Shown here: piece after piece, positions 1 to 64,000 of the stretch | Numbering within the stretch: position 1 is the stretch's first letter | Layout of the letters: each line of letters opens with the position of its first letter | Assembly: GCF_900090235.1 (NCBI RefSeq) | Contig: NZ_LT607750.1 | Span: 186,001-250,000 of the forward strand | Direction: 5' to 3' | Length of the DNA stretch: 64,000 nt | From: Micromonospora echinaurantiaca | Lineage (GTDB): Bacteria; Actinomycetota; Actinomycetes; Mycobacteriales; Micromonosporaceae | Made by a program: the position numbers and the translations under genes | The notes under the pieces: model-generated | The model's input: only the letters and a program-made list of their open reading frames with translations | What the model was told of the DNA's origin: nothing | Databases searched by the model: none

Positions 1-2
1 GT

Positions 3-368
3 CGGGCGTACCAGGACATCGACGACGCGGGCTGTCGGGTCTTCCAGGACGCGCTGGAACTGGTCGGCCGCCGGTGGACCGGAGCGATCCTGCTGGCCGC
101 GGCCCGCGGCGCCCGTCGGTTCGGCGAGTACCGGGTGGCGGTGACCGGGATCTCCGACCGACTGCTCGCCCAGCGGCTCAAGGAGTTGGAGGCCGACGGC
201 CTCATCGAGCGCACCGTGATCCCGACGTCCCCGGTGCAGGTCCGCTACGCCCCGACCCGCGACGGCGCCGAGCTGATGAGGGTGCTGCAACCCCTGGTCG
301 ACTGGGGCCACCGGCACCGCGGGCGGGTGGCCGGCGGCCCGCCCGGGGCCGGCGACGGCGGCCGGTGA
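3..368 (+). CDS. HxlR-family transcriptional regulator (5' end outside window)
   Basis: This is the last 121 residues of a winged-helix regulator; the start lies before the window. HxlR proteins bind DNA as dimers and often sense electrophiles or redox stress, usually controlling a neighbouring oxidoreductase. Visible family features are LELVGRRWTGAIL near the front, then FGEYR, then ISDRLLAQRLKELEADGLIER, which is the recognition helix and wing in normal HxlR order, followed by a YAPTRDG segment. The tail after DWGHRH is a short Gly/Arg-rich stretch. Its target cannot be seen because the upstream region is missing. Family assignment is firm; function is not known. Confidence 0.88.
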   Translation, partial: RAYQDIDDAGCRVFQDALELVGRRWTGAILLAAARGARRFGEYRVAVTGISDRLLAQRLKELEADGLIERTVIPTSPVQVRYAPTRDGAELMRVLQPLVDWGHRHRGRVAGGPPGAGDGGR

Positions 369-464
369 CCGGCCGGCGGTGACGGCGGCGGGCGTCGTCG
401 GCCGCCGAAACTGTCGGTTGTGGTCGGTACCGTCCCGGCACCAACTCAAGAAGGGGTGCGAGCG

Positions 465-1064
465 ATGGCGAGCGTGGCGGGTCGAGAAGCGGCGTCGACA
501 CGGGACGGGCACCCCCCGCTGGACCGGGCCGTGGTGCAGGGCTTCTACGACCGGATGCGCGCGGTCGCCCCGGCCGCGGTCGGCGCCATCGAGCGCGACC
601 GGGCCGGTGACCCGGGCCGCGCCTTCGGCGACACCGCCTGCGGCCGGCTGGTCCGCTCGCTCGACGCCCCGGGGCTCCGCGCGCTCGGCATGTGGGTGCA
701 CCACTGGTGCATGCGGTTCTACGACGACGACACCCGGGTGGGGCTGCGCCTGCTCCGCGAGATCGCCGGCCGCTCGCGGCTCGGCTGGACGGCCGACGAG
801 GTGCGCTGGATGCTCCGCGAGTCGTACGCGGCCGGCCCGGCCGCCGACGCCCGCTTCACGCTGCCCCTGGTCGCGGCCGGCGAGCTGCCGCCGGGCTCGC
901 TCGCGCCCGAGGAGCTGCCGGTGGGCCGGCCGGCGACCGGCGGGCCACCCGTGGCCGAGCCGTTCGCACCGCCCGCGCCCGCCACGTCCCGGCCCGGGCC
1001 GGACGCCGCTGGGCGGATCGCGGCGATGATCCCCCGCCAGCCCGGCCCGGCCCAGCGGGGCTGA
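465..1064 (+). CDS. Conserved hypothetical protein, 199 aa
   Basis: I do not recognise a family. The first 125 residues look like a soluble helical domain rich in Trp, Arg and Tyr (for example LGMWVHHWCMRFYDDDTR and LGWTADEVRWMLRESY). The last 75 residues are Pro/Ala/Gly-rich and probably disordered. The ATG at 465 is preceded by AAGAAGGGG with good spacing, and third codon positions are almost all G or C, so this is a real gene. It follows the HxlR gene by 96 nt on the same strand. Its 3' half lies antisense to the tail of the EamA transporter reading frame; both frames share the wobble position, which explains why neither shows stops. Confidence 0.7.
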   Translation: MASVAGREAASTRDGHPPLDRAVVQGFYDRMRAVAPAAVGAIERDRAGDPGRAFGDTACGRLVRSLDAPGLRALGMWVHHWCMRFYDDDTRVGLRLLREIAGRSRLGWTADEVRWMLRESYAAGPAADARFTLPLVAAGELPPGSLAPEELPVGRPATGGPPVAEPFAPPAPATSRPGPDAAGRIAAMIPRQPGPAQRG

Positions 1065-1930
1065 CCGGTGCCGACCGGTCGGGCCGGCAGTTGCCCGACC
1101 ACGGTCGCGCCCACCGCCACCGCGAAGCCGGCCAGCTGCCACCCGGTCATCGCCTGACCGAGCACGACCCAGCCGAGCACCGCGGCGGTCAGCGGGCTGA
1201 GCGCCCCGAGCAGTGAGACCTGGGTGACCGGCAGCCGGGCGGCGCCCCGGAACCACAGCGCGTAGGCCAGCGCCGTACCGACCAGGGTCAGCCAGGCGTA
1301 CCCGGCGAGACCGGCCAGGTCGGGCGTCGGCGGCCGCCCCTCGACGGCCAGGGCCAGCGGCAGCACCATCAGCCCGCCGGCGGTGAGCTGCCAGCCGGTG
1401 GCGGTCAGCGTGCCGACGCCGGGCGGTCGGCCCCAGCGGCGGGTCAGCACCAGGCCGGTGCCCATCGCGGCGGTGCCGGTCAGCCCGGCGGCGATGCCGG
1501 CCGGGTCCAGCCCGGCGGTCGGGCGCAGCACCACCAGGGTCACTCCGACCAGCGCCGCCACCGCGGCGGCCAGGGCCCGGGGCCGGGGGCGCTCGCCGAG
1601 CAGCAGCACGGTCAGCCCGGCGACCAGGAGCGGCTGGGTGGCGCCGAGCACCGCGGCGGTGCCGCCGGGCAGGTGGTAGGCGGCGTAGAAGAGCAGCGGG
1701 AAGAACGCCCCGATGTTCAGTGCGCCGAGCACCGCCGACCGCCACCACCACGCGCCGTGCGGGCGGTGTCGGGTGAGCGCGAGCAGCAGCAGGCCGGCCG
1801 GGAGGGCCCGGATCACGCCGGACCAGACCGGTCGGCCGGGCGGCAGCAGCTCGCTGGTGACCAGGTACGTGGTGCCCCAGGTGATCGGCGTGACGGCGGT
1901 GAGCAGGGGGTCGGCCCAGCGGCGGTCCAT
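719..1930 (-). CDS. EamA/DMT-family transporter, with antisense-overlapping tail
   Basis: This is a drug/metabolite-transporter superfamily membrane protein with two EamA repeats, about ten hydrophobic helices in the first 290 residues, for example PITWGTTYLVTSELLPPGRP and VTQVSLLGALSPLTAAVLGW. Such proteins export small metabolites or drugs; the substrate is unknown. The ATG at 1930 has GGAGCACC just upstream. The protein would be 403 residues, about 100 longer than usual, because the first in-frame stop is at 719. The extra tail is low-complexity and lies antisense to the gene at 465-1064, so the useful protein probably ends functionally near 1080. It is divergent from a MarR gene with a large palindrome between them, so MarR control is very likely. 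Confidence 0.88.
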   Translation of the reverse strand: MDRRWADPLLTAVTPITWGTTYLVTSELLPPGRPVWSGVIRALPAGLLLLALTRHRPHGAWWWRSAVLGALNIGAFFPLLFYAAYHLPGGTAAVLGATQPLLVAGLTVLLLGERPRPRALAAAVAALVGVTLVVLRPTAGLDPAGIAAGLTGTAAMGTGLVLTRRWGRPPGVGTLTATGWQLTAGGLMVLPLALAVEGRPPTPDLAGLAGYAWLTLVGTALAYALWFRGAARLPVTQVSLLGALSPLTAAVLGWVVLGQAMTGWQLAGFAVAVGATVVGQLPARPVGTGQPRWAGPGWRGIIAAIRPAASGPGRDVAGAGGANGSATGGPPVAGRPTGSSSGASEPGGSSPAATRGSVKRASAAGPAAYDSRSIQRTSSAVQPSRERPAISRSRRSPTRVSSS

Positions 1931-1945
1931 CGGTGCTCCAAGATA

Positions 1946-1989
1946 GCTTGACGATAAATAGCTTAGAGCTAAGCTACTTGAGGTCAAGC
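1946..1989. promoter_or_regulatory. Concentric double inverted repeat between marR and eamA
   Basis: An inner perfect inverted repeat TAGCTTAGAGCTAAGCTA (1959-1976) sits inside an outer one, GCTTGAC (1946-1952) and GTCAAGC (1983-1989). Both have the same centre, 1967.5. The AT-rich block stands out in this GC-rich sequence and lies in the 76-nt gap between the divergent eamA and marR start codons. TAGCTT-type half-sites are typical of MarR operators. Likely role: binding of one or two MarR dimers to repress both genes. Confidence 0.8.
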
Positions 1990-2006
1990 GAAAGGGGAAG
2001 GGCGGC

Positions 2007-2528
2007 GTGCGGCACAATCCGGGAGTGGCGCAGCGGGATGACGTGGACGGCATCGTCGAGCAGTGGCGGCGCGAGCGGCCCGGGATGCGGCCCGAGCCGA
2101 TGGCGGTCTTCGGCCGCATCTACCGGATCGCGCGCCTGGTCGGCGACGAGCAGGAACGCACCTACGCGCGCTGGTCGATCAGTCGGGGCGAGTTCGACGT
2201 GCTGGCCACGCTGCGGCGCTCCGGTGAGCCGTACACGCTGGCGCCGAAGCAGCTCGCCGCCTCGATGATGCTCACCTCGGGCGGGATGACCGGCCGGCTG
2301 GACCGGCTGGAACGGGCCGGTCTGGTCCGCCGCTCACCCGACCCGGCCGACCGGCGCGGGCTCCAGATCACGCTCACCCCCACCGGGCGACAACTGGTCG
2401 AGGAGGCCGCCGAGGCGGGGCTGGCCGTGCAGCGCCGCTTGCTCGACGCGCTGCCGCCCGAGGACCAGGACCGCCTCGCTGACCTGCTGCGTACGCTGCT
2501 CGGCGCGATCACCGAGCGGGGGCGGTGA
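2007..2528 (+). CDS. MarR-family transcriptional regulator
   Basis: This is a 173-residue winged-helix regulator of the MarR family, which usually represses an adjacent transporter and is released by a small ligand. Visible in order: dimerisation helix (IYRIARLVGDEQERTYARW), first helices (FDVLATLRRSG), recognition helix (MMLTSGGMTGRLDRLERAGL), wing with the conserved DPADRRGLQITLTPTGRQL, then the C-terminal dimerisation helices. The start is a GTG at 2007 preceded by AAGGGGAAGG. It is divergent from the EamA exporter with a 44-bp concentric palindrome between them, so it most likely controls itself and the exporter. Confidence 0.93.
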   Translation: MRHNPGVAQRDDVDGIVEQWRRERPGMRPEPMAVFGRIYRIARLVGDEQERTYARWSISRGEFDVLATLRRSGEPYTLAPKQLAASMMLTSGGMTGRLDRLERAGLVRRSPDPADRRGLQITLTPTGRQLVEEAAEAGLAVQRRLLDALPPEDQDRLADLLRTLLGAITERGR

Positions 2529-2616
2529 CCGGCGCGCGGACCGCGCGCCCGGCGGTCGCCGGGACCGCCGGCTCGGGCAGGATGGGCAGCGTCAGCCCTC
2601 GACGGAAGGACGACCC

Positions 2617-3351
2617 GTGCCCGCCAGCGAACCGACCATCCTCGCCACCAGCATGGGCATCTACGCGCCGCGCCGAGGCGGCGAGCCGCGCCGGGTCAAC
2701 CCGGTCTTCGACCTGGCCGCCGACCTGGCCGACGCCGGGCCGCAGCCGAAGATCTGCTTCCTCAACCAGGCCGAGGGCGACCAGCCCACCACGCTGACCC
2801 GGGTCTACGAGGCGTTCGCCGGCAGCCGGTTCCGGATGTCGCACCTGGCGCTGTTCCCGATGCCGAACGTGGACGACATCCGCGCCCACCTGCTCGGCCA
2901 GGACGTGATCTGGGTGGGCGGCGGCAGCGTCGCCAACCTCTGCGCGGTGTGGCGGGTACACGGCCTCGGCGAGATCCTGCGCGAGTGCTGGGCGGCCGGG
3001 GTGGTGCTCGGCGGCGTCTCCGCCGGCTCGATCTGCTGGCACGTCGGGGGCGCCACCGACAGCTTCGGCACCGACCTGCGCGGCTTCACCGACGGCCTGG
3101 GCTGGCTGCCGTACGGCAACGGGGTGCACTACGACAGCGAGGAGCAGCGCCGGCCGCTGATGCACCGGCTGGTCGGCGACGGCACGCTGCCGACCGCGCA
3201 CTGCACCGACGACGGCACCGGGCTGCTCTACCGGGGCGAGAAGCTGGTCGAGGCGGTCGCCGACCGCCCCGGCGTCTCGGCGTACGAGGTCACCCGCGGC
3301 CCCGACGGCACCCCCCGGGAAACCCCGATCAGCCCCCGCCTGCTCGGCTGA
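2617..3351 (+). CDS. pepE: Peptidase E-like serine peptidase (family S51)
   Basis: This is a 244-residue cytoplasmic peptidase with a class I glutamine amidotransferase-like fold. Peptidase E enzymes cleave dipeptides with N-terminal aspartate using a Ser-His-Glu triad. The nucleophile elbow GVSAGSICW is clear, as is the preceding IWVGGGSVANL loop; a candidate His is in NGVHYD and the acidic residue lies further on. The start is GTG at 2617 with GGAAGGA upstream. It is a single-gene unit followed by an imperfect hairpin. Substrate preference is inferred from the family; related proteins include cyanophycinases, but the size fits peptidase E better. Confidence 0.85.
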   Translation: MPASEPTILATSMGIYAPRRGGEPRRVNPVFDLAADLADAGPQPKICFLNQAEGDQPTTLTRVYEAFAGSRFRMSHLALFPMPNVDDIRAHLLGQDVIWVGGGSVANLCAVWRVHGLGEILRECWAAGVVLGGVSAGSICWHVGGATDSFGTDLRGFTDGLGWLPYGNGVHYDSEEQRRPLMHRLVGDGTLPTAHCTDDGTGLLYRGEKLVEAVADRPGVSAYEVTRGPDGTPRETPISPRLLG

Positions 3352-3358
3352 CCCGGTA

Positions 3359-3405
3359 GATCTGGGAACGGAAGTGCCCCTGCGGGGCCGTTTCCTTCCA
3401 AGATC
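3359..3405 (+). terminator. Imperfect long hairpin after the peptidase E gene
   Basis: GATCT...AGATC arms enclose an imperfect stem (GGAA/TTCC blocks) with a perfect GCCCC-TGC-GGGGC tip. It starts 8 nt after the stop codon and lies before ychF. It is probably a factor-independent terminator of the GC-rich actinobacterial kind. Confidence 0.55.
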
Positions 3406-3462
3406 CGATCAGCGGTGGTCGGCGACACCGCACCGCGTTCCAGCCGGCGGGGGTCGGCGGCG

Positions 3463-3468
3463 TAAGCT
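3463..3468 (+). promoter_or_regulatory. -10 hexamer TAAGCT of a leaderless ychF transcript
   Basis: TAAGCT lies 8 nt before the GTG start of ychF, and no Shine-Dalgarno sequence is present. The spacing puts the transcription start at or next to the start codon. Confidence 0.55.
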
Positions 3469-3476
3469 GGCTCGTC

Positions 3477-4551
<1,075 letters not shown>

Positions 4552-4562
<11 letters not shown>

Positions 4563-4815
4563 CCCAGTTGACGGTGACGAGGCGCTCGCCGGTGGCTGTG
4601 GCTGCGGCGGGAATGTCGATGTGGCCGTGGAAGCTGGCGTCTTGCGCCTCCCGGTCGACGTCGCAGTGGCAGCCGAAGTCCCGGTCGAGCCGTTCGACCA
4701 GTTGGTTGAACCGTGCCCTCGCCCGCCGGTGGTCGTAGTTCGCGGGGAACTCGAGGTGCTTCGGGTCGTCGAGGGAGTGCAGCAGCTGCCAGAGCTGGGC
4801 TTGGTCGGCCGGCAT
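4552..4815 (-). CDS. Conserved hypothetical protein, 87 aa
   Basis: I do not recognise a family. This small soluble protein is rich in Asp, His, Arg and Trp, with FPANYDHRRARARFNQLVERLDRDFGCHCD in its middle (two parts of an amphipathic helix followed by paired Cys) and the ending GERLVTVNWVRR. It probably forms a small alpha/beta fold. It lies tail-to-tail with ychF, overlapping its last 11 nt, and 67 nt downstream of the GNAT gene on the same strand. No clear Shine-Dalgarno precedes the ATG at 4815. Confidence 0.6.
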
Positions 4816-4882
4816 CCGGTCATTGTGCCCGGCTCTGTCCGGTCTGTGGCGGCTGCTGCGGGACGACGACCTGTTGTAGAAC

Positions 4883-5350
4883 CTAGAGGTCCAGCGCGTA
4901 CCAGCAGGCGTCGTCGGTCTCGTGCGTCTTGGCGAAGCCGGCCTTGTCGAGCACCCGCTGCGAGGGCAGGTTGACCTTCTCGGTGTCGGCGACCACGCGC
5001 TTGGCCGCCGGTTGCCGCGCCGCGTAGTCGACCAGCGACCGCAGCGCCTCGGTGGCGTAGCCGTGACCGCGGGCCGGCTCGACGAGGCCGTAGCCGACCA
5101 TCACCGTGCCGGTCTCGTCAGGCGGGCCGAAGAAGCCGATGGTGCCCACGGCCTGGCCGGACGCCTGCTCGACGATGACGAAGTTGCCGAACACCGGGTC
5201 GCCCTGGCGCAGCCACCCATTGACCCCGTCGCGGTCGTCTTCGCGGGGGAACTGCTCGTGCCAGGCCCGGCCGGTGCGGTCATTGTCCACAATCGCCTGC
5301 GCTGTCTCGTGGTCGAGCGGGACCAGGCTGAGCCGCTGGGTAACCATCAC
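4883..5350 (-). CDS. GNAT-family N-acetyltransferase
   Basis: This is a 155-residue acetyltransferase of the RimJ/RimL-like branch, which moves acetyl from acetyl-CoA to an amine on a protein or small molecule. The N-terminal RLSLVPLDHETAQAIV matches the usual first strand and helix, the pyrophosphate-binding loop is in EPARGHGYATEAL, and the C-terminal strand pattern VNLPSQRVLDKAGF is typical. The start is GTG at 5350 or the ATG directly after it at 5347. A GATACT sequence 7 nt upstream suggests a leaderless message. The substrate is unknown. Confidence 0.88.
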   Translation of the reverse strand: MMVTQRLSLVPLDHETAQAIVDNDRTGRAWHEQFPREDDRDGVNGWLRQGDPVFGNFVIVEQASGQAVGTIGFFGPPDETGTVMVGYGLVEPARGHGYATEALRSLVDYAARQPAAKRVVADTEKVNLPSQRVLDKAGFAKTHETDDACWYALDL

Positions 5351-5508
5351 ACGGGTCAGTATCGCAAGGGTCGGTCACGCAGGTCCTGACACTTTCCGTC
5401 CCGCAGGTTCAGTGGTCGGACGTTGTCACCGACACCCGCGGACTGTTTGCTGGTCGGGCCTGCCCGCGTCAGCACGCCTGGGACCCCTCGACGACCTCGC
5501 CGATGTCG

Positions 5509-5514
5509 TACGGT
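5509..5514 (+). promoter_or_regulatory. -10 hexamer TACGGT, leaderless
   Basis: TACGGT followed by exactly 7 nt and then the ATG of the small gene at 5522. This is the same spacing as at mshB, dapE, the first LOG gene and the M16 peptidase gene. Confidence 0.55.
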
Positions 5515-5521
5515 GATCGCC

Positions 5522-5785
5522 ATGACGCGGATCGACGTCTTGCGTGATCTGCTGGACAACGGTCGGGACTGCGACCCTCCGCGGCTGGAGGCGATCGCCG
5601 CCGAGCTCGGTCACCACGTCGGCGCGGTGTTCCTGGCCGCCGTCCGCCGGACAACCGAGCAGTTGGTGCGCGCCGCACGCGAGGCGGACGGGCCGCCACA
5701 GGCCGCACCGGCTGCCGAGCCGGACCACGTCGGGCGCTCACCGACGCGCTCCGGACCCTCCGCTCGGGCGGCGGGCAGCGGCTAG
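5522..5785 (+). CDS. Small hypothetical protein, 87 aa
   Basis: No family recognised. Residues 1-57 form a compact helical domain (MTRIDVLRDLLDNG, then LEAIAAELGHHVGAVFLAAV and RTTEQLVRAAREA) that could be a small oligomerisation or DNA-binding unit. The rest is a Pro/Ala/Ser-rich tail. The ATG at 5522 has no Shine-Dalgarno but does have TACGGT 7 nt before it, supporting leaderless expression. It ends 4 nt inside the convergent VOC gene. Coding-like third-position GC supports it, but its small size keeps confidence moderate. Confidence 0.55.
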   Translation: MTRIDVLRDLLDNGRDCDPPRLEAIAAELGHHVGAVFLAAVRRTTEQLVRAAREADGPPQAAPAAEPDHVGRSPTRSGPSARAAGSG

Positions 5786-6210
5786 GCGACGAAGACGCAG
5801 AAGGGATGTCCGGCCAGGTCGGCGTACACGCGCAGCGGCTCCTCGGGGTCGTCGATGCGGTCGTACAGCAGCCGGCCACCGAGGTTCAGGACGCGTTCGT
5901 GCTGGACCCGCAACTCCTCGACCGACTCCACGGTCAGGTCCAGGTGCAGCTGCTGGGCCACCGGACCTTCCGGCCAGGTCACCTCCGGCAGGTGATCCAC
6001 CTGTTGGAACGCCAGCTGCGAGGCGCCCTCGGGAGTCCTCAGGACGAGCCAGTCGCGACCGCGCTCGTCGGCCTGTCCCGCCGCCGGCGGCTCGTCGCCA
6101 GGTCGGTAGACCAGGCCCAGCAGGCGCCGGTAGAACTCCGCCAGAGCCCTGGCGTCGGTGCAGTCGAGCACCACCTGACACAGCTTGGGCACACCCTCCC
6201 GGTCGACCAC
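5782..6210 (-). CDS. VOC-family (glyoxalase/bleomycin-resistance fold) protein
   Basis: This is a 142-residue vicinal-oxygen-chelate protein with two beta-alpha-beta-beta-beta repeats. Members are metal-dependent lyases and dioxygenases or drug-binding resistance proteins. KLCQVVLDCTDARALAEFYRRLLGL is the classic first repeat (too long to be chance), LHLDLTVESVEEL begins the second, and VYADLAGHPFCVFV is the usual terminal strand. I chose GTG at 6210 because GGAGGTGG lies 6-7 nt upstream; a GTG at 6192 is too close to its own GGGAGG. This branch is often annotated as a glyoxalase-like protein with unknown substrate. Confidence 0.88.
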   Translation of the reverse strand: MVDREGVPKLCQVVLDCTDARALAEFYRRLLGLVYRPGDEPPAAGQADERGRDWLVLRTPEGASQLAFQQVDHLPEVTWPEGPVAQQLHLDLTVESVEELRVQHERVLNLGGRLLYDRIDDPEEPLRVYADLAGHPFCVFVA

Positions 6211-6350
6211 CCTCGACCACCTCCGAGAGCCATTCTGTTGGCACCACACGGATGCCGCACCTCGGGCTTACCGGCTGAGGTCGGTTGCCCCCTCGTCACG
6301 GCTCCAGACGCCGCTTCGACGTCAGGCACCGAAGGGCAGCGGGCCCGAGG

Positions 6351-6863
6351 TCACGCACTGCCCATCCGGGTCCGTCGGCGTACGACGGCCAGCCAGACGG
6401 CCAGGCCCAGGCAGGTGGCGGCCAGCAGGGGCAACAGCACCAGAGCCGGGTTGACCCACACCGGGACGAGGTCATGGGTGGCGTTGCACTTGTTGTGCAG
6501 GGGGAACCATCGCGAAGACTCCCGCCAATGGGCGGAGCGGTAGGCGTCGTCGTAGGTGACGCCGGCCGCGTGGCAGGACTCCGCCGGGTCCAGGGAGGAA
6601 CCCGCGAAGGCGCCGAGGAACCAGGTGACAGCGGTGGCGACGGCGCAGATCGCGGCTGTCCGGACGAACCAGCCTGGAGTCCTCCATCGGCCGGCGAGCA
6701 CGGGCCTGATCCACAGCCACAGGACGAGCAGGGTGGGTGTGGCGAGGCAGAGGGAAATCGCGATGAGACCCACGCTCGAGTTGCCCGCCCTCTCGTCGGG
6801 TGAATGTCCGGCCGTCGCGACGGAAGAACTTCTCCGGCCGCTGGTCGACCCGCCTTCCGGCAC
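6351..6863 (-). CDS. Small membrane protein with a Cys-containing external loop
   Basis: No family recognised. The protein has 170 residues and three clear hydrophobic segments: about 31-52 (VGLIAISLCLATPTLLVLWL), 66-88 (VRTAAICAVATAVTWFLGAF) and 140-162 (LVLLPLLAATCLGLAVWLAV). Between the second and third lies a 45-residue loop with two Cys (ESCHAAGVTYDD and HNKCNATHD) that could form a disulfide outside the membrane. The start is GTG at 6863; a later GTG at 6773 just before the first helix is possible. It is divergent from the TetR gene, with the two TetR palindromes in the shared gap, so co-regulation is plausible. Confidence 0.7.
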   Translation of the reverse strand: MPEGGSTSGRRSSSVATAGHSPDERAGNSSVGLIAISLCLATPTLLVLWLWIRPVLAGRWRTPGWFVRTAAICAVATAVTWFLGAFAGSSLDPAESCHAAGVTYDDAYRSAHWRESSRWFPLHNKCNATHDLVPVWVNPALVLLPLLAATCLGLAVWLAVVRRRTRMGSA

Positions 6864-6916
6864 TTGATCATGGCACGTGCAGTCGACACTGGGATGAGGG
6901 GCGGCCGTTGGCGCGG

Positions 6917-6953
6917 TAGACAGTGTCTACCGCGGAGTGGTAGACACTGTCTA
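6917..6953. promoter_or_regulatory. Two TetR operators TAGACA-N-TGTCTA
   Basis: TAGACAGTGTCTA (6917-6929) and TAGACACTGTCTA (6941-6953) are perfect 6-bp inverted repeats with one central base, and their centres are 24 bp apart. The second overlaps the first base of the tetR ATG. The placement suits strong autorepression and possibly control of the divergent membrane protein gene. Confidence 0.85.
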
Positions 6954-7564
6954 TGCCAGAGCTGGAAGGTGGTCTTCGCGTACGCCTGGTTGAGGTCGGC
7001 GTCGATTTACTGGCGCAAGAGGGGCCCCGAGCCCTCACCTTGCGCGAGATCGCCCGTCGGGCCGGGGTCTCCCACGGCGCTCCGCGTCGCTACTTCCCGA
7101 CCCACCAGGCCCTGTTGGCCGCCATCGCGCGGGAGGGTTACCAGCGACTCGGCCAGCAGGTCGCCGAGCTGGTCGGCGGCGACGACCCGGACCCGCACGC
7201 ACAACTACTCGCGCTCAGCCGGCTGTACCTGAGCTTCGCGCAGGACAACCGCGGCATGTTCGAACTCATGTTCCGGCACGACCTGCTGCGGGGCAACGGG
7301 ATCGGCCTGCGGGAGGCCAGCCAGGCGCTGTTCGGCGTACTGGTCGACCTGGTCGACCGGGCCCGGCCCGCCGTGGCCGGCGCGCCACCGCCCGCCGTCA
7401 CCGCCGCCGCGCTGTGGGCCAGCCTGCACGGCATCGCCGAACTCTGGCAGTGGGGCAGCCTCCAGACGACGGTGCGGACGGACGATGTCGAACCGCTGCT
7501 GCGCGCGGCACTGGACGCCCATGTCGGGCGCCGAAGACCCTCGCGCCGCACCAGCGGCCCGTGA
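6953..7564 (+). CDS. TetR-family transcriptional regulator
   Basis: This is a 203-residue TetR repressor. The N-terminal helix-turn-helix is clear (LVEVGVDLLAQEG, ALTLREIARRAGVSHGAPRRYF, HQALLAAIAREGY), and the C-terminal ligand-binding domain resembles the TetR_C_13/WHG type, with MFELMFRHDLLRG and WASLHGIAELW. The ATG at 6953 lies inside a palindromic operator and has no Shine-Dalgarno, so the message is probably leaderless and autorepressed. The acyltransferase gene follows 26 nt later, suggesting a role in lipid or membrane homeostasis. Confidence 0.93.
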   Translation: MPELEGGLRVRLVEVGVDLLAQEGPRALTLREIARRAGVSHGAPRRYFPTHQALLAAIAREGYQRLGQQVAELVGGDDPDPHAQLLALSRLYLSFAQDNRGMFELMFRHDLLRGNGIGLREASQALFGVLVDLVDRARPAVAGAPPPAVTAAALWASLHGIAELWQWGSLQTTVRTDDVEPLLRAALDAHVGRRRPSRRTSGP

Positions 7565-7590
7565 ACCGGTACTGACCGTCGGGAGGACGA

Positions 7591-8256
7591 GTGCTGCTGC
7601 AAGCGACCGTACGCCTGGTGATCGCTCCGCTCGCCCGGCTGCTCTACCGGCCCGTCGTCGAGGGCCGGGAGAACGTTCCGCGGCGTGGCCCGGTGATCCT
7701 GGCCGCCAACCACCTGTCCTTCATCGACAGCGTGGTGATCCCGCTCGTGGCGCCCCGACCGGTCGCCTTCCTGGCCAAGGCGGAATACTTCCGGCGCCCG
7801 GGGTTCAAGGGATGGCTGACCCGCACCTGCCTCACCGGCATCGACGCCATCCCGGTGCAGCGGGGCGGCCACCGGGAGGCCCGGGCGTCGCTGCAACTGG
7901 CTCTCGACGTCCTCGCCGAGGGGCGAGCCTTCGGGCTCCACCCCGAAGGCAGCCGGTCGCGCGACGGCCGGATCTACCGCGGCCGTACCGGCGTCGCCTG
8001 GCTCGCGCTCGCCTCCGGCGCTCCGGTGGTCCCCGTTGCCGTCCTCGGCACCGACCGGATCCAGCCCATCGGCGCCCGACTACCCCGACTCGGGAAGGTG
8101 ACGGTGCGATTCGGTGCGCCGTTGCACTTCACGCAGCCCGCCGGCAGCGTCGGCCAGGCCCGGCGGGCCGTCACCGACGAGATCATGGCGGCCATCCGGG
8201 ACCTGTCCGGGCAGGAACCAGCCGACGGCTACAACGACCTGACCACCGCCGCCTAG
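7591..8256 (+). CDS. 1-acyl-sn-glycerol-3-phosphate acyltransferase (PlsC-like)
   Basis: This 221-residue membrane-associated acyltransferase probably transfers a fatty acyl group to lysophosphatidic acid or a related acceptor in phospholipid synthesis. The catalytic NHLSFID (NHX4D motif), the acceptor-binding HPEGSRSRDG and the later APVVPVAVLG block occur in the normal family order. The short N-terminal hydrophobic stretch VRLVIAPLARLLY would anchor it to the membrane. The start is GTG at 7591 with GGGAGG upstream. It probably forms an operon with the TetR gene and shares its operators. It is a paralogue-type enzyme, so the acyl acceptor is not certain. Confidence 0.93.
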   Translation: MLLQATVRLVIAPLARLLYRPVVEGRENVPRRGPVILAANHLSFIDSVVIPLVAPRPVAFLAKAEYFRRPGFKGWLTRTCLTGIDAIPVQRGGHREARASLQLALDVLAEGRAFGLHPEGSRSRDGRIYRGRTGVAWLALASGAPVVPVAVLGTDRIQPIGARLPRLGKVTVRFGAPLHFTQPAGSVGQARRAVTDEIMAAIRDLSGQEPADGYNDLTTAA

Positions 8257-8363
8257 CCCGGCGGACCAGAACGGCGACACGACGATGTCCCGGTCGGGTC
8301 GACACCGGCGCGCGTGGCACTCGGTGCCGAACGGGGACCCGGCGCAGCCGTACGGCCCCGGAC

Positions 8364-8495
8364 GTGCCCTACCTGGCGGCGGTGATCACGCGGATGGTGC
8401 GCTGCGCACCCGAGGGCACCGACGCGCTGCTCAAGGCGCTCGACCGAGGGCTGGTGAGCGAGGTGTTCGATCCGGCCCGGCCGAGCAGCGTGTGA
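8364..8495 (+). other. Coding-like fragment, possible gene remnant
   Basis: The 285-nt gap between the acyltransferase and the GH15 gene is otherwise empty. Within it a plus-strand frame from a GTG at 8364 to a stop at 8495 reads as a plausible C-terminal peptide (VPYLAAVITRMVRCAPEG, then TDALLKALDRGLVSEVFD) with high third-position GC. No start signal is seen and the frame upstream is not protein-like. It could be the tail of a decayed gene or chance. Confidence 0.25.
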
Positions 8496-8541
8496 TCCGG
8501 GGCCAGGCAGCCGACCCTGGCCCGGGCGAACCGGACGGTCG

Positions 8542-10374
8542 CTACCGGCGGCTCTCGTCGAGGAGTCGGTTGAGGGCGAGCGCGGTGTTGATCAGCGCCA
8601 GGTGGCTGAACGCCTGAGGGAAGTTGCCCAACTGTTCGCCGGTGGGGGCGATCTCCTCGCCGAAGAGGCCGAGGTGGTTGCTGAAGGTGAGCATCTTCTC
8701 GAAGGTGAGCCGGGCGTCGTCGAGGCGACCGGCCTCGGCGAGGGCCTCGACGTACCAGAAGGTGCACATGTTGAAGGTGCCCTCGTCGCCGGGCAGGCCG
8801 TCGGGGGCGTGGGTCGGGTCGTACCGGTAGACGAGGCTGTCGGAGACCAGGTCGTCCTCGATCGTGCGAAGGGTGGACTGCCAGATCGGGTCGTTCGGGG
8901 CGACGAAGCCGACCATCGGCATCATCAGCAGGGCGGCGTCGACGACCTCACCGCCGTAGCTCTGCACGAAGGAACGGCGCTCCCGGTGGTAGCCGCGTTC
9001 CATGATCTGGTTGTACACGGCGTTGCGCTGTTCGACCCAGCGCGCGATCTCGCCCGGTCGACCGTGCCGTTCGGCGAGGCGGACCGCCCGGTCGAAGGCG
9101 ACCCAGGACATCACCCGGCTGTGGGTGTAGTCGCGGGGGTGGTGGCGGCTCTCCCAGATGCCCGCGTCGGGCTGGTCCCAGTTGCGGCAGAGCCAGTCGA
9201 CCAGCCGCACCGTGCTGAGCCAGACCTGGTGCGGTGCGCGGATGCCGTGCCGGTCGGCGAAGTACATGGCGTACAACGCGTCGCCGTGGATGTCGAGTTG
9301 GAGTTGCTCGGCGGCGCCGTTGCCGATCCGGACCGGTGCCGAGCCGCGGTATCCCTCCAGGTGGTCGAGCGTCTCCTCGTGCAGGTCGGACGTGCCGTCC
9401 ACGCGATACATGATCTTCAGCGGCACGTGGTTGTCGCCCGCCCTGCGGACGCGTTCGTCGATCCAGTCCACGTAGCGGTGGGCCTCGTCGGTGAAGCCGA
9501 GGCCGAGCAGGGCGTGCACCGAGAACGACGTGTCCCGAACCCAGGTGTAGCGGTAGTCCCAGTTGCGGGTTCCCCCGATCTTCTCGGGCAGCCCGGCGGT
9601 CGGTGCGGCGATCATCGCGCCGGTCGGCGCGTACGTCATGAGCTTCAGGGTGATCGCTGACCGTTCCACCATCTCCCGCCACCGCCCGGTGTAGTGCGAG
9701 CGGTCCAGCCAGCGCCGCCAGTAGTCGCGGGTCTGTTCGAACATCGCCTGGATCTCCTGGAACGGGAAGGCCTGCGGACCTCCCGGAGCGGCGGTCTCCA
9801 GGACGATCGCGCCCGTCTGGCCCTCGTGCAGGTCTGTGAAGGCGATCAGGTCCCCGTTCTCGTTCCTGATGTTCTCCTCCGGGATCAGCCGACCGGGCGC
9901 CCGGGTGGTGTGCAGGGTCAGGCTCATCGACGCGGCGCGGAAGACACTCCCGTCCGGGTGCCGCTCCATCTCGTGGGTCTCGCGCCCGTAGTTGAACCGT
10001 GGACGGCACTCGGCCCGGAACCGCATGCTGCCGCGGACCACCTTGATGATCCGCACGATGCGATGCCGGTCGGTGACCTGCTCGCCCGCGACGGGCATGA
10101 AATCGGTGATCTCGCCGACCCCGTCCGCGCTGATGAACCGGGTGATGAGCATCGGCGTGTCCGGCAGGTAGAGCTGTTTGGACACGTAACGGACGCCGTC
10201 CGGGGTGATCCGGAAGAATCCGCCGCGCTGCCGATCGAGGAGCCCGGCGAAGATGCTGGGCGAGTCGAACCGGGGAGCGCAGAACCAGTCCAGCGTCCCG
10301 TCCCGGGAGATCAGCGCGGCGGTCTGCAGGTTGCCGATGATCCCGTGGTCCTCGACCGGCGGATATTCCTTCAC
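8542..10374 (-). CDS. Glycoside hydrolase family 15 protein (trehalase-like)
   Basis: This 610-residue cytoplasmic hydrolase has the actinobacterial GH15 layout: a beta-sandwich N-terminal domain starting EYPPVEDHGIIGNLQTAALI and GTLDWFCAPRFDSPSIFA, followed by an (alpha/alpha)6 barrel with GGTRNWDYRYTWVRDTSF and GDEGTFNMCTFWYVEAL. In actinobacteria such proteins include phosphate-dependent trehalases, and others are glucoamylases or dextranases, so trehalase is the best guess. The catalytic acids should lie in the WVRDTSF and EGTF regions. The start is GTG at 10374, next to a G-rich sequence. It stands alone, with a hairpin between it and the preceding PH-domain gene. Confidence 0.9.
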   Translation of the reverse strand: MKEYPPVEDHGIIGNLQTAALISRDGTLDWFCAPRFDSPSIFAGLLDRQRGGFFRITPDGVRYVSKQLYLPDTPMLITRFISADGVGEITDFMPVAGEQVTDRHRIVRIIKVVRGSMRFRAECRPRFNYGRETHEMERHPDGSVFRAASMSLTLHTTRAPGRLIPEENIRNENGDLIAFTDLHEGQTGAIVLETAAPGGPQAFPFQEIQAMFEQTRDYWRRWLDRSHYTGRWREMVERSAITLKLMTYAPTGAMIAAPTAGLPEKIGGTRNWDYRYTWVRDTSFSVHALLGLGFTDEAHRYVDWIDERVRRAGDNHVPLKIMYRVDGTSDLHEETLDHLEGYRGSAPVRIGNGAAEQLQLDIHGDALYAMYFADRHGIRAPHQVWLSTVRLVDWLCRNWDQPDAGIWESRHHPRDYTHSRVMSWVAFDRAVRLAERHGRPGEIARWVEQRNAVYNQIMERGYHRERRSFVQSYGGEVVDAALLMMPMVGFVAPNDPIWQSTLRTIEDDLVSDSLVYRYDPTHAPDGLPGDEGTFNMCTFWYVEALAEAGRLDDARLTFEKMLTFSNHLGLFGEEIAPTGEQLGNFPQAFSHLALINTALALNRLLDESRR

Positions 10375-10431
10375 AGCGCCCCCCGTCAGCGGTCATCAAA
10401 GGATGAACGGCCGTGACCGGGAAAGGTGATG

Positions 10432-10467
10432 TCGTCGCCGGTGGGTCGGTGGCGCCGGCGGCGACGA
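10432..10467 (-). terminator. Hairpin after the PH-domain gene
   Basis: TCGTCGCCG (10432-10440) pairs with CGGCGACGA (10459-10467), directly beyond the stop codon of the PH-domain gene on the minus strand and before the GH15 start. Confidence 0.5.
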
Positions 10468-10473
10468 GGCTCG

Positions 10474-10845
10474 TCAGCTGATGTAGTGCAGGATGACGTT
10501 GTGCACGTGGTGGCTCTTCTGGGCGCCGCGGAACTCCACCTCGTAGGTGTGCGTGCCGACGTGGATGGCGATGGCGCCGGTGGAGAAGAACGACCCGCCC
10601 CACGACTTGTTGCTCACCACGCTCACGCTGGTGATCTTCGAGTACGGGATGCTGGTGATGGCGTACCGCTTGCCGATGAAGGAGCGGTCCTGGATGATGA
10701 CGCGCCGGTCGGTCAACCCGAGGAAGCCGGTGCCGGTGCCGACCGCGTCGTAGACGGCGATGATCTGTTCTCCGTCCAGCAGGCCGCTCTGGATCTGCTG
10801 GAACTGCTCCTTGCGGTCATAGGTCGCGTTCGCCATGCCCCTCAC
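10474..10845 (-). CDS. Bacterial PH-domain protein
   Basis: This is a 123-residue single-domain protein with a bacterial pleckstrin-homology fold. The signature is GFLGLTDRRVIIQDRSFIGKR followed by SIPYSKITSVSVV and an ending rich in short beta strands and a final helix (KSHHVHNVILHYI). The domain's role in bacteria is not established; it may bind membranes or oligomerise. The GTG at 10845 overlaps the methyltransferase stop (GTGA), favouring coupled translation; an ATG at 10836 is the alternative start. It is third in the LysR-methyltransferase-PH cluster. Confidence 0.85.
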   Translation of the reverse strand: MRGMANATYDRKEQFQQIQSGLLDGEQIIAVYDAVGTGTGFLGLTDRRVIIQDRSFIGKRYAITSIPYSKITSVSVVSNKSWGGSFFSTGAIAIHVGTHTYEVEFRGAQKSHHVHNVILHYIS

Positions 10846-11612
10846 GGTAGGTCCGGCGCGCCACCGGCAAGATCGTCGCCGCCGGCCCGGGCCTGGACGA
10901 TGAACTCGCCGTCACCCTGCCCCACCGGCTCCCCGCCCCAGCCGCCGTGGATCCGCTCCACGGTGAACCCGGCCGCCCGCAGTGCGCCGCGCAGCTCCTC
11001 CTCCGTGCGGAACCGCACAGTGGCCGAGCTGAGCAACTCGTCGCCGCCGGGGAAGAGGTAGTGGTGGACGAAGCTCACCACCCCACCGGTCACCGCGGTC
11101 ACCTCGGTCCACCCCCGCACCACGCCGCCGTCGGTCAGGGCGATCCACCGCCGGGACTCGTCCGGGTTCCACCGCTCCCATCGCCGGTCCGCCGGGTCGC
11201 GCGCGTCGAAGACCAGCCGGCCGCCGGGAACCAGCGCCCGGCGCAGGTCGGCCAGGGTGGCCGCCCACTCGGCATCGGTCACCAGGAACTGCGCCACGTG
11301 GCTGGTCAGCACCGCCACGTCGTACGCCCGGTCCGGCAGCCGGGCCGAGGTGCCCTCGATCCAGGTCACCCGCTCGGCGCCCGGCTTGGCCCGGGCCGCC
11401 GCCAGCGACGCGGCGGCCGGGTCGACGCCGGTGACGGTGTGCCCGGCGGCGGCCAGGGCGAGGGTGAGCCGGCCGGTCCCGCAGCCGAGGTCGAGGACCC
11501 GGGCGGGGGCCTCGCCGACCACGGCGAGGAAGTAGTCGTCGTCCCGCGACCAGGTGCACTCCGCGTCGTAGACGGTCACCAGCCGCGGATCGCGGAACTC
11601 TCCGTGTCGCAT
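10842..11612 (-). CDS. Class I SAM-dependent methyltransferase
   Basis: This is a 256-residue methyltransferase with a Rossmann fold. Motif I is VLDLGCGTGRLTLALA (residues about 40-55), motif II acidic residue lies in TVTGVDPAAASL, and the post-motif region contains DVAVLTSHVAQFL. The C-terminal part (VRFRTEEELRGALRAAGF and ERIHGGWGGEP) is the usual final beta hairpin. The substrate is unknown; it groups with the small-molecule methyltransferases. It starts 15 nt after the LysR gene and overlaps the PH-domain gene by 4 nt, so the three are probably one transcript. Confidence 0.92.
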   Translation of the reverse strand: MRHGEFRDPRLVTVYDAECTWSRDDDYFLAVVGEAPARVLDLGCGTGRLTLALAAAGHTVTGVDPAAASLAAARAKPGAERVTWIEGTSARLPDRAYDVAVLTSHVAQFLVTDAEWAATLADLRRALVPGGRLVFDARDPADRRWERWNPDESRRWIALTDGGVVRGWTEVTAVTGGVVSFVHHYLFPGGDELLSSATVRFRTEEELRGALRAAGFTVERIHGGWGGEPVGQGDGEFIVQARAGGDDLAGGAPDLP

Positions 11613-11627
11613 GATGGCTGGATCGTC

Positions 11628-12521
11628 TCAGCCGTTCGCGTCGCTGGCGGCGCGGACGAACTCGCGGACCCGGGCCGTGGTGTTGTCCTCCCGCCAGACC
11701 AGGCCACGCCGGATCGGCGGTGCGTCGTGGATGGGCACGTAGGCGACGTCCGGGCGGGGGTAGTAGTGCCGGGTGTGCTCGCCCACCGGTAGCACGCCGC
11801 GGCCCAGCGCCACCAGGGTCAGCATCTCGGAGAACGTGTTCCCGGTGGGGCCCTTCGGCACCGGCCGGCCCGACGGGGTGTGCTCGGGGGTGCGGTCGCG
11901 CTTGAACTCCGCCGAGGTCACCGCCGGGTACTGGACCACCGGATGGTCGGCGAGGACCTCCAGGGAGACCGACGCCGCGCGGGTCAGCGGATGCCCGGCC
12001 GGCACCGCGAGCAACCGGCGCTCGGTCAGCAGCGGCGGGCCGCAGGCCATCCCGTCGAACGGGTACGCCGCCATGAGCAGGTCGATCGAGCCGTCCACCA
12101 GGCTCGGCCGCGAGTTGTAGAGCTGCACCTCGTGCACCTCGACCTGGCATTCCGGGTGCCGCTCGGTGAACAGGGCGACCGCCTTGAGCAGCACCGGCGC
12201 GGTCCACTCGCCGAGGAAGGCGACCCGCAGCCGGCCGGTGACGCCGCGCCCGGCGTCGACGGCCCGGCGTACCGCCTCGTCCATGCCGGCGACCAGCGGG
12301 GCGAGGTCGTCGGCGAGCTGGCGGCCGATCGCGGTGAGTTGGACGACCCGGCTGGTCCGCGCGAACAGCGGCGCGCCGATACGGCGTTCCAGCTTCTTGA
12401 CCACGTGACTGATCCGCCCGGTAGTCACCCCGAGCCGCTCGGCCGTGCGGCCGAAGTGCAGCTCCTCGGCGAGGGTCAGGAAGGTCTCCACCTCGTACCG
12501 TTCGAGCACGTCACGTCCCAT
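11628..12521 (-). CDS. LysR-family transcriptional regulator
   Basis: This 297-residue regulator has the N-terminal LysR helix-turn-helix (ETFLTLAEELHFGRTAERLG, then ISHVVKKLERRIGAPLFART) and a periplasmic-binding-protein-like effector domain from about residue 90 (LRVAFLGEWTAPVLL). The start is the ATG at 12521, since upstream codons are not LysR-like. A perfect inverted repeat with a T-N11-A core overlaps this ATG, and TACGAT, a good -10, lies about 20 nt upstream. This suggests autoregulation and control of the divergent VOC gene. It also leads the operon with the methyltransferase and PH-domain genes. Confidence 0.94.
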   Translation of the reverse strand: MGRDVLERYEVETFLTLAEELHFGRTAERLGVTTGRISHVVKKLERRIGAPLFARTSRVVQLTAIGRQLADDLAPLVAGMDEAVRRAVDAGRGVTGRLRVAFLGEWTAPVLLKAVALFTERHPECQVEVHEVQLYNSRPSLVDGSIDLLMAAYPFDGMACGPPLLTERRLLAVPAGHPLTRAASVSLEVLADHPVVQYPAVTSAEFKRDRTPEHTPSGRPVPKGPTGNTFSEMLTLVALGRGVLPVGEHTRHYYPRPDVAYVPIHDAPPIRRGLVWREDNTTARVREFVRAASDANG

Positions 12522-12542
12522 CGTTGAACCGGGATCAACGAT
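12520..12542. promoter_or_regulatory. LysR-type operator overlapping the lysR start codon
   Basis: ATCGTTGA (12520-12527) and TCAACGAT (12535-12542) form a perfect 8-bp inverted repeat with a 7-nt spacer. The inner TGA...TCA contains the T-N11-A core of LysR boxes. It lies in the lysR/VOC divergent gap, over the lysR start and near the expected transcription start. Confidence 0.72.
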
Positions 12543-12622
12543 CGTAGCCCGATCATGCCTTGGTCGCGGTCGCGGGGCGGGCGATGGTGAACGGCATGAA
12601 GACGACAACAGCTGGAGGCGAA

Positions 12623-13015
12623 GTGAGCGCGGTGCGGGTGAAGGCCTTCGACCACCTGGTGCTCAACGTGGCCGACGTCGAGCGGGCCCTCGACTTCTAC
12701 TGCGGGGTGCTCGGGCTGGCCCCGGTACGGGTCGACGAGTGGCGAGCCGGCAAGGTGCCGTTCCCCTCGGTACGGGTCGGCCCGGAGACCATCATCGACC
12801 TGGTCCACCGCCCGCGGGGCGAGTCGAACGTGGACCACTTCTGCCTGGTGGTCGAGCCGCTGGAGTGGGCCGAGGTGATCGCGTCCGGCGTCTTCGAGGT
12901 GCTGGAGGGGCCGGTCGGCCGGTTCGGGGCGCGGGGGAGCGCGACCTCGATCTACGTGCGCGACCCGGACGGCAACTCGGTCGAACTGCGCTGGTACCCG
13001 CAGGACGCGGGCTGA
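12623..13015 (+). CDS. VOC-family protein
   Basis: This is a 130-residue glyoxalase-fold protein. FDHLVLNVADVERALDFYCG is the first beta-alpha repeat and VDHFCLVV begins the second; the end SIYVRDPDGNSVELRWY is the classic terminal strand pattern with a likely metal-ligand glutamate. This branch includes the VOC virulence-type proteins annotated as glyoxalase/bleomycin resistance proteins. The GTG at 12623 has GGAGG 5 nt upstream and is preferred to the ATG at 12596. It is divergent from the LysR gene and is the obvious candidate target of that regulator. Confidence 0.9.
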   Translation: MSAVRVKAFDHLVLNVADVERALDFYCGVLGLAPVRVDEWRAGKVPFPSVRVGPETIIDLVHRPRGESNVDHFCLVVEPLEWAEVIASGVFEVLEGPVGRFGARGSATSIYVRDPDGNSVELRWYPQDAG

Positions 13016-13023
13016 GCCGGTGT

Positions 13024-13064
13024 CGGGTTCCGGTGGGTGTGGGGAGCCAGCCCACCGGAACCCG
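13024..13064. terminator. 14-bp perfect hairpin between convergent genes
   Basis: CGGGTTCCGGTGGG (13024-13037) pairs perfectly with CCCACCGGAACCCG (13051-13064) around a 13-nt loop. It starts 9 nt after the VOC stop and ends 28 nt before the convergent gene's stop, so it can serve both strands. Confidence 0.75.
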
Positions 13065-13091
13065 GGGCGCGAGGCCTGAGCCGCCGGCTGC

Positions 13092-13778
13092 TCAGCGCGA
13101 CGGCTGGCGGGTCCAGTCCGTCGACCGGGCGGTCTTGTCCCCGGCGTCACTCGACACCAGACCGGCCCAGTCCGAACGGCCGGCCCAGTCCGATCCGCCG
13201 GTCCGGACCGGCTCCGGCTCCGGCTCCGGCGCCTTCTCGCGCGGGATACCCAGGCCGAGCCCGTCGGCACCGAGTGGGCGCTCCCGGCGTGCCAGCGGCG
13301 GGATGACCTCGTCCGGCACCAGCGCCTCGGGCGTGTCGTCGGCCGGGGCGGGCTGGGGCCAGCGCTGCCAGCGGCGGATGCTGACCACCCCGACGAGCAG
13401 CAGCGCGCCCATCAGCAGGGTCGTCCCGTTGCGGACCGGGGTCGCCAGGTCGACCTGGTAGCCGATCAGGGTTGGCTCGTGGTCGACCAGGTTCATCACC
13501 GCGCTCGGGCTGATCAGCAGGCCCAGGTAGCTGGCCGAGTAGACCAGCCCGGTCACCGCCGCGCCCAGCGGCGAGAACCGGAGCGTGCCGATGAGCCCGA
13601 GCAGCAGACCGGCGGCGGCCAGCACCAGCGCCGGTCGTACGAAGTCAGCGCCGTCCAGCGAACCGCCGTCCGCTGCGTCGGCGAACGCCTGCGCCGACCG
13701 ATCCTGGCCTAGGGCGAACAGGACCCAGGCCAGCGGACCCACGACGGCGGCGGCGATCACGGTTCCGATGTGTCGCAT
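13092..13778 (-). CDS. Four-helix membrane protein with a Pro/Glu/Ser-rich tail
   Basis: No family recognised. The 228-residue protein has hydrophobic segments at about 5-23 (TVIAAAVVGPLAWVLFAL), 47-64 (ALVLAAAGLLLGLIGTL), 70-88 (AAVTGLVYSASYLGLLI) and 112-130 (TTLLMGALLLVGVVSI). The last 90 residues are hydrophilic and contain repeated GRSDWAG-type units and an EPEPEPV run. The ATG at 13778 has no Shine-Dalgarno but has TACCTT 6 nt before it, suggesting a leaderless transcript. Cytosolic placement of the tail is likely. Function unknown. Confidence 0.75.
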   Translation of the reverse strand: MRHIGTVIAAAVVGPLAWVLFALGQDRSAQAFADAADGGSLDGADFVRPALVLAAAGLLLGLIGTLRFSPLGAAVTGLVYSASYLGLLISPSAVMNLVDHEPTLIGYQVDLATPVRNGTTLLMGALLLVGVVSIRRWQRWPQPAPADDTPEALVPDEVIPPLARRERPLGADGLGLGIPREKAPEPEPEPVRTGGSDWAGRSDWAGLVSSDAGDKTARSTDWTRQPSR

Positions 13779-13784
13779 CCGGGC

Positions 13785-13790
13785 AAGGTA
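13785..13790 (-). promoter_or_regulatory. -10 hexamer TACCTT, leaderless
   Basis: On the minus strand TACCTT is followed by 6 nt and the ATG at 13778; no ribosome-binding sequence is present. The rest of the gap 13791-13973 shows only an AT-rich patch near 13820-13840. Confidence 0.5.
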
Positions 13791-13973
13791 CCGATCTTGC
13801 AGGTGGATCAGGAGCCCTGATAAGCAAAACTTAAAGTCGATCCCACGGCCACGCCGGCACCGGGACCCCGACGGCCGCCTCCGGCGGCGCTCGACCACTG
13901 CTCGATGTCGCTGATGGTCCGGGTGTTCGTCCGGTGCACCTCGGCGGGGCGGCGGGCGACCGGTCAGCGTAGG

Positions 13974-14279
13974 TCAGGGCGCGGTGACCGCGCGGTACGC
14001 GTCCTCGATCCGGGCGGCCAGCAGGACTTCGCCCTCGGTCAGCGGCGCGTTGCCGTGCCCGACGCGGATCTGGGTGTGGTCGGCCCGGCGGCTGATCTCC
14101 GGGCGCAGGTGCAGGGCGTCGGCGACCACCTTGACCCGCTCGGTCAGGGCCGCGTGCTGCGCGTCGTCGATCACGAGAGTCCGTCGGATCTGCTCGCCCT
14201 CGCGGACCCATCCGTTCAGCAGAGCGAGGGCGTCGCTGAGGTAGTCATGCTTCGCACGACCGCTGAACAGCGCGCGCAT
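13974..14279 (-). CDS. Pterin-carbinolamine dehydratase fold protein lacking catalytic histidines
   Basis: The 101 residues align along their length with 4a-hydroxytetrahydrobiopterin dehydratase (PCD/DCoH): LLNGWVREGEQIRRTL matches the family's first strands, RVKVVADAL the first helix, and PLTEGEVLLAARIEDAY the final helix. The family's DHHPEW active-site motif is HLRPEI here, so both adjacent catalytic histidines are replaced (by Leu and Arg); a later His in VGHGN may remain. This suggests a binding or structural role rather than pterin dehydration. The ATG at 14279 has GGGAGGTG upstream. It is divergent from the Nudix gene. The family assignment is my reading of the pattern. Confidence 0.7.
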   Translation of the reverse strand: MRALFSGRAKHDYLSDALALLNGWVREGEQIRRTLVIDDAQHAALTERVKVVADALHLRPEISRRADHTQIRVGHGNAPLTEGEVLLAARIEDAYRAVTAP

Positions 14280-14462
14280 CACCGCACCTCCCAGGCGCCG
14301 TTGCCGGCTTGTGGCCAAATCGTCGCCGTCCCGTGTCTTGTCGGTGCCCTCTAGTCTGTCGTCGCACGGATGGTGTGTCCACGCCCACACTTCCGTGTCT
14401 TCCTGGCCTGACGGTCGGCCAAGCTACCCAAACCGCCGATTGATCTGGCACGCTGGACGCCC

Positions 14463-14903
14463 GTGCGGACCGAACGGGCTAACCACGGCGGGCAGATCGA
14501 GCGACGGGACCTGAAGGTGATCGTCGGGGCGGCGATCATCGAGGGCGGGCGGGTGCTGGCCTGCGCGCGGTCGGCCCCGCCGGAGGTCGCCGGGATGTTC
14601 GAGTTCCCCGGCGGCAAGGTCGAGCCGGGGGAGAGCGAGACGGCCGCGCTGGTCCGCGAGTGCGCCGAGGAACTCGCCGTACGCGTGGAGATCGGTGAGC
14701 GGGTCGGCCGCAACGTCCGGATGGCCCACGGCCGGTCGGTGCTCAAGGTGTACGCGGCGCGCCTGCTGCACGGCGACCGGCCCCAGGCGCTGGAGCACTC
14801 GGCGCTGCGCTGGCTCACCGCCGCCGAACTGGACGACGTCACCTGGCTGCCGGCCGACGCGCCGATCGTCGCCGCGCTGCGCCCGATGCTCACCCGCGGC
14901 TGA
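14463..14903 (+). CDS. MutT-like Nudix hydrolase
   Basis: This is a 146-residue Nudix pyrophosphohydrolase of the (deoxy)nucleoside triphosphate type (8-oxo-dGTP or CTP-like substrates). The Nudix box is GGKVEPGE followed by SETAALVRECAEEL, with all the catalytic acids and the REUXEE core intact; the usual Gly after EE-x is Ala. The opening strand is KVIVGAAIIEGGRVLACAR, and LRWLTAAELDDVTWLPAD near the end is the usual (d)CTPase/MutT substrate-side signature. It probably sanitises the nucleotide pool. The start is GTG at 14463. It is convergent with sdhB across a strong hairpin. Confidence 0.93.
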   Translation: MRTERANHGGQIERRDLKVIVGAAIIEGGRVLACARSAPPEVAGMFEFPGGKVEPGESETAALVRECAEELAVRVEIGERVGRNVRMAHGRSVLKVYAARLLHGDRPQALEHSALRWLTAAELDDVTWLPADAPIVAALRPMLTRG

Positions 14904-14991
14904 CCGCCGTGACCGCCGGTCGCGCCGCCGAGGGTCGGGCGGCGCGCGGCCCCGCGCCTGGACGTCGAATCGGACAGGTGGGCGAAAACGG

Positions 14992-15026
14992 GACGGGGGC
15001 CGGCGGCAACAGCCGCGGCCCCCGTC
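14992..15026. terminator. Bidirectional hairpin between the Nudix gene and sdhB
   Basis: GACGGGGGCC (14992-15001) pairs with GGCCCCCGTC (15017-15026), and an inner GCGGC-AACA-GCCGC stem forms the tip, with one bulged G. It lies between two convergent stops and precedes the sdhB stop by 14 nt. Confidence 0.8.
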
Positions 15027-15039
15027 GTCACTGTGGTCC

Positions 15040-16134
15040 TCAGTGCTTGTCCTGCTCCGGGTGGGCGAAGTTCAGGTGCTCCGGGGGCAGTGGGAAGGTC
15101 ACGTCGTCGCCGAACGGCGATGGCGCCGCCGCCCGGTCGAAGGTGAGCTCGGTCAGCGGCAGCCGACCGCGGTCGTCGACCGCCGGGGCGGTCGGGTGTG
15201 GCACCTCGCGGTGCCAGTTCACCCCGCGCTGCGCCTGCACCTCGGCGCGCGGGTCGTGCGAGCCGCCCGCGTGCGAGTGCACCCCGGCGGGGCCGCCGGC
15301 GGCCGCCGCCGAGCCCGGACGGGGGGTGGTCACGCTGGTCTGGGGCGTCTCACCCCGACGGAAGATCTTGCTACCAAGCCACACAAGGGGATCGTACCTG
15401 CGGTCCACGACCCGCTCTTTCATGGGGATGATCCCGTTGTCAGTGATCTTGATGTGCTCGGGGCAGACCTCGGTGCAGCACTTGGTGATGTTGCAGTAGC
15501 CGAGGCCCTGCTCCTGCTGTGCGTACTCCTTGCGGTCGGTCTTCGCGTCGAGCGGGTGCATGTCCAGCTCGGCGGCCCGGATGAAGAACCGCGGCCCGGA
15601 GAAGGCCGGCTTGTTCTCCTCGTGGTCGCGGATCACGTGGCAGACGTTCTGGCACAGGAAGCACTCGATGCACTTGCGGAACTCCTGCGAGCGCTCGACG
15701 TCGACCTGTTGCATCCGGTAGTCGCCCGGCGCCAGGTCGGCCGGCGGCGCGAACGCCGGCGTCTCCCGGGCCTTCTCGTAGTTGAACGAGACGTCGGTGA
15801 CCAGGTCCCGGATGACCGGGAAGGTGCGCAGCGGGGTGACCGTGACCGTCTCGTCCGGCTCGAAGGTCGACATCCGGGTCATGCAGCTCAGCCGCGGCTT
15901 GCCGTTGATCTCCATCGAGCAGGAGCCGCACTTGCCCGCCTTGCAGTTCCACCGGCAGGCCAGGTCGGGGGCGTCGGTGGCCTGGAGCCGGTGGATCACG
16001 TCGAGGACGACCTCGCCCTCGTTCACCTCGACCATGTAGTCCTGGAGGTCGCCGCCGCTCTCGTCACCCCGCCAGATGCGGAACTGGCGCTTGGTGCCGG
16101 ACTTGCCGGCCCCGGTGGACTTCTGCTCCGCCAT
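15040..16134 (-). CDS. sdhB: Succinate dehydrogenase iron-sulfur subunit, with long C-terminal extension
   Basis: SdhB carries electrons from the FAD subunit to quinone through three Fe-S clusters. The [2Fe-2S] ligands are in CRWNCKAGKCGSCSM and the Cys near GKPRLSC; the [4Fe-4S] motif is CIECFLCQNVC, and the [3Fe-4S] set is in CNITKCCTEVCP. The core ends near residue 260 (WLGSKIFRR). A tail of about 104 residues follows, rich in Pro, His and acidic residues, that is absent from standard SdhB proteins of about 250 residues. The ATG at 16134 overlaps the sdhA stop (TAATG), so translation is coupled. It is the last gene of sdhCAB. Confidence 0.95.
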   Translation of the reverse strand: MAEQKSTGAGKSGTKRQFRIWRGDESGGDLQDYMVEVNEGEVVLDVIHRLQATDAPDLACRWNCKAGKCGSCSMEINGKPRLSCMTRMSTFEPDETVTVTPLRTFPVIRDLVTDVSFNYEKARETPAFAPPADLAPGDYRMQQVDVERSQEFRKCIECFLCQNVCHVIRDHEENKPAFSGPRFFIRAAELDMHPLDAKTDRKEYAQQEQGLGYCNITKCCTEVCPEHIKITDNGIIPMKERVVDRRYDPLVWLGSKIFRRGETPQTSVTTPRPGSAAAAGGPAGVHSHAGGSHDPRAEVQAQRGVNWHREVPHPTAPAVDDRGRLPLTELTFDRAAAPSPFGDDVTFPLPPEHLNFAHPEQDKH

Positions 16135-18065
16135 TACTTGCCCGCCTCCTCGGCCTCGGCGTCGGTGACGAGGGCGTCGAACTCGGCGAGTTCCTCGTCG
16201 GTGAGGTACTTGGCCAGCTCCGCCCGGTCGAAGAGGCGGATCAGCTCCGCGCGGATCTTCGGCAGCGGCTTGCGCTCCAGGCGTACGGCGTCGCCGTCGA
16301 GCGAGCAGACCAGGTTGACCCGGCGCCACGACGGGTCCATCGCCGGGTGGTCCTCCCGGGTGTGCCCGCCGCGCGACTCCCGCCGCTCCAGCGCCGCCTT
16401 CGCGGTGCACTCCGACACCAGCAGCATGTTCCGCAGGTCCAGCGCGAGGTGCCAGCCCGGGTTGTAGCGGCGACCGCCGGACGCGCTGACCTTGGCCACC
16501 CGCTCGCGCAGCTCGGCCAGCCGGCCCAGCGCGTCGACCAGCTCGCCCTCCCGCCGGATGATGCCGACCAAATCCCCCATCACCGCCTGGAGGTCCTGCT
16601 GGAGGGTGTACGGGCTCTCGCCGGTGTCCCGCTGCAGCGGGGCCAGCGCCGTCTCCACCGCGGCCTCCACCGCGCCGACGGACACCTTCGGCCGGGCGGT
16701 CAGCCCGTCGGCGTACGAGGCGGCGTGGCCGCCCGCGCGCTTGCCGAAGACCAGCAGGTCGGACAGGGAGTTGCCGCCGAGCCGGTTGGAGCCGTGCATG
16801 CCGCCGGAGACCTCACCGGCGGCGAAGAGACCGCGGACGTGACCGAAGGCGGCACCGGAGTCCGGGTCCACCTCGACGCCGCCCATCACGTAGTGGCAGG
16901 TCGGGCCGACCTCCATCGGCTCCTTGGTGATGTCGACGTCGGCCAGCTCCTTGAACTGGTGGTACATCGACGGCAGCCGGCGGCGGATCTCCTCGGCCGG
17001 CAGCCGGCTGGCGATGTCCAGGAAGACGCCGCCGGCCGGGGTGCCCCGACCGGCCTTGACCTCGCTGTTGATCGCCCGGGCCACCTCGTCGCGGGGCAGC
17101 AGCTCCGGCGGACGGCGGTTGTTGTCCGGGTCGGTGTACCAGCGGTCGGCCTCCTCCTCGGTCTCCGCGTACTGCTTGCGGAAGACGTCGGGGACGTAGT
17201 CGAACATGAACCGCTTGCCGTCGGAGTTCTTCAGCACGCCGCCGTCACCGCGGACCGACTCGGTGACCAGGATGCCCTTCACCGATGGCGGCCAGACCAT
17301 GCCGGTCGGGTGGAACTGGAGGAACTCCATGTTGATCAGCGTCGCGCCGGCGCGCAGCGCCAGGGCGTGCCCGTCCCCGGTGTACTCCCAGGAGTTCGAG
17401 GTGACCTTGTAGGAGCGGCCGACGCCGCCGGTGGCCAGCACCACCGCCGGCGCCTCGAAGAGGACGAACTCGCCGGACTCCCGGTAGTAGCCGAAGGCGC
17501 CGGCGACCCGGTCGCCGTCGAGCAGCAGCTCGGTGATGGTGGTCTCGGCGAAGACCCGGATCCGCGCGTCGTACGAGCCGTGCTCGCGCTTGTCCTCCTG
17601 CTGGAGCGAGACGATCTTCTGCTGGAGGGTGCGGATCAGCTCCAGGCCGGTCCGGTCGCCGACGTGCGCCAGCCGCGGGTACTCGTGGCCGCCGAAGTTA
17701 CGCTGCGAGATCTTGCCGTCCTTGGTGCGGTCGAAGAGCGCACCGTACGTCTCCAGCTCCCAGATCCGCTGCGGCGACTCCTTCGCGTGCAGCTCGGCCA
17801 TCCGGAAGTTGTTCAGGAACTTGCCGCCGCGCATGGTGTCCCGGAAGTGCACCTGCCAGTTGTCCCGGCTGTTCACGTTCCCCATCGCGGCGGCGGCGCC
17901 GCCCTCGGCCATCACCGTGTGCGCCTTGCCGAACAGCGACTTGGAGATGATCGCCGTCTTCTTGCCGGCGAGCCGGGCCTCGATCGCCGCGCGCAGGCCG
18001 GCGCCGCCGGCCCCGATCACGACGACGTCGTAGTGGTGTCGTTCGATTCGAGTGGTCGTAGTCAT
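16134..18065 (-). CDS. sdhA: Succinate dehydrogenase/fumarate reductase flavoprotein subunit
   Basis: This 643-residue catalytic subunit oxidises succinate to fumarate with covalently bound FAD on the cytoplasmic face of the membrane. The dinucleotide-binding GAGGAGLRAAIEA is at residues about 18-30. The FAD-linking His segment is SKSLFGKAHTVMAEGG; the substrate/capping region includes HPTG of FLQFHPTGMV; the catalytic Arg region is in GDGGVLKNSDGKRF. It has the length and C-terminal helical domain of the menaquinone-linked actinobacterial enzymes. It starts 13 nt after sdhC and overlaps sdhB by one base. Confidence 0.98.
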   Translation of the reverse strand: MTTTTRIERHHYDVVVIGAGGAGLRAAIEARLAGKKTAIISKSLFGKAHTVMAEGGAAAAMGNVNSRDNWQVHFRDTMRGGKFLNNFRMAELHAKESPQRIWELETYGALFDRTKDGKISQRNFGGHEYPRLAHVGDRTGLELIRTLQQKIVSLQQEDKREHGSYDARIRVFAETTITELLLDGDRVAGAFGYYRESGEFVLFEAPAVVLATGGVGRSYKVTSNSWEYTGDGHALALRAGATLINMEFLQFHPTGMVWPPSVKGILVTESVRGDGGVLKNSDGKRFMFDYVPDVFRKQYAETEEEADRWYTDPDNNRRPPELLPRDEVARAINSEVKAGRGTPAGGVFLDIASRLPAEEIRRRLPSMYHQFKELADVDITKEPMEVGPTCHYVMGGVEVDPDSGAAFGHVRGLFAAGEVSGGMHGSNRLGGNSLSDLLVFGKRAGGHAASYADGLTARPKVSVGAVEAAVETALAPLQRDTGESPYTLQQDLQAVMGDLVGIIRREGELVDALGRLAELRERVAKVSASGGRRYNPGWHLALDLRNMLLVSECTAKAALERRESRGGHTREDHPAMDPSWRRVNLVCSLDGDAVRLERKPLPKIRAELIRLFDRAELAKYLTDEELAEFDALVTDAEAEEAGK

Positions 18066-18078
18066 GTCCAGGGGCCCT

Positions 18079-18885
18079 TTAGTTGATGAACCGCAGGTCG
18101 TTGAACCAGCCGGCCGCGACCGCCATGACGTAGAAGTCGGTCAGCGCCAGGGTGCCGAGCGTGATCCAGGCGAGCTGCATGTGCCGGACGTTCAGCCAGG
18201 ACACGCCGGTCCAGGCGCGGTAGCGCAGCGGAGCCTTCGAGAAGTGCTTGAGCCGCCCGCCGATGATGTGCCGGCAGGAGTGGCAGGAGATGGTGTACGC
18301 CCAGAGCATCACCACGTTGCCGAGCAGGATGAGGTTGCCCAGGCCGAACCCGAAGCCCTCCGGCGAGTGGAAGGCCAGGATCGCGTCCCAGGTGTTGATC
18401 AGCGAGATGATCGCGGCGGCGTAGAAGAAGTAGCGGTGCAGGTTCTGCCCGAGCAGCGGGAACCGGGTCTCCCCGCTGTACGACTTGTGCCCGTCCGGCA
18501 CGGCGCAGGCCGGCGGCGAGAGCCAGAACGACCGGTAGTACGCCTTGCGGTAGTAGTAGCAGGTGAGCCGGAACAGCAGCAGGAACGGCAGGGTCAGCGC
18601 GGCGTCCGGGATGATCCACCAGTCGGGGAGGAACCGTCCGAAGTGCGCGGCGTCAGGCAGGCACCGGTCCGTCACGCAGGGGGAGTAGAACGGGGTCAGG
18701 TAGTGGTAGTCCTCGACCCAGTAGTTGTCGTGCTGAAAGACCCGGACCGTCGCGTACGCGACCCAGGCGCTGAGACCGACGACGGTGATCAGTGGGGCGA
18801 ACCACCAGCGGTCGGTGCGCAACGTCTTCGCCGCGATGGCGGCGCGGTTCCGCACGCCCCCCGGCTTCGTTGCCGTTGATGTCAT
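18079..18885 (-). CDS. sdhC: Succinate dehydrogenase membrane anchor, cytochrome b-type
   Basis: This 268-residue polytopic protein anchors SdhAB and carries haem and the quinone site. There are five or six hydrophobic helices, for example WFAPLITVVGLSAWVAYATV, FLLLFRLTCYYYRKAYY, YFFYAAAIISLINTWDAIL, LGNLILLGNVVMLWAYTI and ITLGTLALTDFYVMAV. Candidate axial haem ligands are the His in NLHRYF, SCHSCRH and NVRHMQ. Of two Cys-rich spots, CVTDRCLPDAAHF and SCHSCRH are notable. I chose the ATG at 18885, which has AGGGAG upstream. This organisation (one large SdhC, then A, then B) matches the mycobacterial Rv0249c-Rv0247c type. Confidence 0.92.
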   Translation of the reverse strand: MTSTATKPGGVRNRAAIAAKTLRTDRWWFAPLITVVGLSAWVAYATVRVFQHDNYWVEDYHYLTPFYSPCVTDRCLPDAAHFGRFLPDWWIIPDAALTLPFLLLFRLTCYYYRKAYYRSFWLSPPACAVPDGHKSYSGETRFPLLGQNLHRYFFYAAAIISLINTWDAILAFHSPEGFGFGLGNLILLGNVVMLWAYTISCHSCRHIIGGRLKHFSKAPLRYRAWTGVSWLNVRHMQLAWITLGTLALTDFYVMAVAAGWFNDLRFIN

Positions 18886-19136
18886 TCGAGTCGTCTCCCT
18901 GGCGCCGGCCCGCGACAGGCGGGCGGATCTTCCTCCGGTCGGCACGCGGACCGCGAACCCGCACCCGCTTGCCACGTCATGCGCACACCAACGACCACGC
19001 CGGGCGAACCGGCGCAGCTAAGTGACACACGTTACGCCGATCTCCGCGGGCCGTCCGCGCAAGGCAGTGTCCCGTGTGTCCTGGCTGGTGGAAAGCCCCG
19101 TATGAAGATCGATGTCGCGATGTTAAGAACTTCACT

Positions 19137-19165
19137 GCCGGCCCCGCCGGCGCGCCGGGGCCGGC
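19137..19165 (-). terminator. Hairpin after the Tld operon
   Basis: GCCGGCCCCG (19137-19146) pairs perfectly with CGGGGCCGGC (19156-19165). It abuts the stop codon of the PmbA/TldE-like gene on the minus strand and separates it from the sdhCAB promoter. The remaining 18886-19136 gap should hold the sdhC promoter; I see no convincing -35/-10 pair. Confidence 0.7.
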
Positions 19166-20599
19166 TCACCCGGACGCGCCGCCGGTGAAGTTCCACGCGG
19201 CCAGCCGCAGCGGCGGGGCCTCCCACCAGACTCCGTCGACCCGGTCCGGCTGGCGCACCGCCCGGCGGCCCAGGCCGAGCACCGCGCCCGGGCCGAGCGC
19301 CCGCGGGTACGACTCGGTGAAGCGCAGGTCGCGTACCGCGCGGGTGACCATGCCGTCCTCGACCAGCCAGACCCCGTTGCGGGTCAGCCCGGTGACCACC
19401 AGGCTCTTCGGGTCCAGCACCCGGGTGTACCAGAGGTCGCTGACCAGCAGCCCGCGCCGCACCCCGGCGACCAGCGCCGCCGTGTCGGCGTCGGCGACCG
19501 CCCCGGCCACGCCGGTCGCGGGCGGCGGGCCGTCGGCGGCCACCGCTGCGCCGTCCGGGGCGCCGCCGGCGACGGACGGGGCGAGCAGCCGGATGTTGTG
19601 CGGGATCGGGCCGAAGGTGGCCCCGCCGGGCGCGGCGTGACCGGTGGAGCTGGCGCCGATACCGGCACCGCTGCGCCGGTCGTGCGCCACCGCGCGGGTG
19701 ACCCCGGCGTCCACCAGGGTCAGCTCCCGCCGTGCCGTTCCCTCCAGGTCGTACGGCAGGCCGGAGCCATGCAGCGGATCGTCCACCAGGGTCACCGACC
19801 GGTCGAACTGCGCCTGGCCCGGCTCCGCGAAGGACTGCCGCTCGGCGTACCGCTTGCCGTTGAAGCCGAACCAGGAGAGGTTCTGCAACAGGTCGGCGAC
19901 GGCGGCCGGTTCGAACACCACCTCGTAGCGGCCCGGGGGCAACTCCACCGGCTCGGCCGCGGCGCGCGCCTTGGCCGCCGCCCGGGCACCGAGGGCGGCG
20001 CCGTCGAGGTCGGCGAGGCGGTCCGCGCAGCGGCGCGCCACCGCGTCCGAGCCGCCGGTGCGGGCGATCCCGTCCATCGCCGCCTCCACCGCCCGCCCCT
20101 GGGCGTACTGGCCGGCGGAGTTGGCGAACGCCCTGGACCGGTGGGACGTGCGGCAGTACCCGGCCGCTTCCAGGCCGCCCAGCGCGTCCACGAAGGCGCG
20201 GACCCGGGCCGCCCGCTCGTCCGGCTCGGCGTACGCGGTGGCCTCGTCGACGGCGACGCCGGCCGCCACCGGCGACGGCGGGGTCAGCCCCGGCCAGCCC
20301 GGGTCGGGCGGGCAGAGCCGGGCGGCGGCCAGGGTGCGCTCGACCAGCGCGCGCAGCCCGTCGGCGCTGACCAGGCTGCCGCTGCCGGCCGCGGTCCGCC
20401 CGTCGACGTGCAGTCGCAGCCGGACGCCGACGGTGGACTCGGCGACGTTCTGGTGGATGAACGAGTTGGCGAACCGGGTCAGCGCCAGGTCGCTGCGGGT
20501 CACCACCGCCTCGGCCTGCGCGTCCGGCCCGGCGAGTCGACGGACCAGCTCCACCACCTGCCCGGCGAGGTCCAGCTCGGCGAGTTCCGACGCGGTCAT
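19166..20599 (-). CDS. TldD/PmbA-family protein, second (TldE-like) subunit
   Basis: This 477-residue protein has the two-domain TldD/PmbA fold but no HExxxH zinc motif, which marks it as the non-catalytic TldE-type partner. In characterised TldD/TldE pairs the heterodimer degrades unfolded or leader-peptide regions and helps mature modified peptides. Conserved-looking parts are FANSFIHQNVAEST, which matches the TldE/TldD N-terminal strand, and the C-terminal WYTRVLDPKSLVVTGLTRNG and VRDLRFTESY. Its ATG overlaps the stop of the catalytic subunit by 4 nt (ATGA), so subunits are coupled 1:1. A hairpin follows directly. Confidence 0.9.
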   Translation of the reverse strand: MTASELAELDLAGQVVELVRRLAGPDAQAEAVVTRSDLALTRFANSFIHQNVAESTVGVRLRLHVDGRTAAGSGSLVSADGLRALVERTLAAARLCPPDPGWPGLTPPSPVAAGVAVDEATAYAEPDERAARVRAFVDALGGLEAAGYCRTSHRSRAFANSAGQYAQGRAVEAAMDGIARTGGSDAVARRCADRLADLDGAALGARAAAKARAAAEPVELPPGRYEVVFEPAAVADLLQNLSWFGFNGKRYAERQSFAEPGQAQFDRSVTLVDDPLHGSGLPYDLEGTARRELTLVDAGVTRAVAHDRRSGAGIGASSTGHAAPGGATFGPIPHNIRLLAPSVAGGAPDGAAVAADGPPPATGVAGAVADADTAALVAGVRRGLLVSDLWYTRVLDPKSLVVTGLTRNGVWLVEDGMVTRAVRDLRFTESYPRALGPGAVLGLGRRAVRQPDRVDGVWWEAPPLRLAAWNFTGGASG

Positions 20600-22032
20600 G
20601 CCCGCACCCCCACCCGGACGTTGCGGAAGCGGGCCGGCGCGGCCGGGTGGCCGGTGTGCCCGATCTGGCCGGGCTGGCCCTTGCCGCAGTTCGGCGTGCC
20701 CCAGGCGACGATCTCGGCGGAGAGCATGTCCATCGACCGCCAGAACAGCGGGCCGATGCCGGTGTAGGTGGGGTTGCGCAGCATCCGCCCACGCCGGCCC
20801 TTCCTGACCTCCCAGCCGATCTCGCAGCCGAACTGGAAGTTGAGCCGTTTGTCGTCGATGGACCAGGAGCGGTTGATGTCCATCAGCACCCCGTCGTCGG
20901 TGGCGGCGATGATCTCCTCCAGGGTGTGCGGACCGGGCTCCAGGCCCACGTTGGTCATCCGCACCATCGGCAGCCGGGCCCAGCCGTCGGCCCGTACGCT
21001 GCCGCCGTAGTCCAGGCCGGCGACGGCGGCCGAGTCCCGGCCGGCGAGCACGCCCACCCAGCGCCCCTCGCGCACCGCGTCCCGGCGCACCGCCGGCGAG
21101 CCCTCGTCGTCGTAGCCGAAGCTGCCGAGCGCCCCGGGGATGGTCGGGTCGATGGTGACGTTCATCAGCTCCGAGCCGTAGCGCAGCGAGCCGAGCTGGG
21201 CCAGGTCGAGCCAGGAGGTGCCGGCGAAGGCGGCCTCCCAGCCAAGGATCCGGTCCAGCTCGATGGCGTGCCCGACCGACTCGTGGATCTGCAGCGCGAG
21301 TTGCTCGCCGCCGAGGATCAGGTCGGTCTCGCCGGCCGGGCAGAGCGGCGCGGTGAGCAGCGCCCGGGACTCCTCGGCGATCCGCGCCGCGTGCGCGGCC
21401 AGGTCGAGTGAGTCGACCAGTTCCCAGCCGCTGGTGCCGTACTGCCCGCGGTAGCTGGGATAGGAGCGGCGCTGGGTCTCGCCGTCGCCGATCGAGGTGG
21501 CGGAGATGCCACCGCCGCACTCCCGGATCCGCTGGTCGATCCGGTGCCCCTCGCTGGAGACGAACCATTTGGCGGTGTCCCAGATCTGGTAGAGCCCCTC
21601 GGCCACGTCGGCGCCGTGCTCGGCCATCGTCCGGGTCGCGCCGACCAGCAGGTCACCCTTGCTGGACAGCGGGACGCCGAGCGGGTCCACCGCGCACGGC
21701 GAGGCCCAGCTCGCGGTGGCCGCGCCGGTGGGCACCAGGTCGACCGCCGGGCCGGGCACGCCGGCGCTCGCGGCGGCCGTCCGCGCGGCACGCCGCCCGG
21801 CGTCGCGGGCCACGGCGTCGGAGAGGTCGGGTACGGCGTGGAAGCCCCAACTCGATCCGACCAGCGCGCGTACGCCCAGACCGATGCTCTCGTCCTGGGC
21901 CAGCTCCTCGATCTCACCGTTGCGGGCCGACATCGACTCGTAGCGGCGGTGCATCACCCGGGCGTCGGCGTACCGGGCTCCCGCGTTCAGCGCGGCCTGC
22001 ACCGCGGCGGTCGCCGCGTCGAACTCGGTCAT
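20596..22032 (-). CDS. tldD: TldD-family zinc metallopeptidase
   Basis: This is the catalytic member of the pair, 478 residues. The zinc site is QIHESVGHAIELD (HExxxH), with the usual conserved Cys segment TPNCGKGQPGQ near the end as part of the fourth-ligand region. The N-terminal domain includes DARVMHRRYESMSARNGEIE, the substrate-side strand of this family. TldD degrades short unstructured peptides in a narrow internal chamber with TldE. The ATG at 22032 has TAGGGT exactly 7 nt upstream and no Shine-Dalgarno, so the operon is probably leaderless. The natural substrate here is unknown; no ribosomally made peptide cluster is adjacent. Confidence 0.93.
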   Translation of the reverse strand: MTEFDAATAAVQAALNAGARYADARVMHRRYESMSARNGEIEELAQDESIGLGVRALVGSSWGFHAVPDLSDAVARDAGRRAARTAAASAGVPGPAVDLVPTGAATASWASPCAVDPLGVPLSSKGDLLVGATRTMAEHGADVAEGLYQIWDTAKWFVSSEGHRIDQRIRECGGGISATSIGDGETQRRSYPSYRGQYGTSGWELVDSLDLAAHAARIAEESRALLTAPLCPAGETDLILGGEQLALQIHESVGHAIELDRILGWEAAFAGTSWLDLAQLGSLRYGSELMNVTIDPTIPGALGSFGYDDEGSPAVRRDAVREGRWVGVLAGRDSAAVAGLDYGGSVRADGWARLPMVRMTNVGLEPGPHTLEEIIAATDDGVLMDINRSWSIDDKRLNFQFGCEIGWEVRKGRRGRMLRNPTYTGIGPLFWRSMDMLSAEIVAWGTPNCGKGQPGQIGHTGHPAAPARFRNVRVGVRA

Positions 22033-22039
22033 GCGACCG

Positions 22040-22045
22040 ACCCTA
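22040..22045 (-). promoter_or_regulatory. -10 hexamer TAGGGT of the Tld operon, leaderless
   Basis: On the minus strand TAGGGT is followed by 7 nt and then the ATG of tldD at 22032. The hexamer lies within the 33-nt gap after the Uma2 gene. Confidence 0.6.
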
Positions 22046-22065
22046 GGCGAGCGGACGGACGTCCG

Positions 22066-22614
22066 TCAGGGCAGCAGATCCGCGGGCCGGATCATCGCTC
22101 GTACGGGTTCGGTGAGCTCGAGGCGCTCACCGGCCTTTGTCACCGAAATTTCCCGGTAGTGCCGGCCCTGTCGCCGGTACAGGTGCAGCGTGCCGTTGTC
22201 CTGTTCCACCAGCAGGTACCACTCGATCCCGGCGGCCGCGTAGTAGTGCATCTTGAGCACCTTGTCCGTGGCGGCGTTGCTGGGGGAGATGATCTCGCAC
22301 ACCAGCAGTACGTCGCGCGCTTCGACGTTGACCTCGTCGAAGTCGATGGGACCCGTGATCACCAGATCGGGGATCGGGATGCGACCGGGCCGGAGGCGGA
22401 CGTTGACGCCTTCGAGGACGTGCAGCCCCGCCTCGCGGCAGGGGCCGCGGAGAGCCGAACGGAGTTCACCGGAGATGTTCTGGTGCCGGGGGGTGGGGGC
22501 TGGGGTCACGTGAAGGCTCCCGTCGAAGAGTTCGACGCGTTGCTGCGTCTCGCCGAGGGCGAGGTACTCCTCTTCGGTCCACGGGCCTTCGTGGTCGAAC
22601 ACCGCCACGGTCAT
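22066..22614 (-). CDS. Uma2-family (DUF820) endonuclease-fold protein
   Basis: This 182-residue protein belongs to the Uma2/DUF820 group, restriction-endonuclease-like (PD-(D/E)XK) proteins that are abundant in actinobacteria and cyanobacteria and whose role is unsettled. Visible hallmarks are [20 protein letters not shown] at the start, then [10 protein letters not shown], followed by [16 protein letters not shown] (acidic residue on a strand, then the SPS motif) and [13 protein letters not shown]. The ATG at 22614 has GGAGGTGACC upstream. It sits just before tldD on the same strand but with an intervening promoter-like hexamer. It is probably a solitary member rather than part of a system. 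Confidence 0.92.
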
Positions 22615-22852
22615 GGTCACCTCCACCTCGCTGCCGGCGGGAATCCTCCCGGGACTGCCGCAACCATGGTCGCACCCGCCGTGCGATCGGGCGTGGACTC
22701 GTCGAGTTGCGTCCATGGATGTGCTGGTGAGGACTGTTCACAGCCGTTGCCGACTCGTTACTCTGAGGCCCGCTGACAGTCTCCGGCTTTGTAGCTTATT
22801 TTCGCCCTCAGGAGTTTGCTGTAGGTTCTCTTCACTACTGAGGGAGGCGGTC

Positions 22853-23959
22853 GTGGACATGCCGGAGTCGGCGCCGTCCGGGCAACCGGACGACCGCCCC
22901 AGCGTGCCGGAGCAGCGCGGTACCGACGCGCCCTACCTGCGGGTGGACGACCTGCGGGTGCGGTTCGACACCGAGGACGGCGTAGTGCGCGCGGTCGACG
23001 GGGTGTCGTTCGCGGTGCAGCGCGGCCGGACGCTCGGCATCGTCGGCGAGTCCGGCTCGGGCAAGAGCGTGACCTCGCTGGCCATCCTCGGCCTGCACAA
23101 CCCGAAGCGCACCACCGTCACCGGGGAGATCCACGTCGGCGGCCGCCAACTGGTCGGCCTGCCCGAGGGCGAGGTACGCCGGCTGCGCGGCCGGGACATG
23201 GCGATGATCTTCCAGGACCCGCTCTCCGCGCTGCACCCGTACTACACGGTGGGCAAGCAGATCGTCGAGGCGTACCGGGTGCACCACCCGCGGGCCGGCA
23301 AGCGGGAGGCCCGGCAGCGCGCGGTGGACATGCTCGGCCGGGTCGGCATCCCGCAGCCGGCGCGCCGGTTCGACCAGTACCCGCACGAGTTCTCCGGTGG
23401 CATGCGTCAGCGCGCGATGATCGCGATGGCGCTGGTCAACGACCCGGAGCTGCTGATCGCCGACGAGCCGACCACCGCGCTGGACGTCACCGTGCAGGCG
23501 CAGATCCTGGACCTGCTGGCCGACCTCCAGGCCGAGTTCCACTCCGCGATCATCATGATCACCCACGACCTCGGCGTGGTCAGCCAGGTCGCCGACGACG
23601 TGCTGGTGATGTACGGCGGCCGGGCGGTCGAGCACGGCAGTGTCGAGCAGGTGCTGCGCCGGCCGCAGCACCCGTACACCTGGGGGTTGCTCTCCAGCGT
23701 GCCGTCACTGCGCGGCGACGCGGACGCGGAGCTGGTGCCGATCCGGGGCAACCCGCCCAGCCTGATCAACCTGCCGTCCGGCTGCGCCTTCCACCCGCGC
23801 TGCCGGTACGCCGACCGCAACGGCGACCGGTCCCGCACCGAGGTGCCGCAGCTGGGGCCGGCCGGCGAGGACGGCCACCTGGTCGCCTGCCACCTGCCCG
23901 CCGCCGAGCGGACCCGGCTCTACCAGGAGGACATCGCACAGGTGGGGGTGGCGCGGTGA
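22853..23959 (+). CDS. Oligopeptide ABC importer ATPase, OppD-like
   Basis: This 368-residue ATPase powers peptide import with its partner encoded next. Walker A is GESGSGKS (near residue 65), the signature is [15 protein letters not shown], and Walker B is [12 protein letters not shown] followed by the switch His in MITHDLGVV. The family-specific C-terminal domain is present ([14 protein letters not shown]), but where the family usually has a third Cys six residues later there is Gly, so the Cys set is incomplete. The GTG at 22853 has AGGGAGG upstream. First of five genes of the importer; a long upstream gap (22615-22852) should hold the promoter. Confidence 0.95.
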
Positions 23960-24014
23960 GCGCGAGGAACGCAGCGCAGTGGAGTACCGCAGTCGCGAAC
24001 GAAGGCGGGCTCCG
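23956..24014 (+). repeat. Operon-junction repeat, single copy between the two ABC ATPase genes
   Basis: A 59-bp element starting GTGAGCGCGAGGAACGC and containing GCAGTCGCGAACGAA lies between the stop of the first ATPase gene (whose TGA is inside the first GTGAG) and the start of the second. The second gene begins with another GTGAGCGCGAGG, so its start region derives from the same element. Related copies lie at 46090, 52704 and 59973. Confidence 0.75.
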
Positions 24015-25136
24015 GTGAGCGCGAGGAACGCGCCGGCGACCGGCGACGAGCCGCTGCTGCGGGTGAGCGGGCTGACCAAGCACTTCCCGGTGCGCAGCGG
24101 GTTCCGCAACCGCAGCGCGGTGCGGGCGGTGGACGGGCTGGACTTCGACGTGCGCCGGGGCGAGACGCTCGGCCTGGTCGGGGAGTCCGGCTGCGGCAAG
24201 ACCACCACCGGCCGGATGCTGGTGCGGCTGCTGGAGCCGACCGCCGGCACGCTCACCTTCGACGGGCGGGACATCACCCACGCCGGGCGCCGGGAACTGC
24301 GGCCGCTGCGGCAGGACCTCCAGATCATCTTCCAGGACCCGTACGCGTCGTTGAACCCGCGGCACACGGTGGGCCGGATCGTGGCCATGCCGCTGGAGGT
24401 CAACGGGGTCAAACCGCCGGGTGGGGTGAAGAAGCGGGTCCAGGAGCTGCTGGAACTGGTCGGGCTCAACCCGGAGCACTACAACCGCTATCCGCACGAG
24501 TTCTCCGGCGGCCAGCGGCAGCGGATCGGCATCGCCCGCGCGCTCGCGCTGCGGCCCAAGCTGATCGTCGCCGACGAGCCGGTCTCCGCGCTGGACGTGT
24601 CGATCCAGGCGCAGGTCATCAACCTGCTCCGCGACCTGCAACGCGACCTGGACCTGGCGTTCGTCTTCATCGCCCACGACTTGGCCGTGGTCCGGCACTT
24701 CTGCCAGCGGGTGGCGGTGATGTACCTGGGCAAGATCGTGGAGATCGGCGACCGGGCCGACATCTACGAGCGCCCGCAGCACCCGTACACCCGGGCCCTG
24801 CTCTCGGCGATCCCGGACGTCACCCAGCTCGGCGCCTCGGGGCGGATCCGGCTGGCCGGGGACGTCCCGACGCCGCTCGACCCGCCGTCCGGCTGCCGCT
24901 TCCGCACCCGCTGCTGGAAGGCGCAGGAGCGGTGCGCGACCGAGGAGCCGGCCCTCGTGCCGCGCGGCGGCGACCAGGCCACCGCCTGCCACTTCCCGGA
25001 GACCGGGCCGATCGGCGCCGGCCCGGGGACGACCGGCGACGGCGCCCCGCCGGCGGCGCGCGACGCCGCCGGCGACCGTGGCTCGCCGGCGGGGAGCGAC
25101 GAGGCCGGCGCGACCGCCGAGGAGGTGACCCGATGA
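24015..25136 (+). CDS. Oligopeptide ABC importer ATPase, OppF-like
   Basis: This 373-residue ATPase is the second motor of the peptide importer. Walker A is [12 protein letters not shown], the signature [15 protein letters not shown], Walker [13 protein letters not shown] and the switch His is in FIAHDLAVV. Its C-terminal domain keeps the full C-x5-C-x6-C pattern ([14 protein letters not shown]) plus a later TACHF, unlike the first ATPase. The last 45 residues are Gly/Ala-rich and probably disordered. GTG at 24015 is the sensible start: an upstream frame-open extension would translate the repeat. The end overlaps the next gene by 4 nt. Confidence 0.95.
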
Positions 25137-26134
25137 GCCTGTCCCCGACCGAGGGCGTGGCCCTGGCCGAGATCGAGTCCACCGGCGACGGTCCGGAGGA
25201 GAGGGCCCTGGTCGGCCGCTCGCCGGGCCAGCTCGTCTGGAGCCGGCTGCGGCGCGACCGGACCGCGCTGGTCAGCGGCGTGGTGCTGGTGGTCTTCGTG
25301 CTGCTGGCGCTGGGCGCGCCGCTGGTGCAGCGGCTGTACGGGGTGTCGCCGAACGAGCAGTTCGGCGAGCTGCTGGACGCCACCGGGATGCCGCTCGGCT
25401 ACGTCGGCGGGGTCAGCGGCGACCACTGGTTCGGGCTGGAGCCCGGCCTGGGCCGGGACATCTTCATCCGGATGATCTTCGGGATCCGCACCTCGCTGCT
25501 GATCGCGCTCGGCGCGGCCCTGATCACCACGACCGTCGGGGTGGTGCTCGGCATCATCTCCGGCTACCTGGGCGGGGTGGTCGACTCGGTGATCAGCTGG
25601 TTCACCGACGTCGCGCTGGCGATGCCGTTCCTGGTCTTCGCGCTGGCCGTGGTGCCGACGTTCTCGCTGCGCTTCTACGGCCCGCGGGACGCGGTGCCGA
25701 CCTGGTTCGCGGTCACCACGCTGATCGTGGTCTTCGCCGCGTTCGGGTGGACCAGCACCGCCCGGCTGGTCCGCGGCCAGGTGGTGTCGCTGCGCGAGCG
25801 GGAGTTCGTGGAGGCGGCCCGGGCCAGCGGCGCCGGGCTGGGGCACATGCTCTTCCGGCAGCTGCTGCCGAACATCTGGGCCCCGATCCTGGTGTCGTTC
25901 TCACTGCTGGTGCCGTCGTACGTGACCGGCGAGGCGGCGCTGTCCTTCCTCGGCGTCGGGCTGCCCGAGTCGGTGCCCAGCTTCGGTCGGATGATCTACC
26001 GCAGCATCGACTACCTGCAGACCGACCCGGCCTACGTCTTCTTCCCCGGCATCACGATCTTCGCGCTCGTGCTGGCGTTCAACCTCTTCGGCGACGCGCT
26101 GCGTGACGCGCTCGATCCGAAGTCGTCACGGTAA
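25133..26134 (+). CDS. Oligopeptide ABC importer permease, OppC-like
   Basis: This 333-residue inner-membrane permease has an N-terminal cytoplasmic extension, a first membrane helix ([19 protein letters not shown]) and the BPD_transp_1 domain with five more helices. The coupling (EAA) loop that touches the ATPases is [20 protein letters not shown]. It includes the DppC/OppC-specific external segment around [16 protein letters not shown]. Four-nt overlap (ATGA) with the OppF gene and a GGAGGTGACC ribosome site show coupling. It pairs with the next gene to form the transport channel. Confidence 0.95.
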
Positions 26135-26145
26135 GGGGTCTACGC

Positions 26146-27132
26146 ATGGTGCGCTTCCTGCTGAAGCGGGTGCTGCTGGCGGTCTCGGTGCTGCTCGCGG
26201 TGAGCGTGGTCAGCTTCCTGATGTTCTTCGCGCTGCCCCGCGACCCGGTGACCGGCATGTGCCCGAAGAACTGCAACGCCGAGCGGCTGGAACGGGTGCG
26301 GACCGAGCTGGGGCTCAACGACCCGAAGGTCGAGCAGTACGCCAACTACATGAAGGGCATCTTCGTCGGCCGCGACCTGGGCAGCGCCCAGGGCGGCGAG
26401 TGCGCGGCGCCCTGCCTCGGCTACTCGTACGTCAACAGCGAGGCGGTCACGGACACCTTCGCCCGGGTGCTGCCGGTGACGCTGAACATCGTCATCCCGG
26501 CGGCGGTGCTCTGGCTCGCCATCGGGGTGGGGCTCGGCATGGTCTCGGCACTACGCCGGGGTTCGCTGCTGGACCGGATCTCGATCGGGCTGACCCTGAC
26601 CTTCGCCTCGCTGCAGCTCTACTTCGTCGGCGCGGTGCTGCTGCTGATCTTCGTCTACGCGTTGAAGATCCTGCCGACACCACGCTACGTGCCCATCTTC
26701 GAGAATCCGGTGGAGTGGGCCCGCGGTCTGGTGCTGGCCTGGGTGACCCTGGCGCTGCTCTTCTCCGCGATCTACGCGCGGCTGTCCCGGGCGCAGATGC
26801 TGGAGACGCTCTCCGAGGACTTCGTCCGCACCGCGCGTGCCAAGGGCATGCCGAAGCGGCAGGTGTACGGGCGGCACGCGCTGCGCGCGGCGATCACGCC
26901 GATCGTCACCATCGCCGGTCTGGACGTCGGCGCGGCGCTCGGCGGCACGGTGATCACCGAGACCACGTTCGGCATCCAGGGCCTGGGCCGCACCGCCGTG
27001 GAGGCGGTCCGGCAGGGCGACCTGCCGACCATCATGGCCACCGTGTTGATCTCCGCCCTCTTCGTCGTCGTCGCCAACGTCGTCGTCGACCTGCTCTACG
27101 CCTTCATCGACCCGCGGGTACGGCTGGGCTGA
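26146..27132 (+). CDS. Oligopeptide ABC importer permease, OppB-like
   Basis: This 328-residue permease begins with the family-typical VRFLLKRVLLAVSVLLAVSV helix and ends with VADLLYAFIDPRVRLG-like sequence (read as VVDLLYAFIDPRVRLG). The EAA loop is EDFVRTARAKGMPKRQVYGR. Between the first and second helices is a loop with Cys in GMCPKNCNA and GGECAAPCLGY; four Cys in an external loop of this kind is unusual and might form disulfides. It follows OppC by 11 nt. Together the two permeases form the peptide channel. Confidence 0.95.
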   Translation: MVRFLLKRVLLAVSVLLAVSVVSFLMFFALPRDPVTGMCPKNCNAERLERVRTELGLNDPKVEQYANYMKGIFVGRDLGSAQGGECAAPCLGYSYVNSEAVTDTFARVLPVTLNIVIPAAVLWLAIGVGLGMVSALRRGSLLDRISIGLTLTFASLQLYFVGAVLLLIFVYALKILPTPRYVPIFENPVEWARGLVLAWVTLALLFSAIYARLSRAQMLETLSEDFVRTARAKGMPKRQVYGRHALRAAITPIVTIAGLDVGAALGGTVITETTFGIQGLGRTAVEAVRQGDLPTIMATVLISALFVVVANVVVDLLYAFIDPRVRLG

Positions 27133-27191
27133 CCGCCGTGCCGGGTGCCGATCGTTGTGGCCCCGTTATCTGATCGAAATTTACCAACATC

Positions 27192-27211
27192 GAAAGCTAC
27201 GCGAAGCTTTC
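27192..27211 (+). promoter_or_regulatory. Small hairpin in the leader of the binding-protein gene
   Basis: GAAAGCT-acgcga-AGCTTTC is a perfect 7-bp stem with a 6-nt loop, in an unusually AT-rich stretch (27165-27215) just before the ribosome site GGAGGAG. It may mark an internal promoter or a segment that stabilises the binding-protein message. Confidence 0.4.
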
Positions 27212-27238
27212 CTTCATCGGCGATCCGGAGGAGTGAGT

Positions 27239-28984
27239 ATGCGAGCAAGACACCTCACCGCCATGGGCGGTGCGATCGCACTGGTGGTTGCCCTCGGTGC
27301 GTGTAGCGAGAACACCGGCGAGAACGCCGCCGGCGTGGACACCAACACGCCGCGCACCGGCGCCATCGCGACCGACCCCAAGGACTCCCTCGGCCCGGCG
27401 CCGGAGGTGCCCGGTGCCACCAAGGGCGGCACCTTCTACATCCTGCGGGAGAGCAAGATCTCCCACCTGGACCCGCAGCGGGTCTACTCGTTCGCCGGCC
27501 TGATGGGGAGCCAGCTCTACGCCCGCTACCTCACCACCTTCAAGGACGACGGCAAGGGGAACGTGACCCTGGTCGGCGACCTGGCGGAGACCCCGGGCAC
27601 CAACGTCAACAACGACTGCAAGGTCTGGGAATTCAAGATCAAGCAGGGCGTGAAGTTCGAGGACGGCCGGCCGATCACCAGCAAGGAGGTGGCGTACGGC
27701 ATCGCCCGCTCCTTCGACCCGGACCTCACCGGCGGCCCGACCTACATCCAGGAATGGCTGGTCGACGACCCGCAGTACGACACCAAGTGGGACTTCAAGG
27801 CCAACAAGACGTCGCTGCCGCCGGGGCTGACCACGCCGGACGAGCGGACGCTGCGCTTCGAGTTCAACAAGCCCCGCTGTGACCTGCCGTTCGCCGTCTC
27901 GCTGCCGGCCACCGCGCCGCTGCCGGCGGACAAGGACACCGGCGTCAACCTGGACAACCACCCGTTCTCCTCGGGCCCGTACAAGATCACCAAGCACACG
28001 CCCGGCGTGGAGATGGTGCTCGAGCGCAACGAGCACTGGGACCCGGCCACCGACGCGGTGCGGCACCAGTACCCGGACAAGTTCGTCTGGTCCTTCGGCG
28101 CGGACAACGCCACCCAGACCAACCGGGTGCTCGCCGGCACCGGCAACGACGCCGCCGCGGTGGCCACCGGCGGTGTTCCGTCCGAGCTGATCGCCAAGGT
28201 CACCGGCGACCCCGCGCTCAAGGAGCGGATGATCGTCGCGGCCACGCCGAACGCGTACCGGCTGAGCATCAACACCAGCCGGGTCACCGACCTGGCGGTC
28301 CGCCAGGCGATCAACCACGCGATCGACCGCAGCAGCATCACCAAGAACCTCGGCGGCCCGTACGGCGCCGTGCCGCTCACCACGCTGCTGCCGCCCACCA
28401 CGCTCGGCTACAAGCAGTTCGACGCCTACCCGGCCGGCGAGACCGGCAACCCGGAGAAGGCCAAGGAGGTGCTCGCCGGCAAGACCGCCAACCTGGTGCT
28501 CGGCACCTCCGACGACACCCCGTCGCAGGAGACCGCGACCCAGATCAAGAACGCCCTGGAGAAGGCCGGCCTCACCGTGACCGTCAAGGTCATCCCCGAG
28601 GACGGCTACCTCGACCACGTGAAGAAGAAGACCAACCCGTGGGACCTCTGGGTCGACTCGTGGGCGGCCGACTGGCCCAGCGGCGCCTCGATCCTGCCGG
28701 TGCTCTTCGACGGCCGGAACATCAAGGCCGAGGGCAACAGCAACACCTCGCAGCTGAACAACGACGCGATCAACGCGGAGTTCGACCGGGTGCTCGCGCT
28801 CGACCCGGCCAAGCAGGCCGAGGAGTGGAGCAAGCTGGACGAGCGGCTGATGAAGGAGTCGGCCCCGGCCGTGCCGCTGTACACCGAGGTGGTCTCGCTC
28901 GCCCACGGCGAGAAGGCCGGCGGCGTCTTCGTCGGCAGCATCTTCGGCTGGGCGAGCTTCGTGAACGCCTACGTCAAGCAGTGA
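27239..28984 (+). CDS. Peptide-binding lipoprotein of the ABC importer (SBP family 5)
   Basis: This 581-residue extracellular solute-binding protein delivers peptides to the importer. It has a lipoprotein signal peptide with lipobox LGAC (Cys22), a 45-residue acidic/Pro linker, then the cluster C binding-protein fold: GGTFYILRESKISHLDPQRV, a later FELRF-like strand (LRFEFNKPRCDLPFA), and RQAINHAIDRSSI in the hinge part. The ATG at 27239 follows GGAGGAG by 5 nt. It is the last of the five genes; binding-protein genes usually come first. The gap of 106 nt before it contains a hairpin and AT-rich DNA, so it may have its own promoter. Confidence 0.95.
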   Translation: MRARHLTAMGGAIALVVALGACSENTGENAAGVDTNTPRTGAIATDPKDSLGPAPEVPGATKGGTFYILRESKISHLDPQRVYSFAGLMGSQLYARYLTTFKDDGKGNVTLVGDLAETPGTNVNNDCKVWEFKIKQGVKFEDGRPITSKEVAYGIARSFDPDLTGGPTYIQEWLVDDPQYDTKWDFKANKTSLPPGLTTPDERTLRFEFNKPRCDLPFAVSLPATAPLPADKDTGVNLDNHPFSSGPYKITKHTPGVEMVLERNEHWDPATDAVRHQYPDKFVWSFGADNATQTNRVLAGTGNDAAAVATGGVPSELIAKVTGDPALKERMIVAATPNAYRLSINTSRVTDLAVRQAINHAIDRSSITKNLGGPYGAVPLTTLLPPTTLGYKQFDAYPAGETGNPEKAKEVLAGKTANLVLGTSDDTPSQETATQIKNALEKAGLTVTVKVIPEDGYLDHVKKKTNPWDLWVDSWAADWPSGASILPVLFDGRNIKAEGNSNTSQLNNDAINAEFDRVLALDPAKQAEEWSKLDERLMKESAPAVPLYTEVVSLAHGEKAGGVFVGSIFGWASFVNAYVKQ

Positions 28985-29017
28985 CGCCACCCATCGAGCC
29001 GTAACACCGCACGGACT

Positions 29018-29051
29018 GGCCCCCGGTCGACAACGTCGTCGGCCGGGGGCC
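29018..29051 (+). terminator. Terminator hairpin after the binding-protein gene
   Basis: GGCCCCCGGTCGAC (29018-29031) pairs with GTCGGCCGGGGGCC (29038-29051), 14 bp with one G-T pair and a 6-nt loop, 34 nt after the stop codon. Confidence 0.8.
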
Positions 29052-29103
29052 ACCGCGTTGCCGCACCGGCCGTGCCCCGGCGCCGCGGCGGCTGCTCCGC
29101 ATC

Positions 29104-29143
29104 GGGTGCGTCTGTTGTCGCCGAGGCGCCAACAGACGCACCC
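29104..29143. terminator. Second perfect 14-bp hairpin, before the convergent S9 peptidase gene end
   Basis: GGGTGCGTCTGTTG (29104-29117) pairs perfectly with CAACAGACGCACCC (29130-29143); the loop can form a small GCC/GGC stem. It is placed to terminate the minus-strand S9 peptidase transcript and, after the first hairpin, the plus-strand one. Confidence 0.8.
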
Positions 29144-29156
29144 AAACCGGCTCGGC

Positions 29157-31298
29157 TCAGAGGTGGGTACGGAGGAAGTCCAGCTCCAGCTTCAGCAGCC
29201 GCTCGGCGGTGCCGCCGGCGGCCATGTGGGTGGCCCCGGTCAGCGGCAGCACGTTGTGCGGGCGGCCGGTGGCCAGCAGCGCCGCCGAGAGGCGCAGCGT
29301 GTGCGCGGCCACCACGTTGTCGTCGGCCAGGCCGTGCACCAGCAGCAGCGGCCGGGCCTGCTCCGGGGCGGTCACCGGCTCGCCGGCCAGCTCCACCAGC
29401 GAGTGGTGCGCGTAGACGTCCAGCCCGTCGTCGGGCAGGCCCAGGTAGCGCTCGGTGTACGCGGTGTCGTAGAGGGCCCAGTCGGTCACCGGCGCGCCGA
29501 CGATGCCGCACCGGAACAGCTCCGGATGGCGCAGCACCGCCAACCCGGCCAGCCAGCCGCCGAACGACCAGCCCCGGACGGCGACCCGGCCCAGGTCGAG
29601 GTCGGGATGCTTCTCCGCCAGCGCGGTGAGCGCGTCCACCTGGTCGAGCAGGACGACGTCGGCCACCCGCCGGTGGATCGCCTTCTCGAACGACGGGGCC
29701 ACCCCGGGCGTGCCCCGGTTGTCCACGACCACCACCGCGAAGCCGGCGTCGGCCCACCACTGCCGTTCCAGCCAGGCCGCCCGGGCGGCGACCACCTCCT
29801 GGTGCCCCGGGCCGCCGTAGACGTCCAGCAACACCGGCAGCCGACGACCGGTGACGTGGTTGTCGGGGTAGAGCACCGCGCTCGGCAGCCGCCGGTCGGT
29901 CACCCGTTCCAGCAGCGGCAGCGGCGAGTACGGCGGGGTGGCGGCCAGCGAGCGGAGCACCGCCACCTCCCGGTCGCCCTGGTGCACCGTCCACCGGACG
30001 CCCGGATGGTCCAGTGAGGCGCTCCCCATTACCAGCACGTCCCCGCCGACCGCGCCGGTGTGCCAGCCCGGGTCGGTGGTGAGCCGGCGGGCGTCCACAC
30101 CGCCGCCGATGGTCGTCCGGACCCGGAACAGGTGCCGCTCGCTCGGCTCCCCGTCGCTCGCCTCGACCAGCAGGTCGGCCGGGCCGGAGCCGCCCGGCAG
30201 CCGCCCCACCACCCGCCGCACGTAGAGCGAGGGCGGGGTGAGCAGGGTGCCGTCGGCGAAGAGGCAGCGTGCGTCGTACCCGTCGTGGGCCAGTTCGCCG
30301 CCGACCAGCACCCGGCCGTCCGGCAGGTGCGCCGGGGTGCCGGCGATCGGCTCCACCCAGCGCGGGTCGGCCAGTTCCGCGTGGACCTGCGTCTCGCCGG
30401 TGCGCGGGTCGACGGCCAGCACCAGCCCGTGCTGCTGGGAGCGGCGCAGCACGGTGATCAGCGGCCCGCCGTCGGCCCACTGCACCGAGGTCAGGTAAGG
30501 GTAGGTCTCGCGGTCCCAGTGCACGTCGACCCAGCCGCCGTCGAGGTCGAGCAGGTGCAGGCTGACCTCGGCGTTCGGGCCACCGGCCCGGGGGTACGCG
30601 ACGGTGGTCGGCGGGCTCGCCGGGTCGGCCGGGTCGTGCAGGTGCCACCGGTCGAGCCGGGACTCGTCCACCCGCGCGGCCAGCACCGAGCGGCCGTCCG
30701 GCGCCCACCAGTAGCCGCGGAACCGGTCGAACTCCTCGGCCGCGATGTGCTCGGCCAGTCCCCAGGTGACCCCGGAGTCCTCGCCGGCCAGCAGGTTGTC
30801 GGCGCCGTCCGGCTCGACCACCCGCAACTGCCCGCGGCGCACCCCCTCGGCGGCGTCGGTGACGTACGCCAGCCGTTCTCCGGTCGGGTCGGGCCGTGGG
30901 TCGAGCACCGGCCCGACCGCGGCCACCTCGACCACGTCGCCGTGCACCAGGTCGGCCCGGAACAGCCGCCCGGCCAGCGCGAACACGGCCACCCGACCGG
31001 CGCCGTCGAGGGCGTACGAGCCGATGCCGGCGGCGCTCAGCCGCAGCCGCTCGCGCAGCGCCCGCTCACCCGGCCCGAGCGCGGCGCTGTCGGCGTCCGC
31101 GCCGAGCAGCGCGGCCGGGTCGGCGACCAGCCGCTCCTCGCCGCTGGCGACGTCCAGCAGCCAGAGCGCGTCGGCGGGATCCTCCGGGCCGGCGGAGCGC
31201 AGGAAGACCACCCGGGAACCGTCCTCGGCCACCGAGACGGCACGCGGCGCACCGTGGCTGAACCGGCGGGTACGGGCGGCCAGCTCCGGAAAGTCCAC
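29157..31298 (-). CDS. S9 family prolyl oligopeptidase-type serine peptidase (DPP IV-like)
   Basis: This 713-residue enzyme has an N-terminal beta-propeller (residues about 10-440, with repeated WLLDVASGEERL and RLAYVTDA-type blades) and a C-terminal alpha/beta hydrolase domain. The nucleophile Ser is in GWSFGGWLAGLAVL, the Asp candidate in GLADDNVV and the His in TGATHMAAGG. DPP IV-type signatures include the GYWWAPDG of blade four and the EEFDRFRGY double-Glu segment that binds the peptide N-terminus (AEEFDRFRGY), suggesting dipeptidyl-peptidase activity. No signal peptide, so cytoplasmic. GTG start at 31298, with TACGAT 7 nt upstream indicating a leaderless message. Confidence 0.92.
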   Translation of the reverse strand: MDFPELAARTRRFSHGAPRAVSVAEDGSRVVFLRSAGPEDPADALWLLDVASGEERLVADPAALLGADADSAALGPGERALRERLRLSAAGIGSYALDGAGRVAVFALAGRLFRADLVHGDVVEVAAVGPVLDPRPDPTGERLAYVTDAAEGVRRGQLRVVEPDGADNLLAGEDSGVTWGLAEHIAAEEFDRFRGYWWAPDGRSVLAARVDESRLDRWHLHDPADPASPPTTVAYPRAGGPNAEVSLHLLDLDGGWVDVHWDRETYPYLTSVQWADGGPLITVLRRSQQHGLVLAVDPRTGETQVHAELADPRWVEPIAGTPAHLPDGRVLVGGELAHDGYDARCLFADGTLLTPPSLYVRRVVGRLPGGSGPADLLVEASDGEPSERHLFRVRTTIGGGVDARRLTTDPGWHTGAVGGDVLVMGSASLDHPGVRWTVHQGDREVAVLRSLAATPPYSPLPLLERVTDRRLPSAVLYPDNHVTGRRLPVLLDVYGGPGHQEVVAARAAWLERQWWADAGFAVVVVDNRGTPGVAPSFEKAIHRRVADVVLLDQVDALTALAEKHPDLDLGRVAVRGWSFGGWLAGLAVLRHPELFRCGIVGAPVTDWALYDTAYTERYLGLPDDGLDVYAHHSLVELAGEPVTAPEQARPLLLVHGLADDNVVAAHTLRLSAALLATGRPHNVLPLTGATHMAAGGTAERLLKLELDFLRTHL

Positions 31299-31305
31299 AG
31301 GCCAG

Positions 31306-31311
31306 ATCGTA
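31306..31311 (-). promoter_or_regulatory. -10 hexamer TACGAT of the S9 peptidase gene, leaderless
   Basis: On the minus strand TACGAT is followed by 7 nt and the GTG at 31298. The divergent mshB promoter lies 70 nt away. Confidence 0.6.
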
Positions 31312-31380
31312 GAGCGGGCTCCGGGGTGATGTGGCCGACCTGCCTGGACGCGTACGGGTCGGCGGGGCAGAACCGCCGGT

Positions 31381-31386
31381 TAGAGT
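31381..31386 (+). promoter_or_regulatory. -10 hexamer TAGAGT of mshB, leaderless
   Basis: TAGAGT, then 7 nt, then the GTG at 31394. The same hexamer and spacing occur before the M16 peptidase gene at 58666, which supports the choice of the mshB start. Confidence 0.62.
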
Positions 31387-31393
31387 GACCGTC

Positions 31394-32311
31394 GTGACGA
31401 CGCTGCCCGACCGACGCCTGCTGCTGGTCCACGCGCACCCCGACGACGAGTCCATCGGCACCGGCTCGACCATGGCCCACTACGCCGCCACCGGCGCCCA
31501 CGTCACGCTGGTGACCTGCACCCTCGGCGAGGAGGGTGAGATCCACGTGCCGGCGCTGGCCCAGCTCGCCGCCGCCGAGGCCGACCAGCTCGGCGGCTAC
31601 CGGATCGCCGAGCTGGCGGCCGCCTGCGCCGCGCTCGGCGTCACCGACCACCGCTTCCTCGGCGGCGCCGGCCGCTACCGCGACTCCGGGATGATGGGGC
31701 TGCCCACCAACGAGCACCCCCGGGCCTTCTGGCAGGCCGACCTCGACGAGGCCGCCGGGCACCTGGTGGAGATCATGCGAGAGGTACGCCCCCAGGTCAT
31801 GATCACGTACGACGGCAACGGCTTCTACGGCCACCCGGACCACATCCAGGCGCACCGGGTCGCGATGCGCGCCCACCAGCTGGCCGCCGCGGAGGGCTTC
31901 GCCCCGGCGAAGGTCTACTGGACGGCCATGCCGCTGAGCGTGCTGGAGGCCGGCATGAACCACTTCGTCGAGTCGTCGGACAATCCCTTCGCCGGCATCG
32001 AGGACCTCTCCGAGCTGCCCTTCGGCACCCCGGACGAGCAGATCGCCGCCCGGATCGACGCCACCGAGCAGCACGCCGCCAAGGAGGCGGCGATGCGCGC
32101 GCACGCCACCCAGATCCCGTCCACCTCCTGGCTCTACTCGATCGCCGGCAACTTCGGCAGCGAGTTCATGGGCGTGGAGTACTACACCCTGGCGGTGGGC
32201 GAGAAGGGGTCGGGCTCCGGGCCGTACGGCTGGGAGGACGACCTGTTCGCCGGGCTGGACGTGGCCGACGGCCCGGACCGGTCCCCGGTCGCGGCGGCCG
32301 GTCTCCGGTGA
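31394..32311 (+). CDS. mshB: Mycothiol biosynthesis deacetylase MshB
   Basis: MshB removes the acetyl group from N-acetyl-glucosaminyl-inositol in mycothiol synthesis, using zinc. The 305-residue protein shows the metal-binding [15 protein letters not shown] (AHPDD), a second His in [10 protein letters not shown], and the MshB-specific [13 protein letters not shown]. The C-terminus runs into a Gly/Pro-rich tail. Starts possible are GTG at 31385 and 31394; I choose 31394 for the promoter spacing and because residues from there on match the usual [18 protein letters not shown] opening. The next gene overlaps by 4 nt. Mycothiol is the main thiol of actinobacteria, so this is a housekeeping gene. 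Confidence 0.95.
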
Positions 32312-32766
32312 CCCTGCCCGCCGCCCCGATGTCGGTCGCCCCGGACGAGACCACCCCGCCGCCGGCCGGCCGGCCGCACCCGCTGCTCGACCTCGCGCTG
32401 CGGTGGGCCGGCGGCCTGGTGGCGGTGCTCGCCGGGGTGGCGACCGGGGTGCTGGAGCTGCTGCTCGCCACGGTGCGGGTCGGCGGGCAGCTGATCGGGC
32501 TCTCGGCGCTGGTCGCCATCGGCGCGAACATCGCGCTGAGCTGGTTCGCCCACGAGGCGGTCGGCCACCGGTGGGCGGTGGCGCTGCCCGGTGTGCCCTG
32601 GTTCGCGCTGATGGCGGTCGCCGCGGTCCGTACCGACGAGGGTGACCTGCTGCTCGCCGGGGACAACTGGGTCGGGCTGGCGATGATCGTGGCCGGCGCG
32701 ATGACCTTCGCGGTGATGGGCTTCCGGCAGATCCTGGCGCCGCCGCCGGCACCCGGACGGGACTGA
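32308..32766 (+). CDS. Membrane protein coupled to mshB
   Basis: This 152-residue protein has about four hydrophobic segments: [53 protein letters not shown] (shorter) and [16 protein letters not shown]. It starts four bases inside mshB (GTGA overlap), so translation is coupled. In Mycobacterium a small conserved membrane protein gene (Rv1171) also follows mshB, and I think this is its counterpart. Its function, perhaps linked to mycothiol or simply conserved by position, is not known. Confidence 0.8.
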
Positions 32767-32847
32767 CGACACACAGCTTCCGGTGGTAAGTATTCCTGCC
32801 AGGAGGCCCGCCGCCGCGGCGGGCGCGAGTACGGCGGGAGGCGTGCG

Positions 32848-33318
32848 ATGAGGGAGCGGTGGCGCGCGATCGGTTTGCTCGCGGTCGCGCTGTTCGCGGT
32901 CAACGTGGTCGCCCGGCTGATCATCCGGTTCGGCTTCGACGGTGGCGACGACACCACCGCCGCCGACCGGGTGTCGCTCGGGATGTTCGTGGTGATCGGC
33001 CTGGTCCTGGCCGGGCTGGCGTTCGTCTGGGGCCGGCGCCGGCCGGTGGGCCGCTGGGCGGCCGACATGGCCGCCGGGGTGGGGCTGGCGCTGCTGCTGA
33101 CCGTGCTGGTCGGGCCGCTGCTGGTGGGGCAGAACCCGTTCGGCGGGGGTGCCGGCACGTTCTTCGCCCAGATCTGGCTCTACCTCGCCGCCACCGCGGC
33201 CGGGGTGCTGCTCGGCTACCTGGTCCTCACCGCGCTCGGCCTCGACCACCGTTCGCAGACCCTGAAGCGGTACGCCGAGATCAAGACCGCCAAGCCGCGC
33301 CGCCCGGTCCGGCGCTGA
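32848..33318 (+). CDS. Membrane protein, 156 aa
   Basis: No family recognised. It has four hydrophobic helices: AIGLLAVALFAVNVVARLII, LGMFVVIGLVLAGLAFVWG, ADMAAGVGLALLLTVLVGPLLV and IWLYLAATAAGVLLGYLVLTAL, ending in a basic cytosolic tail (KRYAEIKTAKPRRPVRR). The ATG at 32848 has GGGAGGCGTGCG upstream. It follows the mshB-linked membrane gene by 81 nt and probably shares its transcript. Third-position GC supports it strongly. Confidence 0.75.
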   Translation: MRERWRAIGLLAVALFAVNVVARLIIRFGFDGGDDTTAADRVSLGMFVVIGLVLAGLAFVWGRRRPVGRWAADMAAGVGLALLLTVLVGPLLVGQNPFGGGAGTFFAQIWLYLAATAAGVLLGYLVLTALGLDHRSQTLKRYAEIKTAKPRRPVRR

Positions 33319-33354
33319 CCCCGGCCGCGCCCGGCTTGGTCGCCGGGCGGTGGG

Positions 33355-34314
33355 TCAGTGCGGGGCGACCCGGGTGAGGTAGGTGTGGTGGGTGGTGAAG
33401 CCGAGCCCGCGGTAGAGCGCCACCGCCCCGGTGTTGCGCTGCTCGACCTGGAGGAAGGCGTGGCTGGCGCCGGTCGCCGCACCCCAGTCGGCGAGCGCCC
33501 GGATCACCCGGCCGGCGAGCCCCTGCCGCCGCGCCTCGGGCAGCACCTCGATCAGGCTCAGCCCGAGCCAGCGACCGCCGCCGGTGACCGTGCCCCGGCC
33601 GATTGCGACGAGCGTGCCGGCGGCGTACACCTGGGCGAAGCGGACCTGGTCCACGGCGGTGAGCACGTGCCGGGCGGCGTCCGGCAGGCCGCCCTTGCGG
33701 CCGGCGGCGATCGCCAGCCAGTCGTCGGACGGCGTGCCGACCAGCTCGACCGGCGGCGCGCCGGGACGCTCCGGCGGGCCGGGCGGCATCCCGGCCAGCG
33801 GCATGGTCTGCACCAGCACGGGCGGGCGGCTCTGCCAGCCGCGCGCGTCCAGTTCGGCGCCGACCGGCGCGGCGAGCGGCAGCGGGGTGTTCACCAGCGC
33901 GGGCTGTCCGCGTTCGGCGTACCAGCGGACGACCGCGTCCACCGCCGCCGGCAGCGGGCGGTCCGGGTCGCCCACCGGCAGCGCGCTGTTGGCCCGGCCG
34001 GTCCAGCCGTCGGCGCTGCGCAGCAGCCAGCCGCCGAGCCGTTCCCGGGTGGGCGCTGGCCAGGCCTCGTCGGCGGCCAGCTCCAGGGCGGTCACCGCGG
34101 CGGCGGTCGGCCGGCGCGACGGCGGCACCCGCTTGGCCCGGTGCACCTCAGATCGGGGCACCTGGAGCCTGCCGTGGTCGGTGGTGAGGGTGAGATGAGT
34201 CTCGCTCAGCTCGACCAACTCGCCGAGGGCGTCCGAGAACAGGGGTCTGCCTTCGCGAATCCCCACAATCCGGCGTACCACCACCCGGTGGCCCACATCC
34301 TGCTGACCGAGCAC
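33355..34314 (-). CDS. GNAT acetyltransferase with N-terminal SH3-like domain
   Basis: The 319-residue protein has two parts. Residues 1-58 form a small beta-barrel-like domain (RVVVRRIVGIREGRP, LFSDALGELVEL, LTLTTDHGRLQVPRSEV). Residues from about 70 form a GNAT domain in which the acetyl-CoA loop is EARRQGLAGRVIRALADW and the last strand is AFLQVEQRNTGAVALYRGLGF. Mycobacterial Rv0428c has the same SH3-GNAT order. The substrate is unknown. GTG at 34314 has GGGGAGGGGG upstream. It is divergent from the ferredoxin gene. Confidence 0.88.
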   Translation of the reverse strand: MLGQQDVGHRVVVRRIVGIREGRPLFSDALGELVELSETHLTLTTDHGRLQVPRSEVHRAKRVPPSRRPTAAAVTALELAADEAWPAPTRERLGGWLLRSADGWTGRANSALPVGDPDRPLPAAVDAVVRWYAERGQPALVNTPLPLAAPVGAELDARGWQSRPPVLVQTMPLAGMPPGPPERPGAPPVELVGTPSDDWLAIAAGRKGGLPDAARHVLTAVDQVRFAQVYAAGTLVAIGRGTVTGGGRWLGLSLIEVLPEARRQGLAGRVIRALADWGAATGASHAFLQVEQRNTGAVALYRGLGFTTHHTYLTRVAPH

Positions 34315-34393
34315 GATCGACCCCCTCCCCGGCGAGATACTAGGCTCTAACCGTCGCGGGTGATCGCGGCGTGTCTTGCGGAGGAGAAGATCG

Positions 34394-34720
34394 GTGACCT
34401 ACATCATCGCCGAGCCGTGCGTGGATGTGCTCGACAAGGCATGCATCGAGGAGTGCCCGGTCGACTGCATTTACGAGGGCAACCGGATGCTCTACATCCA
34501 CCCCGACGAGTGCGTCGACTGTGGTGCCTGTGAGCCGGTCTGCCCGGTCGAGGCGATCTTCTACGAGGACGACGTCCCGGAGCAGTGGAAGGACTACACC
34601 GCCGCCAACTACGAGTTCTTCGAGGACCTGGGCTCGCCCGGCGGCGCCTCGAAGATCGGCAAGGTGGAGAAGGACGCGACCTTCGTCGCCGCCCAGCCGC
34701 CGCGCGGAGAGGGCCACTGA
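34394..34720 (+). CDS. fdxA: 7Fe ferredoxin (3Fe-4S plus 4Fe-4S)
   Basis: This 108-residue ferredoxin carries low-potential electrons, often to P450s or oxidoreductases. The first cluster ligands lie in [20 protein letters not shown], where the Cys spacing fits a 3Fe-4S cluster, and the second in [16 protein letters not shown], a 4Fe-4S set. The C-terminal region ([12 protein letters not shown]) is typical of FdxA/FdxC. The GTG at 34394 follows GGAGGAG. The stop is overlapped by the next gene. In Mycobacterium fdxC is likewise followed by dapC (Rv1177-Rv1178). Confidence 0.97.
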
Positions 34721-35823
34721 ACCGGCCCGCGCCGGTCTCGTCGCGGTTGCCCGAGTTCACCTGGGACGCCCTGGACGCCGCGGCCGCACTGGCCGCGGCG
34801 CATCCAGACGGCATGATCAACCTCTCCATGGGTACACCGGTGGATCCGGTCCCCGAGGTGATCCGACGGGCGCTGGCCGACGCGTCGGACGCCCCCGGCT
34901 ACCCGCTGACCGCCGGCACCCCCGCGCTGCGGGACGCGATCGCGGCCTGGGTGGCCCGGGCGTGCGGGGCCGGCGTCGACGGGTTGGGCGTGCTGCCGAC
35001 GATCGGCTCCAAGGAGCTGGTGGCCTGGCTGCCCACCCTGCTCGGGCTCGGCCCCGGCGACGTGGTGGTGATCCCGTCCGTCTGCTACCCGACGTATGAG
35101 GACGGGGCCCGGCTCGCCGGTGCCACCACGGTGCGGACCGACTCGCTGACCGCGGTCGGCCCGACCCCCCGGGTGCGGCTGGTCTGGGTCAACTCCCCCG
35201 GCAACCCGACCGGCCGGGTGCTGCCCGCCGCCCATCTGCGCAAGGTCGTCGACTGGGCCCGCGAGCGCGGTGCGGTGGTCGCCAGCGACGAGTGCTACCT
35301 GCCGCTCGGCTGGTCCGCCGAGCCGGTCTCGGTGCTCTCGCCCGAGGTCTGCGGCGGCTCGTACGACGGCGTGCTGGCGCTGCACTCGCTCTCCAAGCGG
35401 TCCAACCTCGCTGGCTACCGGGCCGGTCTGGTCGCCGGTGACCCGGCGCTGGTGGCCGAGCTGCTCAAGGTCCGCAAGCACGCCGGGATGATCGTGCCGG
35501 CGCCGGTGCAGGCCGCCATGGTGGCCGCGCTAGGCGACGAGCGGCACGCCGACGAGCAGCGGGAGCGCTACCGGGCCCGGCGGGAGCGGCTGCACGCCGC
35601 GTTCACCGCGGCCGGGTTCACCATCGAGCACTCCGAGGCGGGGCTCTACCTCTGGATGACCCGGGGTGAGGACTGCTGGCAGACCGTCGACTGGCTGGCC
35701 CGCCGGGGCATCCTGGTCGCCGCCGGCGCCCTCTACGGCCCGGCCGGCGGGCAGCACGTCCGGGTGGCGCTGACCGAGTCGGACGAGCACGTCGCGGCGG
35801 TCCCCGGCCGGCTCCACGACTGA
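34717..35823 (+). CDS. dapC: Succinyldiaminopimelate transaminase (probable CTG start)
   Basis: DapC converts N-succinyl-2-amino-6-oxopimelate to N-succinyl-diaminopimelate with glutamate and PLP, a step to DAP and lysine. The 368-residue protein has the type I aminotransferase fold. The PLP Lys is in [14 protein letters not shown], the Asp/Tyr cofactor region in [12 protein letters not shown] and the substrate Arg near the end in [12 protein letters not shown]. The start is odd: the frame opens inside fdxA and the only initiation codon with a ribosome site is CTG at 34717 (GGAGAGGG upstream), overlapping the fdxA stop as CTGA. A TTG at 34747 is the alternative. The family assignment is firm. 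Confidence 0.93.
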
Positions 35824-35920
35824 CCGCGGGGCCGATGGGCTGCCGGATAAGCGATATCCTCGGCGCCGAACCGAGTCGGGGTGTCCTCGACTTGTACCGA
35901 CCGAACCGCCGAGGTGCGTG

Positions 35921-36946
35921 ATGGTGGACAGGCCCGGTGGGCAGTTGCGGGCCGCCGTGGTGGGCACCGGCCTCATCGGCGGGTCGATCCTGCTCCGGCT
36001 GCACGAGTCGGGCGTGCCGGTCACCGGCTGGGACCCGGACGGGGCGACCCGGGTCGAGGGGCGCCGGCACGGGGTGCCGTTCCCCGACGACCTCGGCGAG
36101 GCGGTTCGGGACCGCGACGTGGTGTTCCTCTGCGGGCCGCTGCCGACCCTGCCGGAGACCCTGCTCACCGTCACCAAGTACGCCCCCGACGGCTGCGTCG
36201 TCACCGACGTCGGCAGCACCAAGGGCTCGGTGTCGGCGTTCGCCGTCGAGCACGGGCTGACCGACCGGTTCGTGCCCGGGCACCCGATGGCGGGCACCGA
36301 GCGGTCCGGGTTGACCGCCGCCGTCCCGGCGCTGTTCGAGGGGGCGGCGTGGGTGCTCTGCCCGGCCGCCGAAGGGCTGCCGGCGTTCCGGCTGCTGGTC
36401 GACCTGGTCCTGGACGTCTTCGCCGCCCGGGTGGTGCCGATGACCCCGTCCGGGCACGACTCGGTGGTCGCGCTCTCCTCGCACGTCCCGCACCTGCTGG
36501 CCGGCGGGCTCGCCGGCGCGGTCGCCGGCTCGGCGGTACGCGACGCGGTGCTCGGGCTCGCGGCCGGCAGTTTCCGGGACGGCACCCGGGTGGCCGGTAC
36601 GCCGGCGAAGCGAACCGCCGACATGCTCTTCAACAACCGGGAGCAGGTGGTCCGGCAGCTCGACCAGGTGACCGCCGTGCTCGGCGAGCTGGCCGAGGCG
36701 TTGCGCGGGGACGACATGGACGCCCTGGTCGGGCACTACCGGCGGGCCGGGGAGGTGCGCGCCGCCCTGCTCGACCGTGACCTGCACCCGCACCACCGGG
36801 ACTTCCCGGTCGACGGCGACCGCGCGGCCGAGCTGGCGTACCTGCTGGAGCTGGGCGCGGCGGGCGGCTACCTGACCCGGTGCCGGGTCGACGCCGGATC
36901 GGTGTCGTACACCGGCCACCGCCCCGACGGGCCGGCGGCGTCCTGA
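35921..36946 (+). CDS. tyrA: Prephenate dehydrogenase
   Basis: TyrA oxidises and decarboxylates prephenate to 4-hydroxyphenylpyruvate in tyrosine synthesis. In this 341-residue protein the NAD-binding loop is VVGTGLIGGSILLRL (residues about 11-25); TDVGSTKGSV and PGHPMAGTERSGL are the classic prephenate dehydrogenase motifs, with the catalytic His in GHPMAG. The C-terminal helical dimerisation domain includes SSHVPHLLAGGLA and FRDGTRVAGT. No ACT domain is visible, so feedback control by tyrosine may differ from ACT-containing relatives. GAGGTG precedes the ATG at 35921. Confidence 0.95.
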   Translation: MVDRPGGQLRAAVVGTGLIGGSILLRLHESGVPVTGWDPDGATRVEGRRHGVPFPDDLGEAVRDRDVVFLCGPLPTLPETLLTVTKYAPDGCVVTDVGSTKGSVSAFAVEHGLTDRFVPGHPMAGTERSGLTAAVPALFEGAAWVLCPAAEGLPAFRLLVDLVLDVFAARVVPMTPSGHDSVVALSSHVPHLLAGGLAGAVAGSAVRDAVLGLAAGSFRDGTRVAGTPAKRTADMLFNNREQVVRQLDQVTAVLGELAEALRGDDMDALVGHYRRAGEVRAALLDRDLHPHHRDFPVDGDRAAELAYLLELGAAGGYLTRCRVDAGSVSYTGHRPDGPAAS

Positions 36947-37008
36947 CCCGGTGCCGGCCGTGCCGGGCCGGCGGCCGGGCATCGGGCGCACGGCGGTCGG
37001 GCCGCCGT

Positions 37009-37014
37009 TAGGGT
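37009..37014 (+). promoter_or_regulatory. -10 hexamer TAGGGT before the SIMPL gene
   Basis: TAGGGT lies 6 nt before the ATG at 37021. A GAGGG that could act as a weak ribosome site overlaps this interval, so leaderless expression is likely but not certain. Confidence 0.45.
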
Positions 37015-37020
37015 GAGGGC

Positions 37021-37659
37021 ATGGTGGACGGGCCGGTGGTGGCGGTGCGTGGCGAGGCGTACCGGGAGGTGCCGCCGGAGATCGCCCGGTTCTCGGTGAC
37101 CGCGCGGGCTCGCGACCGCGACCGCGAGGCCACCCTGGCCCGGCTGGCCGAGCGGGCCGCCGCGGTCCGGGTGCTGCTCGACGGGTACGGCCCGACGATC
37201 GAGCGCCGCGAGACCGGTGAGCTGCGGGTCCGGCCGGAGACCCGGCGGGCCACCGAGCGGGTGGTGGCCTGGCACGGCAGCGTGACCACCGCCGTGACGG
37301 TCAGCGACTTCACCGCGCTGGGTGAGCTGATGCTCCGCCTCGCCGACCAGGATCAGGTCGAGGTGGCGGGGCCCTGGTGGTCGCTGCGTCCGGACAGCCC
37401 GGTGCACCGGGAGGCGCGGCACGCCGCGATCGCCGACGCGCTGCTGCGCGCCCGCGAGTACGCCGAGGCGCTCGGTGCCCGGGTGACCGCCCTGATCGAG
37501 CTGGCCGACGCCGCTGCCACCGAGCAGCCGATGTTCGCCCGGGCCGCGTACGGCCAGGCCGCCGGTGGGCCGCCGGAGCTGGAGCTCGACCCGCAGCCGC
37601 AGCCCGTCCAGGCGACCGTGCAGGCGCGGTTCGCGATCAGCGAGCCGGTCCTGGGCTGA
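37021..37659 (+). CDS. SIMPL domain (DUF541) protein
   Basis: This 212-residue protein has the SIMPL fold, usually periplasmic or surface-attached in other bacteria and associated with signalling or oxidative stress, but here without a signal peptide. It starts VVAVRGEAYREVPPEIARFSV, the family opening, with LARLAERAAAVRVLLDGYG and AITAVTVSDF-like strands (TTAVTVSDFTAL), and ends VQARFAISEPVLG. The function of single-domain cytosolic SIMPL proteins is unknown. Its TGA overlaps the ATG of the kinase gene (TGATG), so the two are translationally coupled. Confidence 0.88.
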   Translation: MVDGPVVAVRGEAYREVPPEIARFSVTARARDRDREATLARLAERAAAVRVLLDGYGPTIERRETGELRVRPETRRATERVVAWHGSVTTAVTVSDFTALGELMLRLADQDQVEVAGPWWSLRPDSPVHREARHAAIADALLRAREYAEALGARVTALIELADAAATEQPMFARAAYGQAAGGPPELELDPQPQPVQATVQARFAISEPVLG

Positions 37660-38306
37660 TGCCGGCGGCCCGGGTCCTCCCCGTCGACGAGCTGGTGGCG
37701 CGAGCGCGCGCCCTGGCCGAGGCCGGTCCACGGCAGCTGCTCGGCATCGCCGGCGCGCCCGGCGCGGGCAAGTCGACGCTGGCCGAGCGGGTCGTCGCGG
37801 CGGTCGGCCCGACCGCCCGGCTGGTGCCGATGGACGGCTTTCACCTCGCCCAGTCCGAGCTGCAGCGGCTGGGCCGGGCCGACCGCAAGGGCGCGGTGGA
37901 CACCTTCGACGCGAACGGCTACGTCTCGCTGCTGCGCCGGTTGCGCCGGCTGGAACCGACCTCGGTGTGGGCGCCGGCGTTCCGCCGCGACCTGGAGGAG
38001 CCGATCGCCGGTGCGATCGAGGTGCCGCCGGAGGTCCGGCTGGTGGTGACCGAGGGCAACTACCTGCTGCTGCCCGACTTCCCGTGGGAGGAGGTGCGGA
38101 CGCTGCTGCACGAGGCCTGGTTCCTCGACCTGGACGTCGAGCTGCGGCTGCGCCGGCTGACCGCCCGGCACGTGGCGTACGGGCGGTCGCCGGAGCAGGC
38201 CCGGGCCTGGGCGATGGGCAGCGACGAGGCGAACGCCACCCTGGTGGTCGGTACCGCCGACCGGGCCGACCTGGTGGTCCGGCTAGCCGAACCCCCGCCG
38301 GGGTGA
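37659..38306 (+). CDS. P-loop nucleoside/nucleotide kinase-family protein
   Basis: This 215-residue kinase is of the phosphoribulokinase/uridine kinase/pantothenate kinase superfamily. The P-loop is GIAGAPGAGKSTLAERV, the substrate-Asp loop is VPMDGFHLAQSEL, and the C-terminal lid region is RLRRLTARHVAYGRSPEQA. Similar actinobacterial proteins are called nucleoside/nucleotide kinase family or fructose-operon-like kinases, and the substrate is not defined. It is coupled with the SIMPL gene and its last 24 nt overlap the convergent membrane protein gene. Confidence 0.9.
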   Translation: MPAARVLPVDELVARARALAEAGPRQLLGIAGAPGAGKSTLAERVVAAVGPTARLVPMDGFHLAQSELQRLGRADRKGAVDTFDANGYVSLLRRLRRLEPTSVWAPAFRRDLEEPIAGAIEVPPEVRLVVTEGNYLLLPDFPWEEVRTLLHEAWFLDLDVELRLRRLTARHVAYGRSPEQARAWAMGSDEANATLVVGTADRADLVVRLAEPPPG

Positions 38307-40928
38307 CGGCACCGCCTGTCGCAGCAGCCAGGCCACCCGGGACCGCTCCCGGTGGAACTCGGACGACTCCGGGTAGCCGCTGTGGTTGCGGATCGGCGGG
38401 TCGGCCACCTCGCCGGCGCTGGGGTGCAGCGCCTCCGGGTCGCGGACGGCCACGTCGCGTTCCCCGGCGGTGACCGGCCAGCCGAGCGGGTCGGTGTTCC
38501 GCCAGAAGTTCGTCCAGCCGGTGCCCCCGCCCGGCCGGCGCAGCGCCTCGGCCAGCGCCGGCAAGCGGTCCGGCCCGAAGTATGCCGGGAAGACCCGCCC
38601 GTAGAGGCGGGTGAGCTGGCAGCCGTAGGAGAAGAACCAGATTCGGCGCCGCCACCGGGCCGGCAGCTGGAGGATCACCGCGGCGCAGAGCACGGTGCCC
38701 TGGCTGTGTCCGGAGAGGATGATCCCGTCCATCCGGCGATGGTCGTTCGGGGCCAGCGCCAGCAGCCCGGCGGTGCGGGTCTGCAGTTCCGGCACGGCCC
38801 GCTCGGCGTAGCTCGGCGGGGCCAGCGGGTGCGCGGCCCGGGGCCAGAAGGTGCCCACGTCCCAAACCACGCCGATCGTGCGGCGCACCGTGTCGTTGCG
38901 GTAGACCAGCAGGCCGACGGTGGCGACCAGCGCCGGCAGCCAGCCGAGCAACGCGTCGCCCGCGTCGGCGACCGCCCGGACCACCGCCGCGCCGCCGGTC
39001 GCGGTGACCGGGTGCGGCGGGGACTGGGTGAGCACGGCGGCGCAGCCGAGCGTGACCAGCACCGCGGCGGCGACGGCGTACCCGCCGACCAGCCGCAGGC
39101 CGTGCTCGCCGACGAGGCGGTGCAGCGCCCGGAAGGTGCTGACGTCCCGACCGCGTCGCAGGTCGTGGCCGGAGAGCGCGTGCCCGGGCGGCACCAGCGC
39201 GGCGTACTCCTGGCGGCGCAGCCGGTGGAAGCGCAGGCCGGCCACGGCCACCGTGCCGGCGAGCGCCAGCAGCGCGACGGCGAAGGCGAGCCCGGCCCAC
39301 ATCACCGGCACCGGCGGCACCACGGTGGGCGGGCCGCCGGACGGGGCCGTGTCGAGCCGGTCGGTGACCCAGTAGAGCAGCCCGCCGCTGTAGGAGATGC
39401 AGAGCACCCAGCCGAAGCCGGCGATCACCGCCGGTCCGCGGCCGCCCCAGGCCAGATCGGTGTGCGCCGCCAGCGGCTGGATGTCGACGGCGGACCGGGT
39501 CCGGGGGAGCAGCAGGCCGGTGCCGGCCAGGACGATCGCCACCAGGGCGACCAGCCAGATCTCCAGCTGCCGCGGGGCGGCCGGCAGCCCGGGTAGCCAG
39601 CCGGAGATCCACCCGACGCCGAGGGGGAGCAGCAGGCCGGCGGCGAGCGGCGCCGCCAGGGCCCGCCGGCCGGACCGGGACACCGCGCCGATGGCGATCA
39701 GCAGCAGCAGTTGGCCGGTGCCCAGCCAGGCGATGACCCAGTCGAAGCCCGGCAGCGACCGGTCGGCCGCGCAGCCAGGCCCGGCCGGGTCCCGGGCGCA
39801 GCCGGCCGGCGGGCGCAGCGCGGCCAGCGGGGTGCCGGCGGGGCCGTCCGGCAGCAGCAGGAGCAGCACGGTGCCGGCCAGTCCGAGCCCGGTGAGCACG
39901 ATCAGGCCACCGCTCAACCGGCCCAGCGGGGTGTGCCCCGCGCGCCGGGTCAGCCACGGCCGGCCCAGCACGACCACGGTGCAGAGCAGCACCGTGGCGA
40001 GGCAGGCGACCGTCGTCCAGGCGACCACGGCCCGCGGCCCGCGGGGCGGATCCATGGCGAGCACCGCACCGAGCGGCACGGCGGCCGCGACGGTGGCGCC
40101 GGTGCACAGGTGCAGCAGGCCGGCGCGGCGCAGCTGCCCCTCCCCGGACCAGAAGGTCGGGTCCTGCAGCGGGTTCACCGGCCGGGTCGAGGGCGGCTCC
40201 GGCGGGGGCGGCGCCGTCTCCGGCTGCGCGACGGTGGGCGGGACACCGGGCGGTCCGTCCGCCGGGGCCTCGGCCGGTGCCCGGCCGGTCACCGGGGCGG
40301 TCGGCGCCGCCGGCATCTCCGCCTCGTACTGGTAGGTCCGCCAGGCCACCAGGCCGAGCACGGTGAGCAGGCCGAGCGGGACGACCAGGCCGACGGCGAG
40401 CGACCGGGCGCCCTCGCGCCACCAGCCGTGGGCGAGGAACTCCCAGGGGCCGGGGGCCCGGGCCAGGCACTCCCGGTCGACGCACTGCCAGCCGATCAGG
40501 TCGACGCCCACGCCGGACAGGGTGAGCATCAGGGTGCCGGTCATGCTCAGGCAGAACAGTCGGATCAGCCAGGCGGTGAGGCCGGCCCGGCTGCGCCAGC
40601 GTTCGGTGTCCGGCTCGGCCGGGATCTCCGGCCGGGCGTGCAGCGCGACGTTGGCCAGGGTGAACGGAAGCAGCAGCGTCCACAGGGCCCGCTCGACGTC
40701 GCGTGCGGTCCGCGCGCCGGAGGTCAACTGCCCCCAGCTGTACGCCTCGACGACGACCGGGTCGTCCGGGCCGGTGGCCGTCGAGCGGTAGAAACCGGTG
40801 ACCGGGCCACCGGCGACCAGCCACGGCCGGGGCGGTTCGGCGCCCGCTTCGCCGCGCAGGCCGAGCGTCTGGTGCGGTGGGGTGTTGGACACCCCGTGCA
40901 CGCGCAGTTCGAGGACGCGACCGACCAT
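38283..40928 (-). CDS. Large polytopic membrane protein with alpha/beta-hydrolase-like ends
   Basis: The 881-residue protein opens with RVLELRVHGVSNTPP, a pattern like the first strand of an alpha/beta hydrolase, then carries about 12-13 hydrophobic helices across residues 75-680, and ends with IILSGHSQGTVLCAAVILQL (nucleophile elbow GHSQG near residue 740) and LTRLYGRVFPAYFG. So the lipase-like core seems split by a membrane domain. A Pro-rich loop lies near residues 205-255. It may hydrolyse a lipid or ester, but no substrate is known and I do not recognise the family. ATG at 40928 has GGGAGGCGGGG upstream. It is tail-to-tail with the kinase gene. Confidence 0.78.
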   Translation of the reverse strand: MVGRVLELRVHGVSNTPPHQTLGLRGEAGAEPPRPWLVAGGPVTGFYRSTATGPDDPVVVEAYSWGQLTSGARTARDVERALWTLLLPFTLANVALHARPEIPAEPDTERWRSRAGLTAWLIRLFCLSMTGTLMLTLSGVGVDLIGWQCVDRECLARAPGPWEFLAHGWWREGARSLAVGLVVPLGLLTVLGLVAWRTYQYEAEMPAAPTAPVTGRAPAEAPADGPPGVPPTVAQPETAPPPPEPPSTRPVNPLQDPTFWSGEGQLRRAGLLHLCTGATVAAAVPLGAVLAMDPPRGPRAVVAWTTVACLATVLLCTVVVLGRPWLTRRAGHTPLGRLSGGLIVLTGLGLAGTVLLLLLPDGPAGTPLAALRPPAGCARDPAGPGCAADRSLPGFDWVIAWLGTGQLLLLIAIGAVSRSGRRALAAPLAAGLLLPLGVGWISGWLPGLPAAPRQLEIWLVALVAIVLAGTGLLLPRTRSAVDIQPLAAHTDLAWGGRGPAVIAGFGWVLCISYSGGLLYWVTDRLDTAPSGGPPTVVPPVPVMWAGLAFAVALLALAGTVAVAGLRFHRLRRQEYAALVPPGHALSGHDLRRGRDVSTFRALHRLVGEHGLRLVGGYAVAAAVLVTLGCAAVLTQSPPHPVTATGGAAVVRAVADAGDALLGWLPALVATVGLLVYRNDTVRRTIGVVWDVGTFWPRAAHPLAPPSYAERAVPELQTRTAGLLALAPNDHRRMDGIILSGHSQGTVLCAAVILQLPARWRRRIWFFSYGCQLTRLYGRVFPAYFGPDRLPALAEALRRPGGGTGWTNFWRNTDPLGWPVTAGERDVAVRDPEALHPSAGEVADPPIRNHSGYPESSEFHRERSRVAWLLRQAVPSPRRGFG

Positions 40929-41030
40929 CCCCGCCTCCCGGGTGACGACGTCACCACCCACAGTGCCTGGTCCGGCGCTGTTCCGCCATCCGCAGAGGAG
41001 CTGTTTGTGCAGGTCGGGGCCTTGATCGGG

Positions 41031-41588
41031 TCAGTCGAGCTGGCGTACCGGGCGGGCTGGGTTACCGACCGCGACGACGTTGGGCGGGAGGTCCCGGGTC
41101 ACCACGGCGCCCGCGCCGACCACCGTGTTCTCCCCGACGGTGACCCCGGCGAGGACGATCGCGCCGCCGCCGAGCCAGACGTTGTCGGCGATGGTGATCG
41201 GCTTGGCCGCCTCCCACTTCGCTCGGCGGGGCTCCGGCTCCACCGGGTGCGTCGGGGTGAGCAGCTGCACGTTCGGTCCGACCTGGACGTCGGCGCCCAC
41301 GGTGATCGGCGCGACGTCGAGGAAGACCGCGTGGTAATTGACGAAGGTGCGCGGCCCGAGCCGGATCTGCCAGCCGTAGTCGCAGTAGAACGGTGGTCGG
41401 ACCCAGGCGTCCTCGCCCACTTCGCCGAGGAGTTCGCGCAGGACGGCGAGGCGGAGTTCGGGGTCGGCGGCGGGACTGGTGTTGAAGCGCTCCATCAGCC
41501 GGGCGGCGCGGTCGAGGTCGGCGTTGATGGTCGGGTCGTCGGCGATGTACGGCTCGCCGGCGAGCATGCGTTCCCTCATGGACGTCAC
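41031..41588 (-). CDS. Sugar O-acetyltransferase (maltose/galactoside acetyltransferase type)
   Basis: This 185-residue enzyme has a left-handed beta-helix and acetylates sugars using acetyl-CoA. The family opening MRERMLAGEPYIADDP is followed by a helical domain, then the hexapeptide repeats (TFVNYHAVFLDVAPITVG, LLTPTHPVEPEPRR, TIADNVWLGGGAIVLAGV, VVGAGAVVTRDLPPNVV). The catalytic His is in PTHPVEPEPR. Starts possible are GTG at 41588 and ATG at 41579; neither has a good ribosome site. It probably detoxifies or modifies a non-metabolised sugar. It is divergent from the subtilisin gene, with a palindrome between. Confidence 0.93.
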   Translation of the reverse strand: MTSMRERMLAGEPYIADDPTINADLDRAARLMERFNTSPAADPELRLAVLRELLGEVGEDAWVRPPFYCDYGWQIRLGPRTFVNYHAVFLDVAPITVGADVQVGPNVQLLTPTHPVEPEPRRAKWEAAKPITIADNVWLGGGAIVLAGVTVGENTVVGAGAVVTRDLPPNVVAVGNPARPVRQLD

Positions 41589-41654
41589 CCGCCGATCATG
41601 CCCGCCCGGCCGGTCGACGGGTTGGCAACTCCGTCATCTTTCCGTCTTCATTAT

Positions 41655-41669
41655 GCATACCCGGTATGT
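41655..41669. promoter_or_regulatory. Palindrome GCATACCCGGTATGT in the acetyltransferase/subtilisin gap
   Basis: CATACC-C-GGTATG is a perfect 6-bp inverted repeat with one central base, in the only AT-rich stretch of the divergent gap. Exactly the same 15 nt occur at 47547-47561 in another divergent gap. A transcription factor site is the likely meaning. Confidence 0.65.
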
Positions 41670-41727
41670 AATTCTGACGGTTGTCAATGTTTCCCTCAAT
41701 CGATGAACGCTTCACGAGGAGGATCCG

Positions 41728-44700
41728 TTGCACCGAATCAGAAAACTGGCCGGTCTCGGCCTCGCGCTCGGTCTGGTGCTGGGCACCCCGGGGCTGGCCG
41801 TGGCCCAGGCGCCGGCCGCCCCGACCACCGCCGGGCCGGACGCCACCGCCCGGCCGGACACGCCGAACGCCGGGCGGTCCGCCACCGTCACCCTGCTCAC
41901 CGGCGACCGGGTCACCGTCACCGCGACCGGCTCCGCCAGCGTGCGGCCGGGTCCGGGGCGGGACGGCGTCCGCTTCCTGACCCGCCGGGAGCGGGGTCAC
42001 CTCTCCGTCGTGCCGCACGACGCCCTGCCGCTGATCCGGGCCGGCCGGGTCGACCGGCGGCTCTTCGACGTCACCGAACTGGTCGCGGCCGGCTACGACG
42101 ACGCCCGGCGGGCCGACCTGCCGGTGCTGATCGCCGGGGGCGCGGGGAACGCCCGGCGGGCCGCCGCGCCCGCGGGTGTGACGGTCACCCGTGACCTGCC
42201 CGCCATCGGCGGGGTGGCCGCCCGGGCGGCCAAGCAGCGCACCGGGGAACTCTGGGCGGCGCTCACCGCCGCCGGTGCCCGGGTCGACACGGCGGGGGGT
42301 GTCGACCGGGTCTGGCTGGACGGCCGGCGGCGGATCACCCTGGAGCACAGCGTTCCGCAGATCGGCGCACCGGCCGCGCACCAGGCCGGCTTCACCGGCC
42401 GGGGCGTACGGGTCGCGGTGCTGGACACCGGCGTCGACGCCGGGCACCCGGACCTGGCCGGCCGGGTGGCCGAGGCGCGCAACTTCACCGAGGAGGCGGA
42501 GCCGGGTGACGTGATCGGGCACGGCACCCACGTCGCCTCGATCATCGCCGGTGGTGGCGCCGCCTCGGGCGGGCGCTACCGGGGCGTGGCGCCGGACGCG
42601 ACGCTGCTCTCCGGCAAGGTCTGCGAGACGGACTGGTGCACCGACTCGGCGATCCTGGCCGGCATGCAGTGGGCCGCCGTCGAGCAGCGGGCAGACGTGA
42701 TCAACATGAGCCTCACCGGCGGCGACACCCCGGAGGTCGACCCGCTGGAGGCGGCGGTGCAGGCGCTGACCGCGCAGACCGGCGCGCTCTTCGTGGTCTC
42801 CGCCGGCAACGACGGCGGCTTCGCCCCGGTCGGCTCGCCGGGCACCGCCGACGCCGCGCTCGCCGTCGGCGCGGTCGACCGGGAGGACGTGCTCGCCTCC
42901 TTCTCCAGCCGCGGCCCCCGGGTCGGCGACGACGCCCTCAAGCCGGACCTCACCGCGCCGGGCGTGGAGATCGTCGCCGCCCGCGCCGCGGACGGCGTGA
43001 TCGGCGACCCGGTGGGGGAGGGGTACGTCTCGCTCTCCGGCACCTCGATGGCCGCCCCGCACGTCGCCGGCGCGGCGGCGCTGCTCGCCCAACGGCACGG
43101 CGACTGGACCGCCGGCCAGCTCAAGGCGACCCTGATGGCCGCGGCGAAGCCGCACCCCGAGCAGACCGCGTACGAGCAGGGCGCCGGCCGGGTCGACGTG
43201 GCGCGGGCGATCGACCAGCGGGTGACCAGCGAGCCGGCGAGCGTCTCGTTCGGTCGGGCGCCCTGGCCGCACGCCGACGACGCCCCGATCACCCGGGAGG
43301 TGACCTGGCGGAACACCGGACCGAGCGAGCTCACCCTCGACCTCACCGTCGAGGCCACCGGCCCGGCGGGCGCACCGGCGCCGGCCGGCATGTTCACCCT
43401 GAGCGCGAACCAGGTCACCGTGCCGGCCGGCGGTACGGTCACCGCGACGGTCACCGCCGACACCCGGCCCGACGGCCCGGACGGCCACTACACCGGCCGG
43501 GTCGTCGCCCGCTCCGGCGACACCGTCGCGATCACCCCGCTGGCGGTGAACCGGGAGGTGGAGAGCTACACGCTCACCGTCCGGCATCTGGGGCGGGACG
43601 GCGCGCCGACCGGCGAGCACAGCAGCACCCTGGCCGGACTGGACGGCTTCGTCGTCCACGACCTGTACGACCCGGACGGCACCGCCGAACTGCGGGTGCC
43701 CAAGGGGCGGTACGGCCTGTCCAGCTACCTGTTCACCGTGGACGGCGACCAGGTGACCGACTCCGCTATCCTGGCCCGGCCCGAGCTGCTGCTCGACCGG
43801 GACACCACGATCACCGTCGACCTGCGGCGGGCGAAGCCGGTCCGCACCACCGTGCCCCGGCGGGACGCCACCCCGGTGCTGGTCGACGTCGGCGCGAACT
43901 TCACCGCCACCGACGGCAGCTCCTACAGCTTCGGCCTGCTGGGCTTCGACTTCACCGGGATGGCCAGCGGACAGGTCGGCCCGGCCGGCTCGGCCGAACG
44001 CTTCGTCGGCACGGTGACCAGCCAGTGGGCCGACCGCGAGGCGGTCAGCAGCCCGTACCTCTACGCCCTGGCCGAGGGGTTCCCCGGCCGGATGCCGACC
44101 GGCTTCGACCGGCACTACCGGGCGCGCGACCTGGCCACGGTCACCCAGCGGTTCCGGGGCGGCTACGCCGGGCTGGCCGCCGAACGGATGGTCTACGCGC
44201 AGCTGGAGCCGGACGTCGGCGGCTGGGCGGCGGTGCTGCCGACGGCGGTGCCGGGGCAGCGGGTCGAGCACTACAACACCCGAGGCGTGCGCTGGTCGTC
44301 GGAGCTGCTTTTCGGGGTGCGGACCGACGACGGCTGGCTCGAACCCCGGGCCGCGCTGGGGTCCGAGGCGCGGGCCTACCGGCCGGGCCGGCACCTGCGG
44401 GAGAGCTGGAACTCCGCGCCGTACGGGCCGTCCTTCCCGGCGCCGCGCTGGCCCGGGCAGGGGGTCACCCGGCAGGGTGACGTGATCGTGCTGGACGTGC
44501 CGCTGCACAGCGACGCCGAGGGGCACGCCGGCGGTTCGGCCGCCGACACCGCCCGGACCGCCCTGTACCGCGACGGGGTGCTGGTCGGGGAGAACGCCGA
44601 GCCGGGCTACGGCGAGTTCGAGGTGCCGCCGGGCGCCGCCGACTACCGGCTGGAGACGCTGTCCCGGCGCGGCTTCACCGACCTCAGCACCGAGGTGGCC

Positions 44701-45072
44701 ACGGCCTGGACGTTCCGGTCCCGGCACGTGGCCGGCGAGGACTACGCCCGGCTGCCGGCGATGGCGATCCGGTTCGCGCCGCGGCTGGACGCGGGCAACG
44801 CCGCCCCGGCCGGCCGGCAGTTCGTGATCCCGGTCGAGGTCCGGCGGCAGCCCGGCGCACCGGGCGGGCGGGTCGCCGCGCTGACCGTCGAGGTCTCCTA
44901 CGACGGTGGGGCGACCTGGCAGCGGGCCCGGGTCCGACCGGCCGGCGACGGCTGGACGGCCGGCGTACGGCACCCGGCCGGTGCGGGTCACGTCTCGCTG
45001 CGGGCCACCGCCCGGGACACCGCGGGCAACACGGTGACCACCCGGATCATCCAGGCGTACCGGCTGCGCTGA
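41728..45072 (+). CDS. Secreted S8-family serine peptidase (subtilisin-like), 1114 aa
   Basis: This is a large exported protease. The signal peptide is LAGLGLALGLVLGTPGLAVA, cut near residue 26. A propeptide-like region to about residue 215 is followed by the peptidase_S8 domain with Asp233 (VLDTGVDAGHPDL), His265 (GHGTHVAS) and Ser440 (GTSMAAPHVAG). An N-linked Asn oxyanion residue lies in SAGNDGG. Beyond residue 500 come Ig-like beta domains (TWRNTGPSELTLDLTVEA) and further beta-rich regions ending in VSLRATARDTAGN, probably for substrate or wall attachment. Start is TTG at 41728 with GAGGAGG 6 nt before it. Length and domains fit actinobacterial secreted proteases. A palindrome lies 60 nt upstream. 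Confidence 0.96.
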   Translation: MHRIRKLAGLGLALGLVLGTPGLAVAQAPAAPTTAGPDATARPDTPNAGRSATVTLLTGDRVTVTATGSASVRPGPGRDGVRFLTRRERGHLSVVPHDALPLIRAGRVDRRLFDVTELVAAGYDDARRADLPVLIAGGAGNARRAAAPAGVTVTRDLPAIGGVAARAAKQRTGELWAALTAAGARVDTAGGVDRVWLDGRRRITLEHSVPQIGAPAAHQAGFTGRGVRVAVLDTGVDAGHPDLAGRVAEARNFTEEAEPGDVIGHGTHVASIIAGGGAASGGRYRGVAPDATLLSGKVCETDWCTDSAILAGMQWAAVEQRADVINMSLTGGDTPEVDPLEAAVQALTAQTGALFVVSAGNDGGFAPVGSPGTADAALAVGAVDREDVLASFSSRGPRVGDDALKPDLTAPGVEIVAARAADGVIGDPVGEGYVSLSGTSMAAPHVAGAAALLAQRHGDWTAGQLKATLMAAAKPHPEQTAYEQGAGRVDVARAIDQRVTSEPASVSFGRAPWPHADDAPITREVTWRNTGPSELTLDLTVEATGPAGAPAPAGMFTLSANQVTVPAGGTVTATVTADTRPDGPDGHYTGRVVARSGDTVAITPLAVNREVESYTLTVRHLGRDGAPTGEHSSTLAGLDGFVVHDLYDPDGTAELRVPKGRYGLSSYLFTVDGDQVTDSAILARPELLLDRDTTITVDLRRAKPVRTTVPRRDATPVLVDVGANFTATDGSSYSFGLLGFDFTGMASGQVGPAGSAERFVGTVTSQWADREAVSSPYLYALAEGFPGRMPTGFDRHYRARDLATVTQRFRGGYAGLAAERMVYAQLEPDVGGWAAVLPTAVPGQRVEHYNTRGVRWSSELLFGVRTDDGWLEPRAALGSEARAYRPGRHLRESWNSAPYGPSFPAPRWPGQGVTRQGDVIVLDVPLHSDAEGHAGGSAADTARTALYRDGVLVGENAEPGYGEFEVPPGAADYRLETLSRRGFTDLSTEVATAWTFRSRHVAGEDYARLPAMAIRFAPRLDAGNAAPAGRQFVIPVEVRRQPGAPGGRVAALTVEVSYDGGATWQRARVRPAGDGWTAGVRHPAGAGHVSLRATARDTAGNTVTTRIIQAYRLR

Positions 45073-45081
45073 GGCGTACCA

Positions 45082-45115
45082 CCTCCGGGTCCGCGGCGTA
45101 CCGCGGACCCGGAGG
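45082..45115. terminator. Perfect 15-bp hairpin between subtilisin and dapD
   Basis: CCTCCGGGTCCGCGG (45082-45096) pairs with CCGCGGACCCGGAGG (45101-45115) around a CGTA tetraloop, in the 51-nt gap between two convergent stops. It can serve both genes. Confidence 0.88.
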
Positions 45116-45123
45116 CGCGGCCG

Positions 45124-46083
45124 TCAGTCGTTGGCGTGCAGCGCCGCGTTCAGCTCGATGCCCCGGCCGGTACGCGGCCGGGCCTCCAGCGCGCCGGTCA
45201 CCGAGTTGCGCCAGAAGAGCAGGCCGTCCACGCCGGAGAGTTCGCGGGCCTTGACCACCCGGCCGTCCGGCAGGGTGATCTTGGAGGCGGCGGTGATGTA
45301 GCAGCCGGCCTCGACCACGCAGTCGTCGCCGAGCGAGATGCCGACGCCGGCGTTCGCGCCGACCAGGCTCCGCTCGCCGATGCGCACCTTCTCGGTGCCG
45401 CCGCCGGAGAGCGTGCCCATGATCGAGGCGCCGCCGCCGATGTCCGAGCCGTCACCGACCAGCACGCCCTGCACGATCCGCCCCTCGACCATGGAGGTGC
45501 CGAGCGTGCCGGCGTTGAAGTTCACGAAGCCCTCGTGCATCACGGTGGTGCCGGAGGCCAGGTGGGCGCCGAGCCGGACCCGGTCGGCGTCGGCGATCCG
45601 CACGCCGGAGGGGACCACGTAGTCGGTCATCCGGGGGAACTTGTCCACCCCGTGGACGACCAGGTGGCGGCCGGCGGCCCGCTCGATCACCCGCAGCTCG
45701 TCCACCCGCTCCGGCGGGCACGGCCCGGCCGACGTCCAGGCCACGTTGGCCAGCTTGCCGAAGATGCCGTCCAGGTTGACCTCGTTGGGCCGGACCAGCC
45801 GGTGGGAGAGCAGGTGCAGCCGGAGGTACGCGTCGGCGGCGTCCTTGATGGGGTCGTCCAGCGAGCCGATCACCGTGGTCACCTCGACCGTACGCAGACC
45901 GGGCAGCGCCCGCTCGCCGACCGCGCCGGGCGGCAGGTCGAGCACGTCGGCCTGGTCCTCGCCCGGGACCAGGGGCAGCTCGCCGAGTCCCAGCTTGCCG
46001 GTCGGGTACCAGGTGTCGAGCACCTGGTCGCCGGCGGTGACGGTGGCCAGGCCGATGCCCCAGGCGGAAACTGCGGACGTCAC
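45124..46083 (-). CDS. dapD: 2,3,4,5-tetrahydropyridine-2,6-dicarboxylate N-succinyltransferase
   Basis: DapD succinylates tetrahydrodipicolinate in the succinylase branch of DAP/lysine synthesis. The 319-residue protein is of the longer actinobacterial type: N-terminal alpha/beta domain (residues 1-115), left-handed beta-helix of hexapeptide repeats ([53 protein letters not shown]), and a C-terminal strand ending in [12 protein letters not shown]. The start is GTG at 46083 with AAAGGTG upstream. A copy of the dispersed repeat lies directly before that site, within the gap to the divergent dapE gene. Confidence 0.96.
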
Positions 46084-46089
46084 TGATTC

Positions 46090-46138
46090 ACCTTTCGTTC
46101 GCGGCTGCGGGGCTCGCAAGCTCACTCCTCGCGCTCAC
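46090..46138 (-). repeat. Operon-junction repeat copy before dapD
   Basis: On the minus strand this 49-bp copy reads GTGAGCGCGAGGAGTGAGC at its start and GCAGCCGCGAACG near its end, finishing next to the dapD ribosome site. It is the same element as at 23956, 52704 and 59973, here in a divergent promoter gap rather than inside an operon. Confidence 0.8.
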
Positions 46139-46150
46139 CTGAACTGACGG

Positions 46151-46156
46151 TACCGT
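46151..46156 (+). promoter_or_regulatory. -10 hexamer TACCGT of dapE, leaderless
   Basis: TACCGT, then 7 nt, then the ATG at 46164. There is no ribosome-binding sequence. Confidence 0.55.
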
Positions 46157-46163
46157 GCGAACC

Positions 46164-47237
46164 ATGGAGAACCCGCTGACCCCCGAGGTCCTCGCCGATC
46201 CGGTGGCGCTGACCCGTGCCCTCGTCGACATCGAGTCCGTCTCCCTCAACGAGAAGGCGATCGCCGACTGCGTCGAGGAGGTGCTGCGGGGGGTGCCGCA
46301 CCTGACCACCTTCCGGTACGGCAACACGGTGATGGCGCGTACCGACCTCGGGCGGAGCCAGCGGGTGGTGCTCGCCGGGCACCTGGACACCGTGCCGCTG
46401 AACAACAACTTCCCGTCCACCATGCGCGGCGACCTGATGTACGGCTGCGGCACCTCGGACATGAAGTCCGGCGTCGCGTTCGCGCTGCACCTGGCGGTGA
46501 CCCTGCCCGACCCCCGCTACGACGTGACGTACCTGTTCTACGAGGCCGAGGAGATCGAGTCGAAGTACAACGGGCTGGAGCTGGTCGGCGCGGCGCACCC
46601 GGAGTGGCTGGTGGCCGACTTCGCGGTGCTGCTCGAACCGACGTACGGGATCGTCGAGGCCGGCTGCCAGGGCACCATGCGGGCGATCGTCACCACCCAC
46701 GGCGAGCGCGCCCACGCGGCCCGGTCCTGGCACGGGGTGAACGCCATCCACGGCGCCGGCGAGGTGCTGCGCCGGCTGACCACGTACGAGGCGCGCCGGG
46801 TGACCATCGACGGCTGCGACTACCGCGAGGGGCTCAACGCGGTCCGGATCAACGGCGGGGTGGCCGGCAACGTCATCCCCGACCGCTGTGAGATCGAGAT
46901 CAACTACCGGTACGCCCCGGACCGCGACCCGGCGGCCGCCGAGGCCCACCTGCGGGAGGTCTTCGCCGGCTTCGACCTGGCGGTGACGGACGCGGCGGCC
47001 GGCGCGCCGCCCGGTCTGGACGCGCCGCCGGCACAGGAGTTCCTGGCCGCCGTCGGCGCCGCGCCGATCGGCAAGCTGGGCTGGACCGACGTGGCCCGGT
47101 TCGCGGCCATGGGCATCCCGGCGCTGAACTTCGGCCCGGGCGACCCCAACCTGGCCCACCACCGGGACGAGCACGTGGAGATCAGCAAGATCCGCGACGG
47201 CGCCGCCACCCTCCACCGCTGGTTGGCCCCCGCCTGA
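46164..47237 (+). CDS. dapE: Succinyl-diaminopimelate desuccinylase
   Basis: DapE cleaves N-succinyl-LL-diaminopimelate to LL-DAP and succinate with two zinc ions. The 357-residue M20-family enzyme shows the metal ligands in LAGHLDTVPLNNN and GCGTSDMKSGVA, the catalytic Glu pair in FYEAEEIESK, another in LLEPTYGIVEAG, and the last His in HHRDEHVEI. GERAHAARSWHGVNAIH is the dimer-domain His segment. The ATG at 46164 fits the leaderless pattern; a GTG at 46155 is less likely. dapD and dapE are divergent here as in Mycobacterium (Rv1201c/Rv1202). Together with dapC they make three consecutive steps. Confidence 0.96.
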   Translation: MENPLTPEVLADPVALTRALVDIESVSLNEKAIADCVEEVLRGVPHLTTFRYGNTVMARTDLGRSQRVVLAGHLDTVPLNNNFPSTMRGDLMYGCGTSDMKSGVAFALHLAVTLPDPRYDVTYLFYEAEEIESKYNGLELVGAAHPEWLVADFAVLLEPTYGIVEAGCQGTMRAIVTTHGERAHAARSWHGVNAIHGAGEVLRRLTTYEARRVTIDGCDYREGLNAVRINGGVAGNVIPDRCEIEINYRYAPDRDPAAAEAHLREVFAGFDLAVTDAAAGAPPGLDAPPAQEFLAAVGAAPIGKLGWTDVARFAAMGIPALNFGPGDPNLAHHRDEHVEISKIRDGAATLHRWLAPA

Positions 47238-47256
47238 CCGGGCGGTCGTCACGCAT

Positions 47257-47310
47257 GATCAAGAGGTTCGCGTCGACCGGGTGGTGCCCGGTGACGCGAA
47301 CCTCTTGATC
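47257..47310. terminator. 24-bp hairpin between dapE and a small minus-strand gene
   Basis: GATCAAGAGGTTCGCGTC (47257-47274) pairs perfectly with the 18 nt at 47293-47310. An inner ACCGGG/CCCGGT stem continues after one bulged G, leaving a 5-nt loop. Long, near-perfect stems like this between convergent genes are probable bidirectional terminators. Confidence 0.88.
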
Positions 47311-47347
47311 GAGAACGGACCCGGCGGGTGTGTGCGCCGGTGGGCGG

Positions 47348-47515
47348 TCAGATGGACAGGGACGTGTCCGGGGTGGAGCGGACCTCCGTGGGCTCGCCGG
47401 CCGGATCGGTGGCGACGGGCTCCATCTGCCGGGCGCGGCGGCGCTCGGCCACCACGTCGCGGATCCGCCGCTGCATCTGCCGGCGGATCCGGATCATCTC
47501 GCTGGTGCTGATCAC
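47348..47515 (-). CDS. Small Arg-rich protein, 55 aa
   Basis: No family recognised. The N-terminal half is a strongly basic amphipathic helix (MIRIRRQMQRRIRDVV, then AERRRARQ) and the second half is acidic and Pro/Ser/Thr-rich (EPVATDPAGEPTEV). The helix might bind nucleic acid or a membrane. The start is GTG at 47515 with GGGAGGAG 5 nt upstream. The shared palindrome GCATACCCGGTATGT lies 32 nt before the start, and a TACTAT -10-like sequence just beyond it. It is divergent from the first LOG gene. Confidence 0.65.
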   Translation of the reverse strand: MISTSEMIRIRRQMQRRIRDVVAERRRARQMEPVATDPAGEPTEVRSTPDTSLSI

Positions 47516-47546
47516 GCTGACTCCTCCCCCGAAGGCGCGCGCCGGG

Positions 47547-47561
47547 GCATACCCGGTATGT
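47547..47561. promoter_or_regulatory. Palindrome GCATACCCGGTATGT before the 55-aa gene
   Basis: Identical over 15 nt to the palindrome at 41655-41669. Here it is followed on the minus strand by the GGGAGGAG ribosome site and start, so it would sit near the transcription start of the small gene and upstream of the first LOG gene. Confidence 0.65.
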
Positions 47562-47657
47562 GAATAGTAAGACGTACGAGCCAGCGAAATAGTTGCCCAA
47601 GATCGCGAACAATTTCCCGGCCTCGTCGCCCCGCGCACCCGGCCGGTACGACTCCAC

Positions 47658-47663
47658 TACGGT
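47658..47663 (+). promoter_or_regulatory. -10 hexamer TACGGT of the first LOG gene, leaderless
   Basis: TACGGT followed by 7 nt and the ATG at 47671; identical hexamer and spacing to the gene at 5522. Confidence 0.58.
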
Positions 47664-47670
47664 TGCTCCC

Positions 47671-48666
47671 ATGAGCCAGAGCAACGGACGGGAGGCCGGC
47701 CGCGCGCCCGGGCAGGAGCGGCACCGGGGCGCGGTCACGCTGCGCCGGCAGGCGATCCCCACCAGTACCGCCGACCAGCGCCTGCTCGACTCCCGGGCCC
47801 GCAGCGACTGGAAGACCAAGGACGCCTGGCGGGCGCTGCGGATCCTCTCCGAGTTCGTCGAGGGGTTCGACACCCTGGCCGACCTGCCCCCGGCGGTGAG
47901 CGTCTTCGGCTCCGCCCGCAGCCTGCCGGAGAGCCCGGAGTGCCAGCTGGCCGAGGCGCTGGGGGCCGCCCTGGCCCGGGCCGGCTACGCGGTGATCACC
48001 GGTGGCGGGCCGGGGGTGATGGAGGCGGCCAACCGGGGCGCCAGCGAGGCGGGCGGGCTCTCCGTCGGGCTCGGCATCGAGCTGCCGTTCGAGCAGGGCC
48101 TCAACGACTGGGTCGACCTGGCCATCGACTTCCGCTACTTCTTCGCCCGCAAGACCATGTTCGTCAAGTACGCCCAGGCGTTCGTGGTGCTGCCCGGCGG
48201 CTTCGGCACCATGGACGAGCTGTTCGAGGCGCTGACCCTGGTGCAGACCGGCAAGGTCACCCGGTTCCCGGTGGTGCTGATGGGTGCGGACTACTGGCGC
48301 GGGCTGCTCGACTGGCTGCGCGACACGATGGCGGCCGGCGGCAAGATCGGGCCGGTCGACCTGGAGCTGATGTGCGTGACCGACGACGTCGACGCGGCGG
48401 TCCGGCACATCGTGGAGGCCGAGGCCACCCTCTCCGCGGAGCAGGAGGCGGTCCGCGAGGAGGCGGTCGCCCGGACCGCGGCCGACCAGCGGGTGGCGGG
48501 GGAGGCGACCGGCGGTCCGTCGGCCGGCGGTGGCACGGCCGCGCCGGTCGGTGGCGGAGCTGCCGGTGACCGGTCCGGCCCGATCGCCGGCGTCGGTGGG
48601 GACCGCTCGGGCGAGCGGCCGGCCGGTCCGGCCCGCCCGGCGGGCGACGGGGAAGGTGCGGGCTGA
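47671..48666 (+). CDS. LOG-family (TIGR00730) Rossmann-fold protein with disordered tail
   Basis: LOG proteins are nucleoside 5'-monophosphate phosphoribohydrolases; some act on cytokinin ribotides. In this 331-residue protein the core runs from about residue 70 to 250: SVFGSARSLPES, VITGGGPGVMEAANRGA, FFARKTMFVKYAQAFVVLPGGFGTMDELFE (motifs PGGxGTxxE and the FxxRK segment; the quoted stretch spans both). The N-terminal 60 residues are basic. The last 70 residues are Gly/Ala/Pro-rich and probably disordered. In Mycobacterium Rv1205 occupies the same place after dapE. A second LOG gene follows directly. Confidence 0.93.
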   Translation: MSQSNGREAGRAPGQERHRGAVTLRRQAIPTSTADQRLLDSRARSDWKTKDAWRALRILSEFVEGFDTLADLPPAVSVFGSARSLPESPECQLAEALGAALARAGYAVITGGGPGVMEAANRGASEAGGLSVGLGIELPFEQGLNDWVDLAIDFRYFFARKTMFVKYAQAFVVLPGGFGTMDELFEALTLVQTGKVTRFPVVLMGADYWRGLLDWLRDTMAAGGKIGPVDLELMCVTDDVDAAVRHIVEAEATLSAEQEAVREEAVARTAADQRVAGEATGGPSAGGGTAAPVGGGAAGDRSGPIAGVGGDRSGERPAGPARPAGDGEGAG

Positions 48667-48668
48667 CC

Positions 48669-49214
48669 ATGGCCGCAATCTGCGTGTTCTGTGCGTCCTC
48701 CCGTACCCTCGACCGGCGCTGGCTGGACCTCGCGACCGAGACCGGCGCGGAGATCGCCCGGCGCGGGCACACCCTGGTCAGCGGCGGCGGGTGCGTCGGC
48801 ATGATGGGCGCGGTGGCCGACGGGGCGCGGACGGCCGGCGGCCCGACCCTCGGGGTCATCCCGCAGGCGCTGGTCGACCTGGAGGTCGCCGACCTGGCCT
48901 CGGACGAGCTGCTGGTCACCGACTCGATGGCCACCCGGAAGAACCTGATGATCGAGAAGTCGGACGCGTTCCTCACCCTGCCGGGCGGCCTCGGCACGCT
49001 CGACGAACTCTTCGAGGTCTGGACCACCGCCACCCTGGCCCTGCACGCCAAGCCGATGGTGCTGGTCGACACGGACGGCTTCTACCGGCCGCTGCTCGAC
49101 TGGCTGGGGACGCTCGCCGACGCCACCTTCCTCAAGCCCGCCGGCCTCGGCCTGCTCACCGTGGTCGACACCGTCCCGGCCGCCCTCGACGCCCTCGAAG
49201 CCCACCTCACCTGA
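48669..49214 (+). CDS. LOG-family (TIGR00730) Rossmann-fold protein, short type
   Basis: This 181-residue protein is a compact LOG: ICVFCASSRTLDRRWLDLA, LVSGGGCVGMMGAVADGA, then MATRKNLMIEKSDAFLTLPG and GGLGTLDELFEVWT (the PGGxGTxxE active-site motif is complete). It probably cleaves the N-glycosidic bond of a nucleoside 5'-phosphate. It begins 2 nt after the first LOG gene, so the two are one operon. The length matches standalone LOG enzymes better than its neighbour does. Confidence 0.94.
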   Translation: MAAICVFCASSRTLDRRWLDLATETGAEIARRGHTLVSGGGCVGMMGAVADGARTAGGPTLGVIPQALVDLEVADLASDELLVTDSMATRKNLMIEKSDAFLTLPGGLGTLDELFEVWTTATLALHAKPMVLVDTDGFYRPLLDWLGTLADATFLKPAGLGLLTVVDTVPAALDALEAHLT

Positions 49215-49305
49215 CGCACCCACGCCGGCCCGTGCCCAATGGGCGCTGCCGGGACGGGTGGAGTGTCGGAGATGGGGTGTCGTACCGGCGTGGTGGGATG
49301 GGCGG

Positions 49306-52300
49306 ATGCAGGCGTACCGGTTGGTGCGTCGGCCTGACCGGCCGACCGAGGAGCTCGGGTCGACCGGGCGGCCGACCGAGCAGCTCGTGCCCCGGCGCGG
49401 CGACCCGGTGCAGGCGGAGGTCGTCGGGCACACCGACGGGCCGATGCTGGTGCTCGGCGGCCCGGGCACCGGCAAGACCAGCACCCTGGTCGAGGCGGTC
49501 GCCGCCCGGGTGGCCGAGGGCGTCGACCCGGAACGCATCCTGGTGCTCACCTTCGGCCGGCGCGGCGCCACCGACCTGCGGCACCGGATCGAGGCCCGGG
49601 TCGCCCGGGGCGGCCCCCGGGTGCTCCGTGAGCCGCTGGTGCGCACCTTCCCGGCGTACGCCTTCGGCCTGCTCCGCCGGGCCGCGGCCGAGCGGGGCGA
49701 GCCCTCACCCCGGCTGCTCACCGGTCCGGAACAGGATCTGATCATCCGTGAGCTGCTGGACGTGGTCGGCGAGGAGCCGGACGACGACCCGGTCGGCTGG
49801 CCGGCGGACCTGCGACCGGCGCTGCGCACCCGGGCCTTCGCCGCCCAGCTGCGCGACCTGCTGATGCGGGCCGCCGAGCGCGGGGTCGGGCCGGTCGAGC
49901 TGGCCCGGCTCGGCGAGAAGCTCGGCCGCGCCGACTGGCCGGCCGCCGCCCGCTTCCTGCGCGAATACGTCGCGGTGCTCGCGCTGCGCGACGTCAGCAA
50001 CCGCGGTTCCATCGCCTACGACCCGGCCGAGCTGGTCCGGGCCGCCACCGGCATGTTGCTCGACGACGCGGAGCTGCTCGCGGCCGAGCGGCGCCGGCTG
50101 GCGTACGTCTACGTCGACGAGCTGGCCGACACCGACCCGGCCCAGCTCGACCTGCTCGCCGCGGTGGCCGGGGGCGGCAAGCCGCTGGTCGCCTTCGCCG
50201 ACCCGGATTCCTCCACGTACGCCTTCCGGGGCGCCGACCCGGCCGGGGTGACCACCTTCCCGCACCGGTTCCGCACCGTCTCCGGCGCGCCCGCCGCGCA
50301 GGTGGTGCTGACCACCTCCTACCGGGCCGGGCCGCGACTGCTGTCCGCGTCGGCCCGGCTGGCCCGGCGGTTGCGTGGCCCGGCGGCGCACCGCCGGCTG
50401 CGCCCGCTGCCCGACGCGGCCCCCGGCTCGGTCGAGGTGCACACCTTCCGCTCGGCGACCAGCGAGGCGGCCTGGCTGGCCCACGCGCTGCGGGCGGCGC
50501 ACCTGCTCGACGGGGTGCCGTGGTCGGAGATGGCCGTGCTGGTGCGCTCCACCGCGCGACAGCTGCCCTCGTTGCAACGGGCGCTGCACGCCGCCGGGGT
50601 GCCGACCGTGGTGCACGGTGAGGACCTGCCGCTGCACCTGCAACCGGCGGTGGCGCCGCTGCTGCTCCTGCTGCGCTGCGCGCTGGAGCCGGAGCGGCTC
50701 GACGAGGAGGCCGCGGTCGCGCTGCTGCACTCGCCGCTGGGCGGCGCCGATCCGCTCGCCGAGCGGCGGCTGCGGCAGGGGCTGCGGGCGCTCGCGCTGG
50801 CCGCCGGTGACCGCCGCCCGTCCGGTGAGCTGATCGTCGAGGCGTTACGCGACCCGGCCGAGCTGGCCGGGATCGAGCGTCGCTGGGCGGAACCGGCGCA
50901 GACCGTGGCCGGTCTGCTCGCCGTCGCCAGGGAGGCGGCGGCCCGGCCCGGGGCGACCGCCGAGGAGGTGCTCTGGGCGGCCTGGCGGGCCAGCGGGCTG
51001 GCCGGGCTCTGGTCGTCCGCGATCAGCCGGGGCGCGGCGGCGCCCGGCGAGGGTGATGTGGCGCGCCGGCGCCGGGCCGAGGCGGCCGACCGCGACCTGG
51101 ACGCGGTGATGGTGCTCTTCGACGCCGCCGCCCGCTTCACCGACCGGTTGCCCGGCGCGCGGACCGAGGTCTTCCTCGACCACGTGCTCGGTCAGGACCT
51201 GCCCGCCGACACCCTGGCGCCGACCGCCGACCGGGGCGACGCGGTCCGGCTGCTCACCGCGCACGCGGCGAAGGGGCTGGAGTGGGACCTGGTCGCGGTG
51301 GCCGGGGTGCAGGAGGGGGTCTGGCCCGATCTGCGGCTGCGCGGCAGCCTGCTCGGCGCGGAACGGCTGGTCGACGTGCTCGCCGGCCGGTCGGGCGGGG
51401 GCAGCGTGGCCACCCTGGTCGGGCAGACCTCGGCGCTGCTGGACGAGGAACGCCGGCTGTTCCACGTCGCGGTGACCCGGGCCCGGCACCGGCTGCTGGT
51501 CAGCGCGGTGGCCTCGGCCGCCGTCGGCGGTGACGACCACGAGGAGCAGCCGAGCCGCTTCCTCTACGAACTCGGCCCCACCGACCCGCCCGACGGCGGT
51601 CACCCGCCCGACGGACCCGCCCCGACGCCCGGCGACGGCGGCCCGGACGACGACGCGCCCGGGCCGGGACGGTCCACCGGCGACGCTGGCGAGGATCGGC
51701 CGCGCAGCCTGCCGGTGAGCCGGCCGCCGCGGGCGCTGACCCTGCCGGCGCTGGTGGCGGAGCTGCGGACCGCGGTCAGCGACCCCGACCTGCCGTACGC
51801 CCGCCGACAGGCCGCCGCGGCCGAGCTGGCCCGGCTGGCCGCCGCCGGCGTGTCCGGCGCGCACCCCGACGACTGGTGGGGGCTGCGCCCGCTCTCCGAC
51901 GACCGGCCGCTGGTGGACGACGGGGAACCGGTCCGGGTCACCCCGTCGGCGATGGAGAGCGCACTCCGGTGCAGCCTGCGCTGGCTGCTGGAACGGCACG
52001 GCGGCAGCGCCCCGGCCAGCGCCGCCCAGGGGGTCGGCAACCTGGTGCACGCCGCCGCCATGCTGGCCGAGGACGCCAGCGCCGACCGGGGCGCGCTGCT
52101 CGACTACGTGGCCGCCCGGTTCGACGCGATCGAGCTGGCCGCCCGCTGGATGGCCGGCCCGGAGCAGGCCCGCGCCGAGGCGATGGTGGACAAGCTGCTG
52201 CGCTGGCTGGCCGCCAACCCGCGCCGGCTGCTCGCCATCGAGCACGAGTTCGCGGTACGCCTCGACGACCCGCACCGCCCGGTACAGCTCACCGGCCGGG

Positions 52301-52716
52301 TGGACCGGCTGGAGGTGGACGCGGACGGCCGGCTGGTGGTGGTCGACCTGAAGACCGGCAAGTCCACCGCGGTGACCGCCGCCGACCTGGCCGAGCACCC
52401 GCAGTTGGGCGCGTACCAGGCGGCGGTGGAGGCGGGGGCGTTCGCCGAGTTCGGCGACTCCTCCGGCGGGGCGGCCCTGGTGCAGCTCGGCACCGGGGCG
52501 AAGGACGCGAAGGAGCAGAGCCAGCCGCCGGCCGGCGAGGGCCCGGAGGCGGGCTGGGCGACCGCGCTGGTCCGGCGCACCGCCGATACGATGGCCGCCG
52601 CCACCTTTGCCGCGGTCGCCAACTCCAAGTGCCGGGTCTGCCCGGTGCGGACGAGCTGCCCGGTCTCCGGGCAGGGGCGCCAGGTGGTCGAGCCGCCCAC
52701 CGTCCGCGAGGAGTGA
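49306..52716 (+). CDS. adnA: AdnA-type helicase-nuclease subunit with predicted Fe-S cluster
   Basis: AdnA pairs with AdnB to unwind and resect DNA ends for recombination. The 1136-residue protein has a UvrD-type motor: Walker A GGPGTGKTSTLVEA (about residue 51) and a Walker B-like YVDELADTDPAQ. Motif VI is RLFHVAVTRARHRLLVS. A RecB-type nuclease domain is at the end: LVVVDLKTGKSTAV holds the catalytic D...K. Cys889 (ALRCSLRW) and Cys1109, 1112 and 1118 (CRVCPVRTSC) match the 4-Cys iron-sulfur pattern of AddB-like nucleases. ATG at 49306 is my choice. The end, TVREE-stop, is written in the dispersed repeat. Confidence 0.93.
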   Translation: MQAYRLVRRPDRPTEELGSTGRPTEQLVPRRGDPVQAEVVGHTDGPMLVLGGPGTGKTSTLVEAVAARVAEGVDPERILVLTFGRRGATDLRHRIEARVARGGPRVLREPLVRTFPAYAFGLLRRAAAERGEPSPRLLTGPEQDLIIRELLDVVGEEPDDDPVGWPADLRPALRTRAFAAQLRDLLMRAAERGVGPVELARLGEKLGRADWPAAARFLREYVAVLALRDVSNRGSIAYDPAELVRAATGMLLDDAELLAAERRRLAYVYVDELADTDPAQLDLLAAVAGGGKPLVAFADPDSSTYAFRGADPAGVTTFPHRFRTVSGAPAAQVVLTTSYRAGPRLLSASARLARRLRGPAAHRRLRPLPDAAPGSVEVHTFRSATSEAAWLAHALRAAHLLDGVPWSEMAVLVRSTARQLPSLQRALHAAGVPTVVHGEDLPLHLQPAVAPLLLLLRCALEPERLDEEAAVALLHSPLGGADPLAERRLRQGLRALALAAGDRRPSGELIVEALRDPAELAGIERRWAEPAQTVAGLLAVAREAAARPGATAEEVLWAAWRASGLAGLWSSAISRGAAAPGEGDVARRRRAEAADRDLDAVMVLFDAAARFTDRLPGARTEVFLDHVLGQDLPADTLAPTADRGDAVRLLTAHAAKGLEWDLVAVAGVQEGVWPDLRLRGSLLGAERLVDVLAGRSGGGSVATLVGQTSALLDEERRLFHVAVTRARHRLLVSAVASAAVGGDDHEEQPSRFLYELGPTDPPDGGHPPDGPAPTPGDGGPDDDAPGPGRSTGDAGEDRPRSLPVSRPPRALTLPALVAELRTAVSDPDLPYARRQAAAAELARLAAAGVSGAHPDDWWGLRPLSDDRPLVDDGEPVRVTPSAMESALRCSLRWLLERHGGSAPASAAQGVGNLVHAAAMLAEDASADRGALLDYVAARFDAIELAARWMAGPEQARAEAMVDKLLRWLAANPRRLLAIEHEFAVRLDDPHRPVQLTGRVDRLEVDADGRLVVVDLKTGKSTAVTAADLAEHPQLGAYQAAVEAGAFAEFGDSSGGAALVQLGTGAKDAKEQSQPPAGEGPEAGWATALVRRTADTMAAATFAAVANSKCRVCPVRTSCPVSGQGRQVVEPPTVREE

Positions 52717-52808
52717 GCTTGCCAGCCCCGCAGTCGCGAACTGAGGCAGCACCTGTGAGCGTGAGGAGTGAGCTTGCGAGCCCCGCAGTCGCGAACTGAG
52801 GCAGCGCG
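52704..52808 (+). repeat. Two tandem copies (55-bp period) of the operon-junction repeat between adnA and adnB
   Basis: GAGGAGTGAGCTT occurs at 52708 and again at 52763; both copies contain CGCAGTCGCGAACTGAGGC. The first copy supplies the adnA stop (TGA at 52714-52716); the second ends at the adnB GTG. The two copies differ at a few positions. Confidence 0.85.
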
Positions 52809-55800
52809 GTGACCCAGCCGACGCTCTTCGGCGCCGCGACCCCGGCGCCCCGGGTGGCCGACGCCGGCCCCCGGTACACCCCGATCGAGCTGGCGAAGCT
52901 GCTGCGGCTGCCCGCACCGACCCGGGAGCAGGCGGCGATCATCGCCGCCCCGGTGGAGCCGCTGCTGGTGGTCGCGGGCGCGGGGTCGGGCAAGACCGAG
53001 ACGATGGCCGCCCGGGTGGTCTGGCTGGTGGCCAACGCGTACGTGCGGCCGGAGCAGGTGCTCGGGCTCACCTTCACCCGCAAGGCCGCCGGCGAGCTGG
53101 CGCACCGGGTGCGTACCCGGCTGGACCAGCTGGTGCGCCGGCTCGGTCGGCAGGGGCGCGACCCGCTCGACGACCCGCTGGCCGGGGAGCCGACCGTCTC
53201 CACCTACCACTCGTACGCCGGGCGGATCGTCACCGAGCACGGCCTGCGGGCCGGCTACGAGCCGTCCACCCGGCTGCTCACCGAGGCGTCCCGCTGGCAG
53301 CTGGTCGACCTGCTGGTGCGCAACTACGACGGGGACATGTCCGAGGTGGACCGGATGCCGAGCACCATCACCGACGCGGTGCTGGCGCTCGCCGGCGAAC
53401 TGGACGAGCACCTGGTCGACCCGGACGACCTGGCCGCCTGGACCGGCCGTTTCTTCGCCGAGGTGCAGGCCCGCCCCGGCCGGGTCTACGCCGACGTGCG
53501 CAAGGCGCTCGCCCTCGCGCAGACCCGGCTGAAGCTGCTCCCGCTGGTGCGCGCGTACGCCCGGCGCAAGGAGGACTTCGAGGCGATGGACTTCGCCGAC
53601 CAGCTGGCCCGGGCGGCCCGGGTGGCGCGCGACCACCCCGGCGTCGGCGAGATCGAGCGGGACCGCTTCCGGGTGGTGCTGCTCGACGAGTACCAGGACA
53701 CCAGCCACGCCCAGGTGGTGCTGCTCAACGCGCTCTTCGGCGGCGGGCACCCGGTGACCGCGGTCGGTGACCCGTGCCAGTCCATCTACGGCTGGCGCGG
53801 CGCGTCCGCCGGCACCCTGGACCGCTTCCCGACCGAGTTCGCCCGCGTCGACGGCGCCCCGGCCGAGGTGCTCAGCCTCACCACCAGCTGGCGCAACCGC
53901 CCGGAGATCCTCGGCGTGGCCAACGCGCTGGCCACCCCGCTGCGGGCCGCCGGCGCCCGGGTGCCGGAGCTGCACGCGGCGCTGAGCGTCAAGGACCCGG
54001 TGCCGCACCGCAGCGCCCGCGGCGCCGCCGGCGGCACGGTGCACTGCGCGCTGCTTCCGACGTACGCCGACGAGGCGAAGTGGATCGCCGACAGCGTGCT
54101 GAACGCGTGGCGCGGCGCGGCCGGCACCCCCGGCGCGCTGCCCGAGCACATCCCGGTGCCGCAGCGGCCGACGACGGCGGTGCTGGTCCGGCTGCGCAGC
54201 CAGATCCCGGCGATCGAGTCGGCGCTGCGCGCCCGCGGCCTGCCGGTGGAGGTGGTCGGTCTCGGTGGTCTGCTGGACACCCCGGAGGTGCGGGACGTGG
54301 TCTGCACCCTGCGGGTGCTGGCCGACCCGACCGACGGGGCGGCGCTGCTGCGGCTGCTCACCGGGGCCCGCTGGCGGATCGGGCCGCGCGACCTGGTGGC
54401 GCTGCACCGCCGGGCGCGGGCGATCGCCGCGGCCCGCCGGCAACTGGCTGACGACGGCACCCCGGAGATCACCCCGGACGCGCTGGACGAGGCGACCCTG
54501 GTGGAGGCGCTGGCCGACCTCGGCCCGGCGCAGGCGTACTCGGCCGAGGGCTACGCGCGGCTGCGCGCGTACGCCCGGGAGCTGGGCCTGCTCCGCTACC
54601 GGCTGGACCAGTCGCTGCCGGACCTGATCGCCGACATCGAGCGGACCATCGGCCTGGACGTGGAGGTCGCGGTCCGGGCCGGCCGGGACGGCGCCGGCGA
54701 CGCCGGCCTGGCCCGGGGGCACCTGGACGCGCTCGGCGACGTGGCCGCCCGGTTCAGCGGGGAGACCCCGGGGGCCACCCTGTCGGCCTTCCTCGCCTAC
54801 CTGGCCGCCGCCGAGGACGAGGAGCGCGGCCTCACCCCGGGCGAGGTGGAGGTGGTCGAGGGGGCGGTGCAGATCCTCACCGCGCACGCCGCCAAGGGTC
54901 TGGAGTGGGACGTGGTGGCGGTGGCCGGGCTGTGCCGGGGCGTGTGGCCGGGGCCGGTGCACAACTCCGACCACTGGCTCGGTGGGCTCGGCGTGCTGCC
55001 CTTCCCGCTGCGCGGCGACGCCGACGGCCTGCCCGAGCTGGGTCTGGCCGGGGCGGAGGACCAGCGCGGGGTGGCCCGGGCGCTGGAGGACTTCACCGAC
55101 GCCTGGCGGGCGCACGACGAGCGGGAGGAGCGGCGGCTGGCGTACGTGGCGGTGACCCGGCCGCGCCGGCTGCTGCTCTGCTCCGGCTACTGGTGGGGGG
55201 AGGGCACCAAGCGGCCGCGCGGCCCGTCGGTGCTGCTCCGCGAGGTGCACGACGCCTGCCTGGACGGCGGCGCGGGGCACTTGGTCGACGAGTGGGCGCC
55301 GGAGCCCTCGCCGGACGCGACCAACCCGACCGCCGAGGTGGTGCTGCGGGCCGAGTGGCCGGCCGACCCGCTGGGCGCCCGCCGGCCGGCGCTGGCCGAG
55401 GCGGCGGCGCTGGTCCGCCGGTTCCTCGCCGACGGCGACGGCGACGCCGCGGACGGCGATCCGCTGGCCGACGACCCGGAGGTGACGCGCTGGCGGCGGG
55501 AGGCCGACCTGCTGCTCGCCGAGCGGGCCGAGCTGACCCGGCAGGCCGGGGCGATCGAGGTGGGGCTGCCGGGGCACCTCTCGGTGACCCAGCTGGTGGC
55601 GCTGCGCCGCGATCCGGCCGCGCTCGCCCGGACGCTGCGCCGCCCGCTGCCCAGCGAGCCCAATCCGTACGCCCGCCGGGGCACCGCCTTCCACGCCTGG
55701 CTGGAGCAGCGGTTCGGGGCCGACCGGCTGCTCGACGTGGACGAACTGCCTGGCGCGGCGGACGCGGACGCGGCGCCCGACGAGGCGCTCGCCGAGCTCC

Positions 55801-56186
55801 AGGAGCGTTTCCTGGCCAGCGAATGGGCCGACCGGGTGCCGGTCGAGGTGGAGGTGCCGTTCGCCACGGTGATCGCCGGGGTGGTGGTCCGGGGCCGGAT
55901 GGACGCGGTCTTCGCCCGGCCCGGCGGGCGGTTCGACGTGGTCGACTGGAAGACCGGCGGCCAGCCCACCGGGGCCGCGGCCGACGTCGCCGCGGTGCAG
56001 CTGGCGGTCTACCGGTTGGCCTGGGCGGAGCTGGCGGGTGTGCCGGTGGAGCGGGTCGGCGCGGCGTTCCACTACGTCCGGGACGGGATGACCGTGCGCC
56101 CGGCCGACCTGCTCGACGCCGAGGGGCTGACCGCGCTGATCGCCGCGGTGCCGGAAGTTCCAGGCGACAACGCCCGCCAGCCGTGA
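52809..56186 (+). CDS. adnB: AdnB-type helicase-nuclease subunit
   Basis: AdnB is the second, usually dominant, motor-nuclease of the mycobacterial-type resection enzyme. The 1125-residue protein contains Walker A VAGAGSGKTETMAARVV (about residue 55), Walker B with VVLLDEYQDTSHAQ, an intact Q/III region (SLTTSWRN), motif VI RRLAYVAVTRPRRLLLCS, and a C-terminal nuclease with FDVVDWKTGGQPTG. No Cys cluster is seen in its nuclease, unlike AdnA. GTG at 52809 follows the tandem repeat. Both subunits thus have motor and nuclease domains, as expected for AdnAB and unlike RecBCD. Confidence 0.95.
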   Translation: MTQPTLFGAATPAPRVADAGPRYTPIELAKLLRLPAPTREQAAIIAAPVEPLLVVAGAGSGKTETMAARVVWLVANAYVRPEQVLGLTFTRKAAGELAHRVRTRLDQLVRRLGRQGRDPLDDPLAGEPTVSTYHSYAGRIVTEHGLRAGYEPSTRLLTEASRWQLVDLLVRNYDGDMSEVDRMPSTITDAVLALAGELDEHLVDPDDLAAWTGRFFAEVQARPGRVYADVRKALALAQTRLKLLPLVRAYARRKEDFEAMDFADQLARAARVARDHPGVGEIERDRFRVVLLDEYQDTSHAQVVLLNALFGGGHPVTAVGDPCQSIYGWRGASAGTLDRFPTEFARVDGAPAEVLSLTTSWRNRPEILGVANALATPLRAAGARVPELHAALSVKDPVPHRSARGAAGGTVHCALLPTYADEAKWIADSVLNAWRGAAGTPGALPEHIPVPQRPTTAVLVRLRSQIPAIESALRARGLPVEVVGLGGLLDTPEVRDVVCTLRVLADPTDGAALLRLLTGARWRIGPRDLVALHRRARAIAAARRQLADDGTPEITPDALDEATLVEALADLGPAQAYSAEGYARLRAYARELGLLRYRLDQSLPDLIADIERTIGLDVEVAVRAGRDGAGDAGLARGHLDALGDVAARFSGETPGATLSAFLAYLAAAEDEERGLTPGEVEVVEGAVQILTAHAAKGLEWDVVAVAGLCRGVWPGPVHNSDHWLGGLGVLPFPLRGDADGLPELGLAGAEDQRGVARALEDFTDAWRAHDEREERRLAYVAVTRPRRLLLCSGYWWGEGTKRPRGPSVLLREVHDACLDGGAGHLVDEWAPEPSPDATNPTAEVVLRAEWPADPLGARRPALAEAAALVRRFLADGDGDAADGDPLADDPEVTRWRREADLLLAERAELTRQAGAIEVGLPGHLSVTQLVALRRDPAALARTLRRPLPSEPNPYARRGTAFHAWLEQRFGADRLLDVDELPGAADADAAPDEALAELQERFLASEWADRVPVEVEVPFATVIAGVVVRGRMDAVFARPGGRFDVVDWKTGGQPTGAAADVAAVQLAVYRLAWAELAGVPVERVGAAFHYVRDGMTVRPADLLDAEGLTALIAAVPEVPGDNARQP

Positions 56187-56229
56187 TAGGTTCGGTGGGT
56201 TGCAGTTTTGGTTTCCAGAGACTCTGTGT

Positions 56230-56257
56230 GCGCCTGGCGGATTGTGGCCCCAGGCGC
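56230..56257 (+). terminator. Stem-loop with T-rich tail between adnB and the cold-shock gene
   Basis: GCGCCTGG (56230-56237) pairs with CCAGGCGC (56250-56257), followed by TCTTTGTTGT. This is the only hairpin in the window with a good T run. It may terminate adnAB or, if the csp transcript starts upstream, act as an attenuator. Confidence 0.7.
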
Positions 56258-56390
56258 TCTTTGTTGTGTCCGGAGTTCTCCGGGCGGGGCGACCAGCAGC
56301 GACAGGCGAGCCACGCACTCCGCGTGGACCGCTCCTCTCGAGCCCGCAACAGGTGCGGGTTCGACGTTCCGTCAAGGAGACGAGACAAGT
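56258..56390 (+). promoter_or_regulatory. Structured 5' leader of the cold-shock gene
   Basis: Between the T-rich hairpin and the csp start are three hairpins: CCGGA/TCCGG near 56270-56283, CCACGC-actcc-GCGTGG at 56311-56327, and CGAGCCCGC/GCGGGTTCG at 56339-56363 (one G-T pair). The last ends 12 nt before AAGGAG. A long structured leader is typical of cold-shock mRNAs, where structure controls translation by temperature. Confidence 0.6.
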
Positions 56391-56594
56391 ATGGCTATTG
56401 GCACCGTCAAGTGGTTCAACGCTGACAAGGGCTTCGGTTTCATCACCCCGGACGGCGGCGGCGCCGACGTCTTCGCCCACTTCTCGGCGATCCAGTCCTC
56501 CGGCTACCGGAGCCTGGACGAGAACCAGCGGGTCGAGTTCGAGATCACCCAGGGCCAGAAGGGCCCGCAGGCGGAGAACATCCGCCCGCTCTGA
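56391..56594 (+). CDS. cspA: Cold-shock protein (CspA family)
   Basis: This 67-residue OB-fold protein binds single-stranded RNA and DNA and acts as an RNA chaperone. RNP1 is KGFGFI (in [16 protein letters not shown]) and RNP2 is VFAHFS (in [15 protein letters not shown]). The end, ENIRPL, is the family's last strand. The ATG at 56391 has AAGGAGACGAG upstream. The leader has several hairpins and two strong hairpins follow, so it is probably a single-gene transcript. Micromonosporaceae have several csp paralogues; which one this is cannot be told from the sequence. Confidence 0.96.
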
Positions 56595-56626
56595 TCTGCG
56601 GCGACACCCGTAGTTAGGCACCTCCG

Positions 56627-56645
56627 CCGCGCCCTCCGGGCGCGG
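56627..56645 (+). terminator. First csp terminator hairpin
   Basis: CCGCGCCC-tcc-GGGCGCGG is a perfect 8-bp stem, 33 nt after the csp stop. Confidence 0.75.
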
Positions 56646-56652
56646 TGACGGT

Positions 56653-56685
56653 GGCCGGCCCGCCCCACTGCGCGGCGGGCCGGCC
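56653..56685 (+). terminator. Second csp terminator hairpin
   Basis: GGCCGGCCCGCC (56653-56664) pairs perfectly with GGCGGGCCGGCC (56674-56685) around a 9-nt loop, 7 nt after the first hairpin. Confidence 0.75.
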
Positions 56686-56793
56686 CCGTACCCCCTCGGT
56701 TCGTGCTTGTGATCACCGCGGCCTGGCTCCGCCGGTGACAGCGCCGCCTCCGGCGCCTTCCTCGACACGTGCCGCCTCGAGGAAGGCTTCCCG

Positions 56794-58101
56794 TTGACCA
56801 CCGTCGTACCCTCCTTCGCCGGCACCGGCTTGGCGCCGGCCCTGCTCGCCACGCTGAGCGCGCAGGGCATCACCGAACCGTTCCCGATCCAGGCGGCCAC
56901 CCTGCCCGACTCGCTCGCCGGCCGGGACGTGCTCGGCCGGGGCCGCACCGGCTCCGGCAAGACCCTCGCCTTCGGGCTCCCGCTGCTGCACCGCACCGCT
57001 GGCAACCGAGCCCGGCCCGGCCGCCCGCTGGCGCTGGTGCTGGTGCCGACCCGGGAGCTGGCCCAGCAGGTCAGCACCGCGCTCGCCCCGTACGCCCGGG
57101 CCGTCGGGGTGCGGTGCGCCACGGTGGTCGGCGGCCTGTCGCTGCAGCGCCAGGCGGACGCGCTGCGCGCCGGCGCCGAACTGGTCGTGGCCACCCCCGG
57201 GCGGCTGCACGACCTGATCAACCGCGGTGACGTCCGGCTCGACCAGGTCGCCACCACCGTGCTGGACGAGGCCGACCAGATGGCCGACATGGGCTTCCTG
57301 CCGCAGGTCACCAAGCTGCTGGAGCAGGTCGCCCCGGACGGGCAGCGGATGCTCTTCTCCGCCACCCTGGACGGTGGCGTGGACCGCCTGGTCCGCCGGT
57401 TCCTCAGCGACCCGGTCACCCACTCGGTCGACCCGGGCACCGCCACGGTGACCGCGATGACCCACCACCTGCTGCACGTCGACGCGGTGGACAAGCCGGC
57501 CACGCTGGCCCAGATCGCCGCCCGCGAGGGCCGCACCATCCTGTTCATGGGCACCAAGCACCGCGCCGACCGGCTGGCCCGACAGTTGCTGGCCAAGGGG
57601 GTCCGCGCCGCGGCGCTGCACGGCGGGAAGTCGCAGCCGCAGCGCACCCGGATCCTGGAGCAGTTCCGCACCGGGCAGGTGAGCGCGCTGGTCGCCACCG
57701 ACGTCGCGGCCCGCGGCATCCACGTCGACGGGCTGGACCTGGTGGTCAACGTGGACCCGCCGACCGAGGCGAAGGACTACCTGCACCGGGGTGGGCGGAC
57801 CGCCCGGGCCGGCGAGTCCGGCACGGTGGTCACGCTGGTCCTGCCCGAGCAGCGCCGGGACGTCTCGCGGCTGATGGCGGCGGCCGGCATCCGGCCGCAC
57901 TCGGCGCAGGTCCGCCCCGGCGACCCCACGCTGGTCCGGGCGACCGGTGCCCGAGAGCCGTCCGGCGTGCCGGTGACCATCGCCGCCCCGCCGGCCCCGG
58001 CGCCCCGTACCCGCGCCGGCGACGGCACGGGCGCGCCCGGTCGCACTCCGCACCGCGCCTCCGGTCGGCCGCGCCGCCCGCGTCGCCCCCGCGCCTCCTG
58101 A
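56794..58101 (+). CDS. DEAD-box RNA helicase
   Basis: This 435-residue helicase remodels RNA. The Q motif lies in GITEPFPIQAATLP, motif I is GRTGSGKT, Ia is VPTRELAQQ, motif II is VLDEADQMADMGF, III is FSATLDGG, IV and V include LFMGTKH and ATDVAARGIHVDG, and VI is HRGGRTARAG. A Pro/Arg-rich basic tail of about 55 residues ends in PRRPRRPRAS and probably binds RNA. TTG at 56794 is the start, with GAGGAAGG 7 nt upstream. It sits just after the cold-shock gene, and helicases of this type often help during cold shock, but each gene has its own flanking signals. Confidence 0.95.
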   Translation: MTTVVPSFAGTGLAPALLATLSAQGITEPFPIQAATLPDSLAGRDVLGRGRTGSGKTLAFGLPLLHRTAGNRARPGRPLALVLVPTRELAQQVSTALAPYARAVGVRCATVVGGLSLQRQADALRAGAELVVATPGRLHDLINRGDVRLDQVATTVLDEADQMADMGFLPQVTKLLEQVAPDGQRMLFSATLDGGVDRLVRRFLSDPVTHSVDPGTATVTAMTHHLLHVDAVDKPATLAQIAAREGRTILFMGTKHRADRLARQLLAKGVRAAALHGGKSQPQRTRILEQFRTGQVSALVATDVAARGIHVDGLDLVVNVDPPTEAKDYLHRGGRTARAGESGTVVTLVLPEQRRDVSRLMAAAGIRPHSAQVRPGDPTLVRATGAREPSGVPVTIAAPPAPAPRTRAGDGTGAPGRTPHRASGRPRRPRRPRAS

Positions 58102-58153
58102 GGCGTCGGTCCCCCTGCTGGCCTCGGCCCGGAGCGGCGCCGGCCGCCTGCTG

Positions 58154-58191
58154 AGTCGGCAATCAGCGCCGGCTGGGTCGGGTGGCCGACT
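58154..58191 (+). terminator. Weak hairpin after the helicase gene
   Basis: AGTCGGC (58154-58160) pairs with GCCGACT (58185-58191), with an inner CAGC-gccg-GCTG stem. It lies 53 nt past the stop and overlaps no known gene. Confidence 0.4.
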
Positions 58192-58269
58192 GTGCCGCCG
58201 CCGCCCGTGGTCGAGGCTGACGGCGGGGGGAACGGCCGGGCCGATCGGCTCGACGCGGGAGGGGTGACC

Positions 58270-58485
58270 ATGGCGGGCGACACCGGCACCACGGCGCTGC
58301 GTGAGCTGCTGTTCGTGGTCGCGGTCGCCGCCGCCGGGCTGCTGCTCGCCATGGTGGCGGTCTTCACGCCCTGGCACGCCACGCCGGGCGGGGCCGCCCC
58401 GGCCGGCCCGGTGGAACTGCACAGCCCGGTCGGCGCGGTGGACGAGCCCGGCCAGTCCGGGCGGACTGACCCGACCGCCGGCTGA
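58270..58485 (+). CDS. Small single-helix membrane protein, 71 aa
   Basis: No family recognised. A short N-terminal cytosolic part (MAGDTGTTALREL) is followed by one membrane helix (LFVVAVAAAGLLLAMVAVF), then a Pro/Gly-rich tail that would lie outside the cell. The ATG at 58270 has GGGAGG upstream with 6-nt spacing; a GTG at 58264 is too close. It sits between the helicase and M16 genes on the same strand. Small bitopic proteins like this are common in actinobacteria and may modify larger membrane complexes. Confidence 0.65.
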   Translation: MAGDTGTTALRELLFVVAVAAAGLLLAMVAVFTPWHATPGGAAPAGPVELHSPVGAVDEPGQSGRTDPTAG

Positions 58486-58652
58486 GCCGCGGTCGTCGTA
58501 CCCCGGTCGGACCGGTGCCCGCGGAGGGGCGGGCCCGGTCGCGGGGTGCGAGGCGTGGTCGGGTCGGCGGGGCACCGGCCCGGCCACGCCGACCGGCGTC
58601 GCCGCCCGGTCCCGGCTCGGCGGAGGTCACCGGCACGGCGGTGCCGACGCGT

Positions 58653-58658
58653 TAGAGT
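58653..58658 (+). promoter_or_regulatory. -10 hexamer TAGAGT of the M16 gene, leaderless
   Basis: TAGAGT, then 7 nt, then GTG at 58666. Identical hexamer and spacing to mshB. Confidence 0.62.
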
Positions 58659-58665
58659 CGATCAC

Positions 58666-59976
58666 GTGCCGACGCGGAGAGCGAGAATTCCAGTCACCAA
58701 GTACCCGGCCGAACGGTTCAGCCTCGACAACGGCCTGCGGGTGGTGCTCACCCCGGACCGCAGCGCACCGGTGATCGGCGTCGCGGTCGTCTACGACGTC
58801 GGCATCCGTTCCGAGCCGGAGGGCCGCACCGGCTTCGCCCACCTCTTCGAGCACCTGATGTTCCAGGGCTCGGAGAACCTGGAGAAGCTGGCCCACTTCC
58901 GGCACGTGCAGGGTGCGGGCGGCACCTTCAACGGCTCCACCCACCTGGACTACACCGACTACTTCGAGACCCTGCCGAGCAACGCGCTGGAGCGGGCGCT
59001 CTTCCTGGAGGCCGACCGGATGCGCGGCCCTCGGCTGACCGAGGAGAACCTGCGCAACCAGGTCGACGTGGTCAAGGAGGAGATCCGGGTCAACGTGCTC
59101 AACCGCCCGTACGGCGGGTTTCCCTGGCTGACCCTGCCGCCGGTCATGTTCGACACCTTCCCGAACGCGCACGACGGCTACGGCTCCTTCGTCGACCTGG
59201 AGTCGGCCACCGTCGCCGACGCCGCCGACTTCTTCCGCCGCTACTACGCCAGCGGCAACGCGGTGCTCGCGGTCAGCGGCGACATCGACGTGGCCGAGGC
59301 GACCGAGCTGATCGGCCGGCACTTCGGGGACGTGCCGGCCCGGCCCGCGCCCGAGCGGCCGGACTTCACCGAGCCGGACCTGACCGTCGAGCGGCGCACC
59401 GCGTACACCGACAAGCTGGCCCCGCTGCCGGCGGTGGCCTCGGCCTGGCGGGTGCCCGACCCGCTCGCCGACTTCGCCGGCTACCTGCCCTACGTGGTGC
59501 TCGCCGAGGTGCTCACCGACGGCGACGCGTCCCGGCTGGTCGAGCGGCTGGTGCTGCGGGACCGGGCGGTCACCAGCGTCGGTGGCTACCTCGGTTTCAT
59601 GGGCGACCCGTTCGACGTGCGGGACCCGACGGCGCTGCTGCTCCAGGCGCACCTGCCACCCGGCGGCGACGTGGACAAGGTGCTGCGCACCGTCGACGAG
59701 GAGCTGGACCGGCTGGCCACCGACGGGCTGGCCGACGGCGAGCTGGGCCGCACCCAGGCCAGGATGGCCACGCACCTGCTGCGCGACACCGACGCGGTGC
59801 TCACCCGGGCGCTGCGGATGGCCGTGCTGGAACAGCAGCGCGGTGAGCCGGGCCTGCTCAACGAGCTGCCCCGGCTGGTCGGCGAGGTCACCGAGGAGCA
59901 GGTCCGCGCCGCCGCCGCCACCCTGCGGCCGGAGCGCCGCGCGTCCGTCGAGGTCATCCCCGGAGGTGCCCGGTGA
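58666..59976 (+). CDS. M16-family zinc metallopeptidase, catalytic subunit
   Basis: This 436-residue clam-shell peptidase has the inverted zinc motif HLFEH (in FAHLFEHLMFQGSENL) and the distal Glu in QVDVVKEEIRVNVL. M16B enzymes work as pairs of a catalytic and a non-catalytic subunit that process or degrade short peptides. The C-terminal domain contains the usual LVERLVLRDRAVTSV segment. GTG at 58666 is the start, with a leaderless-type promoter. Its stop lies in the first of three tandem repeats that separate it from the partner gene. Confidence 0.95.
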   Translation: MPTRRARIPVTKYPAERFSLDNGLRVVLTPDRSAPVIGVAVVYDVGIRSEPEGRTGFAHLFEHLMFQGSENLEKLAHFRHVQGAGGTFNGSTHLDYTDYFETLPSNALERALFLEADRMRGPRLTEENLRNQVDVVKEEIRVNVLNRPYGGFPWLTLPPVMFDTFPNAHDGYGSFVDLESATVADAADFFRRYYASGNAVLAVSGDIDVAEATELIGRHFGDVPARPAPERPDFTEPDLTVERRTAYTDKLAPLPAVASAWRVPDPLADFAGYLPYVVLAEVLTDGDASRLVERLVLRDRAVTSVGGYLGFMGDPFDVRDPTALLLQAHLPPGGDVDKVLRTVDEELDRLATDGLADGELGRTQARMATHLLRDTDAVLTRALRMAVLEQQRGEPGLLNELPRLVGEVTEEQVRAAAATLRPERRASVEVIPGGAR

Positions 59977-60160
59977 GCGCGAGGAGTGAGCCGGGGTTGC
60001 GAGCCCCGCAGTCGCGAACGAAAAGGCGAGTCCCGGTGAGCGCGAGGAGTGAGCCGGGGTTGCGAGCCCCGCAGTCGCGAACGAAAAGGCGAGTCCCGGT
60101 GAGCGCGAGGAGTGAGCCGGGGTTGCGAGCCCCGCAGTCGCGAACGAAAGGTGGGCCCCG
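59973..60160 (+). repeat. Three tandem copies (63, 63, 62 bp) of the operon-junction repeat
   Basis: GTGAGCGCGAGGAGTGAGC begins at 59973, 60036 and 60099; the next gene starts at 60161 with a near-copy, GTGAGCGCGAAGAGC. Each unit contains GGGGTTGCGAGCCCC, which can fold as a small hairpin, and GCAGTCGCGAACGAA. The first TGA stops the upstream M16 gene. The first two copies are identical over their full 63 bp; the third is one base shorter and differs only in its last dozen bases. In one frame the units read through as 21-residue repeats. Confidence 0.9.
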
Positions 60161-61543
60161 GTGAGCGCGAAGAGCAAGCGGGCCCCGCGGTCGCGGGCGG
60201 ACGGCGAGGTGACGGTGGCCGGGCCGCGGACGCTGCCGCCGCTCGGTCCGCACCGCAAGCTGAAGCTGCCCCGCCAGGCCGAGCGGACGCTCGGCAACGG
60301 CCTCACCGTGATCGCGGTACGTCGATCCGCCGTGCCCCTGGTCGAGCTGCGGCTCTGGATGCCGTTCGGCCGCGCACCCCTGGCCCGCGGCGCGATGCTC
60401 GCGCAGACCCTGCTCTCCGGCACGGAGACGATGACCAGCGTGCAGCTCGCCGCCGAGTTGCAGAAGGTCGGCGGCGGGCTGTCCGCCGGCATCGACCCGG
60501 ACCGGCTGATGCTCTCCGGCGCCAGCCTGGTCACCGGGCTGGACCGGATGCTGGAGCTGCTCGGCGAGGTGCTGACCGGGGCGAGCTACCCGAGCGGGGA
60601 GGTCGCCACCGAGCGGGACCGGCTGGTCGACCGGATCCAGGTGGCGCAGAGCCAGCCGGCGCACCTGGCCCGCACCGCGCTGCTCAAGCGGATCTACGGC
60701 CGGCACCCGTACGCGGTGCAGACTCCGGAGCCGGGGCAGGTCCGCGCGGTCCGGCCGGGCGTGCTGCGTACCCTGCACGCACAGCGGGTGCACCCGGCCG
60801 ACGCGGTGCTGGTGCTGGTCGGCGACGTGCAGCCGGAGCGGGCCCTGGACGCGGCCGAGAAGGCGCTGTCCGGGTGGAACGGGGCCGGCCACACCGCCGA
60901 CCTGCCGCCCGCACCGCCGCTGGAGCCGGGTCCGCTGCTGCTGGTCGACCGGCCCGGCTCGGTGCAGTCGTCGCTGCGGGTGGCGCTGCCGGCGGTGCCG
61001 CGCACCCACCCCGACCACGCCGCGCTGCAACTGGCCAACCTGGTCTTCGGCGGCTACTTCTCGTCCCGCTGGGTGGAGAACATCCGCGAGGACAAGGGCT
61101 ACACGTACGGGCCGCACTCGCTGGTCGAGCACTCGGTGGCCGGTTCGGTGCTGGTCGCCGCCGCCGAGGTGGCCACCGAGGTGACCGGGCCGGCACTGCT
61201 GGAGACGTCGTACGAGCTGGGCCGGCTGGCCTCGCTGCCGCCGAAGCCGGACGAGCTGGAGCAGGCCCGCCGGTACGCCCTGGGCACGCTCCAGCTCGGC
61301 ATGGCCACCCAGGCCGGGCTTGCCTCGCTGACCAGCGCGTACGCCGGCAACGGGCTGCGCCTGGAGTTCCTCGCCGAGCACGCCGCCCGGTTGGCGAAGG
61401 CGACAGTGGACGATGTCGCCGCGGCCGCCGCCCGCTACCTCGCCCCGGCCCGGGCGGTCACCGTGGTGCTGGGCGACGCCGAGCGGATCGCGCCGGCGCT
61501 GGCCGCGCTGGCCCCGGTCGAGGTCCAGCCGGTGGGGGCATGA
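60161..61543 (+). CDS. M16-family peptidase-like, non-catalytic subunit
   Basis: This 460-residue partner has the M16 fold without the HxxEH zinc motif: the equivalent region reads LARGAMLAQTLLSGTE. It retains the Arg/Tyr pair that contacts substrate in GGYFSSRWVENIRE and DKGYTYGPHS, as expected for the beta subunit. N-terminal 40 residues are basic and come partly from the repeat. GTG at 60161 is the start, directly after the tandem repeats; no Shine-Dalgarno is clear apart from AAAGG. With the preceding gene it should form the active heterodimer. Confidence 0.93.
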   Translation: MSAKSKRAPRSRADGEVTVAGPRTLPPLGPHRKLKLPRQAERTLGNGLTVIAVRRSAVPLVELRLWMPFGRAPLARGAMLAQTLLSGTETMTSVQLAAELQKVGGGLSAGIDPDRLMLSGASLVTGLDRMLELLGEVLTGASYPSGEVATERDRLVDRIQVAQSQPAHLARTALLKRIYGRHPYAVQTPEPGQVRAVRPGVLRTLHAQRVHPADAVLVLVGDVQPERALDAAEKALSGWNGAGHTADLPPAPPLEPGPLLLVDRPGSVQSSLRVALPAVPRTHPDHAALQLANLVFGGYFSSRWVENIREDKGYTYGPHSLVEHSVAGSVLVAAAEVATEVTGPALLETSYELGRLASLPPKPDELEQARRYALGTLQLGMATQAGLASLTSAYAGNGLRLEFLAEHAARLAKATVDDVAAAAARYLAPARAVTVVLGDAERIAPALAALAPVEVQPVGA

Positions 61544-61642
61544 GCGAGCGCGGAGTGCCGGCGTGAGCGAGCGCAGCGAGCGAATCGTCGGGCTCGGCGC
61601 GGTGGTGCCTCGTGGCGGCACGGAGCGCGGCGGAGGGCCGGC
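61540..61642 (+). repeat. Second-type junction repeat between the M16 and nudC genes
   Basis: ATGAGCGAGCGCGGAGTGCC (61540) is followed by GTGAGCGAGCGCAGCGAGCG (61563), and each section ends with CGGAG(T or GG)GCCGGC before the next GTGAG. The element begins at the stop codon of one gene and ends at the start of the next, like the other junction repeats, but with a different core. Confidence 0.6.
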
Positions 61643-62599
61643 GTGAGTGGGGAGGCGACGCCCCCGCTGGCCCGCTCCACGCTGGACCGGGCGGCGCACC
61701 GGCGTACCGACCCGGAGTGGCTGGCGCGGGCGTGGTCGCAGGCCCGGGTGCTGCTGCTCGACTCGACGAACGAGGGTCGGGCGCTGGTCCGTGCCGACGT
61801 GACCCCGCCGGTGCTGGTGCTGCTCGGCTCGGACGATGTGCCGCCGACCGCCGGCGTCGCGCCGATGTTCCTCGGCGTCGAGCCGGACGGGGTGCCGGTC
61901 TTCGCGGTGGACGCCCCGCTGCCGGCGGTGCCGGGCGCCCGCGCGGCGCACCTGCGCGAGGTGGGGCACCTGCTCGGCGACCGGGACGCCGGGCTGTTCA
62001 CCACCGCCCTCGCACTGGTCAACTGGCACCTGCGGCACCGCTACTCCTCGGCCAGCGGCCACCGGACCGAGGTGGACGAGGCAGGCTGGTCCCGGATCGA
62101 CCCGGACGGCGACCGGATCTGGCCGCGTACCGACCCGGCGATGATCGTGCTGGTGCACGACGGGCAGCCCGGCCCCGACGGGCGGTGCCTGCTCGGCAAC
62201 AACGCCACCTGGCCGGGGGTGCCGGGCGAGCGCCGGTTCTCCTGCCTGGCCGGCTACGTGGAGCCGGGGGAGTCGGCCGAGGCGGCGGTGCTGCGCGAGG
62301 TCCACGAGGAGGTCGGCGTCCCGGTCGAGGGCATCGCGTACGTGGGCAGCCAGGCGTGGCCGTTCCCCGGGTCGCTGATGCTCGGCTTCCTCGCCACCGC
62401 CGACCCGGAGCATCCGGTGCGGCTCGATCCGGCGGAGATCGCGTACGCCCGGTGGTTCACCCGGCGGGAGATCGGTGCGGCGCTGGCCGGGCGGACGGTG
62501 GACGTGGGCGGTGCCCGGCTGGTCCTGCCGCCGCCGTCGTCGATCGCGCTGTTCCTGATCCACCGCTGGTTGGACGGCTGGGTGGACGGCGAGCGCTGA
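61643..62599 (+). CDS. nudC: NADH pyrophosphatase (NudC type) without zinc-ribbon cysteines
   Basis: NudC hydrolyses NADH/NAD+ to NMN(H) and AMP and can remove NAD caps from RNA. The 318-residue protein has the N-terminal domain, a linking segment, and a Nudix domain with the box GYVEPGESAEAAVLREVHEE and the NudC signature SQAWPFPGS. In typical NudC four Cys between the domains bind zinc; here that segment (NWHLRHRYSSASGHRTEVD and DRIWPRTDPA) has no Cys, so the zinc is absent. GTG at 61643 has GGAGGG upstream. In Mycobacterium nudC also lies next to adnB. Confidence 0.93.
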   Translation: MSGEATPPLARSTLDRAAHRRTDPEWLARAWSQARVLLLDSTNEGRALVRADVTPPVLVLLGSDDVPPTAGVAPMFLGVEPDGVPVFAVDAPLPAVPGARAAHLREVGHLLGDRDAGLFTTALALVNWHLRHRYSSASGHRTEVDEAGWSRIDPDGDRIWPRTDPAMIVLVHDGQPGPDGRCLLGNNATWPGVPGERRFSCLAGYVEPGESAEAAVLREVHEEVGVPVEGIAYVGSQAWPFPGSLMLGFLATADPEHPVRLDPAEIAYARWFTRREIGAALAGRTVDVGGARLVLPPPSSIALFLIHRWLDGWVDGER

Positions 62600-62729
62600 C
62601 CCGGTACCCGTGCGGTCCCGGCCCGTGGCCGCCGTTGCCGCGACGGTCACGAGCCGGGAACACGGGCCGCCGTGGTCGGCGGGGCAAGGAACACGGCGGG
62701 GGAGCCGGTCCGACCACGACGGACGTTTC

Positions 62730-63065
62730 TCAGCTGCCAGGGCCGGGCGGGCGGTGTGGCCGGGCCGGCGCGTCGAGCGGCAGTACCTTCACCCGTTGCC
62801 TACCGGCGCGGACCGGGCCGACCGTCGACAGTGCCCGGGCCAGCAGCAATGCGGCGTCCCGATCGTCGGCGTGGACGATCTGGCGGCGCGGCTCGGGCGT
62901 GGTGGTCTCGTCCCGCAGTCGGACCCCGCCGGCCCAGGCGGCGGCGATGTCCACGTCGGCGGCGGCGCGGATGTCGGTGCGAACGATCAGGAACCGCATG
63001 TCGGTCTCCGGATGTACCGCGACGGATGGGAACGGGTGGAAGTTCCACGTCACTCTGCGGGCCAT
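62730..63065 (-). CDS. Hypothetical protein, 111 aa
   Basis: No family recognised. The front part MARRVTWNFHPFPSVAVHPE and MRFLIVRTDIRAAADVDIAAAW look like beta strands and a helix of a small domain; the centre has TPEPRRQIVHADDRDAALLLA; the end is Pro-rich. The ATG at 63065 has no good ribosome site, and an internal ATG at 62999 is possible. It is convergent with nudC, and about 130 nt separate their ends. Third-position GC supports a real gene. Confidence 0.55.
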   Translation of the reverse strand: MARRVTWNFHPFPSVAVHPETDMRFLIVRTDIRAAADVDIAAAWAGGVRLRDETTTPEPRRQIVHADDRDAALLLARALSTVGPVRAGRQRVKVLPLDAPARPHRPPGPGS

Positions 63066-63168
63066 GTTACGCCCCGTGGTCGAGTCAGCAACCCATACGC
63101 GACGATCGGCCCGCAGCCTCGTCCGATCATCGGATGACGGGTCGACGTGGTCGGGCCGCCGGACAGGC

Positions 63169-63203
63169 GACGGGGCCGCCGGCGTGCTGCCGGCGGCCCC
63201 GTC
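63169..63203 (-). terminator. Perfect 15-bp hairpin after the DUF397 gene
   Basis: GACGGGGCCGCCGGC (63169-63183) pairs perfectly with GCCGGCGGCCCCGTC (63189-63203) around a 5-nt loop, 12 nt past the DUF397 stop. It separates the DUF397 gene from the hypothetical gene downstream. Confidence 0.85.
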
Positions 63204-63215
63204 CCGTTCACCGGA

Positions 63216-63452
63216 TCAGTCCAGGTCGAACTGTCCGTTCTTGGTGCCGGCGAGGAAGCCCAGCCAGCCGGCCCGGTCGAACAGCAGCACCGGGCCGCCG
63301 CGGTCCTTGCTGTCCCGCAGGGCGACCGCGGCCGGGCCGGTCCGCAGCGGGGCGACCTCGACGCAGTTGGAGGTCTGGCTGCGCGTGCTGGTACGCCACG
63401 GGGCGTCCGCCAGCTGCGCGAGGACGGACGGCGTGTTGCGGAATTCTTTCAT
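63216..63452 (-). CDS. DUF397 domain protein
   Basis: This 78-residue protein has the DUF397 fold: PWRTSTRSQTSNCVEVAPL, then VALRDSKDRGGPVLLFDRAG and WLGFLAGTKNGQFDLD. DUF397 proteins are small partners of XRE-DUF5753 regulators in actinomycetes (the WhiJ-like and BldB-like developmental pairs); some pairs work as toxin-antitoxin-like or morphogenetic switches. The ATG at 63452 has AGGAG 7 nt before it. The XRE gene directly upstream is its partner. Whether the pair controls sporulation here is not known. Confidence 0.93.
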   Translation of the reverse strand: MKEFRNTPSVLAQLADAPWRTSTRSQTSNCVEVAPLRTGPAAVALRDSKDRGGPVLLFDRAGWLGFLAGTKNGQFDLD

Positions 63453-63526
63453 CGTGCCACTCCTGAGGTGAACCGTTGCGATGGCTCGAGCGGTCGCTGC
63501 ACGTCCCGACCTGGGTCCCCCGTGGA

Positions 63527-64000
63527 TCACCGTTCGGTCAGGCGCCCGGAACGCCCGCGACGCTGGACCGGCGCCGTTGCCGGTCCGAACGCCACTGTGG
63601 ACGGGGCCGCCGTCTCGGTCAGCCGCCCCGTCGCCTCGATCAGCCAGGAGAGGGTGTCCGATGCGGAGAGCGCCGCCGTACATAACCACTCGAACACCAC
63701 TTTATAGCGATTTAGGGTGTTTGCCTCGGTGGACATGACGTCGGTGAACCCACCCTCGATGGCGAGGGTCTCCGGATCGAGCGGATCGGCGAACCGGTAG
63801 AGGGAGAACGCGGTCGGCGGGAGGTACCACTCGCCGATCGGCGTGTCCCTCGGCAGCACGTGCAGCGTGACGTTCGGCAACATGGCCAGCTCGCAGAGCT
63901 GGATCACCTGCTCGCGCAGCACCTCCGGCGGCCCGGCCCGGCCGCCCAGCGCCGCCTCCTCCAGCACGACCGTGTAGCGGGGCGCGTCGGTGCCCCGGGT
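63527..64000 (-). CDS. XRE-family regulator with DUF5753 domain (5' part outside window)
   Basis: Only the last 157 residues are present; the N-terminal helix-turn-helix is outside the window. The DUF5753 domain is recognisable: APRYTVVLEEAALGGRAG, VLREQVIQLCELAMLPNVTLHVLP, FSLYRFADPLDPETLAIEGGF and RYKVVFEWLCTAALS. About the last 40 residues are a variable tail. It is followed 74 nt later by the DUF397 gene, the standard pair arrangement. These regulators typically respond to an unknown signal through the DUF5753 domain and control development or secondary metabolism. Confidence 0.9.
   Translation of the reverse strand, partial: TRGTDAPRYTVVLEEAALGGRAGPPEVLREQVIQLCELAMLPNVTLHVLPRDTPIGEWYLPPTAFSLYRFADPLDPETLAIEGGFTDVMSTEANTLNRYKVVFEWLCTAALSASDTLSWLIEATGRLTETAAPSTVAFGPATAPVQRRGRSGRLTER

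Follow-up and report, generated by a model that had tools for sequence, protein, structure and literature searches.

Short repeats with MIRU-like architecture at gene junctions of Micromonospora echinaurantiaca and its relatives

Introduction

Several kinds of small bacterial element are associated with short sequence motifs or with particular positions relative to genes. IS200/IS605 TnpA elements insert beside short target motifs. MIRUs (mycobacterial interspersed repetitive units) are typing markers in worldwide use. They were reportedly described by Supply et al. in 1997. In the portions of two accounts that deal with them, MIRUs appear as short units capable of tandem repetition, located at start codons and seemingly mobile, with published lengths of 77 and 53 bp and an internal ORF coupled at −4 nt to the gene that follows (PMC12548453, PMC4213456). 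Simple arithmetic on these values gives 2 modulo 3 for both lengths, and the same portions name no enzyme for MIRU movement.

Here we describe two repeat families in Micromonospora, starting from a 64,000-nt stretch of the M. echinaurantiaca genome (the window). The MIRU-type architecture is already known from mycobacteria, whereas the two families appear to be new: among the titles listed in literature searches, none dealt with these Micromonospora repeats (two hits of one search concerned plant barcoding), and sequence fragments of the repeat occurred in none of the papers searched.

Results

Anatomy and distribution of the repeats

The initial annotation of the window had proposed a dispersed repeat family at four places, and all four were confirmed on reading. 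Genome-wide, this family (family 1) comprises 59 units at 41 sites (profile search, E <= 0.01). A 19-mer of the family was found with at most one mismatch at 38 places in 7.2 Mb and its reversed pattern at none, which, together with the profile units, means that family 1 exceeds chance. It was present in all 63 same-genus genomes searched and is thus not limited to the copies first noticed, whereas none of the 318 genomes taken from the order's other families contained its exact core, so that the mycobacterial host typical of MIRUs is not shared. No phage record searched matched the family, and one plasmid record did: in pLB1, a unit at 3001-3059 lies between a gene ending at 3004 and the next gene, starting at 3060 (RefSeq annotation).

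These short repeats are dispersed in Micromonospora chromosomes exactly at the points where stops and starts meet. The typical unit is a mini-ORF, the GTG of which overlaps the upstream TGA (as GTGA) and the TGA of which overlaps the next start; its core is nearly invariant and its 3′ end is Shine-Dalgarno-like. The modal lengths of family 1, 56 and 59 nt, are both 2 modulo 3, as the double overlap with a stop and a start at the two ends requires. One unit type is found at dozens of unrelated junctions, the downstream genes being unrelated to each other.

Table 1. Repeat units in the window (positions within the 64,000 nt).
Feature	Position	Strand	Remarks
J24, family 1 unit	23956..24014	+	59 nt; open mini-ORF; upstream gene stop 23957-23959; TGA 24016-24018 overlaps downstream start GTG 24015
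Head of second family 1 unit	24015..24031	+	fused N-terminus of downstream ABC transporter ATPase gene
J46, family 1 unit	46084..46138	-	55 nt; precedes dapD (GTG start 46083)
J52, family 1 unit 1	52705..52754	+	5′ end lost; upstream helicase-nuclease gene stops within, 52714-52716
J52, family 1 unit 2	52755..52808	+	54 nt; frame stop 52797-52799, 9 nt before start 52809
J60, array unit 1	59973..60035	+	63 nt; GTGA overlaps M16 peptidase gene stop 59974-59976
J60, array unit 2	60036..60098	+	family 1; 63 nt
J60, array unit 3	60099..60160	+	family 1; 62 nt
J60, decayed fourth unit	60161..60208	+	48 nt; in frame with second M16 peptidase gene
Family 2, short unit	61540..61562	+	23 nt; ATGA overlaps M16 gene stop 61541-61543
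Family 2, full unit	61563..61642	+	open mini-ORF of 80 nt; followed by GTG 61643, start of a NUDIX, NAD diphosphatase-like gene

The copies in the window are listed in Table 1. It had been claimed that the element runs from a stop to the next start at three of the four places. This is exact at J24 and J60 and loose at J52, while at J46 it holds for the start alone; the exact overlap is thus missing from J46 and J52. At J46 the frame stops 4 nt before the dapD start, and an upstream stop is missing because the unit is located between the divergent dapE and dapD. At J52 two units do occur 55 nt apart, as proposed, but the first is an incomplete copy. The three tandem copies of 62-63 bp described for J60 were found as such, and jointly form one 63-codon ORF with its terminal TGA at 60162-60164. 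Partial copies had been suspected at 24015 and 60161 and are both present, the latter being the decayed fourth unit; the start of the second M16 peptidase gene in relatives is the equivalent of 60209. The family 2 copy, which occupies the same niche, had been overlooked.

The niche and a frame rule

The niche and unit lengths were examined at 100 sites in 6 genomes, among the matches listed (two listed sites, in G001 and G010, were left out). At 81 of the 100 sites the first TGA terminates a frame that has been open over 100 codons or more, versus 256 of 1136 control GTGAs, which bears out the operon-junction niche initially suggested; a long upstream frame is missing at 19. An ATGA or GTGA start with a long frame follows 44-75 nt after the start of the last unit at 78 sites (controls 72/858). 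That is, family 1 is positioned between cistrons or at start codons, in the orientation of the flanking genes. No start was found at 14 sites, and these were excluded from the length count.

Last units with an ATGA/GTGA start had a length of 2 modulo 3, giving an internal small ORF with a −4 nt overlap with the next gene, in 63 of 78 cases for family 1, versus 16 of 72 for control GTGAs (Fisher p 4e-13). Both core classes follow the rule: 17 of 23 short-core units (mode 56 nt, 14 units) and 44 of 52 long-core units (mode 59 nt, 34 units). The best-matched control, GTGAs that close a long frame and are followed by ATGA/GTGA starts, gave 7/18, a small sample, and 36/69 when any start was allowed. 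Among family 1 units of other than modal length, the rule holds only weakly (19/37; control GTGAs with any start 108/300), and the length of a founder could therefore contribute. Within arrays, 31 of 52 spacings obey the rule. A special avoidance of 1 modulo 3 was rejected, since the controls show the same depletion.

The same length rule governs a second family, whose unit is 80 nt long. Among its 37 sites, 7 without a start found were left out; the last unit is 2 modulo 3, again with the −4 nt overlap, in 28 of the other 30, and exactly 80 nt long in 23 of those. The coupling frame is open in 29 of 29 units of 80 nt, the other two frames in 26 and 16. The proposed tie to coupling between genes is likely.

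Ribosome binding and the encoded peptide

The 12 nt following the core pair with the anti-Shine-Dalgarno sequence at a mean of -7.5 kcal/mol (n=86; comparison -2.7, n=408). Substitutions by codon position amounted to 7/17/12 and 15/5/8 in classes A and B of family 1 and to 68/122/101 in family 2; there is no third-position bias in the mini-ORF peptide in either class or in family 2, so it is the frame rather than the peptide that seems to be under constraint. In frame 0, 22% of codon differences are synonymous, a share intermediate between those of the other frames (14% and 29%). Selection on the peptide was rejected, as third-position substitutions are not in excess.

Patchiness across relatives

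A check for orthologous junctions without the element had been suggested, and many were found. Units fill 26 of 68 loci at J60, 36 of 79 at J52 and 25 of 55 at J46, with at least 15, 16 and 11 changes, respectively, on the helicase tree. Of 80 loci, those with a missing flank were left out (12, 1 and 25, respectively); four J60 scars (L053, L074, L075, L076) were scored absent, and J52 and J46 were scored in a narrowed region, a wider one having given false positives in coding sequence. At J24, 8 of 30 genomes are filled, including the window's own, and 15 of the other 22 read CCCGATGA; this count covers loci of 30 of 41 genomes, with L267, beyond the 12-mismatch limit, scored empty though apparently filled. 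At many of the empty sites there is a clean DTGA overlap.

Each of 100 shuffles gave more changes than are seen on the tree, so filled and empty states are partly inherited. Salinispora branches inside the Micromonospora clade on this tree, and the nine loci that branch outside the Micromonospora-Salinispora clade lack units at every junction covered, contrary to what conservation in distant genera would give. Tandem expansion, also proposed, is seen at J60, where copy number ranges from 0 to 4 over the 68 loci and filled arrays hold 1 to 4 units. Both presence and tandem copy number are thus variable, as compared across relatives rather than strains of one species.

Structure, Y1 transposases and mycobacterial matches

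Compared with shuffled sequences, five units showed no better folding (z -1.28 to 0.82), and an alignment fold of 30 units gave no compensatory pair and no conserved hairpin. An Rfam scan of 52000-62000 left the units there without a match.

The window's genome has one Y1 transposase gene (138 codons from its ATG, in an open frame of 151). In its 3.4-kb locus there is no unit head within 5 mismatches, the best match having 6. Y1_Tnp genes numbered none in 7, one in 5 and two in 1 of 13 same-genus genomes, and their presence does not track unit numbers: the seven genomes without a match carry 14-49 unit hits, two of them 49 and 37. Mobilisation by a RAYT was rejected on these grounds, that is, Y1 is missing from 7 of 13 carriers and the genome's own Y1 gene has no unit in its 3.4-kb locus.

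In 98 genomes, probably of the genus Mycobacterium, no match was significant (best E 0.006), and MIRUs were compared by description only. Two of six matching loci inspected contain the GTGAGCGCGA core, both, by eye, within apparent coding sequence; the matches were taken as chance.

Discussion

We consider it probable that these repeats represent short insertion units, non-autonomous and organised as translationally coupled mini-ORFs, as in MIRUs. They would land preferentially at DTGA start codons, in most cases at a −4 nt overlap of stop and start within an operon. There, the GTGA of the inserted unit would supply the stop of the upstream gene and open the mini-ORF, its 3′ end would supply a Shine-Dalgarno-like stretch, and its own stop would overlap the downstream start. 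If the mini-ORF is translated and coupled in the cell in this way, ribosome traffic to the downstream gene would be maintained and insertion would cost little; arrays could grow because every unit recreates the same site. Deletion would reduce units to scars or leave them as in-frame extensions of the N-terminus, and they would be transposed by a putative trans-acting enzyme.

The movement could also be explained, with lower probability but as a possibility to be taken seriously, by spread inside larger recombined segments, i.e. homologous exchange of junctions plus tandem slippage, with no current transposition and with the modal lengths as founder lengths. This concerns the movement only and does not conflict with coupling as proposed in the preferred explanation, so the likelihoods of the two overlap. 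That no mobility enzyme was found and that the family 1 rule weakens away from the modal lengths are in its favour, and slippage can explain the 1 to 4 copies per array at one junction. Recombination accounts less well for one unit type at dozens of unrelated junctions, for a length rule common to two core classes and the separate 80-nt family, and for the many empty sites that are clean DTGA overlaps.

A cis-regulatory RNA (attenuator, riboswitch, or processing/stability element) kept for its function at these genes is improbable: the units do lie within operons and the core is almost invariant, but orthologous junctions often lack the unit, the downstream genes are unrelated, covariation is absent and no Rfam family was assigned to the units in 52000-62000. 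Slightly less probable still is the REP/RAYT-type element initially suggested, in which a TnpA-REP transposase would move a palindrome that is simply tolerated between genes; this would fit short, dispersed, extragenic and tandem units and the single Y1 gene, but not the folding, the Y1-free carriers or the unit-free Y1 locus, and would leave the frame rule unexplained.

Returning to coupled insertion units, one may tentatively think of a general, convergent class of selfish units that would be defined by codon overlap and reading frame, not by sequence. Such mini-ORF cassettes might enter −4 nt start/stop overlaps via a putative trans-acting enzyme that recognises DTGA, leave ribosome coupling undisturbed, and give rise to new N-termini on decay, with the two Micromonospora families as two members and MIRUs as a third. 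Two families with a MIRU-like frame rule would offer a comparative system on whether translational coupling permits spread. In addition, they would be a source of N-terminal extensions of repeat origin (MSARSE..., MSERSER...), by which the annotation of start codons in these genomes may be misled.

Among known systems, REP/BIME elements with a RAYT are likewise short, dispersed, extragenic and often tandem, but the Micromonospora units have no conserved palindrome and no required RAYT, and their position is fixed by codons. IS200/IS605 TnpA elements would share insertion beside a short target motif, whereas no tnpA was seen linked to the Micromonospora units and a Y1 gene is lacking in 7 of 13 same-genus genomes. 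Judged from the published descriptions as far as they were available, the Micromonospora units follow the MIRU architecture with a probably different sequence: they appear to share the start-codon position, the internal ORF, the −4 nt overlap, the tandem arrangement, seeming mobility and lengths of 2 modulo 3. They differ in host, mycobacterial for MIRUs, in forming two families with units of 56/59 and 80 nt, and in the Shine-Dalgarno-like 3′ end, a feature measured here for the Micromonospora units.

Family 1 units and their reading frame

The initial annotation had described a dispersed tandem repeat at operon junctions, and on reading the sequence at its four places in the window the repeat (hereafter family 1) was present at all of them (see table). 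The complete 7.2-Mb genome holds far more copies than the window: a sequence-only profile identified 59 units at E ≤ 0.01, distributed over 41 sites (28 single, 8 double and 5 triple), and the 19-base head occurs at 38 places with at most one mismatch, versus none for the reversed control. The consensus of aligned units reads GTGAGCGCGAGGAGTGAGC, a short variable part, GCGAGCCCCGCAGTCGCGAAC and an A/G-rich spacer running up to the next start. A typical unit is built as a mini-ORF. In the window the codon overlaps are exact at J24 and J60, the three units of the J60 array making up one 63-codon ORF that ends on the GTGA at 60161. The mini-ORFs at J46 and J52 stop 4 and 9 nt short of the gene start, respectively, with no exact overlap.

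Repeat-bearing junctions and other features, with coordinates in the window unless a locus is named
Feature	Coordinates	Flanking genes
J24, family 1	23956-24014	two peptide-type ABC transporter ATPases
J46, family 1	46084-46138	dapE/dapD
J52, family 1	52705-52808	two UvrD-like helicase-nucleases
J60, family 1	59973-60160	two M16 peptidases, then NUDIX gene
Family 2, 23-nt + 80-nt units	61540-61642	second M16 peptidase gene and NUDIX gene
Sub-threshold Rfam match, cspA thermoregulator	56340-56653	
Single Y1 transposase gene of the window genome	L031:1465-1881	

The anatomy was analyzed at 100 sites, 25 in the window genome and 75 in five same-genus relatives, chosen among the matches listed. 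At 81 of the 100, the TGA of the first GTGA terminates an open frame of 100 codons or more, versus 256 of 1136 other GTGAs in the same stretches. A mini-ORF whose GTG is shared with the upstream stop, and whose own TGA runs into the following GTG, must be 2 mod 3 in length. The distance from the last-unit GTG to the gene start, measured at 86 sites, was 2 mod 3 at 68, 0 at 14 and 1 at 4. When only ATGA/GTGA starts were considered, 63 of 78 sites were 2 mod 3, versus 16 of 72 control GTGAs treated alike and 7 of 18 best-matched controls (GTGAs themselves closing a long frame). Lengths peak at 56 nt for the 42-nt core (14 of 23 units) and at 59 nt for the 47-nt core (34 of 52 units); a spacer 2 nt shorter compensates for the 5-nt difference between cores, so that both core classes keep the rule. 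The family 1 rule is weak outside the modal lengths, and founder lengths may therefore account for it; the case for the frame rule rests on family 2 together with the two core classes of family 1. The 12 bases 3′ of the core pair favourably with the 16S anti-Shine-Dalgarno, at a mean of −7.5 versus −2.7 kcal/mol. From the frame, the overlaps and these Shine-Dalgarno-like spacers, we infer that the mini-ORFs may be translated and coupled to the next gene.

A second family with the same architecture

Family 2 was absent from the initial annotation. In the window, three consecutive −4 nt overlaps link the M16 stop, an ATG mini-ORF of 23 nt, a GTG mini-ORF of 80 nt and the NUDIX gene. The unit starts with GTGAGCGAGCGNAGCGAGCGAACCA, found in 103 of 151 same-genus genomes with one mismatch allowed. 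At 30 of 37 sites the unit closes an upstream frame spanning 100 codons or more. Of the 30 last-unit lengths measured, 28 are 2 mod 3 and 23 of these are exactly 80 nt. Among 29 distinct 80-nt units, selected for ATGA/GTGA at +80, the coupling frame is open in all 29 and the other two frames in 26 and 16; the units vary widely in sequence despite the open coupling frame. At two sites (loci L223 and L240) a family 2 unit is directly followed by a family 1-like unit. The family 2 head extends beyond the genus: its exact 22-mer, present in 21 of 298 genomes overall, was also found in three genomes belonging to other families within the order (G304, G388 and G466); in the two of these whose loci were read, the next starts lie at 68 and 71 nt, both 2 mod 3.

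Filled and empty junctions

Orthologous junctions, which the initial annotation had proposed to compare, often lack the element. Units were found at J60 in 26 of 68 relatives (one to four units; loci with both flanks), at J52 in 36 of 79, at J46 in 25 of 55, and at J24 in 8 of 30 same-genus genomes, the window's own counted. All filled loci at J60, J52 and J46 belong to Micromonospora by NCBI ranks. Salinispora, Plantactinospora, Asanoa and Phytohabitans were empty wherever covered at these three junctions (Plantactinospora being outside the J46 coverage), as were the nine loci branching outside the Micromonospora-Salinispora clade in the helicase tree, where Salinispora is nested among Micromonospora; orthologues of the window helicase gene are mostly from Micromonospora, which is therefore the probable host genus. 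The minimum numbers of changes on the tree (15, 16 and 11 for J60, J52 and J46) are lower than in all 100 label shuffles, whose minima were 17, 19 and 14, indicating inheritance alongside turnover. Overall, family 1 is a genuine repeat family that turns over rapidly and occupies a niche defined precisely at codon level; family 2 obeys the same rule.

Many J60 loci without units show a bare overlap of start codon and TGA (DTGA); in four, scars remain whose lengths (9, 18, 27 and 39 nt) are all divisible by three. At J24, seven of the eight filled loci measure 59 nt and six retain the right-hand ATGA; 15 of the 22 others read CCCGATGA. From this comparison, insertion seems to take place immediately 5′ of a DTGA start, with the unit supplying its own GTGA. 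In the empty form of J46 the dapD start lies a few bases past a GGTACCGTCA motif and there is no upstream stop, so the target is the start codon, operon overlap being merely the usual setting. Empty-form dapD would be leaderless. Across loci L040-L118, dapD is seemingly leaderless in several species without a unit, and species with one have gained a leader including a Shine-Dalgarno-like stretch. These leaders constitute a natural experiment on leaderless translation.

All 63 same-genus genomes searched contained the exact family 1 core, as did 17 of 187 genomes from elsewhere in the family. An order-wide search of 397 genomes gave none among the 318 from other families; the remainder were 62 genomes from the same genus and 17 from the same family, and a single genome among the latter 17 was positive. 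Four sites in one other genus (genomes G192 and G214) have upstream frames of 127-279 codons, and a fifth, in genome G024, one of just 10 codons. Phage records gave no family 1 match; plasmid records gave one, a unit bordered exactly by RefSeq's own gene calls.

Candidate mobilizing enzymes and other signals

The suggestion of a RAYT-type transposase was not supported: Y1 transposases are absent from 7 of 13 same-genus genomes, all of them carrying units, and no mobilizing enzyme was found. The window genome's only Y1 gene (138 codons from ATG) looks like an IS200/IS605-type TnpA, and the surrounding 3.4 kb contains no repeat unit. At two loci, L057 (J52) and L054 (J46), a GC-rich palindrome, GTTCC...GGCTCGCGTGGGACGCGG...GGAAT, is nested in or beside family 1 units and looks like a separate REP-like palindrome. 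The cspA thermoregulator match (35.7 bits versus a gathering threshold of 78) is probably due to chance.

Comparison with mycobacterial interspersed repetitive units

No significant match emerged from a homology search of 98 genomes of one genus (g8), which is probably Mycobacterium. Mycobacterial interspersed repetitive units (MIRUs) are described as apparently mobile, inserting at start codons and carrying an internal ORF that is coupled, with a spacing of −4 nt, to the gene (PMC12548453). Unit lengths of 77 and 53 bp are given in a second source (PMC4213456); by our arithmetic both are 2 mod 3. The Micromonospora units share this published architecture, with the start-codon site, the internal ORF, the −4 nt overlap and the 2 mod 3 lengths, and so would work like MIRUs. 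The likeness described here is one of architecture, and the name MIRU is not applied to them.
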